Shown here piece after piece: positions 1-60,267 of a DNA stretch of 60,267 bases. The DNA is from Utricularia gibba (Eukaryota > Streptophyta > Magnoliopsida > Lamiales > Lentibulariaceae): contig NEEC01000179.1 of NCBI GenBank assembly GCA_002189035.1, positions 1 through 60,267 of the forward strand. The letters are read 5' to 3'. Positions within the stretch are counted from its first letter, which is position 1. Every line of letters starts with the position of its first letter. Made by a program: the position numbers and the translations under genes. The notes under the pieces were generated by a model. It made no database searches. It saw only the letters and a program-made list of their open reading frames with translations, and was not told the DNA's origin.

Positions 1-3000
1 TTTTTTTAATCGATTTTGCATCCAGTTGACCTCATGAGCCATACAGAATCGGGGTCAAGGACCAAGTTCCCAGCGAGACTGGCCGCCACAAAACGAGAAG
101 CGGTTCCTTGAAAAACCATGTAGGCAGCCCCCGAAAACCGAACGATAATAAATACATCACTTTATTTGCCGGACTACAACTAACTCTCGTGCAAGCCAAA
201 CCTTACCTTTGTCCCGTTCCAGGTGCACCCAAAGACCGCCTGCTCAAGTATAAAGTAAGTTGTTGAAAAAATCATGTGGGGTGCACGTGATATCGCAATT
301 TAAACAAATGCAACATTGTATTCATCGATTTGCATCCTTTTGTCCTCATGAGCCATAAAGAATCGCGGGCCCGGACCAAGTTCCTAGCGAGACTGGCCGC
401 CACAAAACGAGAAGCTGTTCCTTGAAAAACCATGTAGGCAACACCGAAAACCGAACGTTAATAAATACATCACTTTCTTTGCCGGGCTACAACTTACTTT
501 GGGCCAAGGCCTAAGCTGATTTTTCCGGTTCCAAGTGCCCCCAAGACCGCCTCTCATGTATAAAGTAAGTTGTTAAAAAAATCATGTGGGTGCACGTGAC
601 ATCGTAATTTAAACAAATGCATCATTTTTTTTAATCGATTTGCATCCAGTTGACCTCATGAGCCATACAGAATCGGGGTCAAGGACCAAGTTCCCAGCGA
701 GACTGGCCGCCACAAAACGAGAAGCGGTTCCTTGAAAAACCATGTAGGCAGCCCCGAAAACCGAACGATAATAAATACATCACTTTATTTGCCGGACTAC
801 AACTAACTTTCGGCAAGCCAAGCTACTTTTTTCCGTCCAAGTGCCCCCAAGACCGCCTCCTCAAGTATAAAGTAAGTTGTTGAAAAAATCATGTGGGGTG
901 CACGTGATATCGCAATTTAAAAAATGCAACATTGTATTCATCGATTTGCATCCTTTTGTCCTCATGAGCCATAAAGAATCGCGGGCCCGGACCAAGTTCC
1001 TAGCGAGACTGGCCGCCACAAAACGAGAAGCTGTTCCTTGAAAACCATGTAGGCAACACCGAAAACCGAACGTTAATAAATACATCACTTTCTTTGCCGG
1101 GCTACAACTTACTTTGGGCCAAGGCCTAAGCTGATCTTTTTCCGGTTCCAAGTGCCCCCAAGACCGCCTCCTCATGTATAAAGTATGTTGTTAAAAAAAT
1201 CATGTGGGGTGCACGTGACATCGTAATTTAAACAAATGCATCATTTTTTTTAATCGATTTGCATCCAGTTGACCTCATGAGCCATACAGAATCGGGGTCA
1301 AGGACCAAGTTCCCAGCGAGACTGGCCGCCACAAACGAGAAGCGGTTCCTTGAAAAACCATGTAGGCAGCCCCCGAAAACCGAACGATAATAATACATCA
1401 CTTTATTTGCCGGACTACAACTAACTCTCGTGCAAGCCAAACCTTACCTTTGTCCCGTTCCAGGTGCACCCAAAGACCGCCTGCTCAAGTATAAAGTAAG
1501 TTGTTGAAAAAATCATGTGGGGTGCACGTGATATCGCAATTTAAACAAATGCAACATTGTATTCATCGATTTGCATCCTTTTGTCCTCATGAGCCATAAA
1601 GAATCGCGGGCCCGGACCAAGTTCCTAGCGAGACTGGCCGCCACAAAACGAGAAGCTGTTCCTTGAAAAACCATGTAGGCAACACCGAAAACCGAACGTT
1701 AATAAATACATCACTTTCTTTGCCGGGCTACAACTTACTTTGGGCCAAGGCCTAAGCTGACCTTTTTCCGGTTCCAAGTGCCCCCCAAGACCGCCTCCTC
1801 AGTATAAAGTAGTTGTTAAAAAAATCATGTGGGGTGCACGTGACATCGTAATTTAAACAAATGCATCATTTTTTTTAATCGATTTGCATCCAGTTGACCT
1901 CATGAGCCATACAGAATCGGGGTCAAGGACCAAGTTCCCAGCGAGACTGGCCGCCACAAAACGAGAAGCGGTTCCTTGAAAAACCATGTAGGCAGCCCCG
2001 AAAACCGAACGATAATAAATACATCACTTTATTTGCCGGACTACAACTAACTCTCGCAAGCCAAACCTTACCTTTGTCCCGTTCCAGGTGCACCAAGACC
2101 GCCTGCTCAAGTATAAAGTAAGTTGTTGAAAAAATCATGTGGGGTGCACGTGATATCGCAATTTAAACAAATGCAACATTGTATTCATCGATTTGCATCC
2201 TTTTGTCCTCATGAGCCATAAGAATCGCGGGCCCGACCAAGTTCCTAGCGAGACTGGCCGCCACAAAACGAGAAGCTGTTCCTTGAAAAACCATGTAGGC
2301 AACACCGAAAACCGAACGTTAATAAATACATCACTTTCTTTGCCGGGCTACAACTTACTTTGGGCCAAGGCCTAAGCTGATTTTTTCCGGTTCCAAGTGC
2401 CCCCAAGACCGCCTCCTCATGTATAAAGTATGTTGAAAAAATCATGTGGGGTGCACGTGACATCGTAATTTAAACAAATGCATCATTTTTTAATCGATTT
2501 GCATCCAGTTGACCTCATGAGCCATACAGAATCGGGGTCAAGGACCAAGTTCCCAGCGAGACTGGCCGCCACAAAACGAGAAGCGGTTCCTTGAAAAACC
2601 ATGTAGGCAGCCCCCGAAAACCGAACGATAATAAATACATCACTTTATTTGCCGGACTACAACTACTCTCGGGCAAGCCAAACCTGACCTTTGTCCGTTC
2701 CAGTGCACCCAAAGACCGCCTCCTCAAGTATAAAGTAAGTTGTTGAAAAAATCATGTGGGGTGCACGTGATATCGCAATTTAAACAAATGCAACATTGTT
2801 TCATCGATTTGCATCCTTTTGTCCTCATGAGCCATAAGAATCGGGCCGGACCAAGTTCCTAGCGAGACTGGCCGCCACAAAACGAGAAGCTGTTCCTTGA
2901 AAAACCATGTAGGCAACCCGAAAACCGAACGTTAATAAATACATCACTTTCTTTGCCGGGCTACAACTTACTTTGGGCAAGGCCTAAGCTGACGGTTCCA

Positions 3001-3096
3001 AGTGCCAAGACCGCCTTCTCAAGTATAAAGTAAGTTGTTGAAAAAATCATGTGGGGTGCACGTGATATCTAATTTAAACAAATGCATCATTTTTTC
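1..3096 (+). repeat. Clean A-B block, ten monomers
   Basis: Starts at 9 (A), 324 (B), 634 (A), 940 (B), 1253 (A), 1565 (B), 1878 (A), 2187 (B), 2493 (A) and 2803 (B). The first monomer is cut at its T tract by the window edge. Copies differ mainly by small deletions. The block decays at its right end: the B unit at 2803 already lacks several type-specific bases (CATAAGAATCGGGCCGG, GCAACCCG). Confidence 0.9.
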
Positions 3097-3384
3097 ATCG
3101 ATTTGCATCCTTTGACCTCATGAGCCATAAGAATGAAGTTCCAGCGAGACTGGCCGCCACAAAACGAGAAGCTGTTCCTTGAAAAACCATGTAGGCAACC
3201 CGAAAACCGAACGTTAATAAATACATCACTTTCTTTGCCGGGCTACAACTTACTTTGGGCCAAGGCCTAAGCTGACCTTTTTCCGGTTCCAAGTGCCCCC
3301 CAAGACCGCCTCCTCAAGTATAAAGTAAAAAAATCATGTGGGTGCACGTGACATCGTAATTTAAACAAATGCATCATTTTTTTA
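3097..3384 (+). repeat. Hybrid monomer, shortened (288 bp)
   Basis: The head mixes A and B marks (CCTTTGACCTC, CATAAGAATG), followed by a deletion that removes the GGGG..GGACC region. The body is B-like (AGCTGTTCC, GTTAAT, TTTGGGCCAAGG). TTCCAGCG lacks the base that differs between A (TTCCCAGCG) and B (TTCCTAGCG). Confidence 0.82.
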
Positions 3385-6163
3385 ATCGATTTGCATCCAG
3401 TTGACCTCATGAGCCATACAGAATCGGGGTCAAGGACCAAGTTCCCAGCGAGACTGGCCGCCACAAAACGAGAAGCGGTTCCTTGAAAAACCATGTAGGC
3501 AGCCCCCGAAAACCGAACGATAATAAATACATCACTTTATTTGCCGGACTACAACTAACTCTCGGGCAAGCCAACCTTACCTTTGTCCCGTTCCAGTGCA
3601 CCCAAGACCGCCTCTCAAGTATAAAGTAAGTTGTTGAAAAAATCATGTGGGGTGCACGTGATATCGCAATTTAAACAAATGCACATTGTTTCATCGATTT
3701 GCATCCTTTTGTCCTCATGAGCCATAAAGAATCGCGGGCCCGGACCAAGTTCCTAGCGAGACTGGCCGCCACAAAACGAGAAGCTGTTCCTTGAAAAACC
3801 ATGTAGGCAACACCGAAAACCGAACGTTAATAAATACATCACTTTCTTTGCCGGGCTACAACTTACTTTGGGCCAAGGCCTAAGCTGACTTTTTCCGGTT
3901 CCAAGTGCCCCCCAAGACCGCCTCTCATGTATAAAGTAGTTGTTAAAAAAATCATGTGGGGTGCACGTGACATCAATTTAAACAAATGCATCATTTTTTT
4001 TAATCGATTTGCATCCAGTTGACCTCATGAGCCATACAGAATCGGGGTCAAGGGACAAGTTCCCAGCGAGACTGGCCGCCACAAACGAGAAGCGTTCCTT
4101 GAAAAACCATGTAGGCAGCCCCCGAAAACCGAACGATAATAAATACATCACTTTATTTGCCGGACTACAACTAACTCTCTGCAAGCCAAACCTTACCTTT
4201 GTCCCGTTCCAGGTGCACCCAAAGACCGCCTGCTCAAGTATAAAGTAAGTTGTTGAAAAAATCATGTGGGGTGCACGTGATATCGCAATTTAAACAAATG
4301 CAACATTGTATTCATCGATTTGCATCCTTTTGTCCTCATGAGCCATAAAGAATCGCGGGCCCGGACCAAGTTCCTAGCGAGACTGGCCGCCAAAACGAGA
4401 AGCTGTTCCTTGAAAAACCATGTAGGCCGAAAACCGAACGTTAATAAATACATCACTTTCTTTGCCGGGCTACAACTTACTTTGGGCCAAGGCCTAAGCT
4501 GATCTTTTTCCGGTTCCAAGTGCCCCCCAAGACCGCCTCCTCAGTTGTTAAAAAATCATGTGGGTGCACGTGACATATAATTTAAACAAATGCATCATTT
4601 TTTTAATCGATTTGCATCCAGTTGACCTCATGAGCCATACAGAATCGGGGTCAAGGACCAAGTTCCCAGCGAGACTGGCCGCCACAAAACGAGAAGCGGT
4701 TCCTTGAAAAACCATGTAGGCAGCCCCCGAAAACCGAACGATAAAAATACATCACTTTATTTGCCGGACTACAACTAACTCTCGGTGCAAGCCAAACCTT
4801 ACCTTTGTCCCGTTCCAGGTGCACCCAAAGACCGCCTGCTCAAGTATAAAGTAAGTTGTTGAAAAAATCATGTGGGGTGCACGTGATATCGCAATTTAAA
4901 CAAATGCAACATTGTATTCATCGATTTGCATCCTTTTGTCCTCATGAGCCATAAAGAATCGCGGGCCCGGACCAAGTTCCTAGCGAGACTGGCCGCCACA
5001 AAACGAGAAGCTGTTCCTTGAAAAACCATGTAGGCAACACCGAAAACCGAACGTTAATAAATACATCACTTTCTTTGCCGGGCTACAACTTACTTTGGGC
5101 CAAGGCCTAAGCTGATCTTTTTCCGGTTCCAAGTGCCCCCAAGACCGCCTCCTCAGTATAAAGTAGTTGTTAAAAAAATCATGTGGGGTGCACGTGACAT
5201 CGTAATTTAAACAAATGCATCATTTTTTTTAATCGATTTGCATCCAGTTGACCTCATGAGCCATACAGAATCGGGGTCAAGGACCAAGTTCCCAGCGAGA
5301 CTGGCCGCCACAAAACGAGAAGCGGTTCCTTGAAAAACCATGTAGGCAGCCCCCGAAAACCGAACGATAATAAATACATCACTTTATTTGCCGGACTACA
5401 ACTAACTCTCGCAAGCCAAACCTTACCTTTTCCCGTTCCAGGTGCCCCAAAGACCGCCTCTCAAGTATAAAGTAAGTTGTTGAAAAAATCATGTGGGGTG
5501 CACGTGATATCGCAATTTAAACAAATGCAACATTGTATTCATCGATTTGCATCCTTTTGTCCTCATGAGCCATAAAGAATCGCGGGCCCGGACCAAGTTC
5601 CTAGCGAGACTGGCCGCCACAAAACGAGAAGCTGTTCCTTGAAAAACCATGTAGGCAACACGAAAACCGAACGTTAATAAATACATCACTTTCTTTGCCG
5701 GGCTACAACTTACTTTGGGCCAAGGCCTAAGCTGACCTTTTTCCGGTTCCAAGTGCCCCCCAAGACCGCCTCCTCAAGTATAAAGTATGTTGTTAAAAAA
5801 ATCATGTGGGGTGCACGTGACATCGTAATTTAAACAAATGCATCATTTTTTTTAATCGATTTGCATCCAGTTGACCTCATGAGCCATACAGAATCGGGGT
5901 CAAGGACCAAGTTCCCAGCGAGACTGGCCGCCACAAAACGAGAAGCGGTTCCTTGAAAAACCATGTAGGCAGCCCCCGAAAACCGAACGATAATAAATAC
6001 ATCACTTTATTTGCCGGACTACAACTAACTCTCCAAGCCAAACCTTACCTTTGTCCCGTTCCAGTGCCCAAAGACCGCCTGCTCAAGTATAAAGTAAGTT
6101 GTTGAAAAAATCATGTGGGGTGCACGTGATATCGTAATTTAAACAAATGCATCATTTTTTTTC
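3385..6163 (+). repeat. Clean A-B block, nine monomers
   Basis: Starts at 3385 (A), 3693 (B), 4003 (A), 4314 (B), 4606 (A), 4920 (B), 5232 (A), 5541 (B) and 5855 (A). The B unit at 4314 has lost the TATAAAG region near 4543 and part of the GGCAACACCG word near 4428. Otherwise the alternation is regular. Confidence 0.9.
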
Positions 6164-6771
6164 ATCGATTTGCATCCTTTTGTCCTCATGAGCCATAAAG
6201 AATCGGGGGACCAAGTTCCCAGCGAGACTGGCCGCCACAAAACGAGAAGCTGTTCCTTGAAAAACCATGTAGGCACCCCGAAAACCGAACGATAATAAAT
6301 ACATCACTTTCTTTGCCGGCTACAACTAACTTCCAAGCCTAAGCTGACCTTTGTCCCGTTCCAGTGCCCCAAAGACCGCCTCCTCAAGTATAAAGTAAGT
6401 TGTTGAAAAAATCATGTGGGGTGCACGTGATATCGTAATTTAAACAAATGCATCATTGTATTAATCGATTTGCATCCAGTTGACCTCATGAGCCATACAG
6501 AATCGGGGCAAGGACCAAGTTCCAGCGAGACTGGCCGCCACAAAACGAGAAGCTGTTCCTTGAAAAACCATGTAGGCAACCCGAAAACCGAACGTTAATA
6601 AATACATCACTTTCTTTGCCGGGCTACAACTTACTTTGGGCCAAGGCCTAAGCTGACCTTTTTCCGTTCCAGTGCACCCAAAGACCGCCTCTCAAGTATA
6701 AAGTAAGTTGTTGAAAAAATCATGTGGGGTGCACGTGATATCGCAATTTAAACAAATGCAACATTGTATTC
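6164..6771 (+). repeat. Two hybrid monomers
   Basis: The unit at 6164 has a B head (TTCATCG, CCTTTTGTCC), then A-type TTCCCAGCG, B-type AGCTGTTCC, and A-type GATAAT. The unit at 6464 has an A head (TTAATCG, CCAGTTGACC, CATACAG) and a B body (AGCTGTTCC, GTTAAT, TTTGGGCCAAGG). Type-specific bases are missing at TTCCAGCG, GGCAACCCG and GCCGGCTAC. Confidence 0.83.
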
Positions 6772-7703
6772 ATCGATTTGCATCCTTTTGTCCTCATGAG
6801 CCATAAGAATCGCGGGCCCGGACCAAGTTCCTAGCGAGACTGGCCGCCACAAAACGAGAAGCTGTTCCTTGAAAAACCATGTAGGCAACACCGAAAACCG
6901 AACGTTAATAAATACATCACTTTTTTGCCGGGCTACAACTTACTTTGGGCCAAGGCCTAAGCTGACCTTTTTCCGGTTCCAAGTGCCCCAAGACCGCCTC
7001 CTCAGTATAAAGTAGTTGTTAAAAAAATCATGTGGGGTGCACGTGACATCGTAATTTAAACAAATGGATCATTTTTTTTAATCGATTTGCATCCAGTTGA
7101 CCTCATGAGCCATACAGAATCGGGGTCAAGGACCAAGTTCCCAGCGAGACTGGCCGCCACAAACGAGAAGCGGTTCCTTGAAAAACCATGTAGGCAGCCC
7201 CCGAAAACCGAACGATAATAAATACATCACTTTATTTGCCGGACTACAACTAACTCTCGTGCAAGCCAAACCTTACCTTTTTCCGTTCCAGGTGCACCCA
7301 AAGACCGCCTGCTCAAGTATAAAGTAAGTTGTTGAAAAAATCATGTGGGGTGCACGTGATATCGCAATTTAAACAAATGCACATTGTATTCATCGATTTG
7401 CATCCTTTTGTCCTCATGAGCCATAAAGAATCGCGGGCCCGGACCAAGTTCCTAGCGAGACTGGCCGCCACAAAACGAGAAGCTGTTCCTTGAAAAACCA
7501 TGTAGGCAACACCGAAAACCGAACGTTAATAAATACATCACTTTCTTTGCCGGCTACAACTTACTTTGGGCCAAGGCCTAAGCTGATCTTTTTCCGTTCC
7601 AAGTGCACCCAAAGACCGCCTTCTCAAGTATAAAGTAATGTTGTTAAAAAAATCATGTGGGGTGCACGTGACATATAATTTAAACAAATGCATCATTTTT
7701 TTA
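6772..7703 (+). repeat. Clean B-A-B run, three monomers
   Basis: Starts at 6772 (B), 7081 (A) and 7392 (B). The A-to-B junctions carry GATATCGCAA and the B-to-A junction carries GACATCGTAA, as expected. The B unit at 6772 reads CACTTTTTTGCC, missing the base that is A in type A and C in type B. Confidence 0.88.
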
Positions 7704-8002
7704 ATCGATTTGCATCCAGTTGACCTCATGAGCCATACAGAATCGGGGTCAAGGACCAAGTTCCAGCGAGACTGGCCGCCACAAAACGAGAAGCGGTTCC
7801 TTGAAAAACCATGTAGGCACCGAAAACCGAACGTAATAAATACATCACTTTCTTTGCCGGCTACAACTTACTTTGGCCAAGCCTAAGCTGACCTTTTCCG
7901 TTCCAAGTGCCCCCAAGACCGCCTCCTCAATAAAGTAGTTGTTTAAAAAAATCATGTGGGGTGCACGTGACATATAATTTAAACAAATGCATCATTTTTT
8001 TA
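7704..8002 (+). repeat. Hybrid monomer, A head and blended tail
   Basis: The head is type A (CCAGTTGACC, CATACAG, GGGGTCAAGG). From TTCCAGCG onward the type-specific bases are lost or mixed: GGCACCG, GAACGTAAT, GCCGGCTAC, TTTGGCCAAGCC. The junction word is reduced to CTCAATAAAGTAG. It sits between a B unit and an A unit, so the alternation is kept around it only if it is counted as extra. Confidence 0.83.
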
Positions 8003-9237
8003 ATCGATTTGCATCAGTTGACCTCATGAGCCATACAGAATCGGGGTCAAGGACCAAGTTCCCAGCGAGACTGGCCGCCACAAAACGAGAAGCGGTTCCT
8101 TGAAAAACCATGTAGGCAGCCCCCGAAAACCGAACATAATAAATACATCACTTTATTTGCCGGACTACAACTAACTCTCGCAAGCCAACCTTACCTTTGT
8201 CCCGTTCCAGTGCACCCAAAGACCGCCTGCTCAAGTATAAAGTAAGTTGTTGAAAAAATCATGTGGGGTGCACGTGATATCGCAATTTAAACAAATGCAA
8301 CATTGTATTCATCGATTTGCATCCTTTTGTCCTCATGAGCCATAAAGAATCGCGGGCCCGGACCAAGTTCCTAGCGAGACTGGCCGCCACAAAACGAGAA
8401 GCTGTTCCTTGAAAAACCATGTAGGCAACACCGAAAACCGAACGTTAATAAATACATCACTTTCTTTGCCGGGCTACAACTTACTTTGGCCAAGGCCTAA
8501 GCTGATCTTTTTCCGGTTCCAAGTGCCCCCCAAGACCGCCTCCTCAGTATAAAGTAGTTGTTAAAAAAATCATGTGGGTGCACGTGACATCGTAATTTAA
8601 ACAAATGCATCATTTTTTTAATCGATTTGCATCCAGTTGACCTCATGAGCCATACAGAATCGGGGTCAAGGACCAAGTTCCCAGCGAGACTGGCCGCCAC
8701 AAAACGAGAAGCGGTTCCTTGAAAACCATGTAGGCACCCCGAAAACCGAACGATAATAAATACATCACTTTATTTGCCGGACTACAACTAACTCTCGGGC
8801 AAGCCAAACCTTACCTTTGTCCCGTTCCAGGTGCACCCAAAGACCGCCTCTCAAGTATAAAGTAAGTTGTTGAAAAAATCATGTGGGGTGCACGTGATAT
8901 CGCAATTTAAACAAATGCAACAATTCATCGATTTGCATCCTTTTGTCCTCATGAGCCATAAAGAATCGCGGGCCCGGACCAAGTTCCTAGCGAGACTGGC
9001 CGCCACAAAACGAGAAGCTGTTCCTTGAAAAACCATGTAGGCAACACCGAAAACCGAACGTTAATAAATACATCACTTTCTTTGCCGGGCTACAACTTAC
9101 TTTGGGCCAAGGCCTAAGCTGATCTTTTTCCGGTTCCAAGTCCCAAAGACCGCCTTCTCAAGTATAAAGTAAGTTGTTGAAAAAATCATGTGGGGTGCAC
9201 GTGATATCGTAATTTAAACAAATGCATCATTGTTTTC
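8003..9237 (+). repeat. Clean A-B block, four monomers
   Basis: Starts at 8003 (A), 8311 (B), 8621 (A) and 8927 (B). The A head at 8003 has lost one C (GCATCAGTTG). The B unit at 8927 has a shortened junction before it (GCAACAATTCATCG). Confidence 0.88.
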
Positions 9238-10452
9238 ATCGATTTGCATCCAGTTGTCCTCATGAGCCATAAAGAATCGGGGCCCGGACCAAGTTCCAGC
9301 GAGACTGGCCGCCACAAAACGAGAAGCTGTTCCTTGAAAAACCATGTAGGCAACCCGAAAACCGAACGTTAATAAATACATCACTTTCTTTGCCGGCTAC
9401 AACTACTTTGGGCCAAGCCTAAGCTGATCTTTTTCCGGTTCCAAGTGCACCCAAGACCGCCTTCTCAAGTATAAAGTAAGTTGTTGAAAAAATCATGTGG
9501 GGTGCACGTGATATCGCAATTTAAACAAATGCATCATTGTTTCATCGATTTGCATCCTTTTGTCCTCATGAGCCATAAAGAATCGGGGCCCGGACCAAGT
9601 TCCAGCGAGACTGGCCGCCACAAAACGAGAAGCTGTTCCTTGAAAAACCATGTAGGCAACCCGAAAACCGAACGTTAATAAATACATCACTTTCTTTGCC
9701 GGGCTACAACTTACTTTGGGCCAAGGCCTAAGCTGACCTTTTCCGGTTCCAAGTGCCCCCAAGACCGCCTCCTCAGTATAAAGTAGTTGTTAAAAAAATC
9801 ATGTGGGGTGCACGTGACATCGTAATTTAAACAAATGCATCATTTTTTTTAATCGATTTGCATCCAGTTGACCTCATGAGCCATACAGAATCGGGGTCAA
9901 GGACCAAGTTCCCAGCGAGACTGGCCGCCACAAAACGAGAAGCGGTTCCTTGAAAAACCATGTAGGCACCCCGAAAACCGAACGATAATAAATACATCAC
10001 TTTATTTGCCGGCTACAACTACTCTGGGCAAGCCAAAGCTGACCTTTGTCCCGTTCCAGTGCACCCAAAGACCGCCTCTCAAGTATAAAGTAAGTTGAAA
10101 AATCATGTGGGTGCACGTGACATCGCAATTTAAACAAATGCATCATTTTTTCATCGATTTGCATCCAGTTGACCTCATGAGCCATAAAGAATCGGGGGGA
10201 CCAAGTTCCAGCGAGACTGGCCGCCACAAAACGAGAAGCTGTTCCTTGAAAAACCATGTAGGCACCCCGAAAACCGAACGATAATAAATATCACTTTTTT
10301 GCCGGACTACAACTAACTCTCGGGCAAGCCAAGCTTACCTTTGTCCCGTTCCAGTGCACCCAAAGACCGCCTGCTCAAGTATAAAGTAAGTTGTTGAAAA
10401 AATCATGGGGTGCACGTGATATCGCAATTTAAACAAATGCAACATTGTATTC
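9238..10452 (+). repeat. Hybrid run, four monomers
   Basis: Starts at 9238, 9544, 9852 and 10153. The first two are B-like with A features (CCAGTTGTCC at 9238) and the blended words TTCCAGCG and GCAACCCG. The unit at 9852 has an A head with a blended tail (GGCACCCCG, GCCGGCTAC, CTCTGGGCAAGCC). The unit at 10153 combines CCAGTTGACC with CATAAAG and AGCTGTTCC, then returns to type A. Confidence 0.82.
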
Positions 10453-11374
10453 ATCGATTTGCATCCTTTTGTCCTCATGAGCCATAAAGAATCGCGGGCC
10501 CGGACCAAGTTCCTAGCGAGACTGGCCGCCACAAAACGAGAAGCTGTTCCTTGAAAAACCATGTAGGCAACCGAAAACCGAACGTTAATAAATACATCAC
10601 TTTCTTTGCCGGGCTACAACTTACTTTGGGCCAAGGCCTAAGCTGACCTTTTTCCGGTTCCAAGTGCCCCCCAAGACCGCCTCCTCAGTATAAAGTAGTT
10701 GTTAAAAAATCATGTGGGGTGCACGTGACATCGTAATTTAAACAAATGCATCATTTTTTTAATCGATTTGCATCCAGTTGACCTCATGAGCCATACAGAA
10801 TCGGGGTCAAGGACCAAGTTCCCAGCGAGACTGGCCGCCACAAAACGAGAAGCGGTTCCTTGAAAAACCATGTAGGCAGCCCCGAAAACCGAACGATAAT
10901 AAATACATCACTTTATTTGCCGGACTACAACTAACTCTCGGGCAAGCCAACCTGACCTTTGTCCGTTCCAGTGCACCCAAAGACCGCCTCTCAAGTATAA
11001 AGTAAGTTGTTGAAAAAATCATGTGGGTGCACGTGATATCGCAATTTAAACAAATGCAACATTGTTTCATCGATTTGCATCCTTTTGTCCTCATGAGCCA
11101 TAAAGAATCGCGGGGCCCGGACCAAGTTCCTAGCGAGACTGGCCGCCACAAAACGAGAAGCTGTTCCTTGAAAAACCATGTAGGCAACCCGAAAACCGAA
11201 CGTTAATAAATACATCACTTTCTTTGCCGGGCTACAACTTACTTTGGCCAAGCCTAAGCTGACCTTTTCCGGTTCCAAGTGCACCCAAGACCGCCCTCAA
11301 GTATAAAGTAAGTTGTTGAAAAAATCATGTGGGTGCACGTGATATCGTAATTTAAACAAATGCATCATTTTTTC
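10453..11374 (+). repeat. Clean B-A-B run
   Basis: Starts at 10453 (B), 10762 (A) and 11069 (B). The right B unit is slightly blended (GCAACCCG, TTTGGCCAAGCC). Confidence 0.87.
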
Positions 11375-11672
11375 ATCGATTTGCATCCTTGACCTCATGA
11401 GCCATAAAGAATCGGGGGACCAAGTTCCAGCGAGACTGGCCGCCACAAAACGAGAAGCTGTTCCTTGAAAAACCATGTAGGCAACCCGAAAACCGAACGT
11501 TAATAAATACATCACTTTCTTTGCCGGGCTACAACTTACTTTGGGCCAAGCCTAAGCTGACCTTTTTCCGGTTCCAAGTGCCCAAGACCGCCTCTCAGTA
11601 TAAAGTAGTTGTTAAAAATCATGTGGGGTGCACGTGACATCGTAATTTAAACAAATGCATCATTTTTTTTTA
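11375..11672 (+). repeat. Hybrid monomer
   Basis: The head reads CCTTGACCTC, the shared part of A and B. CATAAAG and AGCTGTTCC are type B. TTCCAGCG and GCAACCCG lack the type-specific base. Confidence 0.82.
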
Positions 11673-12296
11673 ATCGATTTGCATCCAGTTGACCTCATGA
11701 GCCATACAGAATCGGGGTCAAGGACCAAGTTCCCAGCGAGACTGGCCGCCACAAACGAGAAGCGGTTCCTTGAAAAACCATGTAGGCAGCCCCCGAAAAC
11801 CGAACGATAAAATACATCACTTTATTTGCCGGACTACAACTAACTCTCTTTGCAAGCCAAACCTTACCTTTGTCCCGTTCCAGGTGCCCCAAAGACCGCC
11901 TGCTCAAGTATAAAGTAAGTTGTTGAAAAAATCATGTGGGGTGCACGTGATATCGCAATTTAAACAAATGCAACATTGTATTCATCGATTTGCATCCTTT
12001 TGTCCTCATGAGCCATAAAGAATCGCGGGCCCGGACCAAGTTCCTAGCGAGACTGGCCGCCACAAAACGAGAAGCTGTTCCTTGAAAAACCATGTAGGCA
12101 ACACCGAAAACCGAACGTTAATAAATACATCACTTTCTTTGCCGGGCTACAACTTACTTTGGGCCAAGGCCTAAGCTGATCTTTTTCCGGTTCCAAGTGC
12201 CCCCCAAGACCGCCTCCTCAGTATAAAGTAAGTTGTTGAAAAAATCATGTGGGGTGCACGTGACATCGTAATTTAAACAAATGCATCATTTTTTTA
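11673..12296 (+). repeat. One clean A-B pair
   Basis: Starts at 11673 (A) and 11984 (B). The pair is 624 bp long, the standard higher-order length, and is flanked by hybrids on both sides. Confidence 0.89.
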
Positions 12297-13214
12297 ATCG
12301 ATTTGCATCCAGTTGACCTCATGAGCCATACAGAATCGGGGTCAAGGACCAAGTTCCCAGCGAGACTGGCCGCCACAAAACGAGAAGCTGTTCCTTGAAA
12401 AACCATGTAGGCAACCCGAAAACCGAACGTTAATAAATACATCACTTTCTTTGCCGGGCTACAACTTACTTTGGCCAAGCCTAAGCTGACCTTTTTCCGG
12501 TTCCCAGTGCCCCCAAGACCGCCTCCTCAAGTATAAAGTAAGTTGTTAAAAAATCATGTGGGGTGCACGTGATATCGTAATTTAAACAAATGCATCATTT
12601 TTTTTAATCGATTTGCATCCAGTTGACCTCATGAGCCATAAGAATCGGGGTCGGACCAAGTTCCCAGCGAGACTGGCCGCCACAAAACGAGAAGCTGTTC
12701 CTTGAAAAACCATGTAGGCACCCCGAAAACCGAACGTTAATAAATACATCACTTTCTTTGCCGGGCTACAACTTACTTCGCCAAGCCTAAGCTGACCTTT
12801 TCCGTTCCAGTGCACCCAAAGACCGCCTCTCAAGTATAAAGTAAGTTGTTGAAAAAATCATGTGGGGTGCACGTGATATCGTAATTTAAACAAATGCAAC
12901 ATTTTTTCATCGATTTGCATCCAGTTGACCTCATGAGCCATAAAGAATCGGGGCCCGGACCAAGTTCCTAGCGAGACTGGCCGCCACAAAACGAGAAGCT
13001 GTTCCTTGAAAAACCATGTAGGCACCCCGAAAACCGAACGATAATAAATACATCACTTTATTTGCCGGACTACAACTACTTCGGCAAGCCAAACCTTACC
13101 TTTTCCCGTTCCAGTGCACCCAAGACCGCCTTCTCAAGTATAAAGTAAGTTGTTGAAAAAAATCATGTGGGGTGCACGTGATATCGCAATTTAAACAAAT
13201 GCAACATTGTATTC
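12297..13214 (+). repeat. Hybrid run, three monomers
   Basis: Starts at 12297, 12607 and 12909. All three have the A-type CCAGTTGACC head. The first two then pass to B (AGCTGTTCC, GTTAAT, GGGCTAC) and the third reverts to A (GATAAT, TTTATTTGCCGGACTAC). This is a graded series of A/B switches in three neighbouring copies. Confidence 0.83.
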
Positions 13215-16200
13215 ATCGATTTGCATCCTTTTGTCCTCATGAGCCATAAAGAATCGCGGGCCCGGACCAAGTTCCTAGCGAGACTGGCCGCCACAAAACG
13301 AGAAGCTGTTCCTTGAAAAACCATGTAGGCAACACCGAAAACCGAACGTTAATAAATACATCACTTTCTTTGCCGGGCTACAACTTACTTTGGGCCAAGG
13401 CCTAAGCTGACCTTTTTCCGGTTCCAAGTGCCCCCCAAGACCGCCTCCTCAGTATAAAGTATGTTGTTAAAAAAATCATGTGGGGTGCACGTGACATCGT
13501 AATTTAAACAAATGCATCATTTTTTTTAATCGATTTGCATCCAGTTGACCTCATGAGCCATACAGAATCGGGGTCAAGGACCAAGTTCCCAGCGAGACTG
13601 GCCGCCACAAAACGAGAAGCGGTTCCTTGAAAAACCATGTAGGCAGCCCCCGAAAACCGAACGATAATAAATACATCACTTTATTTGCCGGACTACAACT
13701 AACTCTCGTGCAAGCCAAACCTTACCTTTGTCCCGTTCCAGTGCACCCAAAGACCGCCTGCTCAAGTATAAAGTAAGTTGTTGAAAAAATCATGTGGGGT
13801 GCACGTGATATCGCAATTTAAACAAATGCAACATTGTATTCATCGATTTGCATCCTTTTGTCCTCATGAGCCATAAAGAATCGCGGGCCCGGACCAAGTT
13901 CCTAGCGAGACTGGCCGCCACAAAACGAGAAGCTGTTCCTTGAAAAACCATGTAGGCAACACCGAAAACCGAACGTTAATAAATACATCACTTTCTTTGC
14001 CGGGCTACAACTTACTTTGGGCCAAGGCCTAAGCTGACCTTTTCCGGTTCCAAGTGCCCCAAGACCGCCTCCTCAGTATAAAGTAGTTGTTAAAAAAATC
14101 ATGTGGGTGCACGTGACATCGTAATTTAAACAAATGCATCATTTTTTTTAATCGATTTGCATCCAGTTGACCTCATGAGCCATACAGAATCGGGGTCAAG
14201 GACCAAGTTCCCAGCGAGACTGGCCGCCACAAAACGAGAAGCGGTTCCTTGAAAAACCATGTAGGCAGCCCCCGAAAACCGAACGATAATAAATACATCA
14301 CTTTATTTGCCGGACTACAACTAACTCTCGGTGCAAGCCAAACCTTACCTTTGTCCCGTTCCAGTGCACCAAGACCGCCTGCTCAAGTATAAAGTAAGTT
14401 GTTGAAAAAATCATGGGTGCACGTGATATCGCAATTTAAACAAATGCAACATTGTATTCATCGATTTGCATCCTTTGTCCTCATGAGCCATAAAGAATCG
14501 CGGGCCCGGACCAAGTTCCTAGCGAGACTGGCCGCCACAAAACGAAAGCTGTTCCTTGAAAAACCATGTAGGCAACACCGAAAACCGAACGTTAATAAAT
14601 ACATCACTTTCTTTGCCGGGCTACAACTTACTTGGGCCAAGCCTAAGCTGATTTTCCGTTCCAAGTGCACCCAAAGACCGCCTTCTCAAGTATAAAGTAA
14701 GTTGTTGAAAAAATCATGGGGTGCACGTGATATCGCAATTTAAACAAATGCAACATTGTATTCATCGATTTGCATCCTTTTGTCCTCATGAGCCATAAAG
14801 AATCGGGGCCCGGACCAAGTTCCTAGCGAGACTGGCCGCCACAAAACGAGAAGCTGTTCCTTGAAAAACCATGTAGGCAACACCGAAAACCGAACGTTAA
14901 TAAATACATCACTTTCTTTGCCGGGCTACAACTTACTTTGGGCCAAGCCTAAGCTGACCTTTTTCCGGTTCCAAGTGCCCCCCAAGACCGCCTCCTCAGT
15001 ATAAAGGTTGAAAAAATCATGTGGGGTGCACGTGACATCGTAATTTAAACAAATGCATCATTTTTTTTAATCGATTTGCATCCAGTTGACCTCATGAGCC
15101 ATACAGAATCGGGGTCAAGGACCAAGTTCCAGCGAGACTGGCCGCCACAAACGAGAAGCGGTTCCTTGAAAAACCATGTAGGCAGCCCCCGAAAACCGAA
15201 CGATAATAAATACATCACTTTATTTGCCGGACTACAACTAACTCTCTGCAAGCCAAACCTTACCTTTGTCCCGTTCCAGGTGCACCCAAAGACCGCCTGC
15301 TCAAGTATAAAGTAAGTTGTTGAAAAAATCATGTGGGGTGCACGTGATATCGCAATTTAAACAAATGCAACATTGTATTCATCGATTTGCATCCTTTTGT
15401 CCTCATGAGCCATAAAGAATCGCGGGCCCGGACCAAGTTCCTAGCGAGACTGGCCGCCACAAAACGAGAAGCTGTTCCTTGAAAAACCATGTAGGCAACA
15501 CGAAAACCGAACGTTAATAAATACATCACTTTCTTTGCCGGGCTACAACTTACTTTGGGCCAAGGCCTAAGCTGATCTTTTTCCGGTTCCCAGTGCCCCA
15601 AGACCGCCTCTCAGTATAAAGTAGTTGTTAAAAAATCATGTGGGGTGCACGTGACATCGTAATTTAAACAAATGCATCATTTTTTTAATCGATTTGCATC
15701 CAGTTGACCTCATGAGCCATACAGAATCGGGGTCAAGGACCAAGTTCCCAGCGAGACTGGCCGCCACAAAACGAGAAGCGGTTCCTTGAAAAACCATGTA
15801 GGCAGCCCCCGAAAACCGAACGATAATAAATACATCACTTTTTGCCGGACTACAACTAACTCTCGGTGCAAGCCAAACCTTACCTTTGTCCCGTTCCAGG
15901 TGCACCCAAAGACCGCCTGCTCAAGTATAAAGTAAGTTGTTGAAAAAATCATGTGGGTGCACGTGATATCGCAATTTAAACAAATGCAACATTTTCATCG
16001 ATTTGCATCCTTTTGTCCTCATGAGCCATAAAGAATCGCGGGCCCGGACCAAGTTCCTAGCGAGACTGGCCGCCACAAAACGAGAAGCTGTTCCTTGAAA
16101 AACCATGTAGGCAACACCGAAAACCGAACGTTAATAAATACATCACTTTCTTTGCCGGGCTACAACTTACTTTGGGCCAAGGCCTAAGCTGATCTTTTTC

Positions 16201-16305
16201 CGGTTCCAAGTGCACCCAAAGACCGCCTTCTCAAGTATAAAGTTGTTGAAAAAATCATGTGGGGTGCACGTGACATCGTAATTTAAACAAATGCATCATT
16301 TTTTA
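13215..16305 (+). repeat. A-B block of ten monomers with one B-B step
   Basis: Starts at 13215 (B), 13529 (A), 13842 (B), 14151 (A), 14460 (B), 14764 (B), 15070 (A), 15381 (B), 15688 (A) and 15997 (B). Two B units follow each other at 14460 and 14764, which shifts the alternation. The junctions before them are shortened to ATCATGGGTGCACG and ATCATGGGGTGCACG. Confidence 0.88.
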
Positions 16306-16610
16306 ATCGATTTGCATCCAGTTGACCTCATGAGCCATACAGAATCGGGGGGACCAAGTTCCCAGCGAGACTGGCCGCCACAAAACGAGAAGCGGTTCCT
16401 TGAAAAACCATGTAGGCAACCCGAAAACCGAACGATAATAAATACATCACTTTCTTTGCCGGGCTACAACTTACTTTGGCAAGCCAAAGCTGACCTTTTT
16501 CCGTTCCAAGTGCACCCAAAGACCGCCTTCTCAAGTATAAAGTAAGTTGTTGAAAAAATCATGTGGGGTGCACGTGATATCGCAATTTAAACAAATGCAA
16601 CATTGTATTC
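16306..16610 (+). repeat. Hybrid monomer, A head and B tail
   Basis: CCAGTTGACC, CATACAG and AGCGGTTCC are type A. GCAACCCG is blended. TTTCTTTGCCGGGCTAC is type B. The end returns to an A/B mixture (GGCAAGCCAAAGCTGACC). Confidence 0.82.
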
Positions 16611-17350
16611 ATCGATTTGCATCCTTTTGTCCTCATGAGCCATAAAGAATCGCGGGCCCGGACCAAGTTCCTAGCGAGACTGGCCGCCACAAAACGAGAA
16701 GCTGTTCCTTGAAAAACCATGTAGGCAACACCGAAAACCGAACGTTAATAAATACATCACTTTCTTTGCCGGGCTACAACTTACTTTGGGCCAAGGCCTA
16801 AGCTGACCTTTTTCCGGTTCCAAGTGCCCCCAAGACCGCCTCCTCAGTATAAAGTATGTTGTTAAAAAAATCATGTGGGTATAAAGTAAGTTGTTGTAAA
16901 ATTCAAACATGTGGGTGCACGTTTTTTAATCGCATCCAGAAACAAATGCAACATTGTTTCATCGATTTGCATCCTTTTGTCCTCATGAGCCATAAAGAAT
17001 CGGGGCCCGGACCAAGTTCCCAGCGAGACTGGCCGCCACAAAACGAGAAGCTGTTCCTTGAAAAACCATGTAGGCAACACCGAAAACCGAACGTTAATAA
17101 ATACATCACTTTCTTTGCCGGGCTACAACTACTTGGGCCAAGGCCTAAGCTGATCTTTTTCCGGTTCCAAGTGCCCCAAAGACCGCCTCTCAAGTATAAA
17201 GTAAGTTGTTAAAAAATCATGTGGTGCACGTGATATCGAATTTAAACAAATGGTATCATTTGCAGCCCCGAAATTTCCGCATCCATTGAATCAATACATC
17301 ACTTTAGCCATACACTAATCGGGTCAAGGACCAAGCAAGCCAGCGAGCCT
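16611..17350 (+). repeat. Two B monomers flanked by two rearranged junctions
   Basis: B units start at 16611 and 16961. Between them, at 16863-16960, is an extra partial copy: TATAAAGTAAG, a changed A tract (TGTAAAATTCAAACATG), GTGCACG, then a start word that has lost its middle (AATCGCATCC). After the second B, at 17214-17350, the head of a monomer is replaced by out-of-order pieces such as GCAGCCCCG, CATCCATTGAATCAATAC, ATCACTTTAGCCATAC and CAAGCAAGCCAGCGAG, before type A resumes at CACAAAACG. Confidence 0.8.
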
Positions 17351-18529
17351 TGGCCCTTCCACAAAACGAGAAGCGGTTCCTTGAAAAACCATGTAGGCAG
17401 CCCCCGAAAACCGAACGATAATAATACATCACTTTATTTGCCGGACTACAACTAACTCTCGCAAGCCAACCTTACCTTTGTCCCGTTCCAGGTGCACCAA
17501 AGACCGCCTGCTCAAGTATAAAGTAAGTTGTTGAAAAAATCATGTGGGGTGCACGTGATATCGCAATTTAAACAAATGCAACATTGTATTCATCGATTTG
17601 CATCCTTTTGTCCTCATGAGCCATAAAGAATCGCGGGCCCGGACCAAGTTCCTAGCGAGACTGGCCGCCACAAAACGAGAAGCTGTTCCTTGAAAAACCA
17701 TGTAGGCAACACCGAAAACCGAACGTTAATAAATACATCACTTTCTTTGCCGGGCTACAACTTACTTTGGGCCAAGGCCTAAGCTGACCTTTTTCCGGTT
17801 CCAAGTGCCCCCCAAGACCGCCTCCTCATGTATAAAGTATGTTGTTAAAAAAATCATGTGGGGTGCACGTGACATCGTAATTTAACAAATGCATCATTTT
17901 TTTTAATCGATTTGCATCCAGTTGACCTCATGAGCCATACAGAATCGGGGTCAAGGACCAAGTTCCCAGCGAGACTGGCCGCCACAAAACGAGAAGCGGT
18001 TCCTTGAAAAACCATGTAGGCAGCCCCCGAAAACCGAACGATAATAAATACATCACTTTATTTGCCGGACTACAACTAACGCAAGCCAAACCTTACCTTT
18101 CCCGTTCCAGGTGCACCAAAGACCGCCTGCTCAAGTATAAAGTAAGTTGTTGAAAAAATCATGTGGGGTGCACGTGATATCGCAATTTAAACAAATGCAA
18201 CATTGTATTCATCGATTTGCATCCTTTTGTCCTCATGAGCCATAAAGAATCGCGGGCCCGGACCAAGTTCCTAGCGAGACTGGCCGCCACAAAACGAGAA
18301 GCTGTTCCTTGAAAAACCATGTAGGCAACACCGAAAACCGAACGTTAATAAATACATCACTTTCTTTGCCGGGCTACAACTTACTTTGGGCCAAGGCCTA
18401 AGCTGATCTTTTTCCGGTTCCAAGTGCCCCCCAAGACCGCCTCCTCATGTATAAAGTATGTTGTTAAAAAAATCATGTGGGGTGCACGTGACATCGTAAT
18501 TTAAACAAATGCATCATTTTTTTTAATCG

Positions 18530-18537
18530 ATTTGCAT
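18530..18537 (-). other. Octamer-like word ATTTGCAT (example)
   Basis: The reverse strand reads ATGCAAAT, the classic octamer bound by POU-domain factors in animals. The same word is present at the start of nearly every monomer of both types (for example 18841-18848 in the next B). Occurrence is seen. Any binding is unproven and would be meaningful only in an animal genome. Confidence 0.3.
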
Positions 18538-18761
18538 CCAGTTGACCTCATGAGCCATACAGAATCGGGGTCAAGGACCAAGTTCCCAGCGAGACTGGCC
18601 GCCAAAAACGAGAAGCGGTTCCTTGAAAAACCATGTAGGCAGCCCCGAAAACCGAACGATAATAAATACATCACTTTATTTGCCGGACTACAACTAACTC
18701 TCGTGCAAGCCAAACCTTACCTTTGTCCCGTTCCAGGTGCACCAAAGACCGCCTGCTCAAG

Positions 18762-18773
18762 TATAAAGTAAGT
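18762..18773 (+). other. TATAAA followed by GTAAGT (example)
   Basis: TATAAA at 18762-18767 overlaps into GTAAGT at 18768-18773. It recurs in most monomers; some type B units read TATAAAGTATGT. It resembles a TATA box and a 5' splice-site word, but both are short and repeat only because the satellite repeats. An AATAAA word lies about 100 bp upstream in each monomer (18661-18666). Confidence 0.2.
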
Positions 18774-18796
18774 TGTTGAAAAAATCATGTGGGGTG

Positions 18797-18802
18797 CACG
18801 TG
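18797..18802. other. CACGTG palindrome in the monomer junction (example)
   Basis: CACGTG, the core E-box or G-box bound by many bHLH and bZIP factors, lies in the junction of nearly all monomers (the next copy is at 19109-19114). It is embedded in GTGCACGTGA. A few damaged junctions lack it (for example 23436-23446). Repetition is certain; function is inference. Confidence 0.3.
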
Positions 18803-18836
18803 ATATCGCAATTTAAACAAATGCAACATTGTATTC

Positions 18837-18985
18837 ATCGATTTGCATCCTTTTGTCCTCATGAGCCATAAAGAATCGCGGGCCCGGACCAAGTTCCTAG
18901 CGAGACTGGCCGCCACAAAACGAGAAGCTGTTCCTTGAAAAACCATGTAGGCAACACCGAAAACCGAACGTTAATAAATACATCA
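18837..18985 (+). repeat. First half-monomer, ancestral unit of about 150 bp
   Basis: This half resembles the following half at an offset of 148-157 bp. Matching words include ATTTGC/TTTGCC near the start, CCAAGTTCC(T)AGCGAGACTGG against CCAAGTGCCCCCAAGACC, a shared CCGCC, then TTGAAAAACCATGTAGG against TTGAAAAAATCATGTGGGG (the latter clearest in type A junctions), and AATAAATACATCACTTT against AAACAAATGCATCATTTTT. The order of the words is the same in both halves, which argues for an old tandem duplication and not for chance. The exact boundary between halves is arbitrary. Confidence 0.68.
18917..18963 (+). other. Three A tracts spaced 21.5 bp apart
   Basis: Runs of A at 18917-18920, 18938-18942 and 18960-18963 have centres 21.5 bp apart, about two turns of the helix. 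The same spacing holds in other A and B monomers (404-407, 425-429 and 447-450; 714-717, 735-739 and 757-760). Phased A tracts are known to bend DNA. This is a possible curvature element, not a demonstrated one. Confidence 0.45.
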
Positions 18986-19148
18986 CTTTCTTTGCCGGGC
19001 TACAACTTACTTTGGGCCAAGGCCTAAGCTGATCTTTTTCCGGTTCCAAGTGCCCCCAAGACCGCCTCCTCATGTATAAAGTATGTTGTTAAAAAATCAT
19101 GTGGGGTGCACGTGACATCGTAATTTAAACAAATGCATCATTTTTTTA
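18986..19148 (+). repeat. Second half-monomer, diverged copy of the first
   Basis: Counterpart of the preceding half. In order it holds TTTGCCGGG, a B-specific stretch ending CTAAGCTGA, GGTTCCAAGTGCCC, AAGACCGCC, a TATAAAG word, an A tract with TCATGTGGGG, then GTGCACGTGA and AAACAAATGCATCA. It is 10-15 bp longer than the first half. Types A and B differ more here than in the first half, mainly in the stretch between TTTGCCGG and GTTCC. Confidence 0.66.
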
Positions 19149-20392
19149 ATCGATTTGCATCCAGTTGACCTCATGAGCCATACAGAATCGGGGTCAAGGA
19201 CCAAGTTCCCAGCGAGACTGGCCGCCACAAAACGAGAAGCGGTTCCTTGAAAAACCATGTAGGCAGCCCCCGAAAACCGAACGATAATAAATACATCACT
19301 TTATTTGCCGGACTACAACTAACTCTCGGCAAGCCAAACTTACCTTTGTCCGTTCCAGGTGCACCCAAAGACCGCCTGCTCAAGTATAAAGTAAGTTGTT
19401 GAAAAAATCATGTGGGTGCACGTGATATCGCAATTTAAACAAATGCAACATTGTATTCATCGATTTGCATCCTTTTGTCCTCATGAGCCATAAAGAATCG
19501 CGGGCCGGACCAAGTTCCTAGCGAGACTGGCCGCCACAAAACGAGAAGCTGTTCCTTGAAAAACCATGTAGGCAACACCGAAAACCGAACGTTAATAAAT
19601 ACATCACTTTCTTTGCCGCTACAACTTACTTTGGGCCAAGGCCTAAGCTGATCTTTTTCCGGTTCCAAGTGCCCCCAAGACCGCCTCCTCATGTATAAAG
19701 TATGTTGTTAAAAAATCATGTGGGGTGCACGTGACATCGTAATTTAAACAAATGCATCATTTTTTTTAATCGATTTGCATCCAGTTGACCTCATGAGCCA
19801 TAAGAATCGGGGTCAAGGACCAAGTTCCCAGCGAGACTGGCCGCCACAAAACGAGAAGCGGTTCCTTGAAAAACCATGTAGGCAGCCCCCGAAAACCGAA
19901 CGATAATAAATACATCACTTTATTTGCCGGACTACAACTAACTCTCGGGCAAGCCAAACCTTACCTTTGTCCCGTTCCAGGTGCACCCAAAGACCGCCTG
20001 CTCAAGTATAAAGTAAGTTGTTGAAAAAATCATGTGGGGTGCACGTGATATCGCAATTTAAACAAATGCAACATTGTATTCATCGATTTGCATCCTTTTG
20101 TCCTCATGAGCCATAAAGAATCGCGGGCCGGACCAAGTTCCTAGCGAGACTGGCCGCCACAAAACGAGAAGCTGTTCCTTGAAAAACCATGTAGGCAACA
20201 CCGAAAACCGAACGTTAATAAATACATCACTTTCTTTGCCGGGCTACAACTTACTTTGGGCCAAGGCCTAAGCTGATCTTTTTCCGGTTCCAAGTGCCCC
20301 AAAGACCGCCTTCTCAAGTATAAAGTAAGTTGTTGAAAAAATCATGTGGGGTGCACGTGATATCGCAATTTAAACAAATGCAACATTTTTTT

Positions 20393-21614
20393 ATCGATTT
20401 GCATCCTTTGTCCTCATGAGCCATAAGAATCGCGGGCCCGGACCAAGTTCCTAGCGAGACTGGCCGCCACAAAACGAGAAGCTGTTCCTTGAAAAACCAT
20501 GTAGGCAACACCGAAAACCGAACGTAATAAATACATCACTTTCTTTGCCGGGCTACAACTACTTTGGGCCAAGGCCTAAGCTGATCTTTTTCCGGTTCCA
20601 AGTGCACCCAAAGACCGCCTCTCAAGTATAAAGTAAGTTGTTGAAAAAATCATGTGGGGTGCACGTGATATCGCAATTTAAACAAATGCAACATTGTATT
20701 CATCGATTTGCATCCTTTGTCCTCATGAGCCATAAAGAATCGGGCCCGGACCAAGTTCCTAGCGAGACTGGCCGCCACAAAACGAGAAGCTGTTCCTTGA
20801 AAAACCATGTAGGCAACACCGAAAACCGAACGTTAATAAATACATCACTTTCTTTGCCGGGCTACAACTTACTTTGGGCCAAGGCCTAAGCTGATCTTTT
20901 TCCGGTTCCAAGTGCCCCCAAGACCGCCTCCTCAAGTATAAAGTAAGTTGTTAAAAAAATCATGTGGGGTGCACGTGACATCGTAATTTAAACAAATGCA
21001 TCATTTTTTTCATCGATTTGCATCCAGTTGACCTCATGAGCCATAAGAATCGGGTCAAGGACAAGTTCCCAGCGACTGGCCGCCACAAAACGAGAAGCTG
21101 TTCTTGAAAAACCATGTAGGCAACCCGAAAACCGAACGTAATAAATACATCACTTTATTTGCCGGGCTACAACTACTTTGGCAAGCCTAAGCTGATCTTT
21201 TCCGTTCCAAGTGCACCCAAAGACCGCCTTCAAGTATAAAGTAAGTTGTTGAAAAAATCATGTGGGGTGCACGTGATATCGCAATTTAAACAAATGCAAC
21301 ATTTATTCATCGATTTGCATCCTTTTTCCTCATGAGCCATAAAGAATCGGGGCCCGGACCAAGTTCCTAGCGAGACTGGCCGCACAAAACGAGAAGCTGT
21401 TCCTTGAAAAACCATGTAGGCAGCCCCCGAAAACCGAACGTAATAAATACATCACTTTATTTGCCGGACTACAACTAACTTTGGCAAGCCAAACCTTACC
21501 TTTTCCGGTTCCAGGTGCACCCAAAGACCGCCTCTCAAGTATAAAGTAAGTTGTTGAAAAAATCATGTGGGGTGCACGTGATATCGCAATTTAAACAAAT
21601 GCAACATTGTATTC
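20393..21614 (+). repeat. B-like and hybrid run, four monomers
   Basis: Starts at 20393, 20702, 21012 and 21309. The first two are B-like and follow a B directly. At 21012 the head is type A but words are eroded (GGGTCAAGGACAAG, CAGCGACTGG, GCAACCCG, ACGTAATAAAT). At 21309 the head is B and the tail is A (GCAGCCCCCG, TTTATTTGCCGGACTAC). Confidence 0.82.
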
Positions 21615-24600
21615 ATCGATTTGCATCCTTTTGTCCTCATGAGCCATAAAGAATCGCGGGCCCGGACCAAGTTCCTAGCGAGACTGGCCGCCACAAAACG
21701 AGAAGCTGTTCCTTGAAAAACCATGTAGGCAACACCGAAAACCGAACGTTAATAAATACATCACTTTCTTTGCCGGGCTACAACTTACTTTGGGCCAAGG
21801 CCTAAGCTGATCTTTTTCCGGTTCCAGTGCCCCCCAAGACCGCCTCCTCATGTATAAAGTATGTTGTTAAAAAAATCATGTGGGGTGCACGTGACATCGT
21901 AATTTAAACAAATGCATCATTTTTTTTAATCGATTTGCATCCAGTTGACCTCATGAGCCATACAGAATCGGGGTCAAGGACCAAGTTCCCAGCGAGACTG
22001 GCCGCCACAAAACGAGAAGCGGTTCCTTGAAAAACCATGTAGGCAGCCCCGAAAACCGAACGATAATAAATACATCACTTTATTTGCCGGACTACAACTA
22101 ACTCTCGGCAAGCCAAACCTTACTTTGTCCGTTCCAGGTGCACCCAAAGACCGCCTGCTCAAGTATAAAGTAAGTTGTTGAAAAAATCATGTGGGGTGCA
22201 CGTGATATCGCAATTTAAACAAATGCAACATTGTATTCATCGATTTGCATCCTTTTGTCCTCATGAGCCATAAAGAATCGCGGGCCCGGACCAAGTTCCT
22301 AGCGAGACTGGCCGCCACAAAACGAGAAGCTGTTCCTTGAAAAACCATGTAGGCAACACGAAAACCGAACGTTAATAAATACATCACTTTCTTTGCCGGG
22401 CTACAACTTACTTTGGGCCAAGGCCTAAGCTGATCTTTTTCCGGTTCCAAGTGCCCCCAAGACCGCCTCCTCATGTATAAAGTATGTTGTTAAAAAATCA
22501 TGTGGGGTGCACGTGACATCGTAATTTAAACAAATGCATCATTTTTTTTAATCGATTTGCATCCAGTTGACCTCATGAGCCATACAGAATCGGGGTCAAG
22601 GACCAAGTTCCCAGCGAGACTGGCCGCCACAAAACGAGAAGCGGTTCCTTGAAAAACCATGTAGGCAGCCCCGAAAACCGAACGATAATAAATACATCAC
22701 TTTATTTGCCGGACTACAACTAACTCTTTGCAAGCCAAACTTACTTTGTCCCGTTCCAGGTGCACCAAAGACCGCCTGCTCAAGTATAAAGTAAGTTGTT
22801 GAAAAAATCATGTGGGGTGCACGTGATATCGCAATTTAAACAAATGCAACATTGTATTCATCGATTTGCATCCTTTTGTCCTCATGAGCCATAAAGAATC
22901 GCGGGCCCGGACCAAGTTCCTAGCGAGACTGGCCGCCACAAAACGAGAAGCTGTTCCTTGAAAAACCATGTAGGCAACACCGAAAACCGAACGTTAATAA
23001 ATACATCACTTTCTTTGCCGGGCTACAACTTACTTTGGGCCAAGGCCTAAGCTGATCTTTTTCCGGTTCCAAGTGCCCCCAAACCGCCTCCTCATGTATA
23101 AAGTATGTTGTTAAAAAAATCATGTGGGGTGCACGTGACATCGTAATTTAAACAAATGCATCATTTTTTTTAATCGATTTGCATCCAGTTGACCTCATGA
23201 GCCATACAGAATCGGGGTCAAGGACCAAGTTCCCAGCGAGACTGGCCGCCACAAAACGAGAAGCGGTTCCTTGAAAAACCATGTAGGCAGCCCCCGAAAA
23301 CCGAACGATAATAAATACATCACTTTATTTGCCGGACTACAACTACTTTGCAAGCCAAACTACCTTTGTCCGTTCCAGGTGCACCCAAAGACCGCCTCTC
23401 AAGTATAAAGTAAGTTGTTGAAAAAATCATGTGGGTGCATATTTTAAACAAATGCAACATTGTATTCATCGATTTGCATCCTTTTGTCCTCATGAGCCAT
23501 AAAGAATCGCGGGCCCGGACCAAGTTCCTAGCGAGACTGGCCGCCACAAACGAGAAGCTGTTCTTGAAAAACCATGTAGGCAACCCGAAAACCGAACGTA
23601 ATAAATACATCACTTTCTTTGCCGGGCTACAACTACTTTGGCAAGCCTAAGCTGACTTTTCCGGTTCCAAGTGCCCCAAAGACCGCCTTCTCAAGTATAA
23701 AGTAAGTTGTTGAAAAAATCATGTGGGGTGCACGTGATATCGCAATTTAAACAAATGCAACATTGTATTCATCGATTTGCATCCTTTTGTCCTCATGAGC
23801 CATAAAGAATCGCGGGCCCGGACCAAGTTCCTAGCGAGACTGGCCGCCACAAAACGAGAAGCTGTTCCTTGAAAAACCATGTAGGCAACACCGAAAACCG
23901 AACGTTAATAAATACATCACTTTCTTTGCCGGGCTACAACTTACTTTGGCCAAGGCCTAAGCTGATTTTTCCGGTTCCAAGTGCCCCCAAGACCGCCTCT
24001 CATGTATAAAGTATGTTGTTAAAAAAATCATGTGGGGTGCACGTGACATCGTAATTTAAACAAATGCATCATTTTTTAATCGATTTGCATCCAGTTGACC
24101 TCATGAGCCATACAGAATCGGGGTCAAGGACCAAGTTCCCAGCGAGACTGGCCGCCACAAAACGAGAAGCGGTTCCTTGAAAAACCATGTAGGCAGCCCC
24201 GAAAACCGAACGATAATAAATACATCACTTTATTTGCCGGACTACAACTAACTTCGGCAAGCCAAACCTTACCTTTGTCCGTTCCAGTGCACCCAAAGAC
24301 CGCCTGCTCAAGTATAAAGTAAGTTGTTGAAAAAATCATGTGGGGTGCACGTGATATCGCAATTTAAACAAATGCAACATTGTATTCATCGATTTGCATC
24401 CTTTTGTCCTCATGAGCCATAAAGAATCGCGGGCCCGGACCAAGTTCCTAGCGAGACTGGCCGCCACAAAACGAGAAGCTGTTCCTTGAAAAACCATGTA
24501 GGCAACACCGAAAACCGAACGTTAATAAATACATCACTTTCTTTGCCGGGCTACAACTTACTTTGGGCCAAGGCCTAAGCTGATCTTTTTCCGGTTCCAA

Positions 24601-25751
24601 GTGCCCCCAAGACCGCCTCCTCATGTATAAAGTATGTTGTTAAAAAAATCATGTGGGGTGCACGTGACATCGTAATTTAAACAAATGCATCATTTTTTTT
24701 AATCGATTTGCATCCAGTTGACCTCATGAGCCATACAGAATCGGGGTCAAGGACCAAGTTCCCAGCGAGACTGGCCGCCACAAAACGAGAAGCGGTTCCT
24801 TGAAAAACCATGTAGGCAGCCCCGAAAACCGAACGATAATAAATACATCACTTTATTTGCCGGACTACAACTAACTCTCGTGCAAGCCAAACCTTACCTT
24901 TGTCCCGTTCCAGGTGCACCAAAGACCGCCTGCTCAAGTATAAAGTAAGTTGTTGAAAAAATCATGTGGGGTGCACGTGATATCGCAATTTAAACAAATG
25001 CAACATTGTATTCATCGATTTGCATCCTTTTGTCCTCATGAGCCATAAAGAATCGCGGGCCCGGACCAAGTTCCTAGCGAGACTGGCCGCCACAAAACGA
25101 GAAGCTGTTCCTTGAAAAACATGTAGGCAACACGAAAACCGAACGTTAATAAATACATCACTTTCTTTGCCGGGCTACAACTTACTTTGGGCCAAGGCCT
25201 AAGCTGATCTTTTTCCGGTTCCAAGTGCCCCCAAGACCGCCTCCTCATGTATAAAGTATGTTGTTAAAAAAATCATGTGGGGTGCACGTGACATCGTAAT
25301 TTAAACAAATGCATCATTTTTTTTAATCGATTTGCATCCAGTTGACCTCATGAGCCATACAGAATCGGGGTCAAGGACCAAGTTCCCAGCGAGACTGGCC
25401 GCCACAAAACGAGAAGCGGTTCCTTGAAAAACCATGTAGGCAGCCCCGAAAACCGAACGATAATAAATACATCACTTTATTTGCCGGACTACAACTACTC
25501 TCGGGCAAGCCAAACCTTACCTTTGTCCCGTTCCAGGTGCACCCAAAGACCGCCTGCTCAAGTATAAAGTAAGTTGTTGAAAAAATCATGTGGGGTGCAC
25601 GTGATATCGCAATTTAAACAAATGCAACATTGTATTCATCGATTTGCATCCTTTTGTCCTCATGAGCCATAAAGAATCGCGGGCCCGGACCAAGTTCCTA
25701 GCGAGACTGGCCGCCACAAAACGAGAAGCTGTTCCTTGAAAAACCATGTAG
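21615..25751 (+). repeat. Long A-B block, fourteen monomers with one short B
   Basis: Starts at 21615 (B), 21929 (A), 22239 (B), 22551 (A), 22860 (B), 23173 (A), 23468 (B), 23771 (B), 24079 (A), 24388 (B), 24702 (A), 25014 (B), 25326 (A) and 25638 (B). The unit at 23468 is entered through a reduced junction (GTGGGTGCATATTTTAAAC, with CACGTG lost) and has a blended tail, giving a B-B step. B-to-A junctions in this block read CATGTATAAAGTATG. Confidence 0.91.
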
Positions 25752-26400
25752 GCAACCGAAAGAACCCGAAAAGTATACAAGTCACTTGTCTTTGCCGGGC
25801 TACAACTTACTTTGGGCCAAGGCCTAAGCTGATCTTTTTCCGGTTCCAATATCACACCAAAGCAACGATATATTCATGTATTTTGCAGTTTTTGTGTGGC
25901 CTCATGCACGCATAAAGAATATCGCAATGCAACAAATTGTATTCATCGATTTGCATCCTTTTGTCCTCATGAGCCATAAAGAATCGCGGGCCCGGACCAA
26001 GTTCCGAGACTGGCCGCCACAAAACGAGAAGCTGTTCCTTGAAAAACCATGTAGGCAACACCGAAAACCGAACGTTAATAAATACATCACTTTCTTTGCC
26101 GGGCTACAACTTACTTTGGGCCAAGGCCTAACGAGAATCTGTTTTCCCATCCAGTTGCCTCCGACGAAAACCTGTGTATAATGTATGCCGTAGGCAAAAA
26201 ACATGGGGGTGCACGTGACTTTGGGATTAAAGGCATCATTTTCTTTTTCGATTACTTTGGCATAAGCCAAGTTGACCTCAGAGGTTCCAAATCATGTGGG
26301 TCCAGTATGTATTTAAAAAACGAAATCGATTTGCATCAAAAGTTGACCTCATGAGCCATACAGAATCGGGGACCGAAGAACCGAACGGTTCCCATAATAA
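25752..26400 (+). repeat. Shuffled and diverged satellite zone
   Basis: Normal words are interrupted by foreign bases (GAAAGAACCCGAAAAGTATAC at 25759 on, CACTTGTCTTTGCC). Near 25872 a diverged second head follows (ATATATTCATGTATTTTGC, TTTTTGTGTGGCCTCATG). A nearly normal B head starts at 25945. From about 26131 the tail breaks up again (CATCCAGTTGCCTCCGACG, GTATAATGTATGCCGTAGGC, TTTTTCGATTACTTTGGC). An A head returns at 26325 but has lost its middle third. I see no identifiable insertion sequence, only satellite-like pieces. Confidence 0.78.
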
Positions 26401-27471
26401 ATACATCACTTTATTTGCCGGACTACAACTAACTCTTGCAAGCCAAACCTTACCTTTGTCCGTTCCAGTGCACCCAAAGACCGCCTGCTCAAGTATAAAG
26501 TAAGTTGTTGAAAAAATCATGTGGGTGCACGTGATATCGCAATTTAAACAAATGCAACATTGTATTCATCGATTTGCATCCTTTTGTCCTCATGAGCCAT
26601 AAAGAATCGGGGACCAAGTTCCTAGCGACTGGCCGCCACAAAACGAGAAGCTGTTCCTTGAAAAACCATGTAGGCAACACCGAAAACCGAACGTTAATAA
26701 ATACATCACTTTCTTTGCCGGGCTACAACTTACTTTGGCCAAGGCCTAAGCTGATCTTTTTCCGGTTCCAAGTGCCCAAGACCGCCTCTCAAGTATAAAG
26801 TAATTGTTGAAAAAATCATGTGGGGTGCACGTGATATCGCAATTTAAACAAATGCAACATTGCATCGATTTGCATCCTTTTGTCCTCATGAGCCATAAAG
26901 AATCGGGGGGACCAAGTTCCTAGCGAGACTGGCCGCCACAAAACGAGAAGCTTTCCTTGAAAAACCATGTAGGCAACCCGAAAACCGAACGTTAATAAAT
27001 ACATCACTTTCTTTGCCGGGCTACAACTTACTTTGGGCAAGCCTAAGCTGACTTTTTCCGGTTCCAAGTGCACCCAAAGACCGCCTCTCAAGTATAAAGT
27101 AAGTTGTTGAAAAAATCATGTGGGTGCACGTGATATCGCAATTTAAACAAATGCAACATTGTATTCATCGATTTGCATCCTTTTGTCCTCATGAGCCATA
27201 AAGAATCGGGCCCGGACCAAGTTCCTAGCGAGACTGGCCGCCACAAAACGAGAAGCTGTTCCTTGAAAAACCATGTAGGCAACACCGAAAACCGAACGTT
27301 AATAAATACATCACTTTCTTTGCCGGGCTACAACTTACTTTGGCCAAGGCCTAAGCTGATCTTTTTCCGGTTCCAAGTGCCCCAAAGACCGCCTTCTCAA
27401 GTATAAAGTAGTTGAAAAAATCATGTGGGTGCACGTGACATATAATTTAAACAAATGCATCATTTTTTTTA
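26401..27471 (+). repeat. End of a truncated A unit and three B-like monomers
   Basis: The A unit begun at 26325 is only about 243 bp long. It is followed by starts at 26568, 26864 and 27167, all B-like, so three B-type units run in a row. Blended words include TAGCGACTGG, AGCTTTCC and GCAACCCG. Confidence 0.82.
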
Positions 27472-28261
27472 ATCGATTTGCATCCAGTTGACCTCATGAG
27501 CCATACAGAATCGGGTCAAGGACCAAGTTCCCAGCGAGACTGGCCGCCACAAAACGAGAAGCGGTTCCTTGAAAAACCATGTAGGCACCCCGAAAACCGA
27601 ACGATAATAAATACATCACTTTATTTGCCGGACTACAACTAACTCTGCAAGCCAAACCTTACCTTTGTCCCGTTCCAGTGCACCCAAGACCGCCTGCTCA
27701 AGTATAAAGTAAGTTGTTGAAAAAATCATGTGGGTGCACGTGATATCGCAATTTAAACAAATGCAACATTGTATTCATCGATTTGCATCCTTTTGTCCTC
27801 ATGAGCCATAAAGAATCGCGGGCCCGACCAAGTTCCTAGCGAGACTGGCCGCCACAAAACGAGAAGCTGTTCCTTGAAAAACCATGTAGGCAACACGAAA
27901 ACCGAACGTTAATAAATACATCACTTTCTTTGCCGGCTACAACTTACTTTGGGCCAAGGCCTAAGCTGATCTTTTTCCGGTTCCAGTGCCCCCCAAGACC
28001 GCCTCCTCATGTATAAAGTATGTTGTTAAAAAATCATGTGGGTGCACGTGACATCGTAATTTAAACAAATGCATCATTTTTTTTAATCGATTTGCATCCA
28101 GTTGACCTCATGAGCCATACAGAATCGGGGTCAAGGACCAAGTTCCCAGCGAGACTGGCCGCCACAAAACGAGAAGCGGTTCCTTGAAAAACCATGTAGG
28201 CAGCCCCGAAAACCGAACGATAATAAATACATCACTTTATTTGCCGGACTACAACTAACTC
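27472..28261 (+). repeat. A-B-A run, last unit truncated
   Basis: Starts at 27472 (A), 27777 (B) and 28086 (A). The last A unit stops after CTCTCGCCCC and loses most of its final 80 bp. Confidence 0.87.
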
Positions 28262-28440
28262 TCGCCCCAAGTGCACCCAAAGACCGCCTCCTCATGTATA
28301 TAAGCACATTGTATTCATCGATTTGCATCCTTTTGTCCTCATGAGCCATAAAGAATCGCGGGCCTGGGGACTGCAAGTTCGTAATTTAAAGACTGGCCAA
28401 TGCATCAAAACAATCGCTTTGCATTCCTTGTTGTCCTCAT
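28262..28440 (+). repeat. Truncated junction and mini-monomer of about 96 bp
   Basis: After CTCATGTATATAAGCAC a B head starts at 28317 but breaks after GCGGGCCTGGGGACTGC. It runs into a mixture of the monomer end and body (GTAATTTAAAGACTGGCC) and reaches the next, altered start word at 28413 (ATCGCTTTGCATTCC). The spacing from one start to the next is only 96 bp. Confidence 0.78.
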
Positions 28441-29565
28441 GAGCCATAAGAATCGGGGCCCGGACCAAGTTCCTAGCGAGACTGGCCGCCACAAAACGAG
28501 AAGCGTTCCTTGAAAAACCATGTAGGCAACCCCGAAAACCGAACGTTAATAAATACATCACTTTCTTTGCCGGGCTACAACTTACTTTGGGCCAAGCCAA
28601 GCCTTTTTCCGTTCCAAGTGCACCCAAGACCGCCTCTCAAGTATAAAGTAAGTTGTTGAAAAAATCATGTGGGGTGCACGTGATATCGCAATTTAAACAA
28701 ATGCAACATTGTATTCATCGATTTGCATCCTTTTCCTCATGAGCCATAAAGAATCGGGCCCGGACCAAGTTCCAGCGAGACTGGCCGCCACAAAACGAGA
28801 AGCTGTTCCTTGAAAAACCATGTAGGCAACACCGAAAACCGAACGTTAATAAATACATCACTTTCTTTGCCGGGCTACAACTACTTTGGGCAAGCCTAAG
28901 CTGACCTTTTTCCGTTCCAAGTGCCCCAAAGACCGCCTCTCAAGTATAAAGTAAGTTGTTGAAAAAATCATGTGGGGTGCACGTGATATCGCAATTTAAA
29001 CAAATGCAATTTTTATTCATCGATTTGCATCCTTTTGTCCTCATGAGCCATAAAGAATCGGGCCGACCAAGTTCCTAGCGAGACTGGCCGCCACAAAACG
29101 AGAAGCTGTTCCTTGAAAAACCATGTAGGCAACCCGAAAACCGAACGTTAATAAATACATCACTTTCTTTGCCGGGCTACAACTTACTTTGGCCAAGCCT
29201 AAGCTGACTTTTTCCGTTCCAAGTGCCCCAAGACCGCCTCTCAAGTATAAAGTAAGTTGTTGAAAAAATCATGTGGGGTGCACGTGATATCGCAATTTAA
29301 ACAAATGCAACATTGTATTCATCGATTTGCATCCTTTTGTCCTCATGAGCCATAAAGAATCGCGGGCCCGGACCAAGTTCCTAGCGAGACTGGCCGCCAC
29401 AAAACGAGAAGCTGTTCCTTGAAAAACCATGTAGGCAACACCGAAAACCGAACGTTAATAAATACATCACTTTCTTTGCCGGGCTACAACTTACTTTGGG
29501 CCAAGGCCTAAGCTGATCTTTTTCCGGTTCCAAGTGCCCCCAAAGACCGCCTCCTCAAGTATAAA
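28441..29565 (+). repeat. Hybrid and B-like monomers leading to a clean B
   Basis: The body of the unit begun at 28413, then starts at 28717, 29019 (both B-like with blended words such as TTCCAGCG, GGGCCGACC and GCAACCCG) and 29321 (clean B). No type A unit occurs between 28086 and 30150. Confidence 0.82.
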
Positions 29566-29780
29566 GTAAAAAAAATCATGTGGGTGCGTGAATAATTTAA
29601 ACAAATGCATCATAATCGATTTGCATCCATACCTCATGAGCCATGAATCACCAAGTGCGAGACTGGCCGCCACAAAACGAGAAGCTTCCTTGAAAAACCA
29701 TGTAGGCATAATAAATACATCACTTACTACAACTGGCCAAGTTCCATGCACCCAAGACCGCCTCTCAAGTATAAAGTAAG
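29566..29780 (+). repeat. Core-only monomer (about 230 bp start to start)
   Basis: The start word is at 29615 and the next is at 29845. Almost every stretch in which A and B differ is missing, while shared stretches are kept: CATAATCG, CATCCATACCTCATGAGCC, CATGAATC, CACCAAGTGCGAGACTGG, AGAAGCTTCC, ATGTAGGCATAATAAATAC, ATCACTTACTACAACTGGCC. It reads like the intersection of A and B and is the extreme case of the blending seen in other hybrids. Confidence 0.82.
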
Positions 29781-30799
29781 TTGTTGAAAAAATCATGTGG
29801 GGTGCACGTGATATCGCAATTTAAACAAATGCAACATTGTATTCATCGATTTGCATCCTTTTGTCCTCATGAGCCATAAAGAATCCCCGGACCAAGTTCC
29901 TAGCGAGACTGGCCGCCACAAAACGAGAAGCTGTTCCTTGAAAAACCATGTAGGCAACACCGAAAACCGAACGTTAATAAATACATCACTTTCTTTGCCG
30001 GCTACAACTTACTTTGGGCCAAGGCCTAAGCTGATCTTTTTCCGGTTCCAAGTGCCCCAAGACCGCCTCTCATGTATAAAGTATGTTGTTAAAAAAATCA
30101 TGTGGGTGCACGTGACATCGTAATTTAAACAAATGCATCATTTTTTTTAATCGATTTGCATCCAGTTGACCTCATGAGCCATACAGAATCGGGGTCAAGG
30201 ACCAAGTTCCCAGCGAGACTGGCCGCCACAAACGAGAAGCGGTTCCTTGAAAACCATGTAGGCAGCCCCCGAAAACCGAACGATAATAAATACATCACTT
30301 TATTTGCCGGACTACAACTAACTCTCGGTGCAAGCCAAACCTTACCTTTGTCCCGTTCCAGGTGCACCCAAAGACCGCCTGCTCAAGTATAAAGTAAGTT
30401 GTTGAAAAAATCATGTGGGGTGCACGTGATATCGCAATTTAAACAAATGCAACATTGTATTCATCGATTTGCATCCTTTTGTCCTCATGAGCCATAAAGA
30501 ATCGCGGGCCCGGACCAAGTTCCTAGCGAGACTGGCCGCCACAAAACGAGAAGCTGTTCCTTGAAAAACCATGTAGGCAACACCGAAAACCGAACGTTAA
30601 TAAATACATCACTTTCTTTGCCGGGCTACAACTTACTTTGGCCAAGCCTAAGCTGATCTTTTTCCGGTTCCAAGTGCCCCCAAAGACCGCCTTCTCAAGT
30701 ATAAAGTAAGTTGTTGAAAAAATCATGTGGGTGCACGTGATATCGCAATTTAAACAAATGCAACATTTATTCATCGATTTGCATCCTTTGTCCTCATGA
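29781..30799 (+). repeat. B-A-B run entering a damaged unit
   Basis: Starts at 29845 (B), 30150 (A), 30463 (B) and 30773 (B-like). The last one is normal only up to CATAAAGAATAAAG near 30812. Confidence 0.86.
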
Positions 30800-31450
30800 G
30801 CCATAAAGAATAAAGTTGTTGTTCCTTGAAAAACCATGTAGGCAACACCGAAAAGCGAACCCGCCACAACGTCATCACTTTCTTTGTGGGGTGCATCTTT
30901 TTCCGGTTCCAAGTGCACCCAAGACCGCCTTCTCAAGACACAACATTGACGTAATTTAAACAACGTGATATCGCAATTTAAACAAATGCAACATTGTATT
31001 CATCGATTTGCATCCTTTTTGATTAAAGAATGCGGGCCCGGACCAAGTTCCAGTTGACCTGTAGGCATTAATAAATACATCACTTTCTTTGAGCCATACA
31101 TCTTTTTCCGGTTCCAAGTGCGGGGTCAAGGACCAAGCAAAAACATGTCATCCATCCTTTTGCGAGCCACTTCCTAGCGCCGCCACAAAACGAGAAGCTG
31201 GAAAAACCATGTAGGCAACTTAATAAATACATCACTTTCTTTGCCGGGCTACAACTTACTTTGGGCCAAGGCCTAAGCTGATCTTTTTCCGGTTCCAAGT
31301 GCCCCCCGCCTTCTCAGTAAGTTGTTAAAAAATCATGTGGGGTGCACGTGACCGTTTAAACAAATGCATCATCGAGATGAAACCGAATGCGATAATGCAT
31401 CAAATCGATTTGCATCCACCTCATTATTTGCCGGCCGCCACAAAACGAGA
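30800..31450 (+). repeat. Most heavily shuffled satellite zone
   Basis: Pieces of 10-40 bp from the same satellite appear out of order: GTTGTTGTTCCTTG, AGCGAACCCGCCACAACG, TTTGTGGGGTGCATC, CACAACATTGACGTAATTT, GTTGACCTGTAGGC, TTTGAGCCATACATC, AAGTGCGGGGTCAAGG, CATCCATCCTTTTGCGAGCC. Start words survive at 31002 and 31404, giving spacings of 229 and 402 bp. A fairly normal B body lies near 31200-31300. No foreign element or target-site pattern is visible. Confidence 0.8.
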
Positions 31451-32477
31451 AGCGGTACCAAGGCTAACATTCGGACAAGCCCAAACCTTACCTTTTCCGT
31501 TCCAGGTGCACCCAAAGACCGCCTCTCAAGTATAAAGTAAGTTGTTGAAAAAATCATGTGGGGTGCACGTGATATCGCAATTTAAACAAATGCAATTGTA
31601 TATTCATCGATTTGCATCCTTCTTGTGTTCCTCATGAGCAACATTAAAGACATCGCGGGCCCGGACACCCAAGTTCCTAGCGAGACTGGCCGCCACAAAA
31701 CGAGAAGCTGTTCCTTGAAAAACCATGTAGGCAACACCGAAAACCGAACGTTAATAAATACATCACTTTCTTTGCCGGGCTACAACTTACTTTGGGCCAA
31801 GGCCTAAGCTGACCTTTTTCCGGTTCCAAGTGCCCCCAAGACCGCCTCCTCATGTATAAAGTATGTTGTTGAAAAAATCATGTGGGGTGCACGTGACATC
31901 GTAATTTAAACAAATGCATCATTTTTTTTAATCGATTTGCATCCAGTTGACCTCATGAGCCATACAGAATCGGGGTCAAGGACCAAGTTCCCAGCGAGAC
32001 TGGCCGCCACAAAACGAGAAGCGGTTCCTTGAAAAACCATGTAGGCAGCCCCCGAAAACCGAACGATAATAAATACATCACTTTATTTGCCGGACTACAA
32101 CTAACTCTCGTGCAAGCCAAACCTTACCTTTGTCCCGTTCCAGGTGCACCCAAAGACCGCCTGCTCAAGTATAAAGTAAGTTGTTGAAAAAATCATGTGG
32201 GGTGCACGTGATATCGCAATTTAAACAAATGCAACATTGTATTCATCGATTTGCATCCTTTTGTCCTCATGAGCCATAAAGAATCGCGGGCCCGGACCAA
32301 GTTCCTAGCGAGACTGGCCGCCACAAAACGAGAAGCTGTTCCTTGAAAAACCATGTAGGCAACACCGAAAACCGAACGTTAATAAATACATCACTTTCTT
32401 TGCCGGGCTACAACTTACTTTGGGCCAAGGCCTAAGCTGATCTTTTTCCGGTTCCAAGTGCACCCAAGACCGCCTTC
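31451..32477 (+). repeat. Recovery into B-A-B
   Basis: Starts at 31606 (B), 31931 (A) and 32245 (B). The head at 31606 has small interior insertions (TTCTTGTGTTCC, GAGCAACATTAAAGACATCG, GGACACCCAAG), so the shuffling fades out over about 100 bp. The other two units are clean. Confidence 0.85.
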
Positions 32478-32580
32478 TCAATGTATAAAGTAAGTTGTTG
32501 AAAAAATCATGTGGGGTGCACGTGACATCTCAAGTATAAAGTAAGTTGTTGAAAAAATCATGTGGGGTGCACGTGATATC
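32478..32580 (+). repeat. Local 52-bp tandem duplication at a monomer junction
   Basis: The piece from TCAATGTATAAAG through GTGCACGTGACATC is followed at once by TCAAGTATAAAG through GTGCACGTGATATC. The copies start at 32478 and 32530. The first copy carries a B-type GACATC end and the second the A-type GATATC end, so two alternative junctions have been placed in series. The start-to-start spacing rises to 363 bp. Confidence 0.88.
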
Positions 32581-33846
32581 GCAATTTAAACAAATGCAAC
32601 ATTTTTCATCGATTTGCATCCAGTTGTCCTCATGAGCCATAAAGAATCGGGGCCCGGACCAAGTTCCAGCGAGACTGGCCGCCACAAAACGAGAAGCTGT
32701 TCCTTGAAAAACCATGTAGGCACCCCCGAAAACCGAACGATAATAAATACATCACTTTATTTGCCGGGCTACAACTTACTTTGGGCCAAGCCTAAGCTGA
32801 TCTTTTTCCGTTCCAAGTGCACCCAAAGACCGCCTTCTCAAGTATAAAGTAAGTTGTTTGAAAAAATCATGTGGGTGCACGTGATATCGCAATTTAAACA
32901 AATGCAACATTGTATTCATCGATTTGCATCCTTTTGTCCTCATGAGCCATAAAGAATCGCGGGGCCCGGACCAAGTTCCTAGCGAGACTGGCCGCCACAA
33001 AACGAGAAGCTGTTCCTTGAAAAACCATGTAGGCAACACCGAAAACCGAACGTTAATAAATACATCACTTTCTTTGCCGGGCTACAACTTACTTTGGGCC
33101 AAGGCCTAAGCTGACTTTTTCCGGTTCAAGTGCACCCAAAGACCGCCTCTCAAGTATAAAGTAAGTTGTTGAAAAAATCATGTGGGGTGCACGTGATATC
33201 GCAATTTAAACAAATGCATCATTGTATTCATCGATTTGCATCCTTTTGTCCTCATGAGCCATAAAGAATCGGGGCCCGGACCAAGTTCCTAGCGAGACTG
33301 GCCGCCAAAAACGAGAAGCGTTCCTTGAAAAACCATGTAGGCAACCCGAAAACCGAACGTTAATAAATACATCACTTTCTTTGCCGGGCTACAACTTACT
33401 TTGGCCAAGGCCTAAGCTGATCTTTTTCCGGTTCCAAGTGCACCCAAAGACCGCCTCTCAAGTATAAAGTAAGTTGTTGAAAAAATCATGTGGGGTGCAC
33501 GTGATATCGCAATTTAAACAAATGCAACATTGTATTCATCGATTTGCATCCTTTTTGTCCTCATGAGCCATAAGAATCGGGGCCCGGACCAAGTTCCTAG
33601 CGAGACTGGCCGCACAAAACGAGAAGCTGTTCCTTGAAAAACCATGTAGGCAACACCGAAAACCGAACGTTAATAAATACATCACTTTCTTTGCCGGGCT
33701 ACAACTTACTTTGGGCCAAGGCCTAAGCTGATCTTTTTCCGGTTCCAAGTGCCCCCAAGACCGCCTCCTCATGTATAAAGTAAGTTGTTAAAAAATCATG
33801 TGGGGTGCACGTGACATCGTAATTTAAACAAATGTCATTTTTTTTA
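32581..33846 (+). repeat. B-like and hybrid run, four monomers
   Basis: Starts at 32608 (hybrid: CCAGTTGTCC, CATAAAG, AGCTGTTCC, then GATAAT and TTTATTTGCCGGGCTAC), 32918 (B), 33230 (B-like) and 33538 (B). The alternation with A is lost for about 1.2 kb. Confidence 0.83.
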
Positions 33847-35080
33847 ATCGATTTGCATCCAGTTGACCTCATGAGCCATACAGAATCGGGGTCAAGGACC
33901 AAGTTCCCAGCGAGACTGGCCGCCACAAAACGAGAAGCGGTTCCTTGAAAAACCATGTAGGCAGCCCCCGAAAACCGAACGATAATAAATACATCACTTT
34001 ATTTGCCGGACTACAACTAACTCTCGGCAAGCCAAACTTACCTTTTCCCGTTCCAGGTGCACCCAAAGACCGCCTCCAAGTATAAAGTAAGTTGTTGAAA
34101 AAATCATGTGGGGTGCACGTGATATCGCAATTTAAACAAATGCAACATTGTATTCATCGATTTGCATCCTTTTGTCCTCATGAGCCATAAAGAATCGCGG
34201 GCCCGGACCAAGTTCCTAGCGAGACTGGCCGCCACAAAACGAGAAGCTGTTCCTTGAAAAACCATGTAGGCAACACCGAAAACCGAACGTTAATAAATAC
34301 ATCACTTTCTTTGCCGGGCTACAACTTACTTTGGGCCAAGGCCTAAGCTGACTTTTTCCGGTTCCAGTGCCCCCAAGACCGCCTCTCAAGTATAAAGTAA
34401 GTTGTTAAAAAATCATGTGGGGTGCACGTGACATCGTAATTTAAACAAATGCATCATTTTTTTTAATCGATTTGCATCCAGTTGACCTCATGAGCCATAC
34501 AGAATCGGGGTCAAGGACCAAGTTCCCAGCGAGACTGGCCGCCACAAAACGAGAAGCGGTTCCTTGAAAAACCATGTAGGCAGCCCCGAAAACCGAACGA
34601 TAATAAATACATCACTTTATTTGCCGGACTACAACTAACTCTCGGCAAGCCAAACCTTACTTTGTCCCGTTCCAGGTGCACCCAAAGACCGCCTCTCAAG
34701 TATAAAGTAAGTTGTTGAAAAATCATGTGGGGTGCACGTGATATCGCAATTTAAACAAATGCAACATTGTATTCATCGATTTGCATCCTTTTGTCCTCAT
34801 GAGCCATAAGAATCGCGGGCCCGGACCAAGTTCCTAGCGAGACTGGCCGCCACAAAACGAGAAGCTGTTCCTTGAAAAACCATGTAGGCAACACCGAAAA
34901 CCGAACGTTAATAAATACATCACTTTTTTGCCGGGCTACAACTTACTTTGGGCCAAGGCCTAAGCTGATCTTTTTCCGGTTCCAAGTGCCCAAAGACCGC
35001 CTCTCAAGTATAAAGTAAGTTGTTGAAAAAATCATGTGGGGTGCACGTGATATAATTTAAACAAATGCATCATTGTTTTC
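33847..35080 (+). repeat. Clean A-B block, four monomers
   Basis: Starts at 33847 (A), 34156 (B), 34466 (A) and 34775 (B). B-to-A junctions here read TCATGTATAAAGTAAG or TCAAGTATAAAGTAAG, unlike the uniform CATG..TATG form of 17.8-25.3 kb. Confidence 0.89.
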
Positions 35081-36316
35081 ATCGATTTGCATCCTTTTGA
35101 CCTCATGAGCCATACAGAATCGGGGCAAGGACCAAGTTCCCAGCGAGACTGGCCGCCACAAAACGAGAAGCTGTTCCTTGAAAAACCATGTAGGCAACCC
35201 CCGAAAACCGAACGTTAATAAATACATCACTTTCTTTGCCGGGCTACAACTTACTTTGGGCCAAGGCCTAAGCTGATCTTTTTCCGGTTCCAAGTGCACC
35301 CAAAGACCGCCTCTCAAGTATAAAGTAAGTTGTTGAAAAAATCATGTGGGGTGCACGTGATATCGTAATTTAAACAAATGCATCATTGTATTCATCGATT
35401 TGCATCCTTTGTCCTCATGAGCCATAAAGAATCGGGGCCCGGACCAAGTTCCTAGCGAGACTGGCCGCCACAAAACGAGAAGCTGTTCCTTGAAAAACCA
35501 TGTAGGCAACCGAAAACCGAACGTTAATAAATACATCACTTTCTTTGCCGGGCTACAACTTACTTTGGCCAAGGCCTAAGCTGACCTTTTTTCCGGTTCC
35601 AAGTGCCCCAAAGACCGCCTCTCAAGTATAAAGTAAGTTGTTGAAAAAATGTGGGGTGCACGTGATATCGCAATTTAAACAAATGCATCATTGTTTTCAT
35701 CGATTTGCATCCTTTGACCTCATGAGCCATAAAGAATCGGGGCCCGGACCAAGTTCCTAGCGAGACTGGCCGCCACAAAACGAGAAGCGTTCCTTGAAAA
35801 ACCATGTAGGCAACCCGAAAACCGAACGTTAATAAATACATCACTTTCTTTGCCGGGCTACAACTTACTTTGGGCCAAGGCCTAAGCTGACTTTTTCCGG
35901 TTCCAAGTGCACCCAAAGACCGCCTCTCAAGTATAAAGTAAGTTGTTGAAAAAATCATGTGGGGTGCACGTGATATCGCAATTTAAACAAATGCAACATT
36001 GTATTCATCGATTTGCATCCTTTTGTCCTCATGAGCCATAAAGAATCGGGGCCCGGACCAAGTTCCTAGCGAGACTGGCCGCCACAAAACGAGAAGCTGT
36101 TCCTTGAAAAACCATGTAGGCAACCCGAAAACCGAACGTTAATAAATACATCACTTTCTTTGCCGGGCTACAACTTACTTTGGGCCAAGGCCTAAGCTGA
36201 CTTTTTCCGGTTCCAAGTGCCCCAAAGACCGCCTTCTCAAGTATAAAGTAAGTTGTTGAAAAAATCATGTGGGGTGCACGTGATATCGCAATTTAAACAA
36301 ATGCAACATTGTATTC
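35081..36316 (+). repeat. Hybrid run, four monomers
   Basis: Starts at 35081, 35394, 35699 and 36007. Mixed heads (CCTTTTGACC with CATACAG at 35081) and blended AGAAGCGTTCC and GCAACCCG words. Bodies are mainly B. The unit at 35699 is entered through a junction that has lost TC (AAAAAATGTGGGG). Confidence 0.83.
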
Positions 36317-37871
36317 ATCGATTTGCATCCTTTTGTCCTCATGAGCCATAAAGAATCGCGGGCCCGGACCAAGTTCCTAGCGAGACTGGCCGCCACAAAA
36401 CGAGAAGCTGTTCCTTGAAAACCATGTAGGCAACACCGAAAACCGAACGTTAATAAATACATCACTTTCTTTGCCGGGCTACAACTTACTTTGGGCCAAG
36501 GCCTAAGCTGATCTTTTTCCGGTTCCAAGTGCCCCCCAAGACCGCCTCCTCATGTATAAAGTATGTTGTTAAAAAAATCATGTGGGGTGCACGTGACATC
36601 GTAATTTAAACAAATGCATCATTTTTTTTAATCGATTTGCATCCAGTTGACCTCATGAGCCATACAGAATCGGGGTCAAGGACCAAGTTCCCAGCGAGAC
36701 TGGCCGCCACAAACGAGAAGCGGTTCCTTGAAAAACCATGTAGGCAGCCCCCGAAAACCGAACGATAATAAATACATCACTTTATTTGCCGGACTACAAC
36801 TAACTTCGGCAAGCCAAACCTTACTTTTTCCGTTCCAGGTGCACCCAAAGACCGCCTCTCAAGTATAAAGTAAGTTGTTGAAAAAATCATGTGGGGTGCA
36901 CGTGATATCGCAATTTAAACAAATGCAACATTGTATTCATCGATTTGCATCCTTTTGTCCTCATGAGCCATAAAGAATCGCGGGCCCGGACCAAGTTCCT
37001 AGCGAGACTGGCCGCCACAAACGAGAAGCTGTTCCTTGAAAAACCATGTAGGCAACACCGAAAACCGAACGTTAATAAATACATCACTTTCTTTGCCGGG
37101 CTACAACTTACTTTGGGCCAAGGCCTAAGCTGACCTTTTTCCGGTTCCAAGTGCCCCAAGACCGCCTCTCAAGTATAAAGTAAGTTGTTAAAAAAATCAT
37201 GTGGGGTGCACGTGACATCGTAATTTAAACAAATGCATCATTTTTTTTAATCGATTTGCATCCAGTTGACCTCATGAGCCATACAGAATCGGGGTCAAGG
37301 ACCAAGTTCCCAGCGAGACTGGCCGCCACAAAACGAGAAGCGTTCCTTGAAAAACCATGTAGGCAGCCCCGAAAACCGAACGATAATAAATACATCACTT
37401 TATTTGCCGGACTACAACTACTCTCGGGCAAGCCAAACCTTACCTTTGTCCGTTCCAGGTGCACCCAAAGACCGCCTGCTCAAGTATAAAGTAAGTTGTT
37501 GAAAAAATCATGTGGGGTGCACGTGATATCGCAATTTAAACAAATGCAACATTGTATTCATCGATTTGCATCCTTTTGTCCTCATGAGCCATAAAGAATC
37601 GCGGGCCCGGACCAAGTTCCTAGCGAGACTGGCCGCCACAAAACGAGAAGCTGTTCCTTGAAAAACCATGTAGGCAACACCGAAAACCGAACGTTAATAA
37701 ATACATCACTTTCTTTGCCGGGCTACAACTTACTTTGGGCCAAGGCCTAAGCTGATCTTTTTCCGGTTCCAAGTGCACCAAAGACCGCCTTCTCAAGTAT
37801 AAAGTAAGTTGTTGAAAAAAATCATGTGGGGTGCACGTGACATCAAATTTAAACAAATGCATCATTTTTTC
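36317..37871 (+). repeat. Clean B-A-B-A-B block
   Basis: Starts at 36317 (B), 36631 (A), 36939 (B), 37250 (A) and 37560 (B). The alternation is regular. AGAAGCGTTCC at 37250 lacks one base. Confidence 0.89.
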
Positions 37872-39410
37872 ATCGATTTGCATCCTTTTGACCTCATGAG
37901 CCATAAAGAATCGGGGGACCAAGTTCCAGCGAGACTGGCCGCCACAAAACGAGAAGCGGTTCCTTGAAAAACCATGTAGGCAGCCCCGAAAACCGAACGA
38001 TAATAAATACATCACTTTATTTGCCGGACTACAACTTCTTTGCAAGCCAAACCTTACCTTTGTCCGTTCCAGGTGCACCCAAAGACCGCCTCTCAAGTAT
38101 AAAGTAAGTTGTTGAAAAAATCATGTGGGGTGCACGTGATATCGCAATTTAAACAAATGCAACATTGTATTCATCGATTTGCATCCTTTTGTCCTCATGA
38201 GCCATAAAGAATCGCGGGCCCGGACCAAGTTCCTAGCGAGACTGGCCGCCACAAAACGAGAAGCTGTTCCTTGAAAAACCATGTAGGCAACACCGAAAAC
38301 CGAACGTTAATAAATACATCACTTTCTTTGCCGGGCTACAACTTACTTTGGGCCAAGGCCTAAGCTGACTTTTTCCGGTTCCAAGTGCCCCAAAGACCGC
38401 CTCTCAAGTATAAAGTAAGTTGTTGAAAAAAATCATGTGGGGTGCACGTGATATCGCAATTTAAACAAATGCATCATTTATTCATCGATTTGCATCCTTT
38501 TGTCCTCATGAGCCATAAAGAATCGGGGGCCCGGACCAAGTTCCTAGCGAGACTGGCCGCCACAAAACGAGAAGCTGTTCCTTGAAAAACCATGTAGGCA
38601 ACACCGAAAACCGAACGTTAATAAATACATCACTTTCTTTGCCGGGCTACAACTTACTTTGGGCCAAGGCCTAAGCTGATCTTTTTCCGGTTCCAAGTGC
38701 ACCCAAAGACCGCCTAAGTATAAAGTAAGTTGTTGAAAAAATCATGTGGGGTGCACGTGATATCGCAATTTAAACAAATGCATCATTGTATTCATCGATT
38801 TGCATCCTTTGTCCTCATGAGCCATAAAGAATCGGGGCCCGGACCAAGTTCCTAGCGAGACTGGCCGCCACAAAACGAGAAGCTGTTCCTTGAAAAACCA
38901 TGTAGGCAACACCGAAAACCGAACGTTAATAAATACATCACTTTCTTTGCCGGGCTACAACTTACTTTGGGCCAAGGCCTAAGCTGACCTTTTTCCGGTT
39001 CCAAGTGCACCCAAAGACCGCCTTCTCAAGTATAAAGTAAGTTGTTGAAAAAATCATGTGGGGTGCACGTGATATCGCAATTTAAACAAATGCATCATTG
39101 TTTCATCGATTTGCATCCTTTTGTCCTCATGAGCCATAAAGAATCGGGGCCCGGACCAAGTTCCTAGCGAGACTGGCCGCCACAAAACGAGAAGCGTTCC
39201 TTGAAAAACCATGTAGGCAACCCGAAAACCGAACGTTAATAAATACATCACTTTATTTGCCGGGCTACAACTTACTTTGGGCAAGCCTAAGCTGATCTTT
39301 TCCGGTTCCAAGTGCACCCAAAGACCGCCTCTCAAGTATAAAGTAAGTTGTTGAAAAAATCATGTGGGTGCACGTGATATCGCAATTTAAACAAATGCAA
39401 CATTGTATTC
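37872..39410 (+). repeat. Hybrid and B-rich run, five monomers
   Basis: Starts at 37872 (mixed head, A tail), 38173 (B), 38484 and 38794 (B-like with GGGGGCCC or GGGGCCC heads) and 39105 (hybrid with AGAAGCGTTCC and TTTATTTGCCGGGCTAC). No full A unit occurs between 37250 and 39725. Confidence 0.83.
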
Positions 39411-40654
39411 ATCGATTTGCATCCTTTTGTCCTCATGAGCCATAAAGAATCGCGGGCCCGGACCAAGTTCCTAGCGAGACTGGCCGCCACAAAACGAGAA
39501 GCTGTTCCTTGAAAAACCATGTAGGCAACACCGAAAACCGAACGTTAATAAATACATCACTTTCTTTGCCGGGCTACAACTTACTTTGGGCCAAGGCCTA
39601 AGCTGATCTTTTTCCGGTTCCAAGTGCCCCCAAGACCGCCTCCTCAAGTATAAAGTAAGTTGTTAAAAAAATCATGTGGGGTGCACGTGACATCGTAATT
39701 TAAACAAATGCATCATTTTTTTTAATCGATTTGCATCCAGTTGACCTCATGAGCCATACAGAATCGGGGTCAAGGACCAAGTTCCCAGCGAGACTGGCCG
39801 CCAAAACGAGAAGCGGTTCCTTGAAAAACCATGTAGGCAGCCCCCGAAAACCGAACGATAATAAATACATCACTTTATTTGCCGGACTACAACTAACTCT
39901 TGCAAGCCAAACCTTACCTTTGTCCCGTTCCAGGTGCACCCAAAGACCGCCTGCTCAAGTATAAAGTAAGTTGTTGAAAAAATCATGTGGGGTGCACGTG
40001 ATATCGCAATTTAAACAAATGCAACATTGTATTCATCGATTTGCATCCTTTTGTCCTCATGAGCCATAAAGAATCGCGGGCCCGGACCAAGTTCCTAGCG
40101 AGACTGGCCGCCACAAAACGAGAAGCTGTTCCTTGAAAAACCATGTAGGCAACACCGAAAACCGAACGTTAATAAATACATCACTTTCTTTGCCGGGCTA
40201 CAACTTACTTTGGGCCAAGGCCTAAGCTGATCTTTTTCCGGTTCCAAGTGCACCCAAAGACCGCCTTCTCAAGTATAAAGTATTTGTTAAAAAAATCATG
40301 TGGGGTGCACGTGACATATAATTTAAACAAATGCATCATTTTTTTTAATCGATTTGCATCCAGTTGACCTCATGAGCCATACAGAATCGGGGTCAAGGAC
40401 CAAGTTCCCAGCGAGACTGGCCGCCACAAAACGAGAAGCGGTTCCTTGAAAAACCATGTAGGCAGCCCCGAAAACCGAACGATAATAAATACATCACTTT
40501 ATTTGCCGGACTACAACTTACTTTGCCAAGCCTAAGCTGATTTTTTCCGGTTCCAAGTGCCCCAAAGACCGCTCCTCAAGTATAAAGTAAGTTGTTGAAA
40601 AAATCATGTGGGGTGCACGTGATATCGTAATTTAAACAAATGCATCATTTTTTC
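39411..40654 (+). repeat. B-A-B-A block, last A blended at its tail
   Basis: Starts at 39411 (B), 39725 (A), 40035 (B) and 40348 (A head). The unit at 40348 switches from type A to type B after GCCGGACTACAAC (TTACTTTGCCAAGCCTAAG). Confidence 0.87.
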
Positions 40655-41869
40655 ATCGATTTGCATCCTTGACCTCATGAGCCATAAAGAATCGGGGCCG
40701 GACCAAGTTCCAGCGAGACTGGCCGCCACAAAACGAGAAGCTGTTCCTTGAAAAACCATGTAGGCAACCCCGAAAACCGAACGTTAATAAATACATCACT
40801 TTCTTTGCCGGGCTAGGCCAAGCCAAACTGACCTTTTTCCGTTCCAAGTGCACCCAAGACCGCCTCTCAAGTATAAAGTAAGTTGTTGAAAAAAATCATG
40901 TGGGGTGCACGTGATATCGCAATTTAAACAAATGCAACATTGTATTCATCGATTTGCATCCTTTTGTCCTCATGAGCCATAAAGAATCGCGGGCCCGGAC
41001 CAAGTTCCTAGCGAGACTGGCCGCCACAAAACGAGAAGCTGTTCCTTGAAAAACCATGTAGGCAACCCGAAAACCGAACGTTAATAAATACATCACTTTC
41101 TTTGCCGGGCTACAACTTACTTTGGGCCAAGGCCTAAGCTGACTTTTTCCGGTTCCAAGTGCACCCAAAGACCGCCTCTCAAGTATAAAGTAAGTTGTTG
41201 AAAAAATCATGTGGGGTGCACGTGATATCGTAATTTAAACAAATGCAACATTTATTTAATCGATTTGCATCCTTTTTGACCTCATGAGCCATAAAGAATC
41301 GGGGGGACCAAGTTCCCAGCGAGACTGGCCGCCACAAAACGAGAAGCGTTCCTTGAAAAACCATGTAGGCAACCCGAAAACCGAACGTTAATAAATACAT
41401 CACTTTCTTTGCCGGCTACAACTTACTTTGGGCAAGGCCTAAGCTGATCTTTTTCCGGTTCCAAGTGCCCCAAAGACCGCCTCTCAAGTATAAAGTAAGT
41501 TGTTGAAAAAATCATGTGGGGTGCACGTGATATCGCAATTTAAACAAATGCAACATTGTATTCATCGATTTGCATCCTTTGACCTCATGAGCCATAAAGA
41601 ATCGGGGCCCGGACCAAGTTCCTAGCGAGACTGGCCGCACAAAACGAGAAGCTGTTCCTTGAAAAACCATGTAGGCAACACCGAAAACCGAACGTTAATA
41701 AATACATCACTTTCTTTGCCGGGCTACAACTTACTTTGGGCAAGCCTAAGCTGACTTTTTCCGGTTCCAAGTGCACCCAAGACCGCCTCTCAAGTATAAA
41801 GTAAGTTGTTGAAAAAATCATGTGGGGTGCACGTGATATCGCAATTTAAACAAATGCAACATTGTATTC
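40655..41869 (+). repeat. Hybrid run, four monomers
   Basis: Starts at 40655, 40948 (B), 41259 and 41564. The unit at 40655 lost most of its ACAACTTACTTTG region (GGGCTAGGCCAAGCC). The unit at 41259 has a TTTAATCG start with CCTTTTTGACC and AGAAGCGTTCC. Confidence 0.82.
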
Positions 41870-43406
41870 ATCGATTTGCATCCTTTTGTCCTCATGAGCC
41901 ATAAAGAATCGCGGGCCCGGACCAAGTTCCTAGCGAGACTGGCCGCCACAAAACGAGAAGCTGTTCCTTGAAAAACCATGTAGGCAACACCGAAAACCGA
42001 ACGTTAATAAATACATCACTTTCTTTGCCGGGCTACAACTTACTTTGGGCCAAGGCCTAAGCTGACCTTTTTCCGGTTCCAAGTGCCCCCCAAGACCGCC
42101 TCCTCATGTATAAAGTATGTTGTTAAAAAAATCATGTGGGGTGCACGTGACATCGTAATTTAAACAAATGCATCATTTTTTTTAATCGATTTGCATCCAG
42201 TTGACCTCATGAGCCATACAGAATCGGGGTCAAGGACCAAGTTCCCAGCGAGACTGGCCGCCACAAAACGAGAAGCGGTTCCTTGAAAAACCATGTAGGC
42301 AGCCCGAAAACCGAACGATAATAAATACATCACTTTATTTGCCGGACTACAACTAACTCTCGGCAAGCCAAACCTTCCTTTTCCCGTTCCAGGTGCACCC
42401 AAAGACCGCCTCTCAAGTATAAAGTAAGTTGTTGAAAAAATCATGTGGGGTGCACGTGATATCGCAATTTAAACAAATGCACATTGTATTCATCGATTTG
42501 CATCCTTTTGTCCTCATGAGCCATAAAGAATCGGGGGACCAAGTTCCTAGCGAGACTGGCCGCCACAAAACGAGAAGCTGTTCCTTGAAAAACCATGTAG
42601 GCAACACCGAAAACCGAACGTTAATAAATACATCACTTTCTTTGCCGGGCTACAACTTACTTTGGCCAAGGCCTAAGCTGATCTTTTTTCCGGTTCCAAG
42701 TGCACCCAAAGACCGCCTCTCAAGTATAAAGTAAGTTGTTGAAAAAATCATGTGGGGTGCACGTGATATCGCAATTTAAACAAATGCATCATTGTTTTCA
42801 TCGATTTGCATCCTTTTGTCCTCATGAGCCATAAAGAATCGGGGCCCGGACCAAGTTCCTAGCGAGACTGGCCGCCACAAAACGAGAAGCTGTTCCTTGA
42901 AAAACCATGTAGGCAACACCGAAAACCGAACGTTAATAAATACATCACTTTTTTGCCGGGCTACAACTGGGCCAAGCCTAAGCTGACTTTTTCCGGTTCC
43001 AAGTGCCCCAAAGACCGCCTCTCAAGTATAAAGTAAGTTGTTGAAAAAATCATGTGGGGTGCACGTGATATCGCAATTTAAACAAATGCATCATTTTATT
43101 CATCGATTTGCATCCTTTGTCCTCATGAGCCATAAAGAATCGGGGCCCGGACCAAGTTCCTAGCGAGACTGGCCGCCACAAAACGAGAAGCTGTTCCTTG
43201 AAAAACCATGTAGGCAACCCGAAAACCGAACGTTAATAAATACATCACTTTCTTTGCCGGGCTACACTTACTTTGGGCCAAGCCTAAGCTGACTTTTTCC
43301 GGTTCCAAGTGCACCAAACCGCCTTCTCAAGTATAAAGTAAGTTGTTGAAAAAATCATGTGGGGTGCACGTGATATCGCAATTTAAACAAATGCAACATT
43401 GTATTC
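41870..43406 (+). repeat. One B-A pair followed by three B-like monomers
   Basis: Starts at 41870 (B), 42185 (A), 42492, 42800 and 43102 (B-like). The B-like copies read GGGGGACC or GGGGCCCGG in place of CGCGGGCCCGG. The unit at 42800 has lost TTACTTT from its third quarter. Confidence 0.84.
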
Positions 43407-46400
43407 ATCGATTTGCATCCTTTTGTCCTCATGAGCCATAAAGAATCGGGGGACCAAGTTCCTAGCGAGACTGGCCGCCACAAAACGAGAAGCTGTTCCT
43501 TGAAAAACCATGTAGGCAACACCGAAAACCGAACGTTAATAAATACATCACTTTCTTTGCCGGGCTACAACTTACTTTGGGCCAAGGCCTAAGCTGACCT
43601 TTTTCCGGTTCCAAGTGCCCCCAAGACCGCCTCCTCATGTATAAAGTATGTTGTTAAAAAAATCATGTGGGGTGCACGTGACATCGTAATTTAAACAAAT
43701 GCATCATTTTTTTAATCGATTTGCATCCAGTTGACCTCATGAGCCATACAGAATCGGGGTCAAGGACCAAGTTCCAGCGAGACTGGCCGCCACAAAACGA
43801 GAAGCGGTTCCTTGAAAAACCATGTAGGCAGCCCCGAAAACCGAACGATAATAAATACATCACTTTATTTGCCGGACTACAACTAACTCTCGGGCAAGCC
43901 AAACCTTACCTTTGTCCGTTCCAGGTGCACCCAAAGACCGCCTGCTCAAGTATAAAGTAAGTTGTTGAAAAAATCATGTGGGGTGCACGTGATATCGCAA
44001 TTTAAACAAATGCAACATTGTATTCATCGATTTGCATCCTTTTGTCCTCATGAGCCATAAAGAATCGGGGCCCGGACCAAGTTCCTAGCGAGACTGGCCG
44101 CCACAAAACGAGAAGCTGTTCCTTGAAAAACCATGTAGGCAACCCGAAAACCGAACGTTAATAAATACATCACTTTCTTTGCCGGGCTACAACTTACTTT
44201 GGGCCAAGGCCTAAGCTGATCTTTTTCCGGTTCCAAGTGCACCCAAAGACCGCCTCTCAAGTATAAAGTAAGTTGTTGAAAAAATCATGTGGGGTGCACG
44301 TGATATCGCAATTTAAACAAATGCAACATTGTATTCATCGATTTGCATCCTTTTGTCCTCATGAGCCATAAAGAATCGCGGGCCCGGACCAAGTTCCTAG
44401 CGAGACTGGCCGCCACAAAACGAGAAGCTGTTCCTTGAAAAACCATGTAGGCAACACCGAAAACCGAACGTTAATAAATACATCACTTTCTTTGCCGGGC
44501 TACAACTTACTTTGGGCCAAGGCCTAAGCTGATCTTTTTCCGGTTCCAGTGCCCCCAAGACCGCCTCCTCAAGTATAAAGTAAGTTGTTGAAAAAATCAT
44601 GTGGGGTGCACGTGACATCGTAATTTAAACAATGCATCATTTTTTTTAATCGATTTGCATCCAGTTGACCTCATGAGCCATACAGAATCGGGGTCAAGGA
44701 CCAAGTTCCCAGCGAGACTGGCCGCCACAAACGAGAAGCGGTTCCTTGAAAAACCATGTAGGCAGCCCGAAAACCGAACGATAATAAATACATCACTTTA
44801 TTTGCCGGACTACAACTAACTCTTGCAAGCCAAACCTTACCTTTGTCCGTTCCAGGTGCACCCAAAGACCGCCTGCTCAAGTATAAAGTAAGTTGTTGAA
44901 AAAATCATGTGGGGTGCACGTGATATCGCAATTTAAACAAATGCAACATTGTATTCATCGATTTGCATCCTTTTGTCCTCATGAGCCATAAAGAATCGCG
45001 GGCCCGGACCAAGTTCCTAGCGAGACTGGCCGCCACAAAACGAGAAGCTGTTCCTTGAAAAACCATGTAGGCAACACCGAAAACCGAACGTTAATAAATA
45101 CATCACTTTCTTTGCCGGGCTACAACTTACTTTGGGCCAAGGCCTAAGCTGATCTTTTTCCGGTTCCAAGTGCCCCCAAGACCGCCTCCTCATGTATAAA
45201 GTAAGTTGTTAAAAAATCATGTGGGGTGCACGTGACATCGTAATTTAAACAAATGCATCATTTTTTTTAATCGATTTGCATCCAGTTGACCTCATGAGCC
45301 ATACAGAATCGGGGTCAAGGACCAAGTTCCCAGCGAGACTGGCCGCCACAAAACGAGAAGCGGTTCCTTGAAAAACCATGTAGGCAGCCCCCGAAAACCG
45401 AACGATAATAAATACATCACTTTATTTGCCGGACTACAACTAACTCTCGGGCAAGCCAAACCTTACCTTTGTCCCGTTCCAGGTGCACCCAAAGACCGCC
45501 TGCTCAAGTATAAAGTAAGTTGTTGAAAAAATCATGTGGGGTGCACGTGATATCGCAATTTAAACAAATGCAACATTGTATTCATCGATTTGCATCCTTT
45601 TGTCCTCATGAGCCATAAAGAATCGCGGGCCCGGACCAAGTTCCTAGCGAGACTGGCCGCCACAAAACGAAGCTGTTCCTTGAAAAACCATGTAGGCAAC
45701 ACCGAAAACCGAACGTTAATAAATACATCACTTTCTTTGCCGGGCTACAACTTACTTTGGGCCAAGGCCTAAGCTGACTTTTTCCGGTGTGCCCCCAAGA
45801 CCGCCTCCTCATGTATAAAGTATGTTGTTAAAAAAATCATGTGGGGTGCACGTGACATCGTAATTTAAACAAATGCATCATTTTTTTTAATCGATTTGCA
45901 TCCAGTTGACCTCATGAGCCATACAGAATCGGGGTCAAGGACCAAGTTCCCAGCGAGACTGGCCGCCACAAAACGAGAAGCGGTTCCTTGAAAAACCATG
46001 TAGGCAGCCCCGAAAACCGAACGATAATAAATACATCACTTTATTTGCCGGACTACAACTAACTCTCGGCAAGCCAAACCTTACCTTTGTCCCGTTCCAG
46101 GTGCACCCCAAAGACCGCCTGCTCAAGTATAAAGTAAGTTGTTGAAAAAATCATGTGGGGTGCACGTGATATCGCAATTTAAACAAATGCAACATTGTAT
46201 TCATCGATTTGCATCCTTTTGTCCTCATGAGCCATAAGAATCGCGGGCCCGGACCAAGTTCCTAGCGAGACTGGCCGCCACAAAACGAGAAGCTGTTCCT
46301 TGAAAAACCATGTAGGCAACACCGAAAACCGAACGTTAATAAATACATCACTTTCTTTGCCGGGCTACAACTTACTTTGGGCCAAGGCCTAAGCTGATCT

Positions 46401-47135
46401 TTTTCCGGTTCCAAGTGCCCCCAAGACCGCCTCCTCAAGTATAAAGTAAGTTGTTAAAAAAATCATGTGGGGTGCACGTGACATCGTAATTTAAACAAAT
46501 GCATCATTTTTTTTAATCGATTTGCATCCAGTTGACCTCATGAGCCATACAGAATCGGGGTCAAGGACCAAGTTCCCAGCGAGACTGGCCGCCACAAAAC
46601 GAGAAGCGTTCCTTGAAAAACCATGTAGGCAGCCCCGAAAACCGAACGATAATAAATACATCACTTTATTTGCCGGACTACAACTAACTCTCGGCAAGCC
46701 AAACCTTACCTTTGTCCGTTCCAGGTGCACCCAAAGACCGCCTGCTCAAGTATAAAGTAAGTTGTTGAAAAAATCATGTGGGGTGCACGTGATATCGCAA
46801 TTTAAACAAATGCAACATTGTATTCATCGATTTGCATCCTTTTGTCCTCATGAGCCATAAAGAATCGCGGGCCCGGACCAAGTTCCTAGCGAGACTGGCC
46901 GCCACAAAACGAGAAGCTGTTCCTTGAAAAACCATGTAGGCAACACCGAAAACCGAACGTTAATAAATACATCACTTTCTTTGCCGGGCTACAACTTACT
47001 TTGGCCAAGGCCTAAGCTGACTTTTTCCGGTTCCAAGTGCACCCCAAAGACCGCCTCTCAAGTATAAAGTAAGTTGTTAAAAAATCATGTGGGGTGCACG
47101 TGACATATAATTTAAACAAATGCATCATTTTTTTA
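43407..47135 (+). repeat. Long A-B block, twelve monomers with one B-B step
   Basis: Starts at 43407 (B), 43715 (A), 44026 (B-like), 44337 (B), 44649 (A), 44957 (B), 45270 (A), 45584 (B), 45890 (A), 46203 (B), 46516 (A) and 46826 (B). Two B-type units adjoin at 44026-44648. B-to-A junctions vary from copy to copy. Confidence 0.91.
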
Positions 47136-47730
47136 ATCGATTTGCATCCAGTTGACCTCATGAGCCATAAGAATCGGGGCAAGGACCAAGTTCCCAGCGA
47201 GACTGGCCGCCACAAAACGAGAAGCTGTTCCTTGAAAAACCATGTAGGCAACGAAAACCGAACGTAATAAATACATCACTTTTTTGCCGGGCTACAACTT
47301 ACTTTGGCCAAGCCTAAGCTGACTTTTTCCCGTTCCAAGCCCCCAAGACCGCCTCCTCATGTATAAAGTATGTTGTTAAAAAATCATGTGGGGTGCACGT
47401 GACATCGTAATTTAAACAAATGCATCATTTTTTTTAATCGATTTGCATCCTTGACCTCATGAGCCATACAGAATCGGGGCAAGGACCAAGTTCCCAGCGA
47501 GACTGGCCGCCACAAAACGAGAAGCGGTTCCTTGAAAAACCATGTAGGCAGCCCCGAAAACCGAACGATAATAAATACATCACTTTATTTGCCGGCTACA
47601 ACTAACAAGCCAAACTTACCTTTTCCGTTCCAGTGCACCCAAACCGCCTCTCAAGTATAAAGTAAGTTGTTGAAAAAATCATGTGGGGTGCACGTGATAT
47701 CGCAATTTAAACAAATGCAACATTGTATTC
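47136..47730 (+). repeat. Two adjacent A-headed monomers, first one hybrid
   Basis: Starts at 47136 (A head, then AGCTGTTCC, GGCAACG, ACGTAATAAAT, CACTTTTTTGCC) and 47437 (CCTTGACC head, A body, blended tail with GCCGGCTAC). This is one of the few A-A steps in the window. Confidence 0.82.
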
Positions 47731-48947
47731 ATCGATTTGCATCCTTTTGTCCTCATGAGCCATAAAGAATCGCGGGCCCGGACCAAGTTCCTAGCGAGAC
47801 TGGCCGCCACAAAACGAGAAGCTGTTCCTTGAAAAACCATGTAGGCAACACCGAAAACCGAACGTTAATAAATACATCACTTTCTTTGCCGGGCTACAAC
47901 TTACTTTGGGCCAAGGCCTAAGCTGACTTTTTCCGGTTCCAAGTGCCCCAAGACCGCCTCCTCATGTATAAAGTAAGTTGTTAAAAAAATCATGTGGGGT
48001 GCACGTGACATCGTAATTTAAACAAATGCATCATTTTTTAATCGATTTGCATCCAGTTGACCTCATGAGCCATACAGAATCGGGGTCAAGGACCAAGTTC
48101 CCAGCGAGACTGGCCGCCACAAAACGAGAAGCGGTTCCTTGAAAAACCATGTAGGCAGCCCCCGAAAACCGAACGATAATAAATACATCACTTTATTTGC
48201 CGGACTACAACTAACTCTCGGTGCAAGCCAAACCTTACCTTTGTCCGTTCCAGGTGCACCCAAAGACCGCCTCTCAAGTATAAAGTAAGTTGTTGAAAAA
48301 ATCATGTGGGGTGCACGTGATATCGCAATTTAAACAAATGCAACATTGTATTCATCGATTTGCATCCTTTTGTCCTCATGAGCCATAAAGAATCGCGGGC
48401 CGGACCAAGTTCCTAGCGAGACTGGCCGCCACAAAACGAGAAGCTGTTCCTTGAAAAACCATGTAGGCAACACCGAAAACCGAACGTTAATAAATACATC
48501 ACTTTCTTTGCCGGGCTACAACTTACTTTGGGCCAAGGCCTAAGCTGATCTTTTTCCGGTTCCAAGTGCACCCAAAGACCGCCTGTATAAAGTAAGTTGT
48601 TGAAAAAATCATGTGGGGTGCACGTGAAATTTAAACAAATGCAACATTGTATTCATCGATTTGCATCCCTCATGAGCCATAAAGAATCGACCAAGTTCCA
48701 GCGAGACTGGCCGCCACAAAACGAGAAGCTGTTCCTTGAAAAACCATGTAGGCAACACCGAAAACCGAACGTTAATAAATACATCACTTTCTTTGCCGGG
48801 CTACAACTTACTTTGGGCCAAGGCCTAAGCTGATCTTTTCCGGTTCCAAGTGCCCCCAAGACCGCCTTCAAGTATAAAGTAAGTTGTTAAAAAAATCATG
48901 TGGGTGCACGTGACATCGTAATTTAAACAAATGCATCATTTTTTTTA
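47731..48947 (+). repeat. B-A-B run plus one shortened B
   Basis: Starts at 47731 (B), 48041 (A), 48354 (B) and 48655 (B-like). The last unit lost the GGGCCCGG and TTTTGT words and is entered through a reduced junction (CACGTGAAATTTAAAC). Confidence 0.86.
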
Positions 48948-51420
48948 ATCGATTTGCATCCAGTTGACCTCATGAGCCATACAGAATCGGGGTCAAGGAC
49001 CAAGTTCCCAGCGAGACTGGCCGCCACAAAACGAGAAGCGGTTCCTTGAAAAACCATGTAGGCAGCCCCCGAAAACCGAACGATAATAAATACATCACTT
49101 TATTTGCCGGACTACGCAAGCCAAACCTTACCTTTGTCCCGTTCCAGGTGCACCCAAAGACCGCCTGCTCAAGTATAAAGTAAGTTGTTGAAAAAATCAT
49201 GTGGGGTGCACGTGATATCGCAATTTAAACAAATGCAACATTGTATTCATCGATTTGCATCCTTTTGTCCTCATGAGCCATAAAGAATCGCGGGCCCGGA
49301 CCAAGTTCCTAGCGAGACTGGCCGCCACAAAACGAGAAGCTGTTCCTTGAAAAACCATGTAGGCAACACCGAAAACCGAACGTTAATAAATACATCACTT
49401 TCTTTGCCGGGCTACAACTTACTTTGGGCCAAGGCCTAAGCTGACTTTTTCCGGTTCCTGCCCCCAAGACCGCCTCCTCATGTATAAAGTAAGTTGTTAA
49501 AAAAATCATGTGGGGTGCACGTGACATCGTAATTTAAACAAATGCATCATTTTTTTTAATCGATTTGCATCCAGTTGACCTCATGAGCCATACAGAATCG
49601 GGGTCAAGGACCAAGTTCCCAGCGAGACTGGCCGCACAAAACGAGAAGCGGTTCCTTGAAAAACCATGTAGGCAGCCCCCGAAAACCGAACGATAATAAA
49701 TACATCACTTTATTTGCCGGACTACAACTAACTCTCGGGCAAGCCAAACTTACCTTTGTCCCGTTCCAGGTGCACCCAAAGACCGCCTGCTCAAGTATAA
49801 AGTAAGTTGTTGAAAAAATCATGTGGGGTGCACGTGATATCGCAATTTAAACAAATGCAACATTGTATTCATCGATTTGCATCCTTTTGTCCTCATGAGC
49901 CATAAAGATCGCGGGCCCGGACCAAGTTCCTAGCGAGACTGGCCGCCACAAAACGAGAAGCTGTTCCTTGAAAAACCATGTAGGCAACACCGAAAACCGA
50001 ACGTTAATAAATACATCACTTTCTTTGCCGGGCTACAACTTACTTTGGGCCAAGGCCTAAGCTGATCTTTTTCCGGTTCCAAGTGCCCCCAAGACCGCCT
50101 CCTCAAGTATAAAGTAAGTTGTTAAAAAAAATCATGTGGGGTGCACGTGACATCGTAATTTAAACAAATGCATCATTTTTTTTAATCGATTTGCATCCAG
50201 TTGACCTCATGAGCCATACAGAATCGGGGTCAAGGACCAAGTTCCCAGCGAGACTGGCCGCCACAAAACGAGAAGCGGTTCCTTGAAAAACCATGTAGGC
50301 AGCCCCCGAAAACCGAACGATAATAAATACATCACTTTATTTGCCGGACTACAACTAACAAGCCAAACCTTACCTTTGTCCCGTTCCAGGTGCACCCAAA
50401 GACCGCCTCTCAAGTATAAAGTAAGTTGTTGAAAAAAATCATGTGGGGTGCACGTGATATCGCAATTTAAACAAATGCAACATTGTATTCATCGATTTGC
50501 ATCCTTTTGTCCTCATGCCATAAAGAATCGCGGGCCCGGACCAAGTTCCTAGCGAGACTGGCCGCCACAAAACGAGAAGCTGTTCCTTGAAAAACCATGT
50601 AGGCAACACCGAAAACCGAACGTTAATAAATACATCACTTTCTTTGCCGGGCTACAACTTACTTTGGGCAAGGCCTAAGCTGATCTTTTTCCGGTTCCAA
50701 GTGCCCCAAGACCGCCTCCTCAAGTATAAAGTAAGTTGTTGAAAAAATCATGTGGGGTGCACGTGACATCGTAATTTAAACAAATGCATCATTTTTTTTA
50801 ATCGATTTGCATCCAGTTGACCTCATGAGCCATACAGAATCGGGGTCAAGGACCAAGTTCCCAGCGAGACTGGCCGCCACAAAACGAGAAGCGGTTCCTT
50901 GAAAAACCATGTAGGCAGCCCCGAAAACCGAACGATAATAAATACATCACTTTATTTGCCGGACTACAACTAACTTCGGCAAGCCAAACTTACCTTTTTC
51001 CGTTCCAGGTGCACCCAAGACCGCCTCTCAATATAAAGTAAGTTGTTGAAAAAATCATGTGGGGTGCACGTGATATCGCAATTTAAACAAATGCAACATT
51101 GTATTCATCGATTTGCATCCTTTTGTCCTCATGAGCCATAAAGAATCGCGGGCCCGGACCAAGTTCCTAGCGAGACTGGCCGCCACAAAACGAGAAGCTG
51201 TTCCTTGAAAAACCATGTAGGCAACACCGAAAACCGAACGTTAATAAATACATCACTTTCTTTGCCGGGCTACAACTTACTTTGGGCCAAGGCCTAAGCT
51301 GATCTTTTTCCGGTTCCAAGTGCACCCAAAGACCGCCTTCTCAAGTATAAAGTAAGTTGTTGAAAAAATCATGTGGGGTGCACGTGATATCGCAATTTAA
51401 ACAAATGCAACATTGTTTTC
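48948..51420 (+). repeat. Clean A-B block, eight monomers
   Basis: Starts at 48948 (A), 49249 (B), 49559 (A), 49871 (B), 50185 (A), 50491 (B), 50801 (A) and 51107 (B). The A unit at 48948 lost ACAACTAACTCTC (GGACTACGCAAGCC). Confidence 0.9.
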
Positions 51421-53545
51421 ATCGATTTGCATCCTTTTGTCCTCATGAGCCATAAAGAATCGGGGCCCGGACCAAGTTCCAGCGAGACTGGCCGCCACAA
51501 AACGAGAAGCTGTTCCTTGAAAAACCATGTAGGCAACCCGAAAACCGAACGTTAATAAATACATCACTTTCTTTGCCGGGCTACAACTTACTTTGGGCCA
51601 AGGCCTAAGCTGACTTTTCCGGTTCCAAGTGCCCCAAGACCGCCTCCTCAAGTATAAAGTATGTTGTTAAAAATCATGTGGGGTGCACGTGACATCGTAA
51701 TTTAAACAAATGCATCATTTTTTTTAATCGATTTGCATCCAGTTGACCTCATGAGCCATACAGAATCGGGGTCAAGGACCAAGTTCCCAGCGAGACTGGC
51801 CGCCACAAAACGAGAAGCTTCCTTGAAAAACCATGTAGGCAGCCCGAACGATAATAAATACATCACTTTTTGCCGGACTACAACTAACTTCGGCAAGCCA
51901 AGCTGACCTTTTTCCGTTCCAGGTGCACCCAAAGACCGCCTCTCAAGTATAAAGTAAGTTGTTGAAAAAATCATGTGGGGTGCACGTGATATCGCAATTT
52001 AAACAAATGCAACATTGTATTCATCGATTTGCATCCTTTTGTCCTCATGAGCCATAAAGAATCGCGGGCCGGACCAAGTTCCTAGCGAGACTGGCCGCCA
52101 CAAAACGAGAAGCTGTTCCTTGAAAAACCATGTAGGCAACACCGAAAACCGAACGTTAATAAATACATCACTTTCTTTGCCGGGCTACAACTTACTTTGG
52201 GCCAAGGCCTAAGCTGACCTTTTTCCGGTTCCAAGTGCCCCAAGACCGCCTCCTCATGTATAAAGTATGTTGTTAAAAAATCATGTGGGGTGCACGTGAC
52301 ATCGTAATTTAAACAAATGCATCATTTTTTTTAATCGATTTGCATCCAGTTGACCTCATGAGCCATACAGAATCGGGGTCAAGGACCAAGTTCCAGCGAG
52401 ACTGGCCGCCACAAAACGAGAAGCGGTTCCTTGAAAAACCATGTAGGCAGCCCCGAAAACCGAACGATAATAAATACATCACTTTATTTGCCGGACTACA
52501 ACTAACTCTCGGCAAGCCAAACCTTACCTTTGTCCCGTTCCAGGTGCACCCAAAGACCGCTCTCAAGTATAAAGTAAGTTGTTGAAAAAATCATGTGGGG
52601 TGCACGTGATATCGCAATTTAAACAATGCAACATTGTATTCATCGATTTGCATCCTTTTGTCCTCATGAGCCATAAAGAATCGGGGCCCGGACCAAGTTC
52701 CTAGCGAGACTGGCCGCCACAAAACGAGAAGCTGTTCCTTGAAAAACCATGTAGGCAACACCGAAAACCGAACGTTAATAAATACATCACTTTCTTTGCC
52801 GGGCTACAACTTACTTTGGGCCAAGGCCTAAGCTGATCTTTTTCCGGTTCCAAGTGCACCCAAAGACCGCCTTCTCAAGTATAAAGTAAGTTGTTGAAAA
52901 AATCATGTGGGGTGCACGTGACATATAATTTAAACAAATGCATCATTTTTTTTAATCGATTTGCATCCAGTTGACCTCATGAGCCATACAGAATCGGGGC
53001 AAGGACCAAGTTCCCAGCGAGACTGGCCGCCACAAAACGAGAAGCGGTTCCTTGAAAAACCATGTAGGCAGCCCCGAAAACCGAACGTAATAAATACATC
53101 ACTTTTTTGCCGGACTACAACTTACTTTGGCAAGGCCTAAGCTGACTTTTCCGGTTCCAAGTGCCCCCAAGACCGCCTCCTCAAGTATAAAGTAAGTTGT
53201 TAAAAAATCATGTGGGGTGCACGTGATATCGTAATTTAAACAAATGCATCATTTTTTTAATCGATTTGCATCCAGTTGACCTCATGAGCCATAAAGAATC
53301 GGGGCCGGACAAGTTCCCAGCGAGACTGGCCGCCACGAGAAGCTGTTCCTTGAAAAACCATGTAGGCAGCCCCCGAAAACCGAACGTAATAAACATCACT
53401 TTATTTGCCGGGCTACAACTAAAGCCAAACACCTTTTCCGTTCCAGGTGCACCAAAGACCGCCTCTCAAGTATAAAGTAAGTTGTTGAAAAAATCATGTG
53501 GGGTGCACGTGATATCGCAATTTAAACAAATGCAACATTGTATTC
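51421..53545 (+). repeat. Mixed run: hybrids around one B-A-B
   Basis: Starts at 51421 (B-like), 51727 (A head with AGAAGCTTCC and GCAGCCCGAACG, a deletion of the GAAAACC word), 52023 (B), 52334 (A), 52642 (B), 52955 and 53260 (hybrids). At 53260 the CACAAAACG word is reduced to CACGAG and TAAACATC replaces TAAATACATC. Confidence 0.83.
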
Positions 53546-55078
53546 ATCGATTTGCATCCTTTTGTCCTCATGAGCCATAAGAATCGCGGGCCCGGACCAA
53601 GTTCCTAGCGAGACTGGCCGCCACAAAACGAGAAGCTGTTCCTTGAAAAACCATGTAGGCAACACCGAAAACCGAACGTTAATAAATACATCACTTTCTT
53701 TGCCGGCTACAACTTACTTTGGGCCAAGGCCTAAGCTGATCTTTTTCCGGTTCAAGTGCCCCCAAGACCGCCTCCTCAAGTATAAAGTAAGTTGTTGAAA
53801 AAATCATGTGGGGTGCACGTGACATCGTAATTTAAACAAATGCATCATTTTTTTTAATCGATTTGCATCCAGTTGACCTCATGAGCCATACAGAATCGGG
53901 GTCAAGGACCAAGTTCCCAGCGAGACTGGCCGCCACAAAACGAGAAGCGGTTCCTTGAAAAACCATGTAGGCAGCCCCCGAAAACCGAACGATAATAAAT
54001 ACATCACTTTATTTGCCGGACTACAACTAACTCTCGGGCAAGCCAAACCTTACCTTTGTCCCGTTCCAGGTGCACCCAAAGACCGCCTCTCAAGTATAAA
54101 GTAAGTTGAAAAAATCATGTGGGGTGCACGTGATATCGCAATTTAAACAAATGCAACATTGTATTCATCGATTTGCATCCTTTTCCTCATGAGCCATAAA
54201 GAATCGGGCCCGGACCAAGTTCCTAGCGAGACTGGCCGCCACAAAACGAGAAGCTGTTCCTTGAAAAACCATGTAGGCAACACCGAAAACCGAACGTTAA
54301 TAAATACATCACTTTCTTTGCCGGGCTACAACTTACTTTGGGCCAAGGCCTAAGCTGACTTTTTCCGGTTCCAAGTGCCCCAAACCGCCTCTCAAGTATA
54401 AAGTAAGTTGTTAAAAAAATCATGTGGGTGCACGTGACATCATAATTTAAACAAATGCATCATTTTTTTTAATCGATTTGCATCCAGTTGACCTCATGAG
54501 CCATACAGAATCGGGGTCAAGGACCAAGTTCCAGCGAGACTGGCCGCCACAAAACGAGAAGCGGTTCCTTGAAAAACCATGTAGGCAGCCCCCGAAAACC
54601 GAACGTAATAAATACATCACTTTATTTGCCGGACTACAACTTACTTTGGCCAAGGCCTAAGCTGACTTTTTCCGGTTCCAAGTGCCCCCAAGACCGCCTC
54701 CTCAAGTATAAAGTAAGTTGTTAAAAAAATCATGTGGGGTGCACGTGATCGTAATTTAAACAAATGCATCATTTTTTTTAATCGATTTGCATCCTTGACC
54801 TCATGAGCCATAAAGAATCGGGGCAAGGACCAAGTTCCCAGCGAGACTGGCCGCCACAAAACGAGAAGCGGTTCCTTGAAAAACCATGTAGGCAGCCGAA
54901 AACCGAACGTAATAAATACATCACTTTATTTGCCGGACTACAACTAACTGCAAGCCTAAGCTGACCTTTTCCGTTCCAGTGCACCCAAAGACCGCCTCTC
55001 AAGTATAAAGTAAGTTGTTGAAAAAATCATGTGGGGTGCACGTGATATCGCAATTTAAACAAATGCAACATTGTATTC
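53546..55078 (+). repeat. B-A-B run followed by two A-headed hybrids
   Basis: Starts at 53546 (B), 53857 (A), 54167 (B), 54472 (A head with B tail) and 54781 (CCTTGACC head, A body, GCAGCCG). The last two form another A-A step. Confidence 0.84.
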
Positions 55079-56917
55079 ATCGATTTGCATCCTTTTGTCC
55101 TCATGAGCCATAAAGAATCGCGGGCCCGGACCAAGTTCCTAGCGAGACTGGCCGCCACAAAACGAGAAGCTGTTCCTTGAAAAACCATGTAGGCAACACC
55201 GAAACCGAACGTTAATAAATACATCACTTTCTTTGCCGGGCTACAACTTACTTTGGCCAAGGCCTAAGCTGATCTTTTTCCGGTTCCAGTGCCCCAAGAC
55301 CGCCTCTCAAGTATAAAGTATGTTGTTAAAAAAATCATGTGGGGTGCACGTGACATCGTAATTTAAACAAATGCATCATTTTTTTTAATCGATTTGCATC
55401 CAGTTGACCTCATGAGCCATACAGAATCGGGGTCAAGGACCAAGTTCCCAGCGAGACTGGCCGCCACAAAACGAGAAGCGGTTCCTTGAAAAACCATGTA
55501 GGCAGCCCCGAAAACCGAACGATAATAAATACATCACTTTATTTGCCGGACTACAACTTACTTCGGGCAAGCCAAGCTGACCTTTGTCCGTTCCAGTGCA
55601 CCCAAAGACCGCCTCTCAAGTATAAAGTAAGTTGTTGAAAAAATCATGTGGGGTGCACGTGATATCGCAATTTAAACAAATGCAACATTGTATTCATCGA
55701 TTTGCATCCTTTTGCCTCATGAGCCATAAGAATCGCGGGCCCGGACCAAGTTCCTAGCGAGACTGGCCGCCACAAAACGAGAAGCTGTTCCTTGAAAAAC
55801 CATGTAGGCAACACCGAAAACCGAACGTTAATAAATACATCACTTTCTTTGCCGGGCTACAACTTACTTTGGGCCAAGCCTAAGCTGATTTTTCCGGTTC
55901 CAAGTGCACCCAAAGACCGCCTCTCAAGTATAAAGTAAGTTGTTGAAAAAATCATGTGGGTGCACGTGATATCAATTTAAACAAATGCATCATTTTTTTC
56001 AATCGATTTGCATCCTTTTGACCTCATGAGCCATAAAGAATCGGGGCCCGGACCAAGTTCCAGCGAGACTGGCCGCCACAAAACGAGAAGCGTTCCTTGA
56101 AAAACCATGTAGGCAACCCGAAAACCGAACGTTAATAAATACATCACTTTCTTTGCCGGGCTACAACTTACTTTGGGCCAAGGCCTAAGCTGACTTTTTC
56201 CGGTTCCAGTGCACCCAAAGACCGCCTTCTCAAGTATAAAGTAAGTTGTTGAAAAAATCATGTGGGTGCACGTGATATCGCAATTTAAACAAATGCATCA
56301 TTGTATTCATCGATTTGCATCCTTTTGTCCTCATGAGCCATAAAGAATCGGGGCCCGGACCAAGTTCCTAGCGAGACTGGCCGCCACAAAACGAGAAGCG
56401 TTCCTTGAAAAACCATGTAGGCAACACCGAAAACCGAACGTTAATAAATACATCACTTTCTTTGCCGGGCTACAACTTACTTTGGGCCAAGGCCTAAGCT
56501 GATCTTTTTCCGGTTCCAAGTGCACCCAAAGACCGCCTCTCAAGTATAAAGTAAGTTGTTGAAAAAATCATGTGGGGTGCACGTGATATCGAATTTAAAC
56601 AAATGCAACATTGTATTCATCGATTTGCATCCTTTTGACCTCATGAGCCATAAAGAATCGGGGGACCAAGTTCCAGCGAGACTGGCCGCCACAAAACGAG
56701 AAGCTGTTCCTTGAAAAACCATGTAGGCAACCGAAAACCGAACGTTAATAAATACATCACTTTCTTTGCCGGGCTACAACTTACTTTGGGCCAAGGCCTA
56801 AGCTTTTTCCGGTTCCAAGTGCCCCAAAGACCGCCTCTCAAGTATAAAGTAAGTTGTTGAAAAAATCATGTGGGGTGCACGTGATATCGCAATTTAAACA
56901 AATGCAACATTGTATTC
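55079..56917 (+). repeat. B-A-B run followed by three hybrid or B-like monomers
   Basis: Starts at 55079 (B), 55388 (A), 55696 (B), 56002 (hybrid), 56309 (B-like) and 56619 (hybrid). The hybrids show CCTTTTGACC, TTCCAGCG, AGAAGCGTTCC and GCAACCCG. Confidence 0.84.
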
Positions 56918-59900
56918 ATCGATTTGCATCCTTTTGTCCTCATGAGCCATAAAGAATCGCGGGCCCGGACCAAGTTCCTAGCGAGACTGGCCGCCACAAA
57001 ACGAGAAGCTGTTCCTTGAAAAACCATGTAGGCAACACCGAAAACCGAACGTTAATAAATACATCACTTTCTTTGCCGGCTACAACTTACTTTGGGCCAA
57101 GGCCTAAGCTGACCTTTTTCCGGTTCCAAGTGCCCCCAAAGACCGCCTCCTCATGTATAAAGTAAGTTGTTAAAAAAATCATGTGGGGTGCACGTGACAT
57201 CGTAATTTAAACAAATGCATCATTTTTTTTAATCGATTTGCATCCAGTTGACCTCATGAGCCATACAGAATCGGGGTCAAGGACCAAGTTCCCAGCGAGA
57301 CTGGCCGCCACAAAACGAGAAGCGGTTCCTTGAAAAACCATGTAGGCAGCCCCGAAAACCGAACGATAATAAATACATCACTTTATTTGCCGGCTACAAC
57401 TAACTCTCGGTGCAAGCCAAACCTTACCTTTGTCCCGTTCCAGGTGCACCCAAAGACCGCCTGCTCAAGTATAAAGTAAGTTGTTGAAAAAATCATGTGG
57501 GGTGCACGTGATATCGCAATTTAAACAAATGCAACATTGTATTCATCGATTTGCATCCTTTTGTCCTCATGAGCCATAAAGAATCGCGGGCCCGGACCAA
57601 GTTCCTAGCGAGACTGGCCGCCACAAAACGAGAAGCTGTTCCTTGAAAAACCATGTAGGCAAACCGAAAACCGAACGTTAATAAATACATCACTTTCTTT
57701 GCCGGGCTACAACTTACTTTGGGCCAAGGCCTAAGCTGACCTTTTTCCGGTTCCAAGTGCCCCCCAAGACCGCCTCCTCATGTATAAAGTATGTTGTTAA
57801 AAATCATGTGGGGTGCACGTGACATCGTAATTTAAACAAATGCATCATTTTTTTTAATCGATTTGCATCCAGTTGACCTCATGAGCCATACAGAATCGGG
57901 GTCAAGGACCAAGTTCCCAGCGAGACTGGCCGCCACAAAACGAGAAGCGGTTCCTTGAAAAACCATGTAGGCAGCCCCCGAAAACCGAACGTAATAAATA
58001 CATCACTTTTTGCCGGACTACAACTAACTCTCGGGCAAGCCAACCTTACTTTGTCCCGTTCCAGGTGCACCCAAAGACCGCCTCTCAAGTATAAAGTAAG
58101 TTGTTGAAAAAATCATGTGGGGTGCACGTGATATCGCAATTTAAACAAATGCAACATTGTATTCATCGATTTGCATCCTTTTGTCCTCATGAGCCATAAA
58201 GAATCGCGGGCCCGGACCAAGTTCCTAGCGAGACTGGCCGCCACAAAACGAGAAGCTGTTCCTTGAAAAACCATGTAGGCAACACCGAAAACCGAACGTT
58301 AATAAATACATCACTTTCTTTGCCGGGCTACAACTTACTTTGGCCAAGGCCTAAGCTGACCTTTTTCCGGTTCCAAGTGCCCCCCAAGACCGCCTCCTCA
58401 AGTATAAAGTAAGTTGTTAAAAAAAATCATGTGGGGTGCACGTGACATCGTAATTTAAACAAATGCATCATTTTTTTTAATCGATTTGCATCCAGTTGAC
58501 CTCATGAGCCATACATCGGGGTCAAGGACCAAGTTCCCAGCGAGACTGGCCGCCACAAAACGAGAAGCGGTTCCTTGAAAAACCATGTAGGCAGCCCCGA
58601 AAACCGAACGATAATAAATACATCACTTTATTTGCCGGACTACAACTAACTCTCGGTGCAAGCCAACCTTACCTTTGTCCCGTTCCAGTGCACCCAAAGA
58701 CCGCCTCTCAAGTATAAAGTAAGTTGTTGAAAAAATCATGTGGGGTGCACGTGATATCGCAATTTAAACAAATGCAACATTGTATTCATCGATTTGCATC
58801 CTTTTGTCCTCATGAGCCATAAAGAATCGGGCCCGGACCAAGTTCCTAGCGAGACTGGCCGCCACAAAACGAGAAGCTGTTCCTTGAAAAACCATGTAGG
58901 CAACACCGAAAACCGAACGTTAATAAATACATCACTTTCTTTGCCGGGCTACAACTTACTTTGGGCCAAGGCCTAAGCTGACCTTTTTCCGGTTCCAAGT
59001 GCCCCCCAAGACCGCCTCCTCATGTATAAAGTAAGTTGTTAAAAAATCATGTGGGGTGCACGTGACATCGTAATTTAAACAAATGCATCATTTTTTAATC
59101 GATTTGCATCCAGTTGACCTCATGAGCCATACAGAATCGGGGTCAAGGACCAAGTTCCCAGCGAGACTGGCCGCCACAAAACGAGAAGCGGTTCCTTGAA
59201 AAACCATGTAGGCAGCCCCGAAAACCGAACGATAATAAATACATCACTTTATTTGCCGGACTACAACTAACTCTCGGGCAAGCCAAACCTTACCTTTGTC
59301 CCGTTCCAGGTGCACCCAAAGACCGCCTCTCAAGTATAAAGTAAGTTGTTGAAAAAATCATGTGGGGTGCACGTGATATCGCAATTTAAACAAATGCAAC
59401 ATTGTATTCATCGATTTGCATCCTTTTGTCCTCATGAGCCATAAAGAATCGCGGGCCCGGACCAAGTTCCTAGCGAGACTGGCCGCCACAAAACGAGAAG
59501 CTGTTCCTTGAAAAACCATGTAGGCAACACCGAAAACCGAACGTTAATAAATACATCACTTTCTTTGCCGGGCTACAACTTACTTTGGGCCAAGGCCTAA
59601 GCTGACCTTTTTCCGGTTCCAAGTGCCCCCAAGACCGCCTCCTCAAGTATAAAGTAAGTTGTTGAAAAAATCATGTGGGGTGCACGTGACATCGTAATTT
59701 AAACAAATGCATCATTTTTTTTTAATCGATTTGCATCCAGTTGACCTCATGAGCCATACAGAATCGGGGTCAAGGACCAAGTTCCCAGCGAGACTGGCCG
59801 CCACAAAACGAGAAGCGGTTCCTTGAAAAACCATGTAGGCAGCCCCGAAAACCGAACGATAATAAATACATCACTTTATTTGCCGGACTACAACTAACTC

Positions 59901-60267
59901 TCCAAGCCAAACCTTACCTTTGTCCCGTTCCAGGTGCACCCAAGACCGCCTGCTCAAGTATAAAGTAAGTTGTTGAAAAAATCATGTGGGGTGCACGTGA
60001 TATCGCAATTTAAACAAATGCAACATTGTATTCATCGATTTGCATCCTTTTGTCCTCATGAGCCATAAAGAATCGCGGGCCCGGACCAAGTTCCTAGCGA
60101 GACTGGCCGCCACAAAACGAGAAGCTGTTCCTTGAAAAACCATGTAGGCAACACCGAAAAACCGAACGTTAATAAATACATCACTTTCTTTGCCGGGCTA
60201 CAACTTACTTTGGGCCAAGGCCTAAGCTGATCTTTTTCCGGTTCCAAGTGCCCCCCAAGACCGCCTC
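56918..60267 (+). repeat. Clean A-B block running off the right edge, eleven monomers
   Basis: Starts at 56918 (B), 57232 (A), 57545 (B), 57857 (A), 58165 (B), 58480 (A), 58788 (B), 59098 (A), 59410 (B), 59725 (A) and 60034 (B, cut at CGCCTC by the window end). B-to-B spacings are 620-627 bp. It is among the most regular blocks and gives a good estimate of the higher-order period. Confidence 0.92.

Follow-up and report, generated by a model that had tools for sequence, protein, structure and literature searches.

Does a satellite monomer that carries alleles of two types, and that lacks bases at sites where those types differ, record an event in the DNA or an event in the assembly? The question is raised by the stretch analysed here, referred to as the window, which is contig C24 in its entirety (60,267 bp, in a genome of 100.09 Mb and 516 contigs) and which is occupied from end to end (1–60267, forward strand) by a satellite array with 198 anchors. 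Its monomers are of about 310 bp and belong to two types, A and B, which often alternate to give dimers of about 620 bp. Across 315 alignment columns, 34 substitutions and 4 one-base gaps separate the types. A 25-base core of the satellite, GACTGGCCGCCACAAAACGAGAAGC, has 5,728 copies in the genome (3064+2664). Telomere repeats (TTTAGGG) are also present in the genome, which is therefore probably that of a plant, and, among the matches listed, CCCTAAA repeats lie at the start (first kilobase) of contigs C1, C2 and C3. A first-pass annotation of the window had claimed that hybrid monomers lose exactly the bases that distinguish A from B, and had attributed this to a consensus made from merged reads of different copies.

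The window was cut at a conserved anchor, the 198 anchors giving 197 intervals, of which 185 (270–330 bp) were aligned and 12 of unusual length were left out; either allele, A or B, was accepted at each column. Monomers were termed mosaic when they held at least two A alleles and at least two B alleles among 18 columns of the monomer head, and by this rule 26 of the 185 are mosaic. On 20 core columns, 27 of the 185 monomers are hybrid, with a mean length of 303 bp as compared with 308–309 bp for A and B. Over columns 257–315 of the monomer alignment, many B-headed monomers carry an A tail. The successive B heads may thus belong to tandem B units with a different cutting point, and not to hybrids.

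Disputed bases, those at which A and B differ, were lost more often than shared ones. At disputed cells with an allele in a homopolymer the base was lost in 638 of 5550 cases, as compared with 95 of 7585 for shared runs of two to three bases (34 columns; p = 2e-148), although the first of these figures is inflated by 12 of the 34 substitution columns that also vary inside a type. At the other disputed cells, 24 of 740 were lost, as compared with 135 of 20350 shared single bases (34 columns; p = 2e-9). The 18 head columns, which are steadier and were used besides, gave 236 losses in 3330 cells against 230 in 27935 for shared runs of one to three bases (p = 3e-105). At least one loss was found in 23 of the 26 mosaics but in only 79 of the 159 non-mosaic monomers (p = 2e-4). 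The loss amounted to 80 of 468 head sites in the mosaics (17%; 18 columns, 26 mosaics) and to 192 of 918 disputed sites, or 21%, in the 27 hybrids over 34 columns. Nearly all the other head sites of the mosaics, however, kept A or B, and three of the 26 mosaics had no loss at all. The claim is thus borne out as an enrichment of losses at disputed bases, but "exactly" does not describe monomers in which most sites keep an allele.

Six sets of motifs had been claimed at particular places, and all were found there or at most 2 bases away. In the window, the A, B and shortened forms numbered 70, 101 and 19 for TTCC[C/T]AGCG, 64, 113 and 10 for AGC[G/T]GTTCC, 64, 112 and 12 for ACG[A/T]TAAT, 67, 110 and 16 for CATA[C/A]AG, and 69, 114 and 6 for TTT[A/C]TTTGCC; GG[A/G]CTAC gave 67 and 112 for the A and B forms, and the count of 124 for GGCTAC includes the B form. 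Genome-wide, the TTT[A/C]TTTGCC site has A in 2581 copies and C in 2174, and the base is lost in 58 (1.2%). A deletion of one shared base, picked as a control, has 18 genome copies (only the deleted form was counted). Four of the eight places cited as hybrid (7830, 53087, 53104 and 9394) do lie in mosaic monomers, but the monomers at 56058, 56090 and 35784 have just one A allele each, and that at 2216 is of type B. Since four of the eight fall outside mosaics, loss also affects monomers other than hybrids, and the heading under which the first-pass annotation had placed them was too strong.

The losses were clustered. Three or more successive sites were lost in 15 monomers, whereas 1000 shuffles gave a mean of 1.03 such monomers and never more than 8 (22 columns). 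The flanking sites were discordant in type at 50 of 228 lost sites but at 247 of 3439 other sites (p = 1e-11), and losses rose with the number of A/B switches in a monomer (rho = 0.51), from a mean of 0.8 at no switch to 2.5–3.3 at one to five. Moreover, both members of a pair of adjacent monomers were mosaic in 8 cases as against 3.4 expected, a number reached in 21 of 2000 shuffles. The A/B phase was broken in 7 of 16 hybrid runs and in 31 of 135 adjacent non-hybrid pairs, a difference that is not significant (p = 0.12).

Several monomers, all given on the forward strand, illustrate the pattern. With lost head sites written as dashes, the mosaic at 6164–6463 reads BBBB---ABAB-A-BBBA, that at 10153–10452 reads AAABB---BA-AAA-BAA, and that at 53260–53545, which is 286 bp long, reads AAABB-BAB-AB--A--- and lacks 7 of its 18 head sites. 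A 230-bp monomer at 29615–29844 is close to the part that A and B share: 24 of the 34 substitution sites and 58 of 277 shared bases are lost, no base is at odds with both types, and many of the lost shared bases adjoin disputed ones. Other short monomers occur at 25945–26567 (204, 176 and 243 bp) and at 28086–28412 (231 and 96 bp). The idea that short monomers represent the part common to A and B fitted only the monomer at 29615 among four alignments, the other three (25945, 26325 and 28086) reading as jumps inside a monomer. Finally, the stretch at 30771–31560 is scrambled, and consists of monomer fragments of 8–87 bases, many of them out of order.

An excess of loss at disputed columns was found in all 13 other slices, at ratios of 1.3–8.4 as compared with 8.6 in the window; in slice L002 the excess was not significant (9/450 as compared with 59/3775, p = 0.43). 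Among the slices fetched, loss was heaviest in L008 (contig C10, first 10 kb), in which 143 of 468 head sites were lost as compared with 209 of 3926 shared runs. The excess also persists, at ratios of 2.5–5.3, in arrays that do not alternate between A and B, namely C8 and the A-rich stretch C10:21-41 kb. These two were tried as a homogeneous-array control, but they hold several types and give no clean control; hence, they neither support nor exclude merging. Slices L009–L011 (C8:1-30000) contain a higher-order array of another kind, built of about five mixed monomer types that recur.

Three other origins of the losses were weighed. Short-read polishing, during which reads from other copies would have been mapped onto the contig and would have rewritten its alleles, is a very improbable one. 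During polishing, reads may be placed on repeat copies to which they do not belong, according to the available part of one account (PMC7545148), and alleles would be mixed; we would expect polishing, however, by reasoning and not from simulation, to swap alleles and not to delete them, and it leaves the scrambled stretch unexplained.

Slightly less probable still is plain contraction of a homopolymer of one parent, independent of the A/B difference. Such contraction would explain the form of five of the six cited motifs, each of which can also be read as a one-base homopolymer contraction of one parent; the sole exception is TTTTTTGCC, a loss that is included in the mosaic at 10153–10452 and that neither A nor B would yield by shortening of a homopolymer. 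In the non-mosaic context (22 columns), a disputed base in a homopolymer was lost in 119 of 1750 cells and a single base facing a homopolymer allele in 41 of 1119, and the sole shared GGGG run was shortened in 26 of 185 monomers. Against this, shared runs of two to three bases were shortened at just the low rate given above (95/7585). In addition, disputed bases outside homopolymers were lost more often than shared single bases (135/20350), both when they faced a homopolymer allele (41/1119, p = 3e-16) and when both alleles were single (19/638 in the same non-mosaic context and 22 columns, p = 2e-7). Loss in a homopolymer setting was, moreover, higher in the mosaic context, at 77 of 461 cells, with 5 of 102 lost outside homopolymers (22 columns). 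The losses outside homopolymers rule out homopolymer error as the sole cause. Loss is roughly doubled in homopolymers, probably by such error, and disputed status matters in each class.

That the shortened hybrids are real DNA, whether a third satellite type or the product of recombination or repair that deleted mismatched bases in an A/B heteroduplex, is as improbable as homopolymer contraction. Losses at A/B switches are what excision of heteroduplex mismatches might yield, and the satellite does have recurring mixed types. In slice L006 (C325:1-10000) there is a third monomer type, which combines private bases with A-like and B-like ones; one loss-free string is common to 20 of 30 monomers, and the 45-mer of this type has 307 copies genome-wide. 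The hybrid label that our scheme gave to all L006 monomers was therefore rejected in favor of a real third type; the loss scored at column 164 in this slice is partly an effect of the alignment, because the type reads CCGAGCTAC. Higher-order satellite arrays may mix monomer types, and those in C325 and C8 resemble the window in having monomers that combine A-like and B-like alleles; their types recur, however, whereas the 26 mosaics of the window do not, and most of the latter are shortened.

Satellite variants recur once they have been amplified. Among 397 monomers (the window and L001–L008), no identical 18-site head string was found for any of the 26 mosaics, whereas one was found elsewhere for 78 of the 83 loss-free monomers in the same set. 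The 44-base piece at 6287–6330, within the mosaic at 6164–6463, has a single copy in the genome and is the sole hybrid string of its kind searched genome-wide. When spans of five sites (about 50 bases) were searched in the window and the fetched sequence, those of 20 mosaics with at least two losses had a median of 1 copy, 13 being unique and 7 not; by the same search, 24 pure A monomers had a median of 115 copies, with 2 unique, and 54 pure B monomers a median of 177, with none unique. Single-site losses do recur, since the string of 36 of the 44 one-loss monomers is also present in some other monomer, as would be expected if the same site were repeatedly lost. A fresh real recombinant that was never amplified would likewise be unique. 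A deleted ancestral form is implausible because the 34 substitutions between A and B are accompanied by only 4 one-base gaps, and real DNA of this kind does not predict scrambled fragments. Least probable of all is that A/B heteroduplex mismatches were removed, and not repaired to one allele, during satellite recombination, in which case every exchange would shorten a monomer at its disputed sites.

There remains the merging of reads into a consensus. We simulated 30 noisy reads drawn from A and B, with rates of our own choosing (9% insertion, 4.5% deletion and 1.2% substitution), and passed them to four callers that we wrote ourselves, no actual program being run, with 14 replicates per point for the votes and the path method and 24 for the likelihood caller. 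With an alignment restricted to insertions and deletions followed by a column vote, 0.4% of disputed sites were lost from unmixed reads and 13–29% when 20–50% of the reads were of the other type; an indel-only path method gave 0% and 5–21%, respectively. At 50:50 the indel-only methods lost 21–24% of disputed sites, as compared with 0–0.4% unmixed. A vote that allowed mismatches lost 0.4% unmixed and about 4–5% mixed, and a pair-HMM likelihood caller lost 0% at 0–20% mixing and 1–4% at 40–50%. Shared bases were lost, in the votes and the path method, in 2–13 of 3878 cells unmixed and in 14–41 of 3878 mixed. The loss observed in hybrids (17–21%) thus falls with the indel-only methods, and the mismatch-allowing vote (about 4–5% when mixed) and the likelihood caller (0–4%) give too little to be its source. 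Accordingly, the proposal that a consensus caller drops a disputed base holds for indel-only callers (up to 21–29%) but not for the other two. Beside the pattern and its statistics, we therefore have a procedure able to give the overall rate.

Site by site, the indel-only simulations showed no such agreement: over 22 columns, their loss rates gave Spearman rho values between -0.29 and 0.26 with those of the window, the hybrids and L008, none of them significant. The likelihood caller ranked sites better, with rho = 0.49 (p = 0.02) in the window and 0.47 (p = 0.03) in L008, and with 0.17, not significant, in the hybrids. Site-by-site rates do not identify the program responsible. In alignment by the O(ND) method, a substitution appears as one insertion and one deletion. 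Canu, as described in the part of its account available to us (PMC5411767), corrects reads by Myers' O(ND) alignment and a highest-weight path, and takes its contig consensus from a modified pbdagcon. An indel-only step of this sort can cause losses such as those seen here, which does not in itself show that it was used in this assembly.

We favor the reading that the shortened hybrids are consensus artefacts, produced when reads of different copies were merged during correction or consensus, because the losses fall at disputed sites, are clustered, lie at switches and occur in mosaics that do not recur. Judged from the assembled sequence, this is very probably correct, if short of proven. The merging proposed in the first-pass annotation accounts for the clustered losses, their concentration at disputed sites and at switches, the lack of recurrence of hybrids and the scrambled stretches, and the simulation gives the overall rate; neither the phase comparison nor the site-by-site rates confirmed it. 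We infer that a procedure of the indel-only kind was used here on a mixture of reads from different copies. During correction of a read or contig, noisy long reads would have been pooled although they came from both A and B copies, or from a single array with a shift of one monomer; an aligner that splits a substitution into an insertion and a deletion could then leave neither base with a majority. The caller would write nothing at such a site, or would choose A here and B at the following site, and the outcome would be mosaic monomers without some of the disputed bases.

Errors of this kind are already known. Collapsed heterozygosity, as set out in the accessible text of PMC7545148, yields a mosaic consensus that possibly matches no allele and may introduce frameshifts. 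Collapsed haplotypes or repeat copies of that sort resemble the window in their allele switches, in sequence that matches no real allele and in spurious small indels; here, however, the mosaics lie between monomer types of a tandem satellite, and the losses are concentrated on disputed bases. Similarly, CLR contigs before polishing (PMC8081667, as far as its available part goes) carry short indels that come from the contig consensus, but those of the window, which is not known to derive from CLR reads, are concentrated at sites that distinguish copies. In the literature that we searched, by titles and the openings of abstracts, we found no description of loss at disputed bases as a signature, which is weak evidence of absence.

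Most likely, then, the shortened hybrids represent a known kind of error and not a real biological feature. The signature, comprising losses at copy-distinguishing sites and at switch points in patterns that do not recur, is detectable from an assembly alone, and it could flag satellite contigs that are unreliable. For the satellite itself, gene conversion or the course of satellite evolution should not be inferred from mosaic or shortened monomers in such contigs without the reads.
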